NCBI GenBank assembly: GCA_946699065.1
Contig: CAMPDV010000318.1
Location: forward strand, 186,001 to 250,000
Direction: 5' to 3'
Length of the DNA stretch: 64,000 bases
From: Loxodes magnus
Taxonomy: Eukaryota > Ciliophora > Karyorelictea > Loxodida > Loxodidae
This document shows positions 1 to 64,000 of this stretch, piece after piece. Position 1 is the first letter of the stretch; each line of letters opens with the position of its first letter. Made by a program: the position numbers and the translations under genes. The notes beneath the pieces are model-generated. The model searched no databases and was not told where the DNA came from. It saw only the letters and a list, made by a program, of their open reading frames with translations.

Positions 1-2
1 GC

Positions 3-3000
3 TAAAACAAGGCAAACAATGGAGGCAGTTTTTCTATAAACTTCTAATCCATTTAAAGCTTTATAGACAATTAATTTCTTTAGAATAACTCAACTTATCA
101 AGGAGGATCTATTTGATTATATAAATCAAATGTTTAGCTAATTTAAAATTGTTCTTTTATATAAAACAAATGCAACAGAGGAGGTGCCTTATACTTAGAA
201 AATTCGAATATAACCTTGATGGAAAGTGTTTAAGGTGTAGGAAATGAAGCTATATTTTAAAGCGGAGGATTCATGTATCTAAGTAACTCATTTGTAACCA
301 CCATAAGAAATAGTCTATTCTAAGAAAACTAAGCTAATACTTAAGGTGGTGTGATTGATATAATAACTGAATAAAATTAAAATCTATTTTATATTATAAA
401 CTGCTAATTTGTTTCTAACATAGCTTCTATAGGAAGCATTGGAAACTTTTGAAAACAGACTATCATCTTATAAGATACTTAAGTAATATAAAACAGAGTT
501 TAGTTCAATGGAAATTTTTACTTTGATCAGTCTAATATAATATTTATTAATCTACAAGCTTATGGTAACAATGCATCTAAAGGAGCTGTTATTTTTAGCC
601 TTAGTTCTTAAGTTACTTTGGATAAGGCAGAAATGGGAAGCAACGAAGCATATGAACAAGGAGGATGTATTTACCTATAAAATGGAGATTTAATTATTAA
701 AAATTTAAAGGCTTATTAGAATAAGGCTAAATAAGGAATAATCTTATACCTATAGCAAGCTTCACCTGTATACATTCAATCAAGTTAGTTCTACAACAAC
801 ACAGATACAGACTCTAACCTCTTAGAAATAGAAAATGTACAATTTCTTCAGTTAGAAAAGTGCTAATTTAAAAGTAACTAAGTAAATACATTAATTTAAG
901 CTTAGCAAGTAGAAACTATGATTATAAGAGATAGTTTATTTAAGTAGAATTAACTTTAGTATAGAATAGTTGAAACCAAAAACTCTAATTTAGATATTTC
1001 TGAAAGTAAAATGGAATAAAATTATATTATAAAGGGAGATTTAATGGAAATATCAGGCAATAGGTTTAACTTAACTAATTGTTTCATTTCTGAAAATGAA
1101 GCTGTAAGTGGAGCAATGATTGACATAAAATTCACTAAAGCAATTATAAAAAATTCTTAATTTTAAGGAAATAAAGGATAGAAAGGGGGTTCAATACAAT
1201 CTTACACTACAGATTATTAAATTATAAATTGTTAATTTAAAAAGAATGTAGTTGAAAGCTAAGGAGGAGTGATAGACGCCAATAAAGATAAAATTTAGAT
1301 TTATAATAGTTTATTTGAAGAAAATCTATCTTTTTAAGGAGGAACCTTCTAATTTCTCTAAGTAGATGCACAAATTTACAATATAACAGGTTATAATAAT
1401 TTTGCTGCTTTTGGTGGATTTTCCTATTGTAAATAATCAAACGTAACATTTATAAACTCATAATTTTATAATAATTCAGCATTAGAAGGAGCAGTTATCT
1501 ACATGTTTATATCAAGAGTTGAGATGGATTTAATCAATTTTTATGATAATTGAGCAAAACTCAAAGGTGGTGTTATTTTTCTTGATATGTAAAGCAAATT
1601 AATTCTTACAAACTCAGAAGTTACCAAATGCTTGGCAGATGAAGGATCTTTTATATTCGCTTAAAATGGTATATTTTAATTAGACAACATATCAATTCAT
1701 GAAAATTAAGCATATAAAACAGGAATTATTAATCTTTGGAATTCAAATGGGGAATGCTAAATTACAAAATCATCTATATATAAAAATAAAGGGAAAGCTT
1801 CTATTTATGTGTACTAGAGTCTCTTAAGCATTTACCAAATATCATTTGCCAGTAACTCTGCAGATGACTTAACACCTGGAATTTTCATTCATAACTCTGA
1901 AATTCTCATAAGTGATTCTATTTTTAATGATCAAGAGTCACAAAAAGGAGTTTTTATATATAGTGAATATTAATCTAAAGTATAAATTTTAAATTCTAAG
2001 TTTCGAAATGAAAAAGGAAAGAAAGGAGGAGCTTTATATGTGTTTCAATCAGAAGCTGTAATAAGTAATACCAGTTTCAGTAACATAATAGTCAATTTAA
2101 ATGATGGTACTATTTATGCTTAGTAATCCAACTTAAGTATCTAAAATTCTATTTTTAACAATATAATATCTTAATAATAAGGAGGCTCAGTTGTTTTTAT
2201 GATATAGTCAAATATGACAATGGAATAATGTACTTTGACTAACTATTATAGTACAGCAATAGCTATTTAATAAAATAGTGCATTAACTTTAACTCTTACA
2301 ACATTTAGAAATGGACAAAGCAAAAATTTTCCTGGTTCAGCTGTTTATTCATAAAACTCATAATTGGATATGTTTAATTGTACTTGTGATAATTAGATAT
2401 CCTAAATAGGTTCTTGCTTTGCAATAGTAAATGATGAAGTATTTTATAAATATTTAATCTAATATAATCATTTTGAGAATGTTACAGCTTTATAATAAGG
2501 AGGTGTAGGATACTGCTATAATGCTAATATCACCTTTTTATATAATAACTTTGTAAGCAATAAAATTGAAAGAGGAGAGTAATCTACTCTAAAAGGAGGA
2601 GCTTTAAGATTGATATGTGATAATAAATTAATTTGTGACTATAGAATAGAAAGGAATTTCTTTATTAATAACTCTATTTAAAGTACCAATAGTGAAGGAG
2701 GAGCTATTTCATTTTAAGGAACTATACCTACTTTCATTCCTGATATAGAAAGTTAAGAAATTTGCCTCTATTTCAAAAATAATTCAGCTTTCTATGGAAA
2801 TCATTTTGCTTCATTTGCATATACTCTTAGTAATACTAATACGATAGATGCATTAGATCATTGTACAAACACCAAAATATAAAGATAATTAGTTTCATAG
2901 TTACCTGGTTTTCCTATAACTGAGCATTTATTTTATATAATAGATATTTAAGGTTAGCTAATTAGAACTGATAAATCCTCTTAAGCATCTATTTATTCCA

Positions 3001-5513
3001 ATAACAGTGATTCGGAGCTATCAGGAAAAACTAAAGTATAAGCTGAACTTGGTGTGTTTTATTTCAAGGATATAATAATAAAGGCAGAACCAAAAACTAA
3101 TATTAGCTTATATATAGAAACCAATGCCATTGATATTGATACTTTACCTTTTAACTTAAAGTTTATCAATAAACTTAATATGGAAGTATACATTTAGAAA
3201 TGCTTATAAGGATAAATACTTATAGAGGGTAATTCATGCTATAATTGTCTTTATGGATAATATTCCTTTAACTAAAGCGATCTGAAATGCAAAGAGTGTA
3301 TTGCTGGCTCGACATGTTATGGAAGTGATTTGATTGGGCCTAAAAAAGGATTTTGAAGAAAAAGTTTTGAAACAGATAATATTCATGAATGTCCTAATAG
3401 CAAAGCATGTAAAGGAACTACTGTAAATGATAGTTTTGTGGATATTTATTTATAAACCACCGATTAGTAAAATAGAGAAGATCTCAAGAAAGGAATTAAT
3501 TGAAAAGGAGAATGTGCTGAAGGTTATAAAGGTGTTATGTGTGACGTTTGCGAGAAAGATTGAACAAAAAATGATATAAATGAGTGTCAAAAATGTTTAA
3601 GTAAAAGATGATCTATCTTACTTGGTACTTTTACTATAACAATATTCATCATTTTCGTTATATACTTAGTAGTCCAAACTCTTAAATCAGCAGAAAAGTA
3701 AGAGTCTTACTATGGGGTCTATTTAAAAGTGTTGACTAACTATTTCTAATTTTCTTCTTTAATTTAGAAGTTTTAGTTCAATTGATCAAATGTACTTAAA
3801 AGCTACTTTGAAGCAAATTAAAGAATAACGGCATAGACTTCTAATATATTGAAAATAGATTGTTTATTTTAAGAAGGAGAAGAGTTTTATTATAGCAAAG
3901 TATTGAGCATTTTGATGTTACCTTTAATAATTTTAGTAATATCCCTTGTATTAGTGAGTGTATACTCTTGCATAAAATATAAAAAGTTTAATAATTCTAT
4001 CTTTATAACTATAATGAGTGTTTCCTACTTCCAAATTTGTACTAATTTAACCTCTACTATTTTTAGTGTTTTTAGTTGCTATAAGATAGAAGATGACTAT
4101 TACGTTCTAAACTCTTATACTGATATATAATGTTGAAAGGGAAGGCATATAAAGTTTGTCTTAATATTTGGTTTACCTTCACTACTTCTGTATGCGTTTT
4201 TTGTTCCTTTTAACGTTTTTATTTACTTATATAGGAAGAGAAAAATAATAAAATCCTACTAAATAAAGTCTTAGTTTGGGTTTCTAACAATAGGGTACAA
4301 AGAGAATTTCTACTACTGAGAAATATTCAAAATTTACTAGAAATTTTAAATTTCCTTTATTTTTATTTTTCTATAGAAGAATACTATAATTTTCTAGTTC
4401 TGATGCTTAATTCTTGTACTGCTGGTGTTTATTTATCTGTAGAGGTAAAATAATGCTTATATAAAAGAAGAGCTTAATAAACTAGAAGCTATTTACTTAT
4501 ATGTATCAGCATTTACACTATATATAGGTATCTATTTTGATTCTGGATAAAGATACTTAATTATTGATATCGCTTCTTTTATACTACTAGTTGCTGCTAA
4601 TGTATACTTCATTCTTGTCTGGATATACTACTTTATACTTCTCTTTGGAAGTCAATACTATAGAAAATATCTCAAAACATGCTTTTGCTTTATCTGCTTT
4701 TAATAAAAGTTAGATTTAATGGAAACTATTAATTAATGGGAAAAGTAAGAAGGAAATTATCTTAGAGACTAATAGAGTAAATGAAGGAAATGCTAAAATA
4801 AGATTTCCTCAATATTAAGAAGAAAAAGGATAAAGATCTTCAATGATAAAGAAGAAGTTTAATTTTATAACCTAAACTAAGAAAATAAGCATACCAAAAA
4901 ACTAACCCTTCATTTTAAGTAGAAAGAAGATATAACTATCTTAAAATAAATGGACTTATCATATTTAATCAGCATTGGCTTATATGAACTCTATAACTAA
5001 AACTCTAGAAACTTCATATTAACGCAAACAGAATATTGAAATTAAAGAATTAAGTGATTCTTATAAATATCAAGCTAAATTTAAAATAATCCAAGTAATA
5101 TTATTACTAATTAAAATAGTCATCAAGAAGAAATTTAAACCTAAAACTATTCAAATCAGACATAATAATCCTATTAATCAAATGATATTCCATTTTTTTA
5201 GTAGATACAGTCTTAGATTAAATTAGAATCAAAAATAAGCAGTAGATAAAAGATGAGAAATTATAACAAAAAAGTTGAGAAATAAGCAGATTAAAATAAG
5301 CATAAGATTCAAAAAATATCTATCAAAAAATCTATTAACTTATAAACAATTGCTGAAACTCTTGAAGAATCCGAATAATAGAATGAAGTATGGAATTTTT
5401 AACAATCTGATTAGACATTAGAGAAATCTTAATAAGAAATTGAATTTTTAGATGAAAAGAAATGTGAAGACCGAATAAATAAAAATAGAAATTTGGACAA
5501 GGAGGAGTAATGA
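3..5513 (+). CDS. Pmp-like repeat transmembrane protein, 5' cut by window
   Basis: A large secreted or surface membrane protein of the kind common in ciliates. Codons 1 to about 960 form a beta-helix-like array of short repeats built on GGA-[LIV]-Y and N-x-[SA]-F-x-x-N, resembling chlamydial polymorphic outer membrane protein repeats. Around codons 1079-1190 follows a cysteine-rich EGF/furin-like segment, then several hydrophobic segments (about codons 1200-1570) and a Gln/Lys/Asn-rich, probably cytoplasmic tail. The frame is unbroken only if TAA/TAG are Gln and TGA is Trp (for example the GF-W-RKS motif at 3346-3360). TGA at 5511-5513, directly after a TAA, is the likely stop because AT-rich non-coding DNA follows. 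The start lies outside the window. The ligand and function are unknown. Confidence 0.88.
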
Positions 5514-5689
5514 TAGAAGTTGTATGAAATACGATAAATCTTATTAATAATTTTTATAATATATTTAAATAAATTTTTTTTTATTAGATAAATAATCAAA
5601 TTAATTAATTACGTGGTTCTACCATTATTAAGTTCACCACAATTAAGAAGATAAACCAAATTTTACTATAATAATAATATAGAAATTTT

Positions 5690-5894
5690 ACAAGTTTCTC
5701 CTGGTCTCCTTTATGTTTTCACACTTCTTCTATCTCCTCTTCCAATATGTCTAGTATTTGTTAATTTGAGAGTTAAGAATCAATTCTGCTAGTAAATCTT
5801 CTTGGATAGTTACATATTTATTACTACCTATTTTATACTTTTTATTTTATCTTCCTTACTTCGATTTCATCTATGAACCTTTTTTACCTTTCAT
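5690..5894 (-). CDS. Possible small protein, unassigned
   Basis: The minus strand is purine-rich and reads as a plausible short protein from ATG at 5894, with a segment KYVTIQEDLLAELILNSQ followed by an acidic ILEEEIEEVW stretch. The two parts are in different frames, so one frameshift is needed. It ends close to the 5' end of the gag-only element at 5905 and may be older DNA into which that element inserted. I recognise no family. It could also be non-coding. Confidence 0.25.
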
Positions 5895-5897
5895 AGA

Positions 5898-7150
5898 TAA
5901 TAAAATGGCATCTAAGAAAAAATTAAATTAAAATGAATCTTCTAACTAACAATAAGATACCTTGATTGAGGTTTATTAGCTATAATCAGAAATTAAAAAA
6001 CTATAAGAAGCAGTGCAGCAATTAATTCCGCAAATTAACAGTTTAGACTTAAAAATTAACTAGCTTTAAAATTATTTAAAATACTAAATACACAATTAAG
6101 CATAAAAGCTTTGATACATCTACTTAATCATTAATCTAAAAGAATAAAAGAACAAATATTTTAAGTTCGAAATCTCAATTAAATAATTGCCAAACGAGTT
6201 ACGAGTAAAGCCATGCTTGATCCAATGGAAATTGAACAATCAAATTTAAATATTTATAAATTATTTATTATATAAAATGGATGTCGGCCGCGTCAGAAAA
6301 ACTAGTAGGTAATCTGGTGCAGTGTATACTGCCTTGCGAGTAATCTCGCACTAGATGCCACCACAGGAAGGGTGGATAAGCTCCGTTGAGACATGCCTAA
6401 CTTACTCCGAGGTTTCTCTCTAGCAATATGAAAGATTGACTGACGGACATTCTAATTGATGACTTAATAACTAATTCTTATTTGGACCTTATTTAAGAAA
6501 ACTGAAGCATTTGACTCAAGATTTTAGAATAATTATTAATAAGAAAATTCCCCATTTGGAGAAGCTGACATGACTCATTGGACTTCTAGAATTTTAGCAA
6601 GAATCATGAGAGCATTTTTCTTAATATTAAATATTAATATTGAAAAAGCTGTGCGCCAATGAGGTGCTACATGCTCTAAAATAATTTTTATTACTAAGCA
6701 TTAAAAAATTAAGCAATTAAGTAAGTAATAAAAAGAAGACCATTTATGTGCTGATTCTGTAGAAGGTTAGGGCACAAAATATAAAATTGTTGGAAATACA
6801 AAAAATTTCATAGTTGCGAAAATAAAAAGTTCTGATAAAACCTAACCAAGATTTAGTGTGCATCAGAAAGTAATCTATATAGAAAAAAATGATTGGAGTA
6901 AACTATTTATTTTAAAAATAGTAGATACAAAAATGAAGAACGAAGCAAATGTTTGAAAAGGATTGAGAAAGTAACAAAATATCAACAGTAAAGAAAGGCC
7001 AGATTAGCAGTCAAAGATTTTTTTACAAAAATTAGAACCTTGAAAAGAAATGGATGATTTCAATGAATAATAGAATTGATTTTTGGGATTTATTATAAAT
7101 TTATTTGTGACAAGCCAAATAAAAGCGATGTCACATTAATAAATTATTTT
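5898..7150 (+). mobile_element. Gag-only retroposon a, zinc knuckle present, interrupted
   Basis: ATG at 5905 follows an A-rich leader. The protein starts MASKKKLNQNESS and forms a Gln/Leu-rich coiled coil, then has the family motif P-M-E-I-E (about 6225). A perfect CCHC zinc knuckle (C-W-F-C-x4-H-x4-C, with its Trp encoded by TGA) lies at 6749-6790, but about 0.4 kb of GC-rich sequence (6278-6690) separates it from the coiled coil. The last part (7107-7135) is an inverted repeat GTGACA...TGTCAC. Flanks share only AGATAAT, so the ends are approximate. Two decayed relatives (36662-37165, 50225-50705) lack the GC-rich block, which is why I treat it as a secondary insertion. Confidence 0.7.
6278..6690 (+). 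repeat. GC-rich SINE-like insertion with strong hairpins
   Basis: This block stands out by base composition. It holds three consecutive perfect hairpins: GCAGT-GTAT-ACTGC (6319-6332), GCGAG-TAAT-CTCGC (6336-6349) and CCACC...GGTGG (6358-6375). Near its 3' end is GCGCC-AATGA-GGTGC (6653-6667). The first part aligns by eye with 31165-31260 and the last hairpin with 31088-31103, 37296-37310, 39022-39036 and 19704-19718. It splits a gag element whose relatives lack it. A TAAAAT match at both edges could be a short target duplication. Confidence 0.5.
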
Positions 7151-7612
7151 TATTTTTATTATAATTACATTTTTAAAAAAGATAATTAATATATAACAAT
7201 TTAATATTTAAATATAAAAATAGAAACTAAAAAATAATCTAACTTATCTTAGTTTAATATTTTAAACTCTGTATGCTTATATAAAATCTATATTAAGCTT
7301 ATCTAAAATTATCTAATCTTCGTATATTAATACTATATATTAAAATATATTAGCTCTTGAATTAATATAATAGGTATGTAATTTTAAGTGATATTTTAAA
7401 ATAGTTTATCATAAATTTAATTTTAGAACTTAAAAGTCTTATTATCATACTTGAAATTATTATTTTTATTTCTGTTTTTAAGCAGCAGTAAATCTAATAA
7501 ATAAGATATTTCTTTATTATTTGATTGAAGTTATAATTTATGAAGTGTTCTCTAGTAAAAGTCGAATTGATAAACAAAGATTTGTAGGAAAGAAAAGGCT
7601 TGTAAAATTACC
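7151..7612. other. AT-rich spacer
   Basis: Very AT-rich sequence with many short TA and poly-T/A runs. No motif, repeat shared with the rest of the window or convincing protein was seen. The last 130 bases could be the start of the coding-like stretch that follows. Confidence 0.5.
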
Positions 7613-8320
7613 ATGGTTATAATAATATAAAACATAAAAAGAAGGATTGCATGATATTTGGTTCTTTAATAACCTTTTTATTTAATTCATTGTGTAGAAT
7701 TTTAAGACTTTCTACTTTTTTAATTTCCATTTGAGGCTATCAAATCACTCTAATATAAAGAATATATTGAATATTTAACTTTAGCTAGCATAATTTAAAA
7801 AGATTCTAAGCTTAAGAAAAATATTATATTAAAAGGTTTTAAAAATTTGTGCTTATCAGAGTAAATAAGCTATAGACACAGATATATAGTCAATCATTTA
7901 ATAATTTATTTTCAATCAAGTCCTAAAAAGTATTGTTTCTAATGCGATAGTATGGCATATCTGTAGAAACTTTTTGAAATTCTCTTTGAATAAAGAGATT
8001 AATGGCGGTAATTAGAGGTTGAGAAAGAACGTCACGAAAATCAGAAAAGGAAGGAACAAAATTATAAATTCTAAAAAAACTAATACCTCTTTTACGATCC
8101 TTTTGGAAGGGTTACGGGAAGTCATTAGATTAGAATAAAAAGATAAAATAGCTCTTTAGAGCAAGAAATGAGATTATACTGTCTTAAAAATAAAATTTCA
8201 GCAGTATACAGAAATATCAAGACTAATGAAACGGAGGGAAAGCCGTTAAAAAAGTAATACAACATGGGTAAAAATGTGAAAAGAATTTAAAATAAAACTA
8301 CCTAATTTAGATTATCTATT
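7613..8320 (+). CDS. Coding-like stretch, unassigned, Lys/Glu/Gln-rich
   Basis: The plus strand is purine-rich and, in the frame of ATG 7613 (also ATG 7952), gives a protein-like sequence: hydrophobic N-terminal half, a possible C-x2-C pair (YCFQC, about 7930), a coiled-coil run (QRDQWRQLEVEKERHENQK) and a segment YDPFGRVTGSHQIRIKRQ. GC content rises locally at 8000-8250. No domain is recognised, and openness of the frame is not evidence under this code, so start and end are guesses. It could be a decayed transposon ORF. Confidence 0.3.
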
Positions 8321-9093
8321 ATAAGATTATAGTTTAATTATTTAACCTTATAATAACTATGTAATTTACTAATAAAAAATAAGCCTTACGTATTTTTCAA
8401 ACACTTTGCTGCTTTTAAATTTTGACCTAAAACTTGTAACTATAAATATAGTAATATTAGGTATATTTAAGATTAGTTTTTAGATATAAAGCATAATAAA
8501 ATAATAATGAATGAAAAGAGATAAGCTTAATATTTATTAATATAGACAATATTAGAACTTAGGATTAAAAGATATAATGTAATAGAGTGGTGATAGAGTA
8601 TGCTTTATAAGTATGATTTGGATAATTTTAGTATTATAGTTTAATAACAATAATAATGCTTTATTTTAAATTTAAGTTTTATCTTCTTGTAGGCATTTAA
8701 ACATCTTTCCCACCAATCTCCAGAACTTTCCGAATTTGTATAAAAAATTTTAATTGCTTGATTATTGTAATAGTTACTTATATATTTATTGTTTATTATA
8801 TTTAATTTTGCATTTTTATCTTATAACTTATTCTTAATCATTACATTAAACTTCTCTTTATTCTTCCTTAAATTTCTTATGTGTTTTTTCTTTAATTTTT
8901 ATTTCTTCTTGCTATCTTTTTTCAAAGATAGAATATTTTGTAATATTTTCTGTATTTGCTACTGTGAATTATATAAGCATTATTTTCTCTCTTATCTTTT
9001 ATTTATATCTTTATTTCATTTATTTAAATACTATCTCTCTTTAATCTTGCAATCCTATCAAATTTAACATTTATTGCTAAACACAACTTAAAT
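8321..9093. other. AT-rich to T-rich spacer
   Basis: AT-rich DNA that becomes strongly T-rich on the plus strand from about 8780. Translation gives only a Phe/Leu/Tyr-rich hydrophobic string of the sort that T-rich non-coding DNA produces. I see no gene. Confidence 0.5.
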
Positions 9094-12000
9094 AGTTTAA
9101 GAGCCAAATGGAGAGGCATAGCTCAGATTCCGCAGAATAAAACTTGACGATATACTCTTTACTTCTTGCTACATACCAGACAGTAACAAGACATCATATA
9201 TGAAAGATGAACCCTATGACATTCTCAATGAAATATCTAATGCGTTTACCCATAATGCTCACATCTTCCTTGGTGACTTTAATGCACTATTAGAAGACTT
9301 TGGTAGTAATCCTCTAAGCAACTACGATAATACATCCCGATTAAAATAGTTTATTCAACAGAATGATTTGTAGATTATCAACGACCCTATAGCAAATACA
9401 TTCATTCATAGAGCTAATCAATAATATTATTGTAATAATTACATTTTGAACATTTATTGATTCAACAATTTCTAGGCTCACTATGACAAACTAATCACTG
9501 ATTATATTCCTATATCTGTGACTCTTGCTTATAACGCAACCACAAATGTTACATGATAACAACAATTACTCTATAAGATTGATAAGTTACTTGTCCCAAT
9601 GGACAGATAACATTACTAAAATCAATTTTAAGGTCGTTTTTTCTGTTTTTTGACTGTAGATTCAAACAACTTAGACTCATAATATAGTTTCATATGAACT
9701 TACTTTAGAATAGTGTAATGAACCAATAGGAGTAGTTAAACAAAATACTAATTACAACAAACTGCCTCGGGATATCACTTTGAAGTATATAGCTGCTAAA
9801 AGAGCAAATTAGGAGTATAAGAAATTGATGTTTATACAAGGAAGAATTAACTAAACAGTAACTGAAACTCATTCTGTAGCCAGAAAATTAAAAAAAATAT
9901 ATATGCGTTCTTATTGAAAATGGAGAAAGCTTCAGGCTAAAGGTAAATTTCTCAAACTAAATAGAAATCAACGAACGATGATCTGTCAGGCGAAAAAGAT
10001 AATAAACCCTAAAATAAGGAATTAAATGAATTTGAATGAAGAACTTAGTAACTCCTTTATTGATAACTGAGAAGTCTTTGTGTTAAACAAACATTGAAAC
10101 GTAACATAGGAACAACTTAATTTTAGTAAACGGTAAATAGATCTCATTTATAGAAATCCTTAACTTATCAATTACCCATATTCTCACTTATAAATTTTGA
10201 ACTTTTCAAATTTTAAGAAATTCAAGAAATTATTCAACATATTCCAAATGTCAAGGCACCTAGACCAGATAGAATAAAGGGTGAACTCATCAAGTATGCT
10301 GGAGAAGAGTTACAATAAATAATTCACTGTTTTATCAATAATATGATGCGACTTTAATAAATTTCATAAAAACTGAATACCTCCATTATCATTCCTATTT
10401 TCAAGAAAGATAGTAAGAGTTATTGGAAAAACTGAAGACCAATTTCCCTTATGAATACTATGTTGGAGATCTACGAAAAGGCTTTAACAGAAAGGATTTA
10501 CAAAATTCTTTAAGAACGAAACCTCATACATCCTGCATAAATGGGATTTCTCAAGAAGAGACAAGCAGCCCACTAAATATGATAATTGTAGCAGATAATT
10601 GACCTCTATTAGAGTGAAGGGAAAGGCTAAACAAGGATACTTTTACTCTTATTGATGTTGAGAAGATTTTTGATAGTATAGAGAGAATAACACTTTTTTA
10701 ACATCTTAGAATAAAACTACCTCTGGAATTGATACTGGCACTAGAGTCTTTCTACAGTAACCTGAATTCCTCTTTTATAATCGATAGGTAAACAACTCGA
10801 CGACTTCATTACAACAATGGAGTTATGCAAGGGAGTTCACATGATCCTGTACTCTCCCTCCTATATTATGATATAGTAATCAGACAACTATAAGAAAGAA
10901 ATACACATCTAGGTATCAATCTGCACAATATGAACTTTGTATGCAGAGCGTGGACAGATGACCTTATACTCCTTTCTTTTTCTGCTTAAAGGATATAATA
11001 ACTAATAGATTAATGTAACAGAGTTTTCAGTGAATTTTTCTGTAAATAAACACTAGTAAATGTGAAGCAATACAATTTGTTAAAAAAAGAAGATCTAAAA
11101 AAATAGAATTAAACTTGAAACTGGAAGGTTAATATATCAAAATGAAGAATCAAGTGACATACCTCGGAGTTATAATACAAGAAAATGGTCTTTTGATCAA
11201 TCACTGTAAATAGAGAATTTAAACATATTTAGAATCGGTAAAGAAATGCATTTATACTCTCAGTCGATACAAGAATGTTACTCCCTGACACTTTAAAATG
11301 CTTTACATGTTTACGTTGCCTAAGGCCGAATACGGTTGAGAATTGGTTCCTTGAACTATAATGAGAGTCTCATAGTCTATGAAAGAGAAGATAAACAAAA
11401 GTATGCATATAATTGCGAGGGAGGCTTTACAGTCGCCTATCTCCTATCTCTGTCTTTAATGAGTCCTGTTACATAGACTTTAACTGGCTCCTTTCGAGCA
11501 TATTATGGCTAGTCGCTTTTTCCATTTCTGCTTTAAAATACGGAAAGAAGCTAGGACTTATCCGGAATCCGATATAGGAAGACTCTTTGAATGCAATTGA
11601 AACTAAAAATCTTTGTACTTTTAGTAAGTTAAAAGGATGTTTTAATATTACGGAATTAGCAATGACGACCAAACCATGATTTCTAATTAACTTTCTTTTG
11701 AGAATCTTATTGAAGAAAAATAAGAAACAAATTCTATTAAGAAGCAAAAATACAATATAGAGTAACTTGGAGGACTTTTGAAATAAATTACACTAAATTA
11801 AACAAAGAATATAAAAAAGAAATCATCTCAATCTTTAAATTACGAGCTAATTCTTGCAGTTTTTAATATGACTTACAAATGCGTCATTATCCTGTAAAAA
11901 ATTACCTCTGTAAATGTGGTGGAGAAGAAACATTTAGACATATCTTCGAATGTGTCTGCTATTAGGACATAGTTAGAAATATCTCTGATAAATTTCCTGG

Positions 12001-12316
12001 AAAAAACTTGGAAAAACTAGTAAGTTACGATTAACTCTACACAAACTAGCAGTTCACTTCTCATATGTAAATGGATGCAGATCTTCAGATAAAAATTTTT
12101 CATAAGAGTCTACTAAAAAAAAGAATTGAAATTGTAGAACAAAACACTGATAATTGATTAGAGCCTAAAGAAGAACAATAAGAAAGCACAAGAATCAACG
12201 GGGAAAAGTTAGAAGATGGAAAGAACGATGCTTGAACTTTTTGAACATAATTAAAATGAAGTATCTAATATAAATCAGTAACTTCATTTAATTAACATTT
12301 TTATTAAAGTGATTTC
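9094..12316 (+). mobile_element. LINE ORF2 with endonuclease and reverse transcriptase, decayed
   Basis: A 5'-truncated non-LTR retrotransposon. Frame 2 begins inside the apurinic-type endonuclease (SCYIPDSN; LGDFNALLEDFG at 9269-9304), then enters the reverse transcriptase (VKAPRPDRI...ELIK about 10250; IPIFKK and RPISLMNT about 10395-10460; QMGFLKKRQAAH). A frameshift near 10625 moves to frame 1 (DVEKIFDSI; GVMQGSSHDP; catalytic WTDDLILL at 10951-10974). A second near 11040 moves to frame 3 (VTYLGVIIQENG; LPKAEYGWELVPW) and a third restores frame 2 for the C-terminal CCHC-type finger C-K-C-x5-F-x2-H-x4-C (11909-11953). A hairpin ATGAAGT...ACTTCAT lies at 12257-12287. It abuts repeat unit A. 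Dead as it stands, but the enzyme type could supply the gag-only elements. Confidence 0.9.
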
Positions 12317-14237
12317 TTCTTCTATCCTTTTAATTTATGGACTTTTTCGATATTATTAAACAATTTTTATCTTTATATTGCTTGCTAATGATCTCCTATT
12401 GATCTCTATTGATAGAATTTACTGTTGATAATTTTAGGTGTGATATATTGATCCGTTAAGAAGTATTTTATTTTGAATTTTCCTTTCCTTTATGTTGATG
12501 AAGGTTGTATCTTGATTTGGATCTTTACATTCTAAAAGATAATCTTTCATCAAGTTAAATAAGTATTACCCTGCATTATTCTGCTCATACGGTAAAAATT
12601 GAGGAATACGCACGTTAAAATCCCCTAAAATTTATAATCCTTTGCTACTTGCTACTTTCATAAAAGGGTATTAATTCAGAGTCGAATGTTGTAGTTCTAT
12701 ATACTTTTATCAATGCTAGCTGATCATCAAGTATTACACCTATTAATCTTCCTTCTCTAAAATAACTCTGCTTGATTGAGATCCACTATATCCAATACTT
12801 TGGCTCTGCTGGTAATTCCATCTTTTATATAAATGCTACTCCTTTGCAATGTTTTGGGCTCAATTTTATTATTACTCTAAATCGTATATATAAGACATTT
12901 CGGCAGTTTTATCCACAAATATTTCTTAAATCGTCATAATTTCTATCTTCTTTTTACATATAAACTTGTTTAATTCTTCCTTGTTTTATTTAATCATCTG
13001 ACATTTGCTGTGTCTACGTTTAATTCATTCTATTTTATTATATTAGTATTTCCTTGTACTTCCTATTTTTCTTGATCCTCCACCCTACATTCTTAGCTTC
13101 CTCTTCTTTAATAGCGTGAAAACCATATAGTTCTAAAGTTTATTATTTTGCCTGTAATTATATCTTCAATTTTTTAACTTGATACTATATTCCTATATAT
13201 ATTTTCCTATCTTCTACCGAGATGGCGTTGTGTTGATGCATATTTCCTTCCTGTCACTGCTTTCTAGTTGTTTCAGTTTTTTTGACATATTTCCTATTTT
13301 TTTTTGACATGTATCGTTTCGCCTCAGTTTTTATTTATTTAATTTTGTAATTAAGTATCTATTAAAGTAGATCGCTTTTAAAGAAACTTAAGTATGTCTT
13401 AAACTTAATATTTTTGCTAGAAGTTCAAAGTGGAATTCTGTTTGAAGGTCAATCCTCTTCATTTTTCTTCACTTTCTTTTCCTTCGCTATCTATTTCCTT
13501 TTATAGTAAGGTATTTTATTCCTGATTTCCGAAAGCATCAACCTGATTTTACTTCCTTAGTATTTTTAATTGCTTCCTTTATAGCTTTTTTCTTAAGTAT
13601 TAATTTGAGCTATGCTCTTATTTGTTACAGTTCATACATTTTCAAATTGATGGATGACTAAAATAAGTGCTTTTACCTCCTTCGTTTAACTTATCTAGTA
13701 TACTTTCTCAATTTCTGATCTCCTTCAATTCTAAATAGGTTTTCATTTTCCCATTGACTCACGTTGTACCTTTTAAGGTTCCCATTTCTGCATATACTAT
13801 TTTTCCGTACTGCTCCAAGTGGGTTTCTACCTGGTTCAAACTTTAATAGATGTTAAGTGTTCAATGAATCAGGTGTTTCTTAATGTTGTAAAATTCCTCT
13901 ATGTTTCTTTGCTCTTTTGACAAACTAAATTTCTACTATTCAATGTTTAATTATTTGCGAATTTTGTGAGTATTTCCTTATTTTTGAATCATATAATAAT
14001 TATTCCTGTCTGAAAGATGTTCACATTTTCAATATTTTTACCATATTCTTAAATCAGATATCTGAGAAATGCCTGAATCATTTCATTTTCTTTCCTTTCT
14101 TCTGGACTGAGTTTTTGGTTGTAGAAATTTTCTTCTAAAAATTTATGGAAATAAGTAACTCCTACTCTTTTAGCATTTTTGAGCTGCTTATTATCTTCCT
14201 CATTTTATGGCATTTGCTCTTTCTTTTCTTCTTCCAT
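12317..14237 (-). mobile_element. LINE 5' half (ORF1 + endonuclease), unit A
   Basis: Minus-strand LINE reading from ATG 14237 (MEEEKKEQMPQNEEDNKQL). ORF1 is charged and helical, with frameshifts near 13920 and later. The endonuclease part follows: a start like NVRGI (about 12985-13020), KDGIT, GRLIGVILDDQLALIKVY and the catalytic-site motif ILGDFNVRI (about 12610-12640), ending NQDTTFINIKERKIQ. The copy stops at 12317, where the plus-strand LINE ends, so its own reverse transcriptase is missing here. Copies in units B, C and D have the same order. The ORF is divergent from the RING-kelch gene, 394 bases away. Confidence 0.8.
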
Positions 14238-14631
14238 TTTAATAATTTGCATAGAAAAGTTATCCTGCATGATGTTCTAAATTACCTACTTTTTTTTTTA
14301 TAGTTTGCTTAGTTTAAAATTTCTGTCCTTTTTCTTGTGCATTCTTCCTAGTAATTTAAAAATTTTACGATGGAGATGTTTTTCTTAAAAATATATCAAA
14401 GATCTGATTAAGTTGTAAAGCTCTTTCATGTCTATGCTAAATTTACCTAGCAGTTTCGATCCGAGATTGGCGGCATGTGGAATATTTGATTGCTACTTTA
14501 TATAATATCCTAGCATTATTTAAAGTATGTAAATAAAGTAATAATGTAGTTTTAGATATTTATATACTAATTTTTGATGGTAACTGTTATAAATTAGCTT
14601 TATAGCTTTTGTAGTCTAAATAATAATAAAA
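14238..14631. promoter_or_regulatory. Divergent intergenic region of unit A
   Basis: This 394-base gap separates the minus-strand LINE ORF1 start from the plus-strand RING-kelch ATG, so it should hold start sites for both. The last 60 bases are almost identical in all four units (core TGGTAACTGTTATAAATT, then TTTTGTAGTCTAAATAATAA before ATG). No TATA-type element can be told apart in such AT-rich DNA. Confidence 0.45.
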
Positions 14632-15231
14632 ATGTAAGCGTTACCAAAATGCTTAATCTGCTTAGAAGATTACAACTTAACTAATGCTCTTCCAACTGTC
14701 TTACCTTGTGGACATATTTACTGTGGTTTGTGTTTGAATACTCAGTACTGATTATAAGGCATAATGTAATGTCCTATTTGTTAAAAAGGATTCCATTTTA
14801 GATTTGATGATTTACCTTAAGAAAGTGATTTAATAAGAGTGATATTTTAAAACTAATAATACATATAAAAGATTTAAGATGCTAGATAGAAATTAAAAGA
14901 GATAAGGAGGTAAATTATGGAAAAATCTAAAACCATTACAACCAAATAATCAAACATTAGTAATACTCTCATAATACCACTAACTAATATCATCATCAAT
15001 CATTAACCAACATTTATCTACCAAAAATAACACTCAAATATTATCTAATTCTACTAATCACTAAAACCAACTATACTCTAATATAACTCATAACCACCTA
15101 CAATACTAAACTCTAAATTAACTTACAATCTAATAAGATAAAAACTATAATACAATACTAAGTAACCAAATAAGATTTAGACTAATTAACATAAACTAAG
15201 CTACCACTTTATATAATCTAACTATATTCAC
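14572..15231 (+). repeat. Near-identical 660-base island, copy A
   Basis: From about 60 bases before the RING-kelch ATG through the end of the Asn-rich linker, the four copies differ at only a few positions (one shared difference pairs A with C and B with D). The flanking LINE sequence and the kelch half differ far more. Other copies: 33206-33866, 46785-47444 and 60184-60846. Confidence 0.8.
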
Positions 15232-16026
15232 TTTTTTGATTGAGATACTTAAAAATTAAGTTTATTTAATATTTAAACAGAGTAATTACGATAAGTCTAA
15301 GTTTAAGTTATAATTCCTGCTGACAGTAAAAGTATAGAATATTAAAATAAGTTATATTTAATTGGAGGATATAACAGAAATAAAAATAAAGGAATAAAAG
15401 AAACTTGATATCTTGATTATGAAGGTAATAGTATAAAACTTAGTGATCTAAATGAGGGAAGAAGTGACTTTGGAATAGCAGCTGCTTAAAATTATCTTTA
15501 TGTGGTTGGAGGAATTACTAATATAAATCAAGTTTTATAATCAGTAGAAAAGTTAAAGATAGAAAGCTAAAGTAAATGATAAAAATTTTCTTAGTTTCCA
15601 TTTCAAATAGCAGGTTAAACTTTAGTAGTAGATAAAGATGAATAAAATATTTATTCTTTTGGAGGGTTAAATTAGAAAAAATAGATTTTAAAAGATATAT
15701 GAAAATATAACATATAGAATGATAAATGGGGTAAGTAAAATTTGAATCTTCCTGAATCTATTGCTTTTTCTATAGTTTGTTTAGAGCCTTTTGTCATACT
15801 TGGAGGTTTAAAACATTAATTTACGAATGAATATTCAAGAAGAATATACAAAAGAAGCAAAGAATAGTGGCAATAAAGTTAAATTTTTAAAGATGTTGAA
15901 GCTTTAACGGAGATGAAAATAAGAAATAACTATGGATATGTTTTTGCTTTAGAATAGAAAATAGTTTCAATAATGAGGATTGATTTAGAAAAATTGTGTT
16001 ATAGAAGTATTAAGAGTCATAACTGA
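14632..16026 (+). CDS. RING-kelch protein, copy A
   Basis: A 464-residue candidate E3 ubiquitin ligase or substrate adaptor. The N-terminus is a canonical C3HC4 RING: C7, C10, C26, H28, C31, C34, C47, C50, with W40 encoded by TGA. A short helical region and a long Asn/Ile/Thr/Gln linker (about 80-205) follow. The C-terminal half has kelch blades with di-glycine strands (LYLIGGY, LYVVGGI, IYSFGGL, FVILGG) and the blade-closing DIWKYN..NDKWG, again with a TGA Trp. The stop is TGA in CATAACTGA, conserved in all copies. Kelch propellers usually bind a substrate. All four copies have exactly 465 codons including stop, so the protein appears maintained. The gene lies between two LINE 5' ends. Confidence 0.9.
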
Positions 16027-16631
16027 TAAACATAATAATAATATCAATTTTATTAATAATATTTATAATAAATATATTCTCATATGTAAAGAAGTAGTTT
16101 AAAGATCTATAGTTAGGTAAATGTGTTACTACTTATCAAAATATCTAAAGCATCTGAAATAAATAAATAATCAAATTTTATCTAATAATCTTTAAAAATC
16201 TATTATTCAAATATTATCATTTTTCAGATACAAACATACAGCTTATAACATACTTATATTCAACACAGTCAAGAAAGCTACCTTTAAATACATCCTTATA
16301 TTCAAATTATACAATTACTACTTAGATTATTCTATTATTTATCTAATCAAATCAAAAATATAATCAAATAATAATTAAGCTATACCTATATCTAAATACT
16401 AATTAAATAATCCCTACTTCATCAATTCAATATCTTCAAATCTAAAATACATTATTTTCTTTAATCTTTTTACTAACTACTATATATACTTAAAAATGCC
16501 CCATAGCTAATAATGAAATAAAACCATTATAACTCCTATGCTCTCGATAAAAACTTTATCATAATAACTTTTCGAGATTAATATGATAAACCAATAAGAT
16601 TAAAGCAACATCGAAATAGTTTTTAAGAGGG
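16027..16631. other. Conserved spacer with TCTCGA/TCGAGA inverted repeat
   Basis: About 600 bases of AT- and C-rich DNA between the RING-kelch stop and the plus-strand LINE ORF1, present in all four units. It contains a 6-base inverted repeat TCTCGA (16542-16547) and TCGAGA (16572-16577) with a 24-base loop, about 55 bases before the ORF1 ATG. The repeat is kept in units A, B and C; in D the loop is occupied by two inserted elements. It could be a promoter or 5' terminal structure of the LINE. Confidence 0.5.
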
Positions 16632-19400
16632 ATGTCTAAGGGTGAAAAAAAGCTAGGAAAATATGATGAAGTAATAAAATTAGCAGAAAAATAAAATTCT
16701 ATAAAATAAGCAACTTTAAAAAATATAAAGTAGAAAACTCCATTTAAAGAATAATAATAATCTATCTCAATTTTATATAAAGAGACATTTTAAAAATTAC
16801 AACTCAGCCATAATAAAATAATGTGTCGCATTAATGGAACTCTTCAGTACCGATAGATAGAATTTGGATGACATATAGAAGTACGAAAAATACCAATTTA
16901 ATTAATTCTATTTTTGTTATCTGATTAATATAATTTGATAAATTCTCTAACATAGAAAATGATAATATTAATCTTTTGATATATTAGCAAGAAGAGAAAT
17001 ATTAATTAATATTCAAAAATAATAACTACTTAATTCGCTACTACAAAAGTATAGTTCCAAAAGAAAAAAGTTAAAAGTTTTCGGAAATATAAAAAAACAG
17101 TTACCATACAGTAAAAGAAATAATATAACTTGATGGTAGAAAAACTATATATTTAGAATTATCAGAAGCCACTTATCCAGAAAATATTCCTACTTAACTG
17201 GAAGAAAAAAATTTATGAGTAAAGTTAAGTCTTCCGGCAATATGATAATATGTAATCTGTCTAAAAATTGGAAAAATACCAAGTAATGAAGAAGATAAAA
17301 AGAAATAAAGTTAATAATCAATTATGCTTGAACATAAAAAAGTGGTAAAATATGTAACAAGAAGTAACAAAATAAAATAAAAGATACAGTAATAAAAATA
17401 GAAAACCTAAAGAAATGCTAAAGATGAATAGAAAGCAAAAACTTGAACTCTAAAAAATAAAAATGCTTAAAAAATTATTTAAATTACGCGCAAGATAGGC
17501 AACAATTAATAGAATAATAAAATATTATTTAATTGAATAAATGCTTAGGAAAAAATCATTTAAGTTCATTAGATCTTTGGAAAAGCCAAAGTTTAACATC
17601 ATGAAAAAAAATGGATTACCACAACCTATTAAAAAATAAGCTTCAATAAATAACTAACTTGTCTCAAAAACTTAAAAACGCAATTAATTTTAATAATAAA
17701 TAAAAAAGTAATATCAGAAAAGATAGTACACTTAATCCTAAAAATAAATAAAAATATTAGAGTAGTTCAGTTTTGTAAAAGACTAAGCAAATTACCTTAA
17801 TTTGATATCTGATATTAATATGAAGGTCAAAAACTGAATATCAAGAGAATTTGACTATCTAAGTCTTATTAATTATAGGAACTGATAATGTAAGAGGAAT
17901 CATGTCGAGCAAAAAAAATTTAATAAAATTCGTACTTTAAAAAGATATAGACATTATGGCGACCAAATAAATTTTTGTAGATTCAATTAAAGATATGCTC
18001 TAAAAATTCGGATATCATTCAGTTATAAAACCAGGAACTAGATTTAGTAAATGAGTGGTTTTATAAATTAAAAAACAACTCTTATGTAGAGTTACAAAGC
18101 ATGATATAAATGGATTAAACTAAAATAAAATATTTAAAGACGGTAGAATAATTTGTATACGTATTTATGATAAAAATGTAATTATCATGAATATGTGCCT
18201 ACACGTTTGAGCCCGATTAATTAATCCATTTATGGACCTAAAATAATTTAAATACTTAACAAATAATCTAAGCTTATAAAATATTATATTAGGAAATTTC
18301 AATGGATAAATACCATAAATTCTACCAAGTAAATTAAATCTATTAGAGTAGTAGTTATTAACTATAATAAATAAATTCGAACTGGAATTCAATAATCCAG
18401 CATAAGACCCAACATAGATTACTACTACAGGAAAAGAAAGTTTAAAATTAACTATTTTTTAACGGATCAATGAATCACTTCGAGCATAGTTAACATAAAA
18501 GATTTTTAAAAGAGAATACTAGATGATCATGAAGCTGAGTAACTAATTGCTAAAATGGTAGAAAAAAGCAGATATAGATCATAAGTAAAAAGGTTATATT
18601 ACTAAAAATTGAAAATTTGAAAAATATAGAAAAGTTTAAAAAGTGAGCTAAATTTACAGATTCTTCGAAGTTCAATAAACTAACTAATGAATCATACTAC
18701 GAGAAATAATAAGAATTAATATAAGAAGGGGTTAAATAAATTTTTGGATATGTTACTAATAATTTAAGAAAATAAATATTTACAGAAGAAATAAAATGTT
18801 TAAGAAAATATAAAAAAGTATCAAAAAAAGTAAAAAATTTAATAAGATAATTCAAATTAATATTTTATATTAAATAAACATTAGATAGGAAGCAAAAATA
18901 AAATATATGAAACTGGAGAGCATCGATAGAAAAATAAATTTAACATTTTCATGGACTGAATCAATAAAGGTAATTTGAATGCAACTTGGGAGATATATTT
19001 TTCATATTTAACTGTAATAATCTTATTAATTAATATCTAATAAAAAGGTATTTTAAACAACTTTATCAGGAATCAAAATTATTTCTTTAAACTTAAGAAA
19101 ATATTTTAGCTATTTTATATTGAATTCATTCTATTTTATTAAACTCACTCTTATATTAAACTTTTTGATAGAATAACAAAATTAATTTATTAAGAAAATA
19201 CTTTTAAAGAAGAAAGAAAAGTCACTTTAATTTTATAAATAATCAGTTTAAGTAGCAATTAACTAAAATGTGATATAATAATTTATTTTATAAATCCATC
19301 TAATCTATGAAAAGTGTTAAATGAATATAAAGAAATACTAACTAATAAGAAAAATTTACTTTAGTAAAGTTAAAGCAAAGATTAAAATTATAAGCTGCAT
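16632..19400 (+). mobile_element. LINE 5' half (ORF1 + endonuclease + linker), unit A, plus strand
   Basis: ORF1 starts MSKGEKKLGKYDEVIKLAE (ATG 16632) and is a lysine/glutamine-rich helical protein with a remnant of a zinc knuckle near 17240 (C-L-K-I-G). The endonuclease is well preserved in frame 1: TDNVRGIMSSKKNLIKFVL (17884 on), DIDIMATKQIFVDS, then IILGNFNGQIPQILP (about 18286-18330), where the usual GDFN has become GNFN. A linker ESYYEKQQELIQEGVKQIFG (about 18690) matches the minus-strand LINE of unit D. The reverse transcriptase is not continuous here; the RT piece at 20586-21600, same strand, may be its remainder, separated by gag element b and decayed DNA. The Asp-to-Asn change suggests an inactive endonuclease. 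Confidence 0.75.
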
Positions 19401-19593
19401 AAAAAGCTTAGTAAATATATTTAAAATATTAATAAATATATACTATTTAATTAATTATTTTTCCTTAAATTATCTTTATTAAAATTAGTCTTTATTAGTA
19501 ACTAAAATAAATAAATAAATAAGTTTTCTATTATATATCTTTCATTAAAAAATATCTAATTATACATTAATATTAAAAAGCATTTTATAAAAG

Positions 19594-20192
19594 TTAAAGT
19601 TAAAAAGTTTTTAAAGCCTTAGTAGTCAGCCATCTGACCTATTCTATCAGCTTGTCTCTATTAGTTTGTTTTGAATTCCTACTAGGCTTAGTTAGGCGGT
19701 GTAGCACTTCATTAGTGCACCATCCTTTAATATTCGGAATAGTTTTGGTCTTGCACTTAGCGTTCCTAATTATTTCTCCAAGGATTAAGATTTGAATTAA
19801 AGAATTTTTTCTATAAATATTTCCGCTTTATGTTGGATATATCCTAAATAGTTTTCTAAAAATATCTTATTTATTCTTTCTTTAAATTTCGCTTAGTTAG
19901 TAGCAGTATTTTCATCGGTGTTATTTATTGCACACGTAGCATTTTATTCTTCTTTTAAACTATTATTCCTGTAACACTTATTTAATTTAAATTTACTACT
20001 TATTTTAAATAAACGTTTACTGTTTATTTTAATTTAAGGCTTCATTTTCAATTTCCATAGGATCTGATTAATTCTGTTAAAACGAAAATGGCGTAACCTG
20101 AATTTATTATTAAATTTAAAGAATTCTTTGTTCCAGTTTGTTTTCTATTTCTTATGATGATTAATATTGTTTCTCAAGTAAAGACGTTATTA
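19594..20192 (-). mobile_element. Gag-only retroposon b, 5'-truncated
   Basis: A copy of element c (37178-37958) that stops about 190 bases short of the 5' end, as expected for incomplete reverse transcription. It keeps the C-terminal half of the gag protein and the 3' hairpin GCACT-AATGA-AGTGC (19704-19718). Its tail, read on the minus strand, is AACTTTTTAACTTTAACTTT. TATAAA occurs at both edges and may be the target duplication. Confidence 0.7.
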
Positions 20193-20585
20193 TAAATAAA
20201 GTTAATTATGAAAATGTAATATTAGATTTATTATGCTTTAGAGATAAACACTTTATTTTATATATTTATTTTAAGAATTTCTTGAATCTATTGTTTATTA
20301 TTGCTTAAGATTTTTATATAAAAGTTTGATTAAAAATATGAATCTAAATATAATATGATAGATGTATTAAGTAATATAAATGTTAAGTTAGAATATAATA
20401 GTAAATAGTATACTAATGTATAGTATAGAACTTATGATATTTTATATATTATCTATTTAAATATATTCTTATTATATTGTAAATAAAGTTAAATTTGGCT
20501 ATTAACTTTTAACCTAAAATTATACACCATAGTAACCATTTTTAAACTATAGACTAATAATATATTGTCTTTTAACTTTATAGTT
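20193..20585. other. AT-rich spacer
   Basis: Almost pure AT sequence, possibly decayed LINE sequence between the unit A endonuclease and the RT fragment that follows. Nothing specific is seen. Confidence 0.4.
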
Positions 20586-21600
20586 TATTATTGCATAGAA
20601 CTTGTTAAATCAAACAACCCTTATAGATATGTAAAGATGTTTGATACTATTAATAAAAATATATTATTTAATCATTTACGTAGATTAAAATATCTCTTGT
20701 TCCAATAAGTTACTTTGAGTCATTTTATAATAATAAAGACATTAGATATGCTTTAGACGGTATATTTATAACATAGTAATGGAGTGCAAGGAAGTTCACA
20801 TGGTCCAGTTCTAGCAGTTATCTTCTATGATATTGTTATCAGATATTTAGAAACTTATTGGAACTATTTGGCTTTAAAATTTTTGGTTATGTATTTGTTA
20901 CTAAAACTTGAGCAGATGATTTGCTATTGCTTTCTAGCAAAGATTATAAGAATTTATTGATTAAAGCAATATGTAAAGTATTTGGACAAGCAAAATTGAA
21001 CATTAATGCTAATATAGTTTGAAGATTAAAGCATTAAAAGACTTTAGAAAGTAGTTTACTTTGGCTTTACTTTTCATGAAAACGAGAATTATAAAGTATA
21101 TTACTAATAAATATTGCTATAAGAAGTCTGTTAATGGATACATATTAAAGTTTTCATAATATGTGAATAGTACTCCTTAAAACTTTAAATAGATTTTTCA
21201 AATTTTTTTACTCCCTAAAGCAGAATTTGGTTAAAAAATTATACCATGAGCAATTCTATGGATCATAGGAAAAAAAGATATATATACTAGTTAAAGAAAA
21301 GTAGCAAAATGTGCATTTTAAAGTCCAAACTAAATGTTTAACGAATCATGCTTCATATATTTGAATTATCTAGCTTTTGAGAATTATATAACTATTATTT
21401 ACTTAAAGTTTTATTTAAAACTATGAAGTAACGTAAACAAATAATGACTCTGATAATGCTTTTCTATTTAAAAAAGCAAAAATGATTAATCTGAGATATT
21501 ATAAAAGCTTAAGCTAAAGATGTATTGAAGAATGTAGACTTCCAAAAATGCTTAAATAAAGTTTAAGATAAAAGTAAGTTTTAAGAGACTAAAGGATGTA
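20586..21600 (+). mobile_element. LINE reverse transcriptase fragment
   Basis: Plus-strand RT core with frameshifts: FDTINKNILFNHLRRLKYL (about 20650), SNGVQGSSHGPVLAVIFYDI (about 20772), the catalytic box T-W-A-D-D-LLLL (TGA Trp at 20909-20911, Asp-Asp at 20915-20920) and LPKAEFG...IPWAIL (about 21215-21260). Each motif matches the LINE at 9094-12316 at clearly diverged sequence, so this is another member of the same clade. It is probably the 3' half of the unit A plus-strand LINE. It is not functional as read. Confidence 0.8.
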
Positions 21601-22780
21601 AAATGTAAGTTTATATTTATAAGATTTTAGAATAATAAGGTAATGCTATATGAAAGTGATAATAGAGTATATATGAATATAATAGTATTGATTGATTATA
21701 TAAATAAAGTAAAAATATAAAGAATAGAATATGCTGATTTAATAATAAAAATGTATTTGGATTGGGTAAATGTAAATAGTGCTATTTATATTTAATTTTG
21801 ATTATAATTAGATAATAATGATGATATTTAGTTTAGTATTTAAAGTAATGAAGGAATATGTTTGATTATAATTAAAGTTGATTTAGCATATGATAATAGT
21901 ATAAAATGAACTAGTTAAAATAGTAATAAATAAGATAAATTTTGATTAACTACATATAACTTATATTATAATAATAACTTTAATAAATCAGTTGCTACAT
22001 CAAATTTAACTCTTAATCTACAAAATAGCTAGATAAAGTACCTAAATTTTATTGTTTCAAACCTTTATTTCCATTCAATTAAATCTTAGTTTACTAATAA
22101 CTAAAATTAGATCCAAAAGTCAGACTAATTAGTATAAAAGTAGGAATCATATATACTATTAATGCAAAAATCAAGCACAACTATTTAATTTATTGCTTAT
22201 AAAGTAAGATATATTTAAAAAGATCACATTTTGTTTAAACAAATAATTAACTATTAATTAGCATTAATTAGCAAGATTAACAAAAACACTATTAAATACA
22301 TTTATAAACAATAAGTTATTCTCATTCAAATTATCTAAAGATATAAGAAATGTTAATTATAATCTAATTAAGATTATCAATTCTCAATTATTCTTATTCA
22401 TACATTATTTTCATCATATCCAATATAATACTTCTTCATTTCATATCATCAATGCAATCACATCATTCTGCCTAAAATTTAAAAATTATATCTAAATTTT
22501 ATTTAAATAGATCATAATATATGCTAAATATTATATTTTACTATTTATCTATAATTCTAAAATCACTATCAACATCAGAGTAGCTCAAATTATTGCAATT
22601 AATTATAACACACATTTAGATAAATATCCCTAATTATTAAATCTCTTTTAAATACTAATAGCTATAAATAAGCTAAAATAATTTTATGAAGAATATCTCT
22701 AAAAGTAAATAATAAGTTATTAATATAGTCATTTCAAACTAATTTATCCAATATTTTTACTATATTATTATTGTGGCCAG
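21601..22780. other. AT-rich spacer
   Basis: AT-rich DNA; the first part is T- and G-containing, the second (22040-22700) is C- and A-rich, resembling in composition the spacers after the RING-kelch genes. No shared repeat or protein was recognised. Confidence 0.45.
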
Positions 22781-24262
22781 TTTCACTTCTTAAACATTAG
22801 TTTAACTTTTCTTAAGTAATTTTCCTTATTTTTTAAAATTTCTAAAATAATTCATCTTACATTTATACATTTAATGGACTGAGTAGAATCAAGTTATTAC
22901 ACCTTATTTTAGCTAATCTCTTTTTTAACTTATTAGTAGAATTAGAATTCATTTTTTGCTTTTGTCAGGAATTTTGTAAATAAAATAAATTTATACTTCA
23001 TACTTATTTTAATAATAAAGTAAACTTAGCAAAAGGTAGATTGGATATATCTTTTTTATAAAATAATTATTATTAATTAAAGGTATTCCACCTTTAATAA
23101 GTTCATCACTGTATTTAAGTTTAATTTTTTCGTCAAATCTTGAAAATTTAAAGTCTTTATCTTTATAATATTACTTAAAAAATATCTATTTTACTGGCTT
23201 AGTCTTTTTTTATTATTGGAAACTTGCTTTAGTCAAGTTCAATGACTACCATTAAATCGTTTCTACTTTAATGCGACATTGCTATGTCTCTCAGAATTTC
23301 ACTCCCTCTTATTTTTTTGATGTATAATATTCCATTTGGATTGAAATATAAATTATGATTATCATAATTTAAAGTTTTTTTTTAAATTATTTTCGCTTAA
23401 AATATCTAGAGTATCTTATAGTAAGACCAAATCCCCTGCAATATTATCATTCTTTTTTTATTTAATTAAATAAATTTTTCTGGTTGATCTTTAGTTTATA
23501 CATCCAAAGAATCGTTCATTGTCAAATTTTAAATAACTATATTTTCTGTCAACTCTTTAAATTAAATTTTGTTTCAAACTTTTCTATTCTCTTAATGCTA
23601 GACCTTGTATATGATTCCTAATTTGATAAGATATAATCTTTCTTTCTTTCTTTCTATCTTTAGATTTAGTTTATTTTATTTTATCTTTTCTTTTTGTTCT
23701 TCTACTTCTTCTAGTATTTCAGTGCTACGTTGAAGTAGTGAAATATTTTGCATCTTATTTACAGATACTTTCAAGAATTGTAGTAAAGTATCTTTTAGTT
23801 TCTCTTTTAGGCTTAAATCTTTAATTTTATTCTTCTTATATTATTATTTGGTCATTTTTTGCTCTTTTAATTCCATTTTGGGCTTCATTCGCTAAGATTC
23901 TTCAATTTTCTCCTTCAAATAGTTTTTTCTGCTACTATTACTAATTTTAAATTTGGTATTATTATCTTGTGAAATATTTCAGAAGTTATTAAGTCTCTTA
24001 TTATGCCATAAATCTTGACCTTATTTCTAGTTTTTCTTTTAATACCTTATTGCCTCCCTTCAGATTTTGATATCATCCTAGAGTTCTAGCATAACTTTAA
24101 TCAGCTAATAAATAACTTATTTACTATTTTGTTGCAAGATCGGAAACATCCAAATCCTTATATTTTTAGCCTAATTTCTAGACTTATCTTCAACAATGGT
24201 TGTCTCGATTCGATGGGAGATATTCTTTATGCTCTTTTGTTAAACTTAGAATGGAAAATAAT
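22781..24262 (-). pseudogene. Degraded coding region, unassigned
   Basis: The minus strand is purine-rich and reads as protein in pieces: YLPSNRDNHCWRQVQKLG near 24210, SYLLADQSYARTLGWYQNLK near 24070, a coiled-coil run around 23640-23880 and FNPNGILYIKKIRGSEILRD near 23320. At least two frame changes are needed (one at an A-run near 23380). I do not recognise the family. It diverges from the plus-strand coding stretch that begins at 24316. Confidence 0.4.
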
Positions 24263-24315
24263 TTAGTGCATACAACTGGTTAATCTGCTTTTTCTGATAA
24301 ATTATATATTATATA

Positions 24316-25075
24316 ATGTAAATATTCAGGTGAGAGGTATAAGAAGAGCATTTTGATGTACTTTATAGAAAATATATTTGATTGGATCTCTCTTGCATTT
24401 TATGTGAGAAATGTTTAAGTACTAATTTAAAAAATTCGAATAAGTTGTAGGGTGAAAGATTTGAAACGGTATGAGAGAAACCAATTACAAGTTTGGAAAA
24501 TATTTTTGAATATTGAAAAGAAGAATAAAAACGAGTTCAAAATGCCAAAAAAAATTTAAGTATGGAAAGTAGTAAAAGATAGTTTAGAGTGCAAAATGCA
24601 GTGGAAAATATTGTCGACTTTAGCGGGTAATAATTTAGAATATTAGAAGAATACATAAAAATTTATATCTAGTTAGATGAAGAGAAAATGAAGCAGTTTT
24701 AATAAGAAAGAAATTTAATTTGTAAAGAAAGAGACAACTAAAAAATTCAGCTTTAATAAATATAATAATTCGAAATGCTCATAGTTTATTTCTTGTAACC
24801 TAATAATATCTACAAATATTTTGACAAACTTAACAAAAAACTGCATGCAGATATTTTATAAGTTAAGTTACCCCAGTACTTTTTAATAGATAATTAGATA
24901 AGAGAAATTTTCCTAAGGAAATAATACTACTTAGAGTCTTAAATGGATTCCTAATCTACAAATTCGAAGTGTCTATCATATATAAACACTAATAGAGACC
25001 AATCTAGAAGATTTAAGAAATTTCTCACTTTTTCCAAAAAAAAATGTAATTTTTTCAGTCAAATCTTGACCTAAT
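24316..25075 (+). CDS. Coiled-coil protein with Cys motif, unassigned
   Basis: Reading from ATG 24316, the plus strand is purine-rich and protein-like for about 250 codons: a C-x2-C-x2-C cluster (SCILCEKCL, about 24387-24410) that could be the end of a B-box or RING, then long charged helices (ENIFEYWKEEQKRVQNAKKN; EENIVDF; KMKQFQQERNLICKERDN). This resembles the zinc-finger plus coiled-coil half of TRIM-like proteins, such as the one at 27200-29562. The opposite strand is also open but gives a Phe-rich string typical of antisense. Start and stop are uncertain. Confidence 0.4.
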
Positions 25076-25215
25076 CATTAAAAAGAGAATTACTTTATCT
25101 TAACCTTAATTTTATATTCTAATCCACTTTTTTTCAAGGAAATTATATCTTTATAGTAATTAAAAGAATAATATTTCATATATACTTTAAATATACTCTA
25201 TGCACTCTATACATA

Positions 25216-26037
25216 AATTAAATTAAAAATTTTATGGATAATGGAATGTTTCCTTAATAGGTCCATAACCCCCTGCATTACCTTTTACAGGGTCTCGGAC
25301 TCGCCGGTTTCTCCACCCAAGTTCACTTCCGAGCTTTCCGAATAGTCTTGGAGATATCTTTTTTCTTCAAAGCTAACCATCCGAGGAAGGATAAAAATTT
25401 GTAAGTTCTTTCCAAATATTTGTTCTTATTTACCAATTCCTCCTACACTTTTTTCATAAGTGGAATAAACTGCCGCATATATAACATTTTTTCTTGAAAA
25501 TTTTTTCTGTCGTCATAGGTTATTCTTCTATTACCATTGAATCATTATTTCTTTTTAGGTCTTATTCCTCTAATTTTCCTAGTCTCTTTTTTATGTCCGT
25601 TATCTATTAAAATGCGTTTTCATACTTTAAGAAATCTGTTCCCATTTATTCATCAATTCTTACTATATCGCATCCTATTTCTTAATATCTGTTGTTAATG
25701 TCCTCTTTGGTCACAAATTCATTATGCGGTCTCTCGTCCTCGACATGATCTTATAAGTCTTATTGTAAACTCATGACGTAATGTTCGAGGTTCTCTACCT
25801 TATCAATGTAATCAAAAATGATTTAAACAAGAGACTTTTTATCTTAGTTCATAAGTTGTTCGAAGGTGTAACTTTTTTTTGAAATCTTGGAAGGAAATCA
25901 TTTTTCTTCTGAGATTTTACAATATTATTTCTTTTTTGTCTTTGTTGGAGTTTGTTAGAGCTGGAAAGATTGATCTAAGGAGCTACGAAAAGCCTTTTAG
26001 TCGAGAAAGCCTTTGTTCCATTCCGCCATCTTTTTTT
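25216..26037 (-). mobile_element. Gag-only retroposon j with 17-bp target duplication
   Basis: The element is bounded by a perfect direct repeat TATGCACTCTATACATA at 25199-25215 and 26038-26054. On the minus strand it begins ttttt-to-A run AAAAAAAAG directly before ATG 26029, only 8 bases into the element, and ends in a TTTAATTTAATTTA tail. Between the ORF and the tail is GC-rich sequence with a hairpin CCCTG...CAGGG (about 25265-25290). This is the clearest proof that these units move by target-primed insertion. Confidence 0.9.
25253..26029 (-). CDS. Gag-like CCHC protein of element j
   Basis: An intact reading of about 259 codons from ATG 26029 (MAEWNKGFLDQKAF). A Gln/Glu-rich coiled coil (about residues 60-160), the family motif D-S-M-V-I-E, then a perfect zinc knuckle C-Y-I-C-x4-H-x4-C at 25445-25486 with HLWKK around the His, and the family motif SSDGQLWRKK about 30 residues later. 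TGA is Trp in both the knuckle and the RKK motif. Predicted role: RNA-binding nucleocapsid-like protein that packages its own transcript. No polymerase, protease or endonuclease is present. No in-frame TGA remains before the tail, so the true stop is unknown. Confidence 0.8.
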
Positions 26038-26193
26038 TATGCACTCTATACATATACTTTAAATATTCTCTATATATAATTTATGAATATTTTATAATTT
26101 TAGAACTTTAATACTTTATTATTTGAATACTTTTAGAACTGCATACTTTTAGATCTATAATATTTATACTTCTTTTAATACTTTAATACTTAT

Positions 26194-27150
26194 TTAATTA
26201 ATTAATTTTAACTATAAGGGTTAGGGTCATCTTTAATTAGAGGAAATATTTCCTCAAATTAAAGACAATAAAAGTTTCTATATTCAATACTCAACTGTAC
26301 ATATCTTCATCTGAATCAATTTCAAACTGAGATAATTCTTCTTTGTCTTCAATAAGCTCATAGAATTGTTCTTCCATCTTCTTGTAATTTTTCTCCAGCT
26401 TCTCTAAACAAATTCTAAGGTCATTGTTGTCTTTTAAAGCTATTTATTCTGTTACTATTAATTACCAAGATCCTGTTTGATTAGTGTCACATTTGAATCA
26501 TCTAATATCAGCTTCTTTCTGTAAATACCTCCAAAGTAGCTACAATATAGCCTCCTCGATGTTCCAAATTATTTACGGTGCTGCTCAAGCACTCTTCTTC
26601 ACTTCGGACATCACCTCCAAAAATGTCCAGCCTTTTGACAACAATAGCAACGTTTTATTAAGGGCTTGAATTAAATTTTTATTCTGTTTACATTTTTTCA
26701 ATTTCCATCTTTTCTGATTGAAGTTAGTTTTTTTTGATTGGTATTCGAATTTCTTCTTTAATTTTCTATTGATTTGCTTCTAGGTTTTTTTCTAATAGTT
26801 CTAATTAGGAAGTTAAGGCTTCAATTTAAAACTAAACTTTACTTACCAAGTCTTGATCTTCCTTTTTTTTATCTTAAAAAAGAAGCCGAAGATTCAAGTT
26901 TTCCGCCTTCAGGATCTATATTTCGGTATTCATTTTCTCAATTAATGAATAAAGCTAAATAATGTCTTGCTCGTGGGGTTTCTCAAGCTTTTTCAGTTTG
27001 CTAGGAAATTCCGTATTTCCCAATCCTTAACAGGAGTAGATTTATCTTTTTTGAATTCTTGGTTCTTGTTAGTTAGCTGAGACTTAAGATTGATCTTTAA
27101 GGTTAGAATTAAAGGTTTAGATTTCCGGTTTTTTTCCATTTTTTTTTGTT
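26194..27150 (-). mobile_element. Gag-only retroposon k with 14-bp target duplication
   Basis: Flanked by ACTTTAATACTTAT at 26180-26193 and 27151-27164. ATG 27139 follows a run of nine A, 11 bases from the 5' end. A frameshift near 26980 separates the start (MEKNRKSKPLI) from the coiled coil (LYSLIEKMNTEIQILKAE); another precedes the zinc knuckle C-Y-C-C-x4-H-x4-C (26608-26649), followed by FGGIYRKKL. The 3' end has an 18-base near-perfect inverted repeat centred on AAATATTT (about 26229-26265) and the string AAGGGTTAGGG (26215-26225, plus strand). Confidence 0.85.
26291..26611 (-). CDS. Overlapping 106-residue ORF inside element k, Myb/SANT-like?
   Basis: In a different frame from the zinc knuckle, ATG 26611 opens a 107-codon frame ending in TGA 26291-26293, with no TAA/TAG in its last 46 codons. 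It reads MSEVKKSAWAAPQIIWNIEE..., then RYLQKEADIRWFKCDTNQTG-SWQ, then a long acidic coiled coil ending FEIDSDEDMYS. The Trp spacing and the helix pattern vaguely recall Myb/SANT-like DNA-binding domains, but I cannot confirm this. Its first third overlaps the gag C-terminus, so it may be a second overlapping gene, a frameshift product or a remnant of captured host sequence. Confidence 0.35.
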
Positions 27151-27199
27151 ACTTTAATACTTATAATATAAATATATTTATAATGTTAATTCCTTTCTC

Positions 27200-29562
27200 G
27201 TAAAGCTCAAACTCAACTACTCTCACTCAATTACAATGAAGTCCACTCTTCTCTCCTTAACATTACTGCCTTAGCTCCTTTTATGTCGTATATATTTATC
27301 ATGTTATCCTATGATTAATAAACACTACTACACATCCATAGTCTATTATTGCTGAAGAAACCATTATATCAGAAGTCAGTTGTTGGATCATGAGGATATT
27401 ATTAACCATCCTTTATTATTGTCTTATTGTCACACACAGATGTTTAGTTGAGATAATTTTGGCCAACCCATATATAAACTAATCAGAATCATTTACATAA
27501 ACACTTACTAAATTAGTTGCTGGCTTAGGTAATTAGATAATATGCTTCTTATGAACATTCTTTATGATGTCATATGATGATATTAGATTTGATCTTTTTA
27601 AATCCTATGTTCTATTTTGATTTTAAAAATTACCGCCTACTATTCAAACTCTTAAATATTATAAATATATCTCATTACCAGAGATATAGTCCTTGTAGCA
27701 TGGTAAAGACCTAGATCATTTACTCGTGTGTCATATACCTCAATAGAATTAAAGTAATTGATGGATCCAGTCCTCCTATAACATACACTAAACTGTCTCT
27801 GTCATTTCCCATTTATCTGATTTCTCTTGGTTAAATTAAATAGACTGATACTTTTACTTTAGTGTCATTATTAGAGCTTTTAAAAAATTAAAGAAGTACT
27901 TATTGTTGTCGTGATTAGTGCTTATTTGTAAGATCTTATCGAGATATGATTAAGTAGTTTTACCTCTCACCTATATCAAAAGATCATCATTGATCTAATA
28001 TGTTGATGATCAATTAGCATAAATAGGTGTAAGTGCTAATATCGTACTGTAGCTACATTATTTATCAGCATTGTCCAATTAGTAACTCTAAATCTTTCTT
28101 GTATTAATGAATACTCTCCTATAAGTATTTATCCTAGGTTACTACTTATTTACTCTCTTAATTAAATTATATTTGCAGATTGGCTCATTTACTAACTCAC
28201 TCCAACATTTATCCTTGAGTTATTGAATTTATTCCTTATACTATTCTAAATAATACGCTTTTTATTTGATTTATTATCCTTATTACTCTAATAAGTAAAT
28301 ATAACTTTTATTATTGTTTTCCAACTAAATATTAGTATTTTTTAGCACCTCTTACTTAATCAATAAGATTCTTATCTACTCTAAGTAATCTAGATTCTCT
28401 TAAGATAATTTCTTTAACTAGATTTATATTTAAGTGATTGTTAATAAGCTAACAGAAAGTTCCTATTGAAGATTTACTTATTTCTATCGAAGTTCTTAAA
28501 TTTCTTAAACATATTAAATCTATTTGACTTGTAGTTAGCTATCTTATTCAGTAACTATGTTAACCAGTTAGATCCTAGATTGACTTATTGATTTAAATTA
28601 TTGACCTAGCTTATGTAAGATGATATCTATTGCTCTAAGGAGATTTAATAGTGATACTCTTATTCTTACTTTTGTTATTAAAGGAGTATTTGCTGCAAGT
28701 CTTTGTATAATAGTTTCATTGCTAACTATAGTTACTTTATCTAGTTAGCTTATGTCATATTTCTCTAATAAACTGTGCTAGGCTAAATAGTTACACTAGA
28801 TTATTGCAATACAATTCTAGAGATTCTATATACTTAAAAGCTCTCATAATAGAGGATTATGATATGCTCTAGAACTTATTCTAGATTTCTAATTAAAAAT
28901 GATCCAACTAATTCCTCTTATTCTCGCACTGATTGATACTGTCTTAAAAGATGGTTTTGATAGAATTTATCTAGCTATCTGTTTCTTAAAGTAACTACAT
29001 TTATTTCTTTATTTAGCTTGATTAGTAATTTTCCATCTCTTAACAAGCTTACTAGATATTCTATTTTACCTATAGTTATATTTAAACTATATTGTCTATT
29101 CTCGATATCTACTACTAACTACCTATATCATTGATTCATTATATAGTAGTCTAGTCTCTACTTAATGTCTCTTAAAGTAGATTCTATGTAACTCTTTAAT
29201 TGCTATATTGCCTCTTATACAGTAATACATCTATGCTTTTGATGAGATTCTTACTAGCATTGTACACAGATTCTTATGTTATCCTATATACATTATAGAG
29301 TTAAATAATACTACTAATGTATCTAGCAAATGTCCTAAATATTGGAGATCTATTTCTATTGACTAACTAGATTCATAATTGCTAATGTTTCGATTGATCT
29401 TTCAGTAATTAGATTGTGCTTGCTACAAGTAAATTTCAAATAGAGCTTGTAGACAGTTTCTATGCATTTCTCACAAAGAATACACTCGCAGTCTAACTTC
29501 CTTGATCATCTTAGTTCTTAGATGAAGTCTTCTTCACAATCTTCACACTTAGCTGCTGACAT
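27200..29562 (-). CDS. RING / B-box / coiled-coil / kelch (TRIM-like) protein
   Basis: ATG 29562 starts MSAAKCEDCEEDF. Cysteines at residues 6, 9, 25, 27, 30, 33, 46 and His49 make a RING-like finger (spacing unusually tight in the middle). Residues about 79-115 form a B-box (C-x2-H ... C-x2-C-x4-H-x2-H), followed by several hundred residues of Gln/Leu/Ile-rich coiled coil. The C-terminus is kelch-like (YVIGGLDPS, EVYDTRVND, RVWIVGGNF), but these lie in different frames, so the last ~450 bases carry frameshifts or the copy is decaying there. The order is that of metazoan TRIM proteins with a kelch end. Predicted activity: ubiquitin ligase. No clear stop could be chosen. Confidence 0.65.
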
Positions 29563-29904
29563 TTTATTTTTTGAATGAGTCAAAAAAAAGTAACTTAATA
29601 TTTTATTATATAGATATTACTTAAGAAATTAACTGAAATTAAATTTGCTTTAATTGTATCAAATTACTAAAATAGTACCTACTTTTAAAATTATTACATC
29701 AAATCAAACATTTTTCCCTCTCAATCTAAGTCATTATACAACATTTAACACCAGCTACACAAAACCACTTCTATGCTATACTGCTTACTTAAATCATTCA
29801 AAATTCATTTATTAACTCATTTTCCAAACTTAGGAGAAATATCTATGAAGATAAAGAAAACTAAGAAAATAATACCACTTTCAAAGGAAGTAGTTCAACT
29901 ATAG
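29563..29904. other. Spacer between TRIM-like gene and unit B
   Basis: AT-rich DNA upstream of the minus-strand TRIM-like gene, so it should contain that gene's promoter. Nothing further is recognised. Confidence 0.4.
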
Positions 29905-30689
29905 GTAAATTCATTTATGGGCTTTTTCGATATTCTTCCCTAATTTTTATCTTTATTTTACCTGGCTAATGATCTCCTATTTGTCTCTACTGATATAATT
30001 TTGTGCTGATAATGTTAGTCGTGATATATTGATCCGTTAAGAAATATTATATTTTTATTTTTTCTTTCCCTTATGTTGTGATGATGGTTGGATCTTGAAT
30101 TGGATCTTTACACTCTAAAAGATAATCTTTCATCAAGTTAAATAAGTATTAGCCTGCATTATACTGCTTATACGGTAAAAATTGGAGAACATGCTCATTA
30201 AATTCCCCTAATATTAAAATTATAATCCTTTGTGCCTGTTTCTATTATGTATTATTATAGACTTTCGTAAAAGGGTATTAGTTAATCAGAGTTGGATGTT
30301 GTAGTACTATATACGTTTATCAATACCAGTTAATCATCAAGTGTTAAACCTATTAATCTTTCTCTGAAATAATTATGCTTGATTGAGATCTGCTATATTT
30401 AATACTTTGGTTCTGATGGTAATTCCATCTTTTATATAAAATGATACTCCTTTGTAGTGTTTTGTACTCAATTTTATTATAGCTCTGAATCCGTATATGT
30501 AAGGCATTTCAGCAGTTTGATCCATAAATATTTCTTAAATTACCATAATTTTTATCTTCTTTTACGCATAAACTTGTTTAATTCTTCCTTGCTTAATTTT
30601 ATTCATCTGACATTTGCTGTGCCTTTGCTTAATTCTTTCTATTTTATTATATTATTTTTTAAAACCGCCATAGTTGTTCGAAGGTGAAC

Positions 30690-30960
30690 AACAAGGTCAT
30701 CTTCATCAGAGGTTGGGGAAGTTAAGTACCCATAATCGACTTTATGTCTTCCTCTGCTTTGGTTTGACCTCGAGACATAAGATTCTTAGACCTTCGACAC
30801 TGACTTGGCTTGGCTTCGTTTATTTTTAATTCTGGAACTAAAAAGAAATAATATTGCGAACTTCATCAGAGATGGGGAATTTAAGTACCCATAACTGACA
30901 CATGTCGTCCTCTGCTTTGGTGATGCAATGAGACACAATCCTGCCATGTCCTTGGACCTC
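30690..30960 (+). ncRNA. Duplicated structured RNA-like segment
   Basis: Two copies share CTTCATCAGAG, GGGGAA-x-TTAAGTACCC and TCCTCTGCTTTGGT in the same order. Each can fold as CAGAG...CTCTG enclosing a GGG...CCC hairpin, and the first is closed by TCGAAGGT...ACCTTCGA (about 30675-30800). GAAGTTAAG and GGTGAA recall 5S rRNA internal sequences, but the rest does not match well enough to claim a 5S-derived element. Confidence 0.35.
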
Positions 30961-30992
30961 CAGAAAGTATTAAAGATTACGAGTATTCTAAA

Positions 30993-31075
30993 ATTATATC
31001 AGTATTGAACATTTTTATCAGTATCTGATAATTTTATCAGTAACAAACATTCTTGTCAGTATGAAACATTTTTTT
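30993..31075 (+). repeat. Short tandem repeat, ~20-base unit x4
   Basis: Four imperfect tandem copies of TATCAGTATNNAACATTTT. They lie between the duplicated structured segment and the family hairpin inside the inserted element of unit B. Confidence 0.75.
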
Positions 31076-33266
31076 TTAAAGAGCTGCGCACCAACGAGAG
31101 TGCTACGCGCTCTATAATCAAATTTATTTATTTATATATTCATTTTTTAAATAGTTTCTGGTTTCTAGTCGACCAAGTAGGCAATCCGGCGCAATCATGT
31201 CTGCACTGCAAGTACTCTTGTAATAGATGCCACCACAAAAAAGTAAGAAGGGGCCCATTGTGTGACAAGCCTTACTTGTTTGAGGTTTCACTCTATCGGT
31301 ACGAGAATTCGACTAAAGGGAGTCGAAATCCAGATCTCAGGGTTGTCCTGATTTTACATGTCGCTATTCTAATCAGGAATTTAGAAAATAAAGAAGAAAT
31401 GACTGAGATCACAATAACTATTTTTAGAAGAATTTATCCTAATTGGGTCATTTGACACAAATAGTGGAATGTTCTCTAACTCCAGCCTTTGCAAGAATTA
31501 CAATAATTTAAAGAGTGAAGACAATCAATTTTAATTATAAAAACGGAGAGAAGAAGATAAGAATCAAAGAGACCAAATGAAGCTAGAAACATTTCTAAAC
31601 TATTATTAATAATTAAATTTGGTTTCTTTATTTTTCGTGGTGAACCAAACAATGGTGGTACCAGGCTAATTTAATTAATTAATTTATATTAATCTTTTTT
31701 GTACTTCCTATATTTCTAGATCCTCCTAACCTGCATTTTTAGCTTCCTCTTCTTTAAAAGCGTGAAAATAAATCTTTCTAACGTTTATTATTTTTCCTGT
31801 ACTTATGTCTTCAATTTTTTTACTCGATATTATCTTCCTTGCCATTATATATATATATTTTTTTTTTTAGGCAGCGCTATGTTTATGCATACTTCCTTCC
31901 TGTCACTGTTTTCTAGTTGTTTCAGTTCTTTTGCCATATTTCCTATTTTACTTCTGTTTTTTGTGACATTGATAGTTTCGTCTTAGTTTTATTTATTTAA
32001 TTTTGTAGTTAAATATCTATTAAAGTCGATCGCTTTTAATGTAACTTTAGTATGGCTTAAACTTGTTGTCTTTAATAGAAATAAAAAGTGGTATTCTATT
32101 TGAAGGTTAATTCTCTTCAGTTTTCTTCACTTTCTTTTCCTTCACGATCTGTTTCTCTTTATAATAAGGTATTTTATTCCTGATTTCCAAATGCATTTTT
32201 AATTGCTAACTTTATAACTTTTTTCTTAAGTATTAATTTGTAGTATGACCTTTTTGTTACAGTTCATATATTTTAAAAATTTATGGATGATTCAAGTGAG
32301 TGCTTATACCTTCTTCGTCTAACTTATCTGGTATATTTTCTGCATCTTTAATCTTCTTCAATTCTAAATAATTTTTCATTTTCCCATTGGCTCAAATTGT
32401 ACCTTTTACGGTTCTGATCTCTGTACATACTATTTCTGCGTACTGCTATAGATAGATTTCTACCTAGTTCAAACTTAATAAATGTTAAGTGTTCAATGAA
32501 TCAGGTGTTTCTTAATGTTGTAAAATTCCTCTATGTTTCTTTGCTCTTTTGGTGTTACAAAATTTCTACTCTTCCATGTTTAATTATTTGCGAATTTTGT
32601 GTGTATTTCCTTATTTTTGAATCATATAATAATTATTCCTGTCTGAAAGAATTTCACATTTTCAATATTTTTACCATATTCTTAAATCAGATATCTAAGA
32701 AATGCCTGAATCATTTCATTCCCTTCCTTTCTTCTAGACTGAGTCTTTGGTTGTAGAAATTTTATTCTAAAATTTATTGAAATAAGTAACTCCTACTCTT
32801 TTAGCATTTTTGAGCTGCGCATTATCTTCCTCATTTTATGACATTTGCCATTTCCTTTCTTCTTCCATTATAATAATAAGCACAGAGCTGAGATCTGATA
32901 TGATGTTCTAAATTACCTACCATTTTTGATAGGTTACTTAGTTTTAACATTTCTGTCCCTTATTTTTAATTCGTTACTTCTAGTAGTTTAAATATTTTGC
33001 GACAGAGACGTTTTTCTTAAAAATAATATAAAAATCTGATTAAGTTTTAAAGCTCTTTCATGCCTTTGTTAAATTTACCTTGTTGTCTCGATCCGAGATT
33101 GGTAGCATGTGGATTGTGAGATAGCTACTTTATATAAGAGCTTAATTTTATTGTTTAATGTATGTAAATAAAGTAATAATGTAATAATAGATATAATTGA
33201 CTGTATTTTTGATGGTAACTGTTATAAATTAGCTTTATAGCTTTTGTAGTCTAAATAATAATAAAA

Positions 33267-34661
33267 ATGTAAGCGTTACCAAAATGCTTAATCTGCTTAG
33301 AAGATTACAACTTAACTAATGCTCTTCCAACTGTCTTACCTTGTGGACATATTTACTGTGGTTTGTGTTTGAATACTCAGTACTGATTATAAGGCATAAT
33401 GTAATGTCCTATTTGTTAAAAAGGATTCCATTTTAGATTTGATGATTTACCTTAAGAAAGTGATTTAATAAGAGTGATATTTTAAAACTAATAATACATA
33501 TAAAAGATTTAAGATGCTAGATAGAAATTAAAAGAGATAAGGAGGTAAATTATGGAAAAATCTAAAACCATTACAACCAAATAATCAAACATTAGTAATA
33601 CTCTCATAATACCACTAACTAATATCATCATCAATCATTAACCAACATTTATCTACCAAAAATAACACTCAAATATTATCTAATTCTACTAATCACTAAA
33701 ACCAACTATACTCTAATATAACTCATAACCACCTACAATACTAAACTCTAAATTAACTTACAATCTAATAAGATAAAAACTATAACACAATACTAAGTAA
33801 CCAAATAAGATTTAGACTAATTAACATAAACTAAGCTACCACTCCATATAATCTAACTATATTCACTTTTTTGATTGCGAAATTTAAAAATTAAGTTTAT
33901 TTAATATTTAAACAGAGTAATTACGATAAGTCTAAGTTTAAATTATAATTCCAGACGCTAGTAAAAGTATAGAATATTAAAATAAGTTATATTTAATTGG
34001 AGGATATAACTCAAATTAAAAGAAAGGAATAAAAGAAACTTGATAATTTGATTATGAGGGTAATAGAATAAAACTTAGTGATCTAAATGAGGGAAGAGGT
34101 TACTTTGGAATAGCAGCTGCTTAAAAATATGTTTATGTGGTTGGAGGATTTACTAATAATAATCAAATGTTATAATCAGTAGAAAAGTTAAAGATAGAAA
34201 ACTAAAGTAAATGATAAAACTGTACTTAGTTTCCATTTTAAATAGCATGTTAAACTTTAGTAGTAGACAAAGATGAATAAAATATTTATTCTTTTGGAGG
34301 CGTAAATTAGAAAGTATAATCTTTAAAAGATATATGAAAGTATAACATATAGAATGATAGATGGAGTAAGTAAAATTTAAATCTTCCTGAAAGTGTTTCT
34401 ATGCCTATAGTTTCTTTAGAGCCTCTTGTTATTTTTGGAGGTGGTAAAAATTGTTCTACGAATGAATATTCAAGAAGAATATATAAAAGAAGCAAAGAAT
34501 AATGGGAATAAAGTTAAACATTTAAAGATGTTGTAGCTTTAACGGAGATGAAAATAAGAAATAACTATGGATATGTTTTTGCTGTAGAATAGCCAAGAGC
34601 TTCAATAATGAGGATTGATTTAGAAAAATTGAGTTATAGAAGTATTAGAAGTCATAACTGA
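33267..34661 (+). CDS. RING-kelch protein, copy B
   Basis: 465 codons including the conserved TGA stop, the same length as the other three copies. The RING finger and linker are almost identical at the DNA level to copy A. In the kelch half there are amino-acid differences (for example SVSMPIVSLEP for the equivalent SIAFSIVCLEP stretch) but no frame change. TGA encodes the same RING and kelch tryptophans. Divergently arranged with the minus-strand LINE ORF1 (ATG 32868) and followed by the plus-strand ORF1 at 35273. Confidence 0.9.
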
Positions 34662-35272
34662 TAAACATAATAATAATATCTATATTATTAATATTATTTA
34701 TTATAAACATAATTTAATATGTAAAGAAGTAGTTTAAAGATCTATAATTAGGTAAATTTACTACTATATTTTAAAATATTTAAAGCGTCTGAAATAAATA
34801 AAGAATAAAATTTTATCTAAACATCTTTAAAAATCTATTATTCAAATATTATTATTATTCAGATACAAAAATAAATCTTATAACATACTTATATTCAACA
34901 CAGTCAAAAAACAATCTCTAAATACATTCTTATATTCAAATTATACAAGTACTACTTAGATTACTCTATTATTTATCTAATCAAATCAAAACTATTATCA
35001 AATTATCATTAAGCTATACCTATATCTAATACTAATTAAGTCATAACTACTATCACCAATTTAACATTTTCAAATCTAAAATAAATTATTTCCTTTATAT
35101 TATTTAAACTAGCTACTATATATCATTAAAAATGCCCCATATCCAATAATGAAATCAAACCATTATAGCTCTTATACTCTCGATAAAAACTTAAACATAA
35201 TAATTTTTCGAGATTAATATGATAGACCATTAAACTATACTCAGTTACATCCAAATAAAGTTTTTAGAAGGG
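34662..35272. other. Conserved spacer of unit B
   Basis: Equivalent to 16027-16631, diverged by substitutions. The TCTCGA...TCGAGA inverted repeat (about 35183-35218) is conserved before the ORF1 start. Confidence 0.5.
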
Positions 35273-36235
35273 ATGTCTAATGATGAGAAAAAGCAAGAAA
35301 AATATGATGAAATAATAAAGTTAGCAGAAAATAAAATATTTTAATTAGCAATTTTTTGAAAAAAATAAAGAGAATAAAATAGAAAACTTTGTCTAAGAAA
35401 TAGGAATAATCTATCGATTATAGAGAGTCATTTCAAACGTTACAAATCAAACATAGCAAAAATAAAATAACCTTACATTAATTGAACTCTTCAGTACTGT
35501 TAGAGAGAACTTGGATAATATATAGATTAAGTAGGAATAATAGCAACTGGACTTATTCTAACTTTTTTATTTGATTAAGAATAAATTAATAAATTCTATA
35601 ACATAAAAAATAATAATATTAAACTTTTTATATTTTAACAAGTAGAGAAATTAAATTAATACGACAATAATAATAACTACCTAATTCACTTTGGTATAAG
35701 AAAAAGCTTAGTTTCAACAGAAAAATAGCTAAAAGCCTTCACAAAAATCAAACAAAAAGTTTTACATATGTGTAAAGTTAAGTCATTTGGCAATATGATG
35801 ATGCGTAAATTATCAAAAAATTGGACACGATACTATGAAGAAGATAAAAAAGCAAATAAAATTAACAATCAATTGGATTGAAAAATCAAAAAAAATAGTA
35901 AAATATGTAATAAGAAAAAACATGCTGAAATAAAAGATACATAAATATAAATAAGATACCTAAAGAAATGCTAAATAAAGAATAAGAAATTATAAAGATT
36001 GGCAGCAACATATTTAATTCTAAAGAATAAAAATTCCTTAAATAATTATTTAAATTGCACCTGAGATAAATAATAACTGATAGAATCATAAAAGATCATT
36101 TAAATGAAAAAACATCGAGATAAAATGACTTAATTTCCTTAGATTTATGAAAAAAACCAAAGTTTAGCATTATAGAAAAAAAATGCTATTGCCAAAAACC
36201 CATTGAACAAATAAGTTCTAAAAAGTAACTGTTAT
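35273..36235 (+). pseudogene. LINE ORF1, unit B, frameshifted
   Basis: Starts MSNDEKKQEKYDEIIKLAE, then switches frame near 35345. Later segments (IELFSTVRENLDNIQIKQ; WWCVNYQKIGHDTMKK near 35802-35845) match unit C. The latter resembles a zinc knuckle with two cysteines lost (C-x2-Y-x4-H), suggesting this ORF1 and the gag-only proteins share ancestry. After 36235 the sequence is not LINE endonuclease as it is in unit A. Confidence 0.55.
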
Positions 36236-36661
36236 ATTTTTTATCACTCCAATCTTTTTAAATAATTGTTTAAATCTCCAATTCGAAAAGATAATCCTTT
36301 TAATGCATTATACAATTAATTTAGTTGTTTGTAAGAGATATAGCTTTACTTTTTGATTGTGAATGATTCAATTCTTTATAAAAATTCTTTTATTCTTATT
36401 TTTATCTTTACTATCCTATTTATATTTCATTTTTCATTTTGTTTGTTAAAACTTTCTAATCTAATTTTTACTTCACTTCATCTTAAAATTTATTACTTAT
36501 TTACAACTCTTTCCTTATCAAATTATTAGCTCATCAAACTGAGATAACACTAACTTTTAAGATCTACAACCCTTCAAATCATAGATAACCTAACTATAGG
36601 ACCTTAATAACTTATCTTTATCTCAATAATTAGACAAAATGTTTTAATATTTTCTATAAAT
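36236..36661. other. Shared non-coding segment of units B and C
   Basis: AT-rich sequence present also at about 49815-50224, absent from unit A. No protein or structure recognised. Confidence 0.4.
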
Positions 36662-37165
36662 AATGAGAGAAGTGCATGAATCTGAAAAGTAAAAATAATA
36701 ATATTCATTTTTTTCTAATGTTTGTTTAAATGTTTAGCAATAATTAAGCAAATAAACAGTATTTATTTTAAAATTAAGTAACTCTAAATTATAATAAAAT
36801 CTTTAATACAGAATTTAGCTTAAAAGCTTCTACACTTTTATTTAATTAAGAAAAAAAACAGAAAGTAAAATATAAAAAATTAGAAATCTTAATTAAATAA
36901 TCCATGAATAACTTATGATTAAAACTATACACAATCTAATGGAGATTGCTTAATCAAACTTAAATACTAATAAAATCTAAAAAAATTAGATAATTAATCA
37001 AGTAATAAAAGTAATAAAAGTAACATCAATTATATGCTGACTGTGTAGAAGACTAGGAAACATAAAATAAAGATGTTGAAGATACGAAAAAATAGAAAAA
37101 AGGTAAAAATAAATAATTTCTTAAAAAACCTAACTTAGATTTATTTTGCGTTTAAAAGGACACAT
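36662..37165 (+). mobile_element. Decayed gag-only element (type a) in unit B
   Basis: Aligns with element a without its GC-rich insert. The knuckle reads C-W-L-C-x4-N-x4-C (about 37034-37075), the His being lost. Similarity stops at GGACACATA, exactly where the unit C copy also stops, so both units share the same right junction and descend from one truncated ancestor. Confidence 0.6.
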
Positions 37166-37177
37166 AAATAATAATAG

Positions 37178-37958
37178 TTAAAGTTAAAGTTAAAAAGCTT
37201 TGTTAAAGCCTTAGTAGTTAGTCATCTGACCTATTCTATCAGTTTGTCTCCATTAGTTTGTCTTGAATTCCTACTAGGCTTAGTTAGGCAGTATAGCACT
37301 TCATTAGTGCCTCATCCTTTGATATTCTGAATAGTTTTGATCTTGCACGTTGCGTTCCTAATTATTTCTCCAATGATTAAGACATGATTAAAGAATTTTT
37401 TTCTATAAATGTTTCCACTTTATGTTGGATATATCCTTAATAGTTTACTAAAAATATCTTATTTATTCTTTCTTTAAATTTCGCTTAGTTAGTATCAGTA
37501 TTTTCATTGGTGTTATTAATTGCACACGTAGCATTTTATTCTTCTTTTAAAATATTATTCCTGTAGCACTTACTTAATTTAAATTTACTACTTATTTTAA
37601 ATAAACGTTTACTGTTTATTTTAATTTGAGGTTTCATTTTCTATTTCCATAGAATCTGATAAATTCTGTTAAAACGAAAATGGCGTTACCTGAATTTATT
37701 ATTAAATTTAAAGAATTCTTTGTTCCAATTTTTTTTCTATTTCTTATGATGATTAATATTGTTTCTCAAGTAAAAACGTTATTAGTTTTTCTAATTTTTC
37801 CACTTTATCAGTGAGGTATCTATTTTTGAACATAAACTCTTTATCAATCAAATTTCTCACTTTCACTCATTGTAATTATTTCGCTTTTTTATTTTTAGAG
37901 AATTTTCCTGTTTAAATATTTTGTTCAAAGTTCTGTTATTTCTTATAAGACATTTTGT
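37178..37958 (-). mobile_element. Gag-only retroposon c
   Basis: A full-length-looking element lying directly against the right end of unit B. It begins CAAA before ATG 37953 and ends with repeated AAAGTT/TAACTT and a short AT tail (37166-37190). It carries the hairpin GCACT-AATGA-AGTGC at 37296-37310. No convincing target duplication was found. Confidence 0.7.
37198..37953 (-). CDS. Gag-like protein of element c
   Basis: About 252 codons in one frame from MSYKKQQNFEQNIQTGKF. Coiled coil (residues about 45-95), family motif D-S-M-E-I-E, degenerate knuckle C-Y-V-C-x3-H-x4-W, then YPTQSGNIYRKKFF. The C-terminal W-G-T-N-E-V-L is encoded by the hairpin region, and the same peptide pattern (W-x-T-S/N-E-V-L) recurs in element d. 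Predicted RNA-binding structural protein of the retroposon; the damaged knuckle suggests reduced function. No stop can be placed with confidence. Confidence 0.65.
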
Positions 37959-38689
37959 ATATATTTTTTATTTTTAAATAACTACCTTAAAGTATCTTTA
38001 TAATTTTTTAAGAATCAAATTATTTTTTGCAATTTTTATAACTTTTTAATTCATTTATTAAACTAAAATTAGACTAATAGATTTTTATTATTTATAGTAT
38101 TGATTAAAATAAAAAAGATTTAGTTTAATGAAATAAAAGTAAAATAAAATAATAGAATTAGTTGAAATAGATATTAGTTTAATGTTTATAATTAAGCTGC
38201 TTATTAAGCTCTTATTTATTTTTAATAAATTTTATATTAATTTATTTAAAGGAAAGTATTTTAATTTATTCTTAAAAACTAATTAAAATTTAATATTTTT
38301 TATTATTATATTTTATTAATACTTCTATATAATAATAATAGAAATCACGAATTATACTGATACCATCTTCAGATAGGTTCATTACTGGGAATTATTTAAA
38401 GCTATTTAAAATAATTTCCTTTACAAAAAACTTCGAAGTCTTCCTTAGTTTTATATTATTCAATGACAATTCTACTTGTTTTCTTTTTGTCTATCTTGAT
38501 TTTAGGAATTTAACTGAAGTGCGGATTATTTTCGAATATTTATTAATACTGTCGCATTTAGATTTCTCCAAGCATAGTAACAAATTTTTTCAATTCAGCA
38601 TTTTAAATTTTTTAAAAATATCCTAAAAAATAAAAGCAGTCTTCAATTAATTAATTATAAGCTTTAAAAATTTCTCTTTCGAGGGACAG
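37959..38689. other. AT-rich spacer
   Basis: AT-rich; 38080-38340 is almost only A and T. A short higher-complexity stretch at 38340-38640 gave no recognisable protein. Confidence 0.45.
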
Positions 38690-38929
38690 GAAACTTCTTT
38701 CCAGCTAGACAACCCAAAACACTCTCTTAATGCACTCATCGCCGATATCCTGCTGCTTAATTCAATAAGCTTCGGCCTGGATTTCCATAATATGAACTTA
38801 TACAATTTAAGCCGCTAGCAAGAGTGGATAATCGGAAAGATTTTGTTCACTTGATGAAGTTGACTCTAACATGGGACTTATCAGCGAATAGGAACTTGAC
38901 CTTATCATAAGACTAGAAGGTTTGAGCAG
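38690..38929 (+). pseudogene. Possible LINE reverse transcriptase fragment
   Basis: GC-richer than its surroundings. One frame reads HSLNALIADILLLNSISFG followed by LDFHNMNLYNLSR, which aligns by eye with the region just before the catalytic box of the 9094-12316 LINE (the INLHNMNFVCR stretch). The catalytic Asp-Asp itself is not visible. It lies against the 3' end of element d, which may have inserted into it. Confidence 0.4.
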
Positions 38930-39768
38930 ATTAAAAAAAATTAAAGTTTATAATTCTTAGGGAGAGCTTTACAGATATCTTCCATTTTCTCCTGCTCTCT
39001 CCTAAACTAAAGGATGTCGTAGGACTTCACTAGTCCGCCATTCTTGTCTCCTTCCCGAAATCCAATTGTCCTTCAGGTTCCTTCTCCCGTTATTAAAGTC
39101 GTTGGCTTTTGATTTGTAGAATTTCTTTCTGTAAATTTATCCTGTCCTTGTTGGTCAAAAGCGAAATAGTTCTTCTAGGATTTTATTCTTATTATTTCTT
39201 TCTATTTCTGGTTTCTTTCAGCAATTTTTCCAGCAGTGGTTCCTTTAACATATGTAGCCGTATTTTTCTCCGATAAAATTTAATCTACTTTGTTTCTTAT
39301 TATTAGAATTACGATTTGATTGCCATTGGGATACTTGGTTAATAATCAAATTATTTTTAGATTATTACTTGTTATTATTCTTATTTTCTTAAAGTTACTT
39401 TATTTGATATTCAAATTTAGAAAAATGAAATTGGAATATTTGAGAGACTTCGTTAAATTATTTATCAATTTATTCCAATTTAATTACTATTAACGATTAG
39501 AATTTACTTAGTGATTCTTCTATAGAGGGGAATTATAGATCTAATTATTCAATCAATTTTTCTAGCTTGTCTTCTAGTTTTTCTATCCTTTATCTTTGTA
39601 ATTTTAATTCGTATTAGATATTTAATACTCTTTGCTGTACCGATTATATGTAAGCTTCCTTCGATTATATTTCTTAGTTTTATTACGGCTCTTATTCAGT
39701 TAGGTTAGATTATTATTCTTGTTTTTTAAATGAGCCGAAAGAGGCCTATTTATTAGGTGCCATTTTTC
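38930..39768 (-). mobile_element. Gag-only retroposon d
   Basis: Begins AAAA before ATG 39763 and ends in AAACTTTAATTTTTTTT (about 38930-38950). The hairpin GGACT-AGTGA-AGTCC is at 39022-39036, at the same place as in element c but with both stem strands changed. Flanking duplication not found. Confidence 0.7.
38960..39763 (-). CDS. Gag-like protein of element d
   Basis: About 268 codons without frameshift: MAPNKQASFGSFKKQEQQ, a long coiled coil (RQRIEKLEDKLEKLIEQLD), an Asn/Gln-rich linker, a degenerate knuckle (C-x3-H-C-x3-C-W-K-K), then FWPTRTGQIYRKKFYK and a basic C-terminus through the hairpin (EWRTSEVLRHP). The RNA-binding part is mostly basic residues plus one knuckle, as expected for a gag nucleocapsid-like domain. 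No polymerase accompanies it. Confidence 0.7.
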
Positions 39769-40406
39769 GATATAATATAATAAGCATCAGCTCGAGCCAT
39801 CTTTTCAACTATCTTATTTTTGATTATTAATGCATACTTTTAATAAAACTATACATATTATATAAAAATTTTAATATTTAATATTTTTAATTTTTCTATT
39901 ATTTAATAAGACAAAAAAGATATGAAGCTTGAAGATAAATGAAATTTCTTCAATAAATCTATTAAAAATAATGCTATACTTCTTATTTCTAGATTAATTT
40001 ACTAAATAATAAATCTCCTTGTAGTTTAATTTGTGTAACTATTTCTTTGCATCTATGTCTTTTGGAATTACTATATTTCGATATTTACTTTAATATTTTC
40101 GCCCTCAATTATTGTACAACTTAAATTAATTTCTTGCAAAATTTAGTTTTTGATTTATAAATCTGCTTGCAAGAAAGATTTTCTTTTTAAACTATAATTT
40201 CACTTTATCATTGTTAATCTTATAAAATAGTTGTTTTTGAGAATTAAGTTTTATGTTCTAATAATATAGCAATTTTTTGGTTTTTATATGACATAATGAA
40301 TACTTAAATAACAATCTTTAAAATATGAATAAAATAGATTAATAAATAATGACTATTTCTAATATGAAAATGAATATGAAAGTATTTTAATTTAATTTCT
40401 TGATAA
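39769..40406. other. AT-rich spacer
   Basis: AT-rich DNA between elements d and e. No gene or repeat recognised. Confidence 0.45.
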
Positions 40407-40417
40407 GATCTTTTAGA

Positions 40418-41132
40418 TAATAATAATATACTTAATGTTAATAAAATTGTTTACCGATCTTAGGACTTGAAACCTGGTCGCAGCTGCCATTATTTTTTTG
40501 CGTGATTGGGTTCCACGGTCTTTTTATTGAGAAGACAACTCTCATGAACAGATTCCGTGCTAAAATTCTAAAATATTTTTCTTTTATAGATCCCTTCCTT
40601 TGTTACATAAAGTCTTGATAAAATTCTTAATGTTTTTAATTCTTGTGTTCATTTAGGTTGTTTCTTTACTATTTTCTTATTCTGTTATTTTTTCTTAGGA
40701 TTGAGAGATTATTAATTTATTTTGAGGATCTTCAATCTACATTGATACAACTGATGATGGAGGCAGTTAAGATTAGGACCAAATTTCTTATCTTGTGATT
40801 TATTTATTATTTATTAATATTGTCTTGAGTTAATCTATTTCAAGGTTGAGTTGTTCGTAGTTAGTAAGAATTTCTCGAATTTAATTTGCCAGATTTCAGA
40901 TAGTTTCTTCTTGTTTGACTATAACTTTATTTAATTTTTCAACCTATTCTTTTTCTATTCAAGAGTTTCTGGGTCAATCATGTGCTTTCCCTAGGAAGGA
41001 GATGAAGAGCTTGATTATTCTAAGGCCTACTTTTTTTACTTTTAAATTAGATTGGCTTTTCTTCTAGCCTTCTTAATTTCGACCTTGCTAAGATGCTGTC
41101 CTATATTAAACTCCATTTTTATATTTTTTAGG
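40418..41132 (-). mobile_element. Gag-only retroposon e, 11-bp target duplication, frameshifted
   Basis: Flanked by GATCTTTTAGA at 40407-40417 and 41133-41143. The ORF starts at ATG 41116 (MEFNIGQHLSKVEIKKARRK). It shifts frame near 40985 into a coiled coil (VEKLNKVIVKQEETIWNLA; NYEQLNLEIDQLKT) with the family motif S-M-Q-I-E, and shifts back to read VTKEGIYKRKIFQ. The knuckle is lost. Tail: hairpin CGTG...CACG (40501-40517), then a TTA-repeat end. Confidence 0.8.
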
Positions 41133-41143
41133 ATCTTTTAGAA

Positions 41144-42088
41144 ATAAATAAATGTTTATTCTTTTTAAAATTTATATTAAACAAAGTATTTTAAATATTA
41201 TTATGTTCATGAATTTTAGTATCTTAAATTAAAAAATACTATATTACTATGTAGTTATTAAAGGAATCCTTAAATTAAAAATTATAATTTAGGTGTCTAA
41301 TAATTTTAATAGAATAAAAATAGCTAATTATTAAGGTTATTTATGAAGTTGTGTATTATTCGATTTATGGTCTTAGAAAAAACTTAGTATTTTATAATGT
41401 TATATATTATTTAATTTATATTGAAATATTTTAAATTTTGTATAGATATAATAGTAATAGTTTTTAACTTACATTTAGTATATTTAATAAAAAAGCCTTT
41501 GTTTCAATGTTTTAGATATAATGAATATTATATTAATTTGTAATTACTTTCATTTTGCTAATATGCATTATTTAATATAAGAATATCATTTTTATTATTA
41601 TTAAGTATAAAGATACTTGAAAGTTAAGTTTGTATTGCATATGTTCAAATTATTTAAATAGTTTGCTACCAAATGTTTGTTATATGATAAATAATAACTT
41701 TTTATTCTTAAAACTTTTAATTTTAATAAGAAATTGCTTGAAAATTCTAATTTGATGAAATAAATAAATGTTATACAGTAGATATATATTAAATTATATA
41801 ATAGTTTGATTTATAGAGTTATATATGCATATTGATTGCATTTATAATGTATATAAGATTGCAAGTTTAATTATTTGTAAGTTGCTATATTTAATTATAA
41901 AATATTGCTGATATATTAAGACTATTATGGATAAATAAAATGGTATAAACTTAGATTATCTTTTTTATAGTATAATTATGAATATTCATAATAATGTTTT
42001 TAAAGAAAATTAATAAATAGTTTGATTTAATCTCAAAATACTATTTTTTTAATTTATAAAACTTAGCTTTTATATGTGTAACCATGCT
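41144..42088. other. AT-rich spacer
   Basis: Nearly 1 kb of extreme AT-rich DNA between elements e and f, with no recognisable structure or protein. Confidence 0.5.
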
Positions 42089-42101
42089 ATATAATTATAA
42101 T

Positions 42102-42943
42102 AATAATAATAATAATATACTTAAAGTTAGTAGAGTTTTGCATTCTCTGGAATTACAACCAGTTCCTGCGGACAGTTTTTTTAACGTGGGTGTGATCCAC
42201 GACCTTTTTATTAAGTGGAAGGTTACCACTGTAACCGTTCAAGTGGTCTTGCAAAAAGCTTTTATTTGTAGATCCCTGTTGGAGTTATTCATAGTTTATT
42301 GAGTTGTCTCCATGTTCTTTTCTGCTCTTATTCGTTTATTTTCTTTCATTATCAACAGTTTTTAAAATATGTTGATTTGATTTGCAACATCAACAAAGTT
42401 TGTATTATTGTCTTTATTTCGTTCTTTTTTATGATAATTTATTTTCTATATTTTCTAATCTTTTAATGAAACTTGTAGCAATCATTTCTTTTTCTGGATT
42501 CAATTCTGTTTTTAATTCTATTGGTATTTTTTCTATTTCCATTTTTGTGTCGTATTTAAAATTTTATTATGATTAAGTTCAGAGTTATTCTTCCGTTATT
42601 AATTTGCTACAAATAAGTTATCTTCTAAGTATTAGTAATTCGTTGTTCTAATCTTCTATGTTACTCATTAGTTCCCGTATTTTTTCGCCTAAGTTGTAAG
42701 TTGTTTCTTCATAATTTGAGATTACTTTTTACATTTGGTCTAATTAAATTTAAAGTTTTTGATTAGTTTCGTTTTTAGGTTACCTTATCTCTATTTATCC
42801 TACCATAACTTTACCTTCTGAAGAAGAGCTTGACTCCTCCTATTGTTATTATTTTTTCTACATTTCTTTTGCCGCTTTTCTCTTTAGGTTTCTAAGTTAA
42901 TTTTTTGAGAGTCGAAGAGATTAATCCATTTTTTTTTAATATC
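42102..42943 (-). mobile_element. Gag-only retroposon f, 13-bp target duplication
   Basis: Flanked by ATATAATTATAAT at 42089-42101 and 42944-42956. The 5' end is an A-run before ATG 42929. The 3' end has two hairpins, CGTGG...CCACG (42185-42201) and CTGG...CCAG (42147-42162), then a TTA-repeat tail of about seven units next to the duplication. Confidence 0.9.
42123..42929 (-). CDS. Gag-like protein of element f
   Basis: About 269 codons in one frame: MDQSLRLSKNQLRNLKRK, a Gln tract and serine run (EESSSSSEGK), coiled coil (EKIRELMSNIEDQNNELLIL), motif K-M-E-I-E, and a knuckle C-W-C-C-x4-H in which the last Cys is gone. The C-terminus KKVVDHTHVKKTVRRN overlaps the first hairpin and is shared with element g (KKVVENNHGKKLVSRN). 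Intact frame but damaged zinc site. Confidence 0.75.
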
Positions 42944-42956
42944 ATATAATTATAAT

Positions 42957-44865
42957 TTATACAAAATTTAGTATTTAGAAACTTTAATAAAATTAATCTT
43001 TCCTTTATTTATTTAAAACTATTTAATATTTTAGTAATAATTAAATTTAAAATAATTAAGCAATTTAATCTTATATTCCCTTATTATTTATGCCTATAAA
43101 TAGATTATTTATTCTTTTATCAAAAAATAGTATTTTAAATTGGCTTAGTCACTAACATTTTAATATTTATCAATCTATTTATTAAATTTTATTTATTCTA
43201 ATTAATATTAAAACTTTCATTATAGCTATTTATTATCAAATATTATTTATTATCAACATTTATTATATTTTGTTTATTACAGAAACTTTTTATTTAGACA
43301 ATATCTTTTGCTTTAAAACTTTATTTTTTCATAATTAAAGAAAATTGTATATTTTTAAAAAATCCTAAAGGTGGGTAGTAAATTGCATTTAGGATATGTT
43401 AGAATTAAAAAATGTTAGTTTTTGATATTATTTTATATATTATATTTTGAAATTTACTTGAAGTAAAAATGTTATTTGCCATATTAATTTGATTAAAAAG
43501 TAATTTACAGTATTTAAATTAAATTTTAATACAATTATGTTTCCTTAAGGATTATTTTATGTAATTTTTCTTTATACATTTAATATAAAATAAATATATT
43601 TTAGAAATTTTGTAACTTATTTTACGATATTTTTTAAAATTAGTTAGAAGCTTTTGACAGTTTAAAAATAAGACAAATTAAAAAACTTGTATTCAAATAA
43701 AATATTCTATTTGACAAGTAAAAATAAATTAATATTATCTAAAATATTAAAGTTATTTGATTATAGTATTTTTATAATGTATTTAATAATAATTTTACAA
43801 ATATTGTAAAATTATTTTATTTAATTTTACCAAAGAAATAAAAATTACTTTAAACAAATTAAATTAAGTTAAATAATCTTGAAAATATATTAAAAACATT
43901 TATTTTTGTTTATTCGATAAATAAGGATTATATTATAAACAATTAGTTGCTCTTTCTGTTTGTGATTCTTTTATTTGATATTTATCATCAATTTCTTATT
44001 TTATTTTTCTACCAACTATTTTTTAATTTATTACTTACTTAAAATTTAATAATCAAATTATTTTATACTTGTTCACTAAAGGAGGATAACTCAATATACT
44101 AAAAAAGCAAATTTTACTTTTAAGTAGAAGGGAGAACTATATTAATTATTTTTTCTTAATTTTCATATTATGATTATATTTGGCTTATTAACTTATTATA
44201 ATTCTTTATTATACCTACGTTCTTTTAGATTTATACTTGCTTTATTTTAGATTTATTTACATTTATAGATTAATTTTTTTGAAAAGTTAATTTTTTGAAA
44301 GATTCGAATATTTTCAAATTTTTATTCTATTATTCCTTTTAAAGATATTAGAAGAAATTTAATTTATTTTATCCAAAAATCTTTGATAGTATATATTGCT
44401 GAGCAAAAAATGGCCTAGTAACTTTTGAAATTTTATTAATAATGATTATAATGTTATCCAAATTACAAAAAAAATTAAAAAATTGGTTTGAAATAAAATT
44501 TATTTCATTTATACTTATATTTAAAAAATAACTAAAAAATGTAAAAAATTCCTTCTTTATTCACTAAATACTAAAAATCAAATTGAGAAACTACCTCTAA
44601 AAATTTCTATAAATATACAAAGATATAACCTATATTAATTAACTTAAAATCTTAATATCCTTTTATACATAATACCAAACAATATTAAGACCTTTAAAAT
44701 AACTAAGAAACATAAACATGCAATATATATACCTTAAATAAAAAATAAAAAGAACTTTTAAACTGTATAAAAATATAATATAAAATATATAATAGATTTA
44801 TCTACTTTTAATTTAAAAAATTAAATCTTCAAATTTAATTAGTCTTAAATAAATTTATTCCTCAA
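42957..44865. other. AT-rich spacer, 1.9 kb
   Basis: The longest gene-free stretch in the window. Extremely AT-rich with runs of T and A. No repeat family member, protein or structured RNA was recognised. Confidence 0.5.
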
Positions 44866-45339
44866 CTTTTAGCTCGCAATCCTCCATTTCTTCACAATAT
44901 TGTCATCCGCTCCAGATATTAACAATTTATTGTCACTACTCAATGCTATAGATTTAATTGGTTATGTATGCCTTTAAAGAGTCTATATACACACACGTAT
45001 TAAAATTCCATATCTTGATTAAATGATCATAAGAACCAGAAAAAAATAGCACTTGAATCAGAATTTAGCTGAATACTTGATACACCTTTTGTGAGACCTT
45101 GAAGAGTACGAACTTGCTAACCAGTAGAGAAGTTCCATGTCTTAATTGATTTATCAGAAGAACTTGATATTATATACTTATTATTCAAAGATAAAATTAC
45201 CGAAAAAACATAATTATAATAACCAGAAAAAGTTTGAATAAGATGACTAGTCTGGAACCAGATCTTGATCGTTGTATCTTCAGATGCTGATATGATTCAT
45301 TTCTAGTCAGAGGAGATAACTACTTATTTCCTTTTTTTC
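44866..45339 (-). pseudogene. WD40-repeat protein fragment
   Basis: Minus strand reads consecutive WD40 repeats: SEDTTIKIW, a blade YIISSSSDKSIKTWNFSTG, then after a frameshift SGSYDHLIKIWNFNT, and after another IALSSDNKLLISGADDNIVKKW near the end. Upstream sequence is cut off at 45339 by the edge of unit C. With two frameshifts and a missing N-terminus this is a remnant. The direction is the same as the receptor fragment on the far side of unit C, so the two may have been one gene; that is only inference. Confidence 0.75.
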
Positions 45340-46461
45340 TTAATCCTCCTACCCTGCATTTTTAGCTTCCTTTTATTTAATAGCGTGAAAACCAAATCGT
45401 TCTAATGCTTATTATTTTTCCTGTACTTATGTCTTCATTTTTTTACTCGATACTATCTTCCTTACCATTATATTTTTTTATCTTTTTTGAGAAGGCGTTG
45501 TGTTTATGCATACTTTCTGTCACTATTTTCTAGTTGTTTCAGTTTTTTTGTCATATTTCCTATTTTACTTTCTGTTTTTTGTGACATTGATAGTTTCGGT
45601 TCCGTTTTATTTATTTAAATTTGTAGCTTAAACTTATTGCTTTTGCTAGAAATAAAACGTGGTAATCTATTTGAAGGTTATATTCTTTAGTTTTCTTCTC
45701 TTTCTTTTCCTTCGCTATCTGTTTCTCTTTATAGTAAGGCATTTTATTCCTGATTTCTGAATGTGTCAACCTGATTTTTACTTCCTTAGCATTTTTAATT
45801 GCTTTCTTTATAGCTTTTTACTTAAGTATTAATTTGTTACTATGCATTTTTTAGCTACAGTTCATACATTTTCAAATTGACGGATGATTCAAGTTAGTGG
45901 TTATACCTCCTTCATCTAGCTTATCTGGTATATTTTCTACATCTTTGATCTCCTTCAATTCTAAATAAATTCTCATTTTTCTATGGATTCACGTTTGCCT
46001 TTTACGGTTCCGATTTTTGTACATGCTATTTTTCCGACTGCTCCGGTGGGTTTCTACCTTGTTCAGACTTGAATAGATGTTAAGTGTTCAATGAATCGGT
46101 TGCTCTTAGTGTTGCAAAATTCTTCTATATTTTTTAGCACTTTTGGCATTACAAAATTCCTTCTCTTCATTTTATTATTTCCGAATTGTGTAAGTGTTTC
46201 TTATTTTTTAATCATATAATAATTGCTCTTGTCTGAAAGATTTTCACATTCTCGATATTTTTACCATATTCTTAATTCAGATATCGGAGAAATACTTGAA
46301 TTATTTCATTTTCTTTCATTTCTGCTGAACTGAGTCTTTGGCTATAGTAATTTTCTTCTAAAAATTTATTGAAACAGGTAACTACTACTCTTTTATCAGT
46401 TTTGAGCTACATAATTCTCCTCCTCATTTTATGGAATTTATTCGTTCTTTTCATCTTCCAT
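45340..46461 (-). mobile_element. LINE ORF1 region, unit C
   Basis: The unit C copy begins inside the ORF1/endonuclease boundary (similarity starts at the CCTCCTACCCTGCATTTTTAG block) and runs to ORF1 ATG 46461. It is shorter than A, B and D, lacking the endonuclease, and carries indels. It truncates the WD40 remnant. Confidence 0.7.
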
Positions 46462-46844
46462 TAAAAGATTTACACCAGCTGTGGTTGAGCTGATGTTCTA
46501 AATTACCTACTTTTTTTGATAAGTTGCTTAGTTTTAAGATTTCTGTCCCTTTTTTCTTTGTGCATTCCTTCTAATAGTTTAAAGATTTTGCAACAGAGTC
46601 GTTTTTCTTAAAAATAATATCAAAGATATGTTGTAAAACTCTTTCATACCTTTATTAAATTTAATAAGCAGTCTCAGTCCGAGATTGGTAGCATGCGGAT
46701 TGTGAGATAGCTACTTTATATAAGAGCTTAATATTGTAGTATGTAATAAAGTAATAATGTAGTTTTAGATATAATTGACTGTATTTTTGATGGTAACTGT
46801 TATAAATTAGCTTTATAGCTTTTGTAGTCTAAATAATAATAAAA

Positions 46845-48239
46845 ATGCAAGCGTTACCAAAATGCTTAATCTGCTTAGAAGATTACAACTTAACTAATGC
46901 TCTTCCAACTGTCTTACCTTGTGGACATATTTACTGTGGTTTGTGTTTGAATACTCAGTACTGATTATAAGGCATAATGTAATGTCCTATTTGTTAAAAA
47001 GGATTCCATTTTAGATTTGATGATTTACCTTAAGAAAGTGATTTAATAAGAGTGATATTTTAAAACTAATAATACATATAAAAGATTTAAGATGCTAGAT
47101 AGAAATTAAAAGAGATAAGGAGGTAAATTATGGAAAAATCTAAAACCATTACAACCAAATAATCAAACATTAGTAATACTCTCATAATACCACTAACTAA
47201 TATCATCATCAATCATTAACCAACATTTATCTACCAAAAATAACACTCAAATATTATCTAATTCTACTAATCACTAAAACCAACTATACTCTAATATAAC
47301 TCATAACCACCTACAATACTAAACTCTAAATTAACTTACAATCTAATAAGATAAAAACTATAATACAATACTAAGTAACCAAATAAGATTTAGACTAATT
47401 AACATAAACTAAGCTACCACTTTATATAATCTAACTATATTCACTATTTTGATTACTAAATTTAAAAATTAAGTTTATTTAATATTTAAACAGAGTAAAT
47501 AAGATAAGTCTAAGTTTAAATTATAATTCCTGCTGAAAATAAAAGTATAGAATATTAAAATAAGTTATATTTAATTGGAGGATAAAACTAATATGAAAAG
47601 AAAGGAATAAAAGAAACTTGATAATTTGATTATGAATGTAATAGAATAAAGCTTAGTGATCTAAATGAGGGAAGAGGTTACTTTGGAATAGCAGCTGCTT
47701 AAAATTATCTTTATGTGGTTGGAGGAATTACTAATAATAATCAAATATTATAATCAGTAGAAAAGTTAAAAATAGGAAACTAAAGTAAATGATAAAACTG
47801 TTCCTAGTTTCCATTTAGAATAGCAGTCTAAACTTTAGTAGTAGATAAAGATGAATAAAATATTTATTCTTTTGGAGGTGCAAATTAGAAAAAAAAGATT
47901 TTAAAAGATATATGAAAGTATAACATATAGAATGATAGATGGGGTAAGTAAAATTTGAATCTTCCTGAAGCTGTTGCTTTTCCTATAGTATCTTTAGAGC
48001 CTCTTGTCATATTTGGAGGTATGAAAAATCATTCTACGAAAGAATATTCAAGAAGAATATATAAAAGAAGCAAAGAATAATGACAAAATAGCTAAATTTT
48101 TAAAGATGTTTCAGCTTTAACGAAGATGAAAATAAGAAATAACTATGGATATGTTTTTGCTATAGAATAGGGAAGAGTTTCAATAATGAGGATTGATTTA
48201 GAAAAATTGAGTTATAGAAGTATTAGAAGTCATAACTGA
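46845..48239 (+). CDS. RING-kelch protein, copy C
   Basis: 465 codons including stop, matching the other copies. Codon 2 is CAA here but TAA in A, B and D, a direct silent exchange that supports TAA = Gln. The RING finger is intact with Trp40 as TGA. Kelch differences from other copies are spread over the last 260 codons without any indel. Promoter-proximal 60 bases are conserved. Confidence 0.9.
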
Positions 48240-48863
48240 TAAACATAATAATAATATCTATATTATTAATAATATTTAAATATAGTTTTATATGTAAAGA
48301 AGTAGTTTAAAGATATATAATTAGGATACTACTTATTAAAATGGTTAATCTACTAAATACTTTAATAATAGGATATGAATAAAGAATTAAATTTTATCTT
48401 TGCATTTTTAAAAATCTATTATTCAAATAAAATCATTATTCAGATACAAACATAAAGGTTATAATATACCAAAACATATTCAACATAGTAAAAAGAACTA
48501 TCTTTAAATACATTCTTATATTAAAATTATAAAAGTACTACTTAGATTACTCTATTATTTATCTAATCAAATCAAAACTATAATCAAATAATAATTAAGC
48601 TATACCTATATCTAAATACTAATTAAGTCATCGCTACTATCATTAATTCAACATCTTCTAATTTAGAATACATTATTTCCTTTATATTATTTAAACTAAC
48701 TACCATATATAATTAAAAATGTATCTTCTATAGCCAATAATGAAATCAAACCATTATAACGCATAAGTTCTCGATAAAAACTCAAACATAATAAATTTTC
48801 GAGATTAATATGATATACCATTAAACTATACTCAGTTACATCCAAATAAGGCTTTTAGAAGGG
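48240..48863. other. Conserved spacer of unit C
   Basis: Equivalent to 16027-16631, with small deletions. The TCTCGA...TCGAGA inverted repeat is present (about 48769-48805). Confidence 0.5.
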
Positions 48864-49811
48864 ATGTCTAATGTTGAGAAAAAGTAAGAAAAATAAGATG
48901 AACTAATAAAATTAACAGAAAATAAAATATTTTAAATGAGCAATTTTTTGAAGAAAATAAAGAGAATAAAATAGAAAATTTCGTCTAAGAAATAGGAATA
49001 ATCTATCGATTATAGAGAGACATTTTAAACGTTACAACTCAAGCATAGAAAAAATAAAATAATGTTTGCATTAATGGAACTCTTGAGTACTGTTAGAGAG
49101 AATTTGGATAATATATAGATTAAGTACGAATAATAGCAACTGGACTTATTCTAACTGTTTTCTTTGATTAAGAATAAATTAATAAATTCTTAGTATATAA
49201 ATAATAATATGAAACTTTTTATATTTTAACAAGAAGATAAATATAAATTAATACTACAATAATAATAACTATCTAATTCACTTTGGTATAAACAAAACTT
49301 AGATCCAACAGAAAAGTAGCTAAAAGCCTTCACAAAAATCAAACAAAAAGTTTTACATATGTGTAAAGTTAAGTAATTTGGCAATATGATAATGTATAAA
49401 CTATCAAAAAATAGACACGATACTATGAAGAAGATAAAAAAGCGAATAAAATTAATAATAAATTGGGTTGAAAAATCAAAAAAAATAGTAAAATATGTAA
49501 TAAGAAACAACACGTTGAAATAAAAGATATATAAATATAAATAAGATACCTAAAGAATGCTAAATAAAGGATAAGAAATTATAAAGATTGGTAGCAAAAT
49601 ATTTAATTCTAAAGAATAAAAATTGCTTAAATAATTATTTCACCTGAGATAGATAGTAACTGATAGAATAATAAAAGATCATTTAAATGAATAAACACTG
49701 AGATAAAATGGCTTAATTAACTTAGATTTATGGAAAAAACCAAAGTTTAGCATTATAGAAGAAAAAAATGCTATAATCAAAAACCCATGGAACAAAATAA
49801 GTTCCAAAAAG
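48864..49811 (+). CDS. LINE ORF1-like protein, unit C
   Basis: The best preserved plus-strand ORF1: about 316 codons in one frame from MSNVEKKQEKQDELIKL, helical and lysine-rich (MFALMELLSTVRENLDNIQ; DPTEKQLKAFTKIKQKV; KKIKKRIKLIINWVEKSKK), ending NPWNKISSKK. It is probably an RNA-binding LINE ORF1. Alignment with unit B suggests a one-base deletion in the zinc-knuckle-like segment near 49410. No ORF2 follows in unit C. Confidence 0.5.
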
Positions 49812-50224
49812 TAACTGTTATATTTTTTATCACTCCAATCTTTTTAAATAATAGTTTAAATCTCCAATTCGAAAAGATAATCCTTTTAATGCATTATACA
49901 ATTAATTCAATTATTTGCAAGAGATATAGCTTTACTTTTTGATTATGAATGATTAAATTCTTTTATTCTTATTTTTATCTTTACTATCCTATTTATATTT
50001 CATTTTTCATTTAGTTTTCTAAAAATTTCTAATCAAATTTTTACATCATTTCATCTTACAATTTATTACTTATTTACAACTCCTTCCTTATCAAATTATT
50101 AGCTCATTAAACTGAGATAATACTAACTTTTAAGATCTACAACCCTTCAAATCATAGAAAACCTAACTATAAGACCTTAATAACTTCTCTTTATCTCAAT
50201 AATTAGAGCACATTTTTTAATATT

Positions 50225-50705
50225 TTCTATAAATAATGAGTGAAATACATTAATCTAAAAAGTAAAATAATAAAATTCATTTTTTCTTATGTTTAAATGT
50301 TTAGCAATTAATTAAGCAAATAAGCAGCATTTATTTTAAAATTAAGTAATAAATCTTTAATACAGAATTTAGCTTAAAAGCTTCTACACTTCTATTTAAT
50401 TAAGAAAAAAACAGAAAATAAAATATAAGAAACTAGAAATCTTAATTAAATAAACCATTAATAACTTATGATTAAAGCTATACACAATCCAATGGAGATT
50501 GTGTAATCAAACTTAAATACTAATAAAACTAAAAAAATTAGATAATTAATCAAGTAATGAAAATAAAATCAATTATTGACTTTGTAGAAGACTAAAAAAC
50601 ATAAAATAAAGATGTTGAAGATACCAAAAAATAGAAAAAAGATAAAAATAAATAATTTCTTAAAAAACCTAACTTAGATTTATTTTGCGTTTAAAAGGAC
50701 ACATA
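50225..50705 (+). mobile_element. Decayed gag-only element (type a) in unit C
   Basis: Sister of 36662-37165. The knuckle reads Y-W-L-C-x4-N-x4-C. It ends at the same GGACACATA junction, after which the receptor gene fragment starts. Confidence 0.6.
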
Positions 50706-51900
50706 ATAAAGCAGAAATGTATCCTTAAAAAGCAGGTCTTAGTTTAGTTCGGACGGAATAAGGAAATCACTAAGAGTCAGATAAATCAGGAGCTGTATTT
50801 CCTCCAGAAATGAAAGGTACAATAAATCTTTGATCTACATAAAACTCCGTTAGTTTAATAGTGAGTAAGTTACTTGCAGACATTAAACGGATAAGTCCAT
50901 ACTAATCCTCTTTTTGCGATCATTCGCTCATATCATAGTTAAATACACTTGCGCCTGTATAAATATATGTTTGCTTGATTTTGTAGAATGCTAAAGTATA
51001 ATTTCTGATATTTATTATGTGGAAACAAAATACTCTTTCCTTGTAATATCCATCTACTCAGCTTATATAGCTACCATTTGTATTGCTATAATCATGAATT
51101 GTTGAAATTGGAAACTCGTTTTAACTTTGAGAGGATGTGTCTGTTGCATTTGGAGATCAGATAATATCTTTAAATATCTCAACTTTATAATCCTCTATAC
51201 TTCCTACTTAAATTAGCTTAAATTTTAAGATGTTATATGTCTTAAACTTAATATTAATCAGTTACTTTTAGTCTATTTAATTTAAAGAGATCTACTCTAA
51301 AACTGAGTTTAAAGATAGCTCTAAGCAATAAAATTGATATTTTACCTCACTCAAAGTCGCTCTATCACCGAACTAGAATCCAATAAGACCATTAAAACTA
51401 ATTTTTCCAAAGACTGTAAGAATTTCTGTAGCTAAGGATAAAAAAAATCCTTTTTTGTAGATTTAAGGATAATTTATTATGATCTAAATCCTTTAAGAGT
51501 AATCTTCGTTAATAAGTAAGAAAAGCTTAGTGACTCCATATTCTACTATAGTTGATAAAATTTTATAGTTTAAATTCAAGGATTTTTTGGGAATGATTCT
51601 GAAAAATTGTTCATAGTTAAATCCTGTTCAACTACTGACTGCTTCATTATATTAATTAGATTCAGTTAAAAATGGAAGATTTGTCCAGTTGTAGTATTAT
51701 ATAAAAGCAAGCAAAGAGTTTGCATTTTCTTAATCTGAAGGAAGTAGTATTTGTCCATTAGCGTTATAAACTGGTTTATTGTAGTCTGAATTAGTTATAT
51801 ACTTCTGGTCTCTTCTATTTAACTGTATTTACTTGGTTAAGCAATGCTTTGACAATTTGAAGTAAGGAGAGTGAATTAGGTTTTAAGATAGGAAATATTG
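50706..51900 (-). CDS. Receptor ligand-binding (ANF/PBP1-like) fragment
   Basis: A well-preserved minus-strand frame of about 390 codons. It includes FFRIIPKKSLNLN and EYGVTKLFLLINEDYSQR, the kind of lobe found in extracellular ligand-binding receptors, then a long middle region with N-glycosylation-like sites, and near the end FIVPFISGGNTAPDLSDSQ and FPYSVRTKLRPAF, typical of ANF-receptor domains (normally followed by a GW helix). The gene is cut at 50705 by unit C just after that motif. Trp is encoded by TGA at least three times. It probably belonged to a large membrane receptor. The 5' limit is unclear; no good ATG was found. Confidence 0.6.
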
Positions 51901-52229
51901 TGGGAGTACTTGAATCTATGATTTACATAATAATGAGGATGAAAAGTGCATATATTGATTTTATGATGGTAAATGGAAATTTGCATATAAATATGAAATT
52001 AAAAGGTATCTTTGATGATGTTAAATTTTGAAGGCTCTAAGATTAGGTTTTGGTTTAAGAATTTGATGTATAAGTCTAGAGACTTAAAGTCTGTTATGTG
52101 TTTTTAAATTTAGGGTTTTAAGTTTGTACTTATACTTATTGGGTTAAAGTTTGTTACTCCAATTTAAGAGAGTTTATGTTTAATTAAATCTTAATTTTCT
52201 ACTCATAGTTTAAAGGAGATATATCGAAT
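51901..52229. other. Spacer
   Basis: T/G-rich DNA with short repeated phrases TTAAAGTCTGTT and TTAAAGTTTGTT. It probably separates divergent genes and may contain their promoters. Confidence 0.4.
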
Positions 52230-53240
52230 GAATTTTAGTTACTCAATACGAAGATACGAGGTAAGAATTGCTTCTATTTATTTAATTAGCTTCCCTTTTA
52301 ATCATATGATTTGCATCATTGTCTTAAACCAGCTATTAGCTCCATAGCTTGTGTTAAATTAAGGATTTACAAGAATAAAAGTAAAAATAAGGAGTAGAAG
52401 TTTTAGCTTTATAAGAATAATTGGAAGAAGAAAATTAAAGTAGAAGAACTTAAATGTTGGACCTATTTTACAATAACGAATATCTAATTATACTCTTTTA
52501 ATTCTTATTGGCTAAGGCTCAAAGAAGGGGAATATTCATCTTTAACCTTTCTAAAAGATTTATTTATTTAAGCAAGTTTTTTAAATGAAATTGATCAATT
52601 GAAGTTAATTAAGTACCTGCACTATAATAATATCTCTTACTTTTTTATGGATGGTTTCTTTCGCTTTATATAGAGAATATTTACTTTTTTCCACTTTAGA
52701 TTAAACTAGTAGAAAGATATTAAGGAACTATAATCTGAAATCAGTTTGTCTATCATAGCAAGAAAAATAAAAGCTGAATGTTTTTGTGAGTCTTTTTTTG
52801 ATTGGCACAAGTAATTTGTAACAGTTTTAGAAATAAAGATATCTTACTCTTGAACTAGTTTCTATGCTTGTTTTAATCCAAGATAATAATTAAGATATTG
52901 ACTGAAGCATAATACCTAGTTGAAAAATAAGAAGCTGACCTATTTACATAATTCTATAAAAAAGCTTTAATCTTCTGTACAAATCTTAATTTAATTTCCA
53001 GTTATAAGCCTTAAGCTTTTGAAAATTATTGAAAAAACATCTAAAATTCAGTAAGATGAGTTTAAAGAATCATTAAGACATACTAATGATATTAGGCCAA
53101 TACTCTAGATTGAGTGACATTATGAAATTTATTGATTCTAGTCTTTAAGTGATTAGCTAGGTATACAATTTTACTAAGTAAATAGTTAAAAGTATTTAAG
53201 ATGCTAATAGAGATCATAATCAACATTATAGTATTTTAGC
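52230..53240 (+). CDS. Coding-like stretch, unassigned
   Basis: One plus-strand frame gives a coherent sequence for about 300 codons: YWLRLKEGEYSSLTFLKD, ASFLNEIDQLKLIKYLHYNN, an aromatic segment (FMDGFFRFIQRIFTFFHF) and KIIEKTSKIQQDEFKESLRH. It looks like a mixed helical protein, perhaps with one or two membrane segments. I do not recognise it, and start and stop cannot be set. TGA is used as Trp repeatedly. Confidence 0.4.
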
Positions 53241-53629
53241 TTCTTATTTAGATCCTAGCAATTTGCAGTTTAATATCTTGCTACATAACCTTTATAAACT
53301 TCCCTATTTTCAGTTTACATCAAACACTTTTGAGTTAATGATAGGAGTAAGGTTAACTGTCTAATTGCATATATTAATTAGCTATTAACTAGATTTAGCT
53401 CATTTTTATATATCTAACTGAGTTTAATACATCATATATGGCATTTTATCTCTACTTTACTAATAATTAAGAATTATCCCTTCTATAGAGATTTATTAAT
53501 ATCTGGAGTATTAATTACTATATATCCATTAGATACTCTTATGTATAATAATATAGCTATCTAAGAAACTCTATTTTTAAGAGATTTATCTCAAATGAAA
53601 AACACAAGCAACCTTCAAAAGAAGCACTT
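53241..53629. other. Unresolved, possibly coding
   Basis: Continues the preceding stretch but no single frame stays protein-like; YPFYRDLLISGVLITIYPLD (about 53480) is suggestive. It may be part of one gene spanning 52230-54260 with frameshifts or unrecognised introns. Confidence 0.25.
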
Positions 53630-54262
53630 ATATATATAGCTAGCTACCAATTAATAACCATCAAAGTATTAAAGGAGAAACATATGAAAATGCCATCAAT
53701 TAGCCATAGGCCTTTATTTCATTATTATCTAATTATATGCAAGATTAGCTACGCCTTTATTAACCTCAGCTCTAAAGGACATCTATAAATCAAATTATAT
53801 ACACTTATATCCATCCTAATTAAAAGCCAAATCAAACGGATAAGAGATAGTAGAGAGATATTTTAGCGAAATCAAGCTGTTCTTCTTAGTCAGAAGTTAG
53901 AATATTGGCTATAAAATTAGAACAAGAAAGCAAGTTGGCTTCTTAAATTAATAGTGACAAGTATTATTAGATTATTTAGACATCTGTCAAGCATCAAGAA
54001 TCAACATATAGCTTCTTAGGTAAGGTGTAAGAAGCTTTGGATTAATATCATGCTCAAAATTTTAAAAAAGATGAAAATGAATCAAGTTAATAGGAAACAT
54101 TGTAAGTATCTAAATAGGAAAAGCCACTATCTCTTATTCAAATCCGATTGAATAAATAGTCTAAAATGTGCCTTTGTGATCCATAAAGCAAATTGTAAAA
54201 TAGAATGTCCTTGTGGAAATAAAGGTAAAGTTGATTGTCCTTGTAAAAGAATGGATTATATA
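53630..54262 (+). CDS. Coding-like stretch, Ser/Gln/Lys-rich, unassigned
   Basis: Plus-strand frame with a plausible soluble protein: HQSIKGETYENAINQPQAFI, SEVRILAIKLEQESKLASQI, STYSFLGKVQEALDQYHAQN, ESSQQETLQVSKQEKPLS. In another frame the last part is cysteine-rich (C-x8-C-x3-C-x-C ... C-P-C, 54163-54250), so a frameshift may join a short metal-binding tail. Family not recognised. Confidence 0.4.
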
Positions 54263-55549
54263 AGTTTTAAAGAGTTAATAATAGTCTGTTTTTGTTTGAA
54301 TGGTTTTTACCTAAATCTATATATATGAAGCTCTATACATTGTAATATTTGAAAAATGAGTTTAAATGACTAATATAGAAGCTTATTGAATAATCATTTA
54401 TATGATTAATAACTGAGATAGATCTTTTATCTTTGTACTCTAAAGTTAAAAGTATAGCTTTATACCCTTAAACTTACTTTTTAATCAATTATGAGTTTTT
54501 CTGATTCTGTACAAGTTAATACCTTGTACAGTTACCTAGATTTAATTATAACCTTTTGAAGATAAATGATCTAGTAAGCTCACTAAATTAATAATTTGCT
54601 ATTAAGATGCTTTTAGTATGAATATTAATAAAGACCCAATATCTTGGAGTTCTATCAAGTATGAACTTAAGCAAAATATCTATAAGGGATTTTTAAGAGA
54701 AAATAGATAAAGTTTTTATATAAGAAATTCAAATGATTAATAGAGGAAATTTAGGTTTAGCTATTCAATTAGGAGAATTAATAGCAAGATTAAAGTTAAG
54801 AACCTGCAGTTAAACAAAAGTATCCTAGAAGTAGATCAACAAGGATGTTACATTGTCAATCTAAAATTTCTAAAAAGTGCCTTACTAATCATCTAAAATA
54901 TCTATCAAAAGTCATACCAATTGACATTGTAAATAACCCCTAGACTAATTATTTAGACATCAAGCAAGATTTCCAAATGAAAACCTAGAAAGAGTATAAA
55001 TATGGAAAATAATGGAATAGTAAAGTATTGTTAAGACATGTTATTAAATAGAAGGATTCGTCAAATGTCTTGTAGAACAAAGTTTTACTAATATTGCTAG
55101 TTAGGAAGACAGAAATATGAAAATAATGGATATTTTGTGGTAAATTTAAAAATAAAATCTTAATAATTTCTTATTAAGTAAATTATAATAAAACTCTTAT
55201 AAACATATATCAAATTAATTAGAATGTATAGCGTTTCTTAGTACTCGTATTTATGCATTAATTTAATTTTCTATAATGACTAAAAGCATTAGAAGTATAA
55301 CTTAAGATAATCTCTATAATATACTATATATATACGTTCTTGATTAGATATCTGACTTCTTACATGAAAAGAAGCTAGATAGTTATACTCTCGTTCATTT
55401 TTAGAGTTCTTTTAATAAATTTATTTTATTCCCTCAAGTTTAGGGATATAATTTATCTATTGATATACTCTTTATCTTCAAATCCCTATAAAATCTCTTA
55501 GAACATGAATAACCTTAAAATATTCTGCTATTTATTCAAGTTAACTAAG
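54263..55549. other. Spacer with one possible short ORF
   Basis: Mostly AT-rich. From ATG 54619 about 95 codons are protein-like on the plus strand (MNINKDPISWSSIKYELKQ ... LEVDQQGCYIVNLKFLKS) and then the frame is lost. A phrase like YENNGYFVVNLK near 55120 weakly echoes it. No family assigned. Confidence 0.3.
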
Positions 55550-56460
55550 CTTTTTATATAATAACATTACTTTATTTTGCTCATCAAAGTTATTTACCAG
55601 CTTCTATTTCCTACAGATTCTAGTCAAACCTTCTTACTAAGCATGTCAAAACACACTTTTAGACTAAAATCAACTAAACTGATTCAAATTTTGTTAGTAA
55701 GTGAATTAAGAGTTGACTTCATTAATAATATCTTACTCCTATTTAGCTTGAAGTTAATCTATATTTTCTTTTCTAAACTTAACGTTCTATTACTTACTGA
55801 AATTTATTAGGTTTAATTTGCTTCATACTAAATCTGAGCTTTATTATTTACCTAATAGATATCACTAGCTTATTTATATACCTTAAAATATATAATTGAG
55901 ATAGTATATATTATACTTAGCTTTATCAACTTTTATTACTATATTTTCTAACTTTAATTTGCCTATATGCTTAAGCTATACCTTAATACTCCTTAGATTT
56001 TATCAAATACTTATTTCAATATATCTTCCAAACTTAAAAACATACTAAATTATTTCTATTTACCTTCAAATCCAACTATTTCATTATGTAACATTAATGC
56101 CAATATTCACTAAACAAACTATCATCAGCTACTTAAAACATTTAGATCTACACAGAGAGTTATTATACCAATATGCTTCAAATACCACATACTATTTACT
56201 ACCTTCAACTAAGTCTTAGATACCTTCATAGTCAATCAATCAGCTTTTACTTATAAATCATTACCAAGTATAGATCAATCTAAGTAAACCTAGAGACTAT
56301 ATAAACACCAACTTAGTCTTCATAAGACTATTCCTTTAACTAATAAATATAATCTAATTAATACCTTTTCATATTCAGCGCTAAACATAACCAAAATATC
56401 CTCTACCAGTATAAATTTACAAGGTAATTGATGCGAGATTTTACTCTAGATATTCTTTTA
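55550..56460 (-). CDS. Probable minus-strand coding region, unassigned
   Basis: The plus strand is C- and T-rich with few G, the reverse of what known genes here show on their coding strand, so coding on the minus strand is likely. Pieces such as NRTLSLEKKIQINFKLNRSK, STLNSLTNKIWISLVDFSL and CFDMLSKKVWLESVGNRSW are protein-like and similar in style to the TRIM-like gene at 27.2-29.6 kb. No domain is recognised; the plus strand is open too. Confidence 0.3.
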
Positions 56461-56529
56461 ATGCTATATATTTAAATTAAACATTATTGATAGAAGTACC
56501 TTTTATTAATGTCCATGGTACATATTTTC

Positions 56530-56803
56530 TCTACTTTAATTATTTTTATATTCCTTTTCAAGTTTTATTTAAGTTTTCTTAATTAATTTCATCTAAGAAA
56601 ATATTTAATTAATATTTCTATCTTTTTTTGATTCAATCTAAATTTTCTCCTTGCTTCTTATCTCACTTTAATTCAATTATCAATTTATCAGCATCCTTAT
56701 CTAATTAAGATATATACTTATTTCGCCTGATATTAGAAATATTTTCTTAGTTTTATTATTTCTGTTTTTTATTAGTATTTTCTCACTTAATTTGTTACAA
56801 AGC
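56530..56803 (-). mobile_element. LINE linker region, unit D (continuation beyond element h)
   Basis: Read on the minus strand across the element h insertion, the frame continues CGFVTNQVRKYQQKTEIIKLR, matching FGYVTNNLRKQ...IKCLRKYKK of the unit A plus-strand LINE. It therefore belongs to the LINE at 57763-59846, split by element h. Confidence 0.65.
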
Positions 56804-57749
56804 AAAATTAAAAAATGGAAGGCTTCAAAAAAGGTTTCTACACCATCTCCAAGAAGGAGAGGAAACCAGAAGCCACTCTCAGCTAGTCTTCTTTTACTTA
56901 ACTCTTACCTTTTTCTTAATAATCCGGAACATAGGTTCAAGAAGAACATAAGTAATCTAAGAAAATTACCCATCCAATCACCCCAACGTCTCAGGAGAAA
57001 CCCAGAAAGCAGACTTCGTCTGCTTTGCACCAGGAGGTATCAAAATTTAATCCTTCTGGCCAGATGAGCATGGAATAGCTCATCAAAGTAGTACTAAATC
57101 TCCAGGAAGAGATCAAGAAGCTAAAGAAGGACAATGAGAAGATAATGCAACAGTTTAACCTACCAGAAGGAATAGAATAAAGACTCATGTCCTAGGAAAG
57201 AGAACTAAGCGTTTTTTGGAACATATCACAAGATCAGAGTTGCTAATCCCAAAATTAGCTTCAGAAACAGACAGAACTGGACAATAGACTTGAAAAAATA
57301 GAAGAGAAACTGCAACGACAAATAGAGTAAGATGAGCAAAGAAGTGATCCAATGATGATTGAGAAGGAAGAAACAAGAAAACCTAAAAGAATTCAGAAAA
57401 GATGTTATTATTGTAATTCGGGAGAACATTTATAAAGAAGATGCAAGAAATTCCTAAGTTTCAAGAATTAATACTGAACAAAGCAAAGAAAATTATAAGC
57501 GCAATAAAGGAAAAAACATCAACTGTAATAGAAAAGAGATAGAGAAAGACTTTATATGAATGAGCTTGGCAAGATCTATAGAAAGAAATCAGAACAGAAT
57601 GAAAGATGAAACCGAAGACAATAAGACCAAGTGAGAGAGAGAGGATATCAAATTTTTAATCATTTTTATATAATCCCGGAGCAATCCGGCGATCGGCAGG
57701 AAGAGGTGAAATTCCTCCAAGATTGCCAAACTTAATTTTATTATTATTA
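56804..57749 (+). mobile_element. Gag-only retroposon h, 13-bp target duplication, inside a LINE
   Basis: Flanked by TTTGTTACAAAGC (56791-56803) and TTTGTTAAAAAGC (57750-57762), one mismatch. Starts AAAATTAAAAA before ATG 56815 and ends in hairpin CCGGA-GCAA-TCCGG (57676-57689, a GNRA loop), a second stem AGGAA...TTCCT (57698-57716) and a TTA-repeat tail. It interrupts the unit D minus-strand LINE ORF2 between its endonuclease and RT parts. Confidence 0.9.
56815..57732 (+). CDS. Gag-like CCHC protein of element h, best preserved
   Basis: About 306 codons in one frame from MEGFKKGFYTISKKERKPEA. A Ser/Gln/Pro-rich N-terminus, coiled coils (LIKVVLNLQEEIKKLKKDNE; LDNRLEKIEEKLQRQIEQDE), motif P-M-M-I-E, a perfect knuckle C-Y-Y-C-x4-H-x4-C (57403-57444), a highly basic RNA-binding tail and GKIYRKKSEQ. 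It is noticeably GC-richer than its surroundings, which suggests a young insertion. In-frame TGA occurs at 57475 and near 57610; either could be Trp or the stop. Predicted role: nucleocapsid-like RNA binding. Confidence 0.85.
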
Positions 57750-57762
57750 TTTGTTAAAAAGC

Positions 57763-59846
57763 CACACATCGCTTTGGTTGTTTCTTGGATGTATTCTGAT
57801 TATTTTTCATAGTATGCTTCGCTATCTAATATCTCGAATCATTCTTTGAATATTTCTTGAACCTTTTATTGTTTTAATTTTTTAAAGTTTATCCTTTTAA
57901 TTTATGGGCTTTTACGATATTCTTCTGCAATTTTTATATTTATTTTACCTGGCTAATAATCTCCTATTGGTCTCTATTGTTAGAATATTGTGATGACAAT
58001 GCTAGGTGTTATATATTGATCTGTTAAGAATTAATCTATAATGAATTTTCCTTTTCCTTATGTTGTGATGAAAGTTGAATCTTGATTTTTATCTTTACAT
58101 TCTAAAAGATAATTTTTCATAAAGTCAAGTAAGTATTAGCCTGTATTTCTCTGTTCATGCGATAAAAATTGGAGAATATGCACATTAAAATCTCCTAATA
58201 TTAAAATTTATTATCCTTTGCTGCTATTATGTATTATTATAGACCTTCGTAAAAGGGTATTATTAGTTAATCAGAGTCAGACGTTGTAGTGTTATATGCT
58301 TTTTTCAATGCTAGCTGATCATCAAGTGTTAAAACTATTAATCTTCCTCTCTAAAATAATTCTGCTTGCTTTAGATCCGCTATATCCAATACTTTGGTTC
58401 TGCTAGTAATTCCATTCTTTTATATAAAATGATACTCCTTTGCAGTGTTTTGTGCTCAATTTTATTATTGCTATTAATCCATACATATAAGGCAATTCAG
58501 CAGTTTGATTCACAAATATTTCTTAAATTGCCATAATTTCTATCTTCTTTTCACACATAAATTTTTTTAATTCCTCCTTGTTTGATTTTATTCCTCTGAC
58601 ATTTGTTGTACCTATGTTTAATTTTGTCTATTTTATTATATTAATATTTCCTTGCACTCCTATTTTTTTTTATCCTCCTACTCTGCATTTTTAGCTTCCT
58701 CTTCTTTAATAGCGTGAAAACCAAATCGTTTTAATATTTTTTATTTTTCCTGTACTTATATCTTCATCTTTTTTACTCGATGTTATCTTTCTTACTATTA
58801 TATATTTTTTATCTTTTTTAAGACAGCGTTGTGTTTATGCATACTTCCGTTCTGTCACTGCTTTCTAGTTGTTTCAGTTTTGTTTTGCCATATTTCCTAT
58901 TTTATTTTCTGTTTTTTGTGACATTGATCTTCTCTTCTCAGTTTTATTTATTTGACCTTGTAGTTAAATATCTATTAAAGTCGATCGCTTTTAAAGTAAC
59001 TTTAGTATGGCTTAAACTTCTTGCTTTTGCTAGAAATTCAAAGTGACATTTTATTTGAAGGTTAATTTTCTTCAGCTTTCTTCAATTTCTTTTCCTTCGC
59101 TATCAGTTTCTCTTTATAGTTAGACGTTTTATTCCTGATTTCTGAATGCATCAACCTGATTTTACTTCCTTAGCATTTAAATTGCTTTCCTTATAGCCTT
59201 TTTCTTAAGTATTAATTTGTGCTATGCTCTTATTTGTTACAGTTCATACATTTTCAAATTGATGGATGACTAAAGTAAGTGCTTTTACCTCCTTCGTTTA
59301 ACTTATCTAGTATACTTTCTCAATCTCTGATCTCCTTCAATTTTAAATAGTTTTTCATTTTCCCATTGGCTCACGTTGTACCTTTTACGGTTCTGATTTC
59401 TGTAAAAACTATTTTTCCGTACTGTTATAGAGGGTTTCTACCTGGCTAAAAACGTGAATATATGTTAAATGTTCAATGAATCGGATAGTTCTTAATGTTG
59501 TCGAATTCCTCTATATTTCTTTGCTATGTTGGCATTAAAAAATTTCTACACTTCCATGTTTAACAATTTCAGTGTTTCATAAATGTTTCCTTATTTTTTA
59601 ATCCTATAATAATTATTCCTGTCTAAAAGATTTTCACACTCCAATATTTTACTATATTCTTAATTTAGATATCGTAGAAATGCTTGATCGATTTCATTTT
59701 CTTGCATTTCTACTGGACTGAATCTTTGCTTGTAGAATTTTCTTCTAAAAATTTATTGAAATAGTTAGCTCCTACTCTTTAGCAGTTTTGAGCTGCTTAT
59801 TCTCGTCATCGTTTTATGGTATTTGCTTGTTCTTTTCTTCTTCCAT
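57763..59846 (-). mobile_element. LINE 5' half (ORF1 + endonuclease + linker), unit D
   Basis: Minus-strand LINE from ORF1 ATG 59846 (MEEEKNKQIPQNDDENKQL) through the endonuclease (equivalent of the GDFN site near 58190) to the linker EAYYEKQSEYIQETTKAMCG (about 57770-57830), where element h interrupts it. This copy extends further 3' than A or B, which shows the minus-strand LINE originally carried more of ORF2. Frameshifts are present. Confidence 0.75.
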
Positions 59847-60245
59847 TATAAGGATTTGCACAAAGCTGTTGTCTATTTTGATGTTCTAAATTGCCTACAT
59901 TTTTTCATAAGTTGCTTAGTTTTAACATTTCTGTCCCTTTATTTAGTGCATTACTCATAGTAGTTTAAAGACTTTGCGACAGAAACGTTTTTCTTAAAAA
60001 TAATATCCAAGATCTGATTAAATTATAAAACTATTTCATGTCTTTATTAAATTTACCTAGCGGTCTCGATCCTAGATTGGCGGCATTCGAATTGTGAGAT
60101 TGGTACTTGATATAATATCCTAATATTGGATTATTTAAAGTATGTAATAAAGTAATAATGTAGTTTTAGATATTATTGACTGTATTTTTGATGGTAACTG
60201 TTATAAATTGCCTTTATAGCTTTTGTAGTCTAAATAATAATAAAA

Positions 60246-61640
60246 ATGTAAGCGTTACCAAAATGCTTAATCTGCTTAGAAGATTACAACTTAACTAATG
60301 CTCTTCCAACTGTCTTACCTTGTGGACATATTTACTGTGGTTTGTGTTTGAATACTCAGTACTGATTATAAGGCATAATGTAATGTCCTATTTGTTAAAA
60401 AGGATTCCATTTTAGATTTGATGATTTACCTTAAGAAAGTGATTTAATAAGAGTGATATTTTAAAACTAATAATACATATAAAAGATTTAAGATGCTAGA
60501 TAGAAATTAAAAGAGATAAGGAGGTAAATTATGGAAAAATCTAAAACCATTACAACCAAATAATCAAACATTAGTAATACTCTCATAATACCACTAACTA
60601 ATATCATCATCAATCATTAACCAACATTTATCTACCAAAAATAACACTCAAATATTATCTAATTCTACTAATCACTAAAACCAACTATACTCTAATATAA
60701 CTCATAACCACCTACAATACTAAACTCTAAATTAACTTACAATCTAATAAGATAAAAACTATAACACAATACTAAGTAACCAAATAAGATTTAGACTAAT
60801 TAACATAAACTAAGCTACCACTTTATATAATCTAACTATATTCACTATTTTAATTGAGGAATTTAAAGATTAAGTTTATTTAATATTTAAACAGAGTAAT
60901 TACGATAAATCTAAGTTTAATTTATAATTCCTTTGGACAATAATAGTATAGAATATGAAAATAAGTTATATTTAATTGGGGGATATAACTAAAATTAAAA
61001 TAAATGAATAAAAGAAACTTGATAATTCGATTATGAAGGTAATAGTATAAAACTTAGTGATCTAAATGAGGGAAGAGGTGATTATGGAATAGCAGCAGCG
61101 TAAAAATATCTTTATGTGGTTGGAGGAATTACTGAAGGTTATCAAATGTTATAATCAGTAGAAAAGTTACAGATAGGAAACTAAAGTAAATGATAAAACT
61201 GTTCTTAATTTCCATTTAGAATAGCTTTTTAAACTTTAGTAGTAGATAAAGATGAATAAAATATTTATTCTTTTGGAGGGTTTAATTAGAAAAAATAAAT
61301 TTTAAAAGATATATGAAAATATAACATATAGAATGATAGATGGGGTAAGTAAAATTTGAGTCTTCCTGAAGCTGTTGCTTAACCTATAGTTTGTTTAGAG
61401 CCTTTTGTCATATTTGGAGGTATGAAAAATGCATTTCCGAAAGAGTATTCAAGAAGAATATATAAAAGAAGCAAAGAATAATGGTAATAAAGCTAAATTT
61501 TTAAAGATGTTGTAGCTTTAACGGAGATGAAAATAAGAAATAACTATGGATATGTTTTTGCTATAGAATAGCCAACAGTTTCAATAATGAGGATTTATTT
61601 AGAAAAATTGAGCTATAGAAGTATTAGAAGTGATAACTGA
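60246..61640 (+). CDS. RING-kelch protein, copy D
   Basis: 465 codons including the TGA stop, as in A-C. RING cysteines and His intact. The kelch half is the most divergent (for example ITEGYQM after the second di-glycine strand; SHN before the stop has become SDN) but keeps the frame. Followed by the conserved spacer and by the inverted repeat whose loop has received elements g and i. Confidence 0.9.
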
Positions 61641-62177
61641 TAAACATAATAATAATATCTATATTATTAATAGTATTTATAATTTAGTTTTATATGTAAA
61701 GAAGTAGTTTAAAGATATATAATTAAGTAAATATGTTACTACTTATTAAAGAGGTTAATCTACTAAATATCTTAATAAGAGGATATAAATAAAGAATCAA
61801 ATTTTATCTAAATATCTTTAAATTCTATTATTCAAACATTATCATTATTCAGATATAAACATACAGCTTATAACATACTAATATTCAACATAGTCAAAAA
61901 ACTATTTTTAAATACATCATTATATTCAAATTATACAAGTACTACTTAGATTACTATTTAACTAATCAAATCAAAACTATAATCAAATAATCATTAAGCA
62001 ATACCTATATCTAAATACTAATTAAGTCATCACTACTATCATCAAGTCAACATCTTAAACCCTTAAATACATTATTTCCTTTAATCGTTTAAATTAAAAT
62101 CTATATACTTAAAAATATCCCTTGTATAATCAATAATAAAGCCAAGCCATTATAATAGCTATATTCTCGATAAAAAT
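61641..62177. other. Conserved spacer of unit D, split
   Basis: Equivalent to 16027-16550. TTCTCGA (62164-62170) is the left arm of the inverted repeat; the right arm TTCGAGA is at 63831-63837, on the far side of elements g and i. Confidence 0.5.
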
Positions 62178-62189
62178 TCAATCTTAAGA

Positions 62190-63027
62190 CAAAAAAATTG
62201 AGAAGAACATTCGTCTTTCTAAGATATAACAAAGAAAAACAAGAAAAAAGTGACGAACGAGGAGCTAAAAAAGCAAAGACAGTATAGAGAATCTAGCTCG
62301 TCTTCAGAGGGAAAATTAATGGTTGATCCGAATGAACAATAAAACCCTGAAACCAAAAATAACAATTTACTCCAAAGCGAAATCGAAAAAATGAAAGCAA
62401 AAATTGCAAAATATGAAGAGATATTTTTTAATCAAGGAGAAAAAATCCAGGAGCTAATGAATTACATAGAAGACTAAAATAACGAACTGCTAATTCTCAA
62501 AAGTTAACTGATTAAAAACTCAGTAGTAACAGAAAATTAACTTTATGAAATGTCGTAAACTAACTTCAATTAATCACAAAGAATGATCATAGAAGAAGAT
62601 TAGCACAAAACACAACATTAAGAAAAATAAAATTAAGAAAAAAATGATATAAACACAAACAAAAGAATTGAGATGCTGGAGAAAAAAGTTTTTAAAAATA
62701 GAAATTAGAAAAACGATATAAAAATTGTTTGGTACTGCTAATCTTGGTATCATTTACTAAGACATTGTAAGAAATGAAGATAACTCAAGTACAATGAAGA
62801 ATAAAGGACCTGAAGAAACTTAAACAAATTTTGGATAACTGAGTATGCATATATAAATAGAAACTATGAACAAGAAACTAAGAGAATCCTTCGTGGTAGC
62901 TGTCCACTTTAAAAAAAGGTCGTGGAGAACAACCACGGAAAAAAACTTGTCAGCAGAAACCTGGTTGAAAACCCAGGATATGCAAACTTTAATTTTACAT
63001 TTAGTTAAAATAATAATAATAATAAAC
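62190..63027 (+). mobile_element. Gag-only retroposon g, 12-bp target duplication
   Basis: Flanked by TCAATCTTAAGA (62178-62189 and 63028-63039). The start codon position reads ATT after an A-run, and a frameshift near 62252 precedes the well-preserved part (RESSSSSEGKLMVDPNEQ; coiled coil EKIQELMNYIEDQNNELLIL; knuckle W-x2-C-x4-H-x4-C, first Cys changed to Trp). Two 3' hairpins CGTGG...CCACG (62921-62937) and CCTGG...CCAGG (62960-62977) precede ATGCAAACTTTAATTTTA and a TAA-repeat tail. Closely related to f. Confidence 0.9.
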
Positions 63028-63054
63028 TCAATCTTAAGATAAGATAATATAATA

Positions 63055-63818
63055 GATTATCTTGACTTCAACATTATTAGTTTTGTCACAAATCAAATTT
63101 TTGTTAAGTTTAATAAAATTCACCTTTTTCTTTAAATTTGTTCCGATCTTCGTTATCATGTCTCTTGCCAAATATGAATCTTTTCTTTCTCAGTATCTCT
63201 TCTGTGTCGAATCCTAACCAACTTCTGTTGAAATTACTTACAGACACTTGATTTAAGGAAGTATTTTAAGTGATTTACAATCATTTTTTCTGAATATTCT
63301 GCCATCTTGCGTGCATCAAAATTTTTTTTAATTATACCATTATTTTTGGCTCTGGTATTCTTATTTTTTTTAATACTACCAAAAGTCTCTTATCTTGTGT
63401 CCCATTTTTTTACAGTATCAGCATGCTATTTTTCTTTTCCTGATATTAAATTACTATGGTATTTTTGCTTCTATGTCCATCGGATCGTTTCCTTGATTTT
63501 GCATGAACTAAGAAATTCATTTTTCACAAATTTGTTGATTATATTATCGAAAAATCTCTAATTTTGCTTCGGTCGCTTAAACTCTCTAATTAATTTGTTC
63601 AGTCGAAGGAATAAAGTTAAGTTGCTATTTGATCTCATGGCTATTGATGTGAATTCCAGTGATGCTTTCCTATAGGACTATTATATTTCTCTGTAGCTCT
63701 TGAAACGAATATTATAGCTTTTGGCTCTCACTTAAGAGAAATTCCAGATCGATTAAGTAATCATTTTGAGCTTTACTTGGCTAGATAGGTGATGATTACT
63801 TTTTCATTACCATTTTTT
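63055..63818 (-). mobile_element. Gag-only retroposon i, 8-bp target duplication
   Basis: Flanked by ATATAATA (63047-63054 and 63819-63826). It starts only five bases (AAAAA) before its ATG at 63813, so the transcript is nearly leaderless. It lies 15 bases from the right duplication of element g, in the opposite orientation, in the same inverted-repeat loop. Confidence 0.85.
63061..63813 (-). CDS. Gag-like protein of element i
   Basis: About 251 codons in one frame: MVMKKQSSPIQPSKAQNDY, coiled coil (LEFLLSESQKLQYSFQELQ), motif D-P-M-D-I-E, knuckle C-W-Y-C-x4-H-x4-F (63382-63423; last Cys replaced by Phe, Trp by TGA) and DGRIFRKNDCKS, a variant of the G-x-I-Y-RKK motif. Most similar to elements a and B/C decayed copies (GHKI in the knuckle). 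Confidence 0.75.
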
Positions 63819-63892
63819 ATATAATAAATTTTCGAGATTAATATGATAAACCAGTAAGAACTACTCAGCAACATCCAAATCAAGTTTTGAGG

Positions 63893-64000
63893 ATGGAGAA
63901 AAAAGCAAGGAAAATATGATGAACTAATAAAATACTTTTTAGGTTTAGATAACTGCTTAGCTCAAACAGAAAAATGGTTAAAAACCTTCGAAAATATAAA
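63893..64000 (+). pseudogene. LINE ORF1 start, unit D, cut by window end
   Basis: ATG 63893 begins MEKKARKI, equivalent to MSNVEKKQEKQ of unit C with small deletions. After AAATAC (about 63941) it jumps to sequence matching about 400 bases further into ORF1, so this copy has an internal deletion. It runs off the window. Confidence 0.55.

Follow-up and report, generated by a model that had tools for sequence, protein, structure and literature searches.

How do mobile elements that encode a single gag protein and no copying enzyme multiply in a genome? The question is raised by a 64,000-nt stretch of Loxodes magnus DNA (contig 318, positions 186001–250000; hereafter the window), which carries eleven such elements, a to k. 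The window was compared with genomic loci L001–L079 and with a genome of 705,730,643 bp (the L. magnus MAC assembly is given as 706 Mbp; PMC11441545), the genome search yielding 564–5375 first-look candidates per family, 40 of which were scored for each. Frames were read with TAA and TAG as glutamine and TGA as tryptophan (tryptophan or stop at the ends); TGA stands at codon 37 in 26 of 29 c copies. Since this code has no ordinary stop codons, an open frame alone is little proof. We consider it likely, with a probability of about 0.78, that the elements are long-lived, multilineage gag-only non-LTR retroposons that are nonautonomous and moved in trans.

The Window Contains Ten Families of Gag-Only Elements

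The eleven gag-only copies delineated by the first-pass annotation are real, but they represent only ten separate lineages: b (19588–20217, minus strand; diverged or 5'-truncated) and c (37176–37970, minus strand) are 93% identical over 606 bp and fall in one family. The limits of the units are best seen in c, where 29 sister copies have in common a unit of 869–894 bp, relative to which the window copy carries an internal deletion. The DNA around these copies is mostly unrelated, and their flanks match few other loci at most, mainly segmental duplicates. Among the scored rows of the genome searches, recurrent sharp ends were found for c, d, e, f, g, h, j, and k and for the 5' end of a. With g (62190–63025, plus strand), 12 of 40 rows stop at 837–839, while the remaining rows are mainly whole-locus copies. 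The coordinates assigned beforehand proved exact to the base for g, h (56804–57748, plus strand), j (25216–26037, minus strand), and k (26194–27150, minus strand), and those of a, c, d, e, and f lay no more than about seven bases from the genome-search boundaries.

The lineages differ in age. The youngest family is f (42095–42937, minus strand), with 98–100% identity in its 40 scored rows, compared to 79–81% for a. The window copy of f has a private 1-nt indel, at which the frame is intact in 18 of 18 sampled sister copies. Element a (5893–6900, plus strand; 3' end approximate) is split at 6262–6692 by another short repeat, present in locus L013 too; 19 rows (79–81%) start at query 34–43, i.e., window 5893–5902, and the MEIE, CCHC, and YRKK motifs lie at 6225, 6749, and 6878. 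Element d (38932–39780, minus strand) is homologous to c, and e (40417–41130, minus strand) is missing ∼0.13 kb of its sister copies. A single open frame runs in j from the ATG through CCHC to W-RKK; k is frameshifted, as are most of the h copies read (16 in addition to that in the window). Element i (63055–63818, minus strand; putative ends, taken from the first-pass annotation) adjoins g and is gag-like, with MDIE and a CCHC-like motif.

The Elements Lack a Polymerase, and the LINE Copies Examined Lack This Gag

Across the window and L001–L079, gag was recorded at 84 places (E ≤ 1e-4), 54 of them followed by at least 700 nt. Among these 54, an endonuclease/reverse transcriptase (EN/RT) of LINE-A, -B, or -C type was found within 2.5 kb downstream of gag at one place, 2343 nt away. 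The earlier claim that the elements have neither RT nor endonuclease held. Without a copying enzyme, the elements probably borrow one from other elements.

We compared the elements with the resident LINEs, scoring 150 of 3403 RVT_1 candidates and 56 of 16,241 LINE-C candidates, of which few were read. Twelve RT loci (L009–L020) comprised nine of LINE-A type, two LINE-B, and one LINE-C. Five of these copies were truncated; the rest, five LINE-A and two LINE-B, extended to a common 5' end. In none of the twelve did the gag of these elements precede EN. The gag was likewise absent from the 5' regions of ten LINE-C copies, one of them truncated and no more than eight of them distinct. LINE-A is 5.5 kb long and is probably one of rnd-1_family-27 and -19, which are described as 5- to 6-kb L. 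magnus LINEs with EN and RT in PMC11441545, an article whose main text has no word starting with "gag." These LINEs inhabit the same genome as the gag-only elements but, unlike them, are autonomous. Past its first ∼25 codons, LINE-A ORF1 encodes a different protein; in the 303 residues of it tested, the gag HMM found no match. The gag genes of h, L017, and L033 match the LINE-A 5' end (73–79%) over their first 46–80 nt only, start region included.

The 3' ends, too, were unshared in the LINE copies examined. When the c, g, and h ends were searched by BLAST in the window and the twelve LINE loci, they matched neighboring gag copies and otherwise only short, mostly simple-repeat stretches, and a descriptor of the 3' stem discussed below matched no LINE; nothing similar was seen in two LINE-C-like copies. 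A terminal hairpin with AAACT behind it is found in LINE-C and in five of six gag lineages. The descriptor itself required AAAC, and this likeness is too little to name LINE-C as the donor. LINE-C was also considered as an ORF2-only partner of the gag elements, a candidate that we dropped, its 5' end not being defined. Thus, neither an RT-bearing parent nor the mobilizer was found among the LINE-A, -B, and -C copies examined. Separately, other short repeats in this DNA carry the LINE-A 3' end in the fashion of SINEs.

These data bear on a HAL1-type origin, in which the families, or their recent common ancestor, would be deletion products of a resident LINE carrying this gag together with ORF2, a parent missed by the sampling. 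The gag starts that match LINE-A speak for such an origin, as does the small part of the LINE candidates scored and read. We nevertheless think it unlikely, given the different LINE-A ORF1, the LINE copies that reach their 5' end without this gag, and the unshared 3' ends. Of the HAL1-type interpretation in the first-pass annotation, four points are supported: the units are gag-only, they form many families, most of these insert in a TPRT-like way, and the proteins are conserved between families. The simple derivation from a resident LINE minus ORF2 is not supported, since the LINE copies read have ∼25 codons in common with the elements at most, in LINE-A.

The Predicted Gag Protein Is Conserved between Families

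The predicted protein begins with a disordered N terminus and a long coiled-coil-type helix; a PMxIE-type motif and a zinc knuckle come next, and then a helix and a small beta hairpin that is ended by the signature G-x-I/L-Y/W-(R/K)KK. In an AF2 model (mean pLDDT 68), the helices span 86–176 and 211–244 and the hairpin 246–256. The CCHC knuckles reported earlier in a, h, j, and k are present, and C, H, C, G, and K are invariant in 8 gag sequences from seven lineages. Proteins of different families are 18–46% identical; phmmer detected homology between c and d (2e-14), f and g (1e-30), e and f (3e-7), h and j (6e-9), and a and i (2e-6), while the L029 element joins c (7e-8), h (1e-6), and j (3e-17). 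The knuckle weakly matches Ty3 Gag (E 0.0056); nothing was found for the gag proteins among 5.8 billion proteins at E ≤ 0.01, nor, for the c and h gags, above cut-off in Pfam. By sequence and model, the product would be an ORF1/gag-type protein.

To assess selection, we compared pN/pS between families, which was 0.43–0.74 in frame and 0.84–1.24 in shifted frames (nine of nine pairs). The shifted-frame control is biased by alignments built in frame 0, and elements recur among the nine pairs. Within c, omega was 0.65 for singletons (p = 0.02) and 0.77 for shared variants (not significant); within h, the values were 0.88 and 0.83 (both not significant). The dN/dS analysis proposed in advance thus yielded a synonymous excess between families, but weak and mostly uninformative values within them. 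Judged from these comparisons of sequence, gag is conserved as a protein between families.

A SINE-like reading, in which the frame is accidental and the RNA rather than the protein propagates, would suit the shortness of the elements, the cheapness of open frames under this code, the frameshifted h copies, the weak within-family selection, and the company of short repeats with a LINE-A 3' end. It is nevertheless very improbable: the family proteins are homologous with invariant knuckle residues, the synonymous excess appears only in frame, and, where a SINE would have a pol III head and no conserved protein, the window has no Rfam match at the gathering threshold.

Insertion and a Shared 3' RNA Structure

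Target duplications flank j (17 of 17 bases matching; 25199–25215 on the 3' side and 26038–26054 on the 5' side), k (14 of 14; 26180–26193 and 27151–27164, likewise), h (13 of 14; 56790–56803 on the 5' side and 57749–57762 on the 3' side), g (13 of 14; 62176–62189 and 63026–63039, likewise), and e (12 of 13); that of f is about 12 and overlaps an ATT tail. Those of e, g, j, and k are clear by eye, and an empty site lies at 16555–16564, in a sister repeat unit that lacks inserted g and i. In the h family (17 rows), the mean duplication match was 12.65, compared to 7.99 with other partners (0 of 5000 permutations); the score was at least 11 in 13 of 17 rows, or about 10 of 13 distinct sites, and a clear duplication was absent at three of the 13. 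Conversely, target duplications were undetectable in 24 copies of the c family (p = 0.35; 5' and 3' flanks of 45 and 60 bp, respectively). These were 24 of 30 copies, five being left out as duplicates and the window copy being unmatched. Thus, of the duplications proposed originally, six were upheld, and the 8 bp at i are too few to be counted. The hallmarks of TPRT, a target duplication and a 3' tail, are found in e, f, g, h, j, k, and the L033 element but not in c, so the c family at least may insert differently.

A 3' stem-bulge-stem is common to e, f, g, h, and two further elements, i.e., six lineages. It lies at 57695–57727 in h and 62953–62983 in g (plus strand), and at 42140–42169 in f and 40455–40480 in e (minus strand); in e it fits the descriptor only, and the minimum-energy fold does not form the stem. 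Since RNAalifold on MAFFT alignment A2 gave zero consensus pairs, structures were compared lineage by lineage. The descriptor matched 12 times in 659,938 bases (both strands counted; L001–L008 left out), always at gag-element 3' ends, compared to 0, 0, and 0 matches in three shuffles of single letters within 200-base blocks. It had been fitted by eye to five lineages, L017 being the sole match independent of the fitting, and it matches 6 of 17 h rows (the window, L056, L057, L061, L063, and L065). Folding z-scores are modest (f −0.5, g −1.2, e +0.2).

Another idea is that a host gene encoding a knuckle protein gave rise to processed copies, with which starts close to the ATG, 3' tails, and target duplications would also be compatible. 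It is barely credible, given ten divergent families whose candidates each number in the hundreds to thousands, a 3' structure common to six lineages, and the blank protein search.

Under our preferred reading, that of gag-only retroposons moved in trans, transcripts would start just 5' of the ATG, the gag protein would bind the element RNA, and a LINE-encoded endonuclease and RT would copy it, the donor EN/RT probably recognizing the 3' structure. We more tentatively suggest, as a possibility somewhat short of an even chance, an old RT-free branch in which about ten lineages diverged while gag-only, with the protein under selection and, in part, one 3' stem and one donor RT. If this is true, both halves of the LINE machinery evolve as separate mobile elements. 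Some of the 757,000 repeat copies, mostly unclassified, reported in the L. magnus assembly (PMC11441545) may likewise be gag-only elements.

Comparison with Known Systems

The gag-only elements work like HeT-A or HAL1. HAL1, the parallel drawn in the first-pass annotation, is apt as an ORF1-only element, but the closer parallel, not named there, is HeT-A of Drosophila, whose Gag has a CCHC knuckle. HeT-A is a telomeric non-LTR retrotransposon for which RT must come from another element (PMC5537684). In contrast to its head-to-tail arrays at chromosome ends, copies of the c, g, and h families are spread over many contigs, the c flanks being mostly unrelated, and most families of the dispersed Loxodes elements have target duplications. 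The Loxodes elements, moreover, measure 0.8–0.95 kb, have hardly any 5' leader, and fall into ten families. HAL1 (half-L1) of mammals is similarly nonautonomous, encodes ORF1p only, and arose several times independently (PMC5753468). However, it derives from L1, whereas no LINE with a matching gag was found among the copies examined here; instead of ORF1 and both ends, the h-type gag genes share only their first 46–80 nt with LINE-A. Stringent-type LINE/SINE pairs have a common 3' stem-loop (PMC4176376 and PMC5135761) and resemble the Loxodes elements in that a simple tail follows a conserved 3' stem, but the latter encode a protein, and no LINE sharing the stem was found in the LINE-A, -B, and -C copies.

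Freeloader elements are thus already known in flies and mammals; the difference here is many lineages with a partly common RNA tail. Cis-preference, RNA protection, and competition for RT come into consideration as reasons why a borrower of polymerase would keep its own ORF1. HeT-A and HAL1 provide few independent cases, while this one genome provides about ten lineages; since these differ in age and their candidates number in the hundreds to thousands per lineage, comparison among them can measure what a gag is worth to an element that lacks a polymerase.

Results

Gag-only elements are discrete genomic units without a polymerase

The elements of the window (186001-250000 of the contig) are real units of the genome. 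Whole-genome DNA searches (705,730,643 bp) gave first-look candidates, not verified copies, for every family (2375 for c, 5375 for h, 2296 for g, 663 for j, 1650 for k, 1754 for d, 1980 for f, 564 for i, 626 for a, and 1079 for e), and the 40 best candidates per family were scored. Whole-locus copies aside, match limits coincided with element limits: at window ~56804 and ~57750 for h, mostly at query 50-58 and 875-877 of 901 for j, mostly at 48-54 and 893-901 of 941 for d, mostly near 24 and 866 of 901 for f, and near 54 and 1007 of 1051 for k. For g, 12 of 40 matches finished at query 837-839, the remainder being mostly whole-locus copies, while a gave 20 whole-locus matches, one broken one, and 19 at 79-81% starting at query 34-43. 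For i, 28 of 40 spanned the full query plus flanks and the others nearly all of it; its ends are putative. The genome-wide search proposed by the first-pass annotation yielded sharp limits for c, d, e, f, h, j, k, part of the g matches, and the 5' end of a, and none for i; of its eleven separate elements, b is a member of family c.

We also asked whether genomic copies continue into a reverse transcriptase (RT). When 30 c loci were compared together with 1.5-kb flanks, the 29 sister copies had in common a unit of 869-894 bp with sharp ends, a TA-rich 5' end, and an (AACTTT)n tail (L021-L050), and the flanks matched at most a few other loci. The window copy of c, with an internal deletion, measures 670 bp; a 5' end rich in TTATTATA is common to c and d. 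Elsewhere, a c-like element begins directly after another element's tail (L063, L016). Using phmmer (E<=1e-4) on the window and L001-L079, other loci of this genome, we found 84 gag places, many of them copies of c and h, of which 54 were followed by 700 nt or more of sequence. An endonuclease (EN)/RT of the type of LINE-A, LINE-B, or LINE-C, three EN/RT-bearing LINEs of this genome, lay on the same strand and no more than 2.5 kb away at only one of the 54 (window a, 2343 nt away), bearing out the absence of polymerase and endonuclease noted earlier. Likewise, no RT was found in the L033/L080 element, which is complete from ATG to tail and has ~18-bp duplications by eye.

Target duplications, claimed earlier for e, f, g, h, j, and k, were recovered by eye for j (17/17), k (14/14), g (13/14), e (12/13), and f (~12). 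For h, 5' and 3' flanks matched with a mean score of 12.65, against 7.99 for mismatched partners (17 rows; 0/5000 permutations), and 13 of the 17 rows scored at least 11, as did ~10 of the 13 distinct sites that the rows represent. By contrast, no target duplications were detected for c (mean 8.46 vs. 8.34, p=0.35; 24 distinct copies). For g, an empty site exists in a sister repeat lacking the insertion. A repeat unit of 4-5.5 kb has four window copies (84-88%; 12323-17102, 31684-37167, 45325-50706, and 57890-62187), the fourth of which bears the g+i insertion and so reveals the empty site.

The gag proteins form a family conserved between lineages

Sequence comparison indicates that the gag proteins are one family. 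Among 3024 six-frame pieces, phmmer linked c-d (2e-14), f-g (1e-30), e-f (3e-7), e-g (3e-5), h-j (6e-9), and a-i (2e-6), and the L029 element tied together c (7e-8), h (1e-6), and j (3e-17); such chains unite c/d, h/j, and e/f/g internally, plus c/d with h/j. Motifs tie e/f/g and a/i to the other families, with no pairwise E-value, e/f/g also through 3' structure, and k is tied by motifs and one L016 place matched by both k and L029 queries. C, H, C, G, and K are invariant in an alignment of eight sequences. For the h protein, AF2 (8 sequences, mean pLDDT 68, pTM 0.25) predicted disorder at residues 1-81, helices at 86-176 and 211-244, and a hairpin at 246-256. The best PDB matches of the gag profile were all weak (Ty3 Gag knuckle, E 0.0056; designed coiled coil, 0.0084; nucleocapsid protein, 0.064), and a search of 5.8 billion sequences returned no match.

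The L. magnus macronuclear assembly of this karyorelict ciliate is reported at 706 Mbp, with ~2,700 RVT_1 copies, two complete LINE families, and 757,000 copies of unclassified repeats (PMC11441545). RT matches in our genome search each contained ~20 stop codons, as expected under a code in which TAA/TAG=Q and TGA=W or stop. Since open frames carry little information under such a code, we placed weight on boundaries, homology, and substitution patterns. In LINE-A EN frames the tryptophan-like place of GDxNAH is TGA (L009, L010, L014, L016, L017, L019, L020), consistent with a tryptophan reading of TGA within genes.

Between families, pN/pS lay at 0.43-0.74 when the gag frame was read and at 0.84-1.24 for the two remaining frames (9/9 pairs), a contrast that gag-frame alignments favor and in which elements recur across pairs. 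NG86 omega, near saturation, was 0.31 for f-g, 0.37 for c-d, and 0.52 for e-g; e-f and h-j were saturated. The dN/dS test suggested for the gag ORFs gave a signal between families, while within them it was weak or absent, as expected for dead copies from recent waves. The ATG-to-hairpin length of c was 847 nt in 25 of 29 copies, and most h copies read had frameshifts. In its knuckle region the window copy of f has a 1-nt indel of its own, the frame being intact in 18/18 sampled sister copies; the 40 scored f matches were 98-100% identical, so f was recently active.

Element ends and the search for a donor

One 3' design is common to e, f, g, h, the L033/L080 element, and the L017 element: an outer stem, a 5' bulge of 2-4, an inner stem ending in GG, a loop of 7-8, CC, a 3' bulge of 3-5, the outer stem, and AAAC. 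Pairing is kept while letters vary across lineages. A descriptor fitted to five lineages gave 12 matches across the window and L009-L080 (659,938 bases, counting both strands), all at gag-element 3' ends, and 0 in three single-letter shuffles. Speaking against a shared structure, RNAalifold returned no consensus for the 3' ends, the minimum-energy fold of e differs from the shared design, and fold z-scores were modest apart from h (-2.35). A different strong hairpin occurs in k (z -3.6), and LINE-C has its own (z -5.3).

At the 5' end, the h, L017, and L033 genes match LINE-A over 46-80 aligned nt (74-79%), start region included, resulting in FK.GFYT-type N-termini; past this start, LINE-A ORF1 is a different protein. 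The match may reflect an internal promoter or an N-terminal function common to both, or else a LINE front that was captured.

No donor, i.e., the RT source presumed to move the gag elements, was found among the LINE-A (5.5 kb), LINE-B, and LINE-C copies examined, of which five LINE-A and two LINE-B copies reached a common 5' end. LINE-A looks like a stringent-type LINE, since its 3' end is common to several short repeats; this end was absent from c, g, and h. Short repeats of different kinds finish with the 3' hairpin and tail of LINE-A, in the manner of SINEs paired with a stringent-type LINE (window 31084; L013:437; L016:2111; L031:2411; L039:1446; L067; L069; L078; L079), and window 6262-6692, interrupting element a, belongs here through similarity to the L013 repeat. 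LINE-C starts straight after a LINE-A-like 3' end in L067, L069, L078, and L079. In L071 and L073-L076 it is preceded by a conserved stretch, which in L071 is an open frame of 2 kb rich in Q; the 5' ends of LINE-C are perhaps modular. Five LINE fragments in the window (9188-11540 and 17872-18881 on the + strand; 12341-13036, 29879-30653, and 57734-58651 on the - strand) are of LINE-C-like, LINE-B-like, and LINE-A/B-like types.

Discussion

Our literature search, confined to open-access main articles, returned nothing under the label 'gag-only' for non-LTR elements. Gag-only non-LTR elements that borrow RT do exist, as described for HeT-A (PMC5537684) and HAL1 (PMC5753468), and the kind of element is therefore already known. 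Compared with these, however, the L. magnus elements differ in lineage number, dispersal, and small size, in having no parent found and a protein unmatched among 5.8 billion sequences, and in carrying one 3' structure across six lineages.
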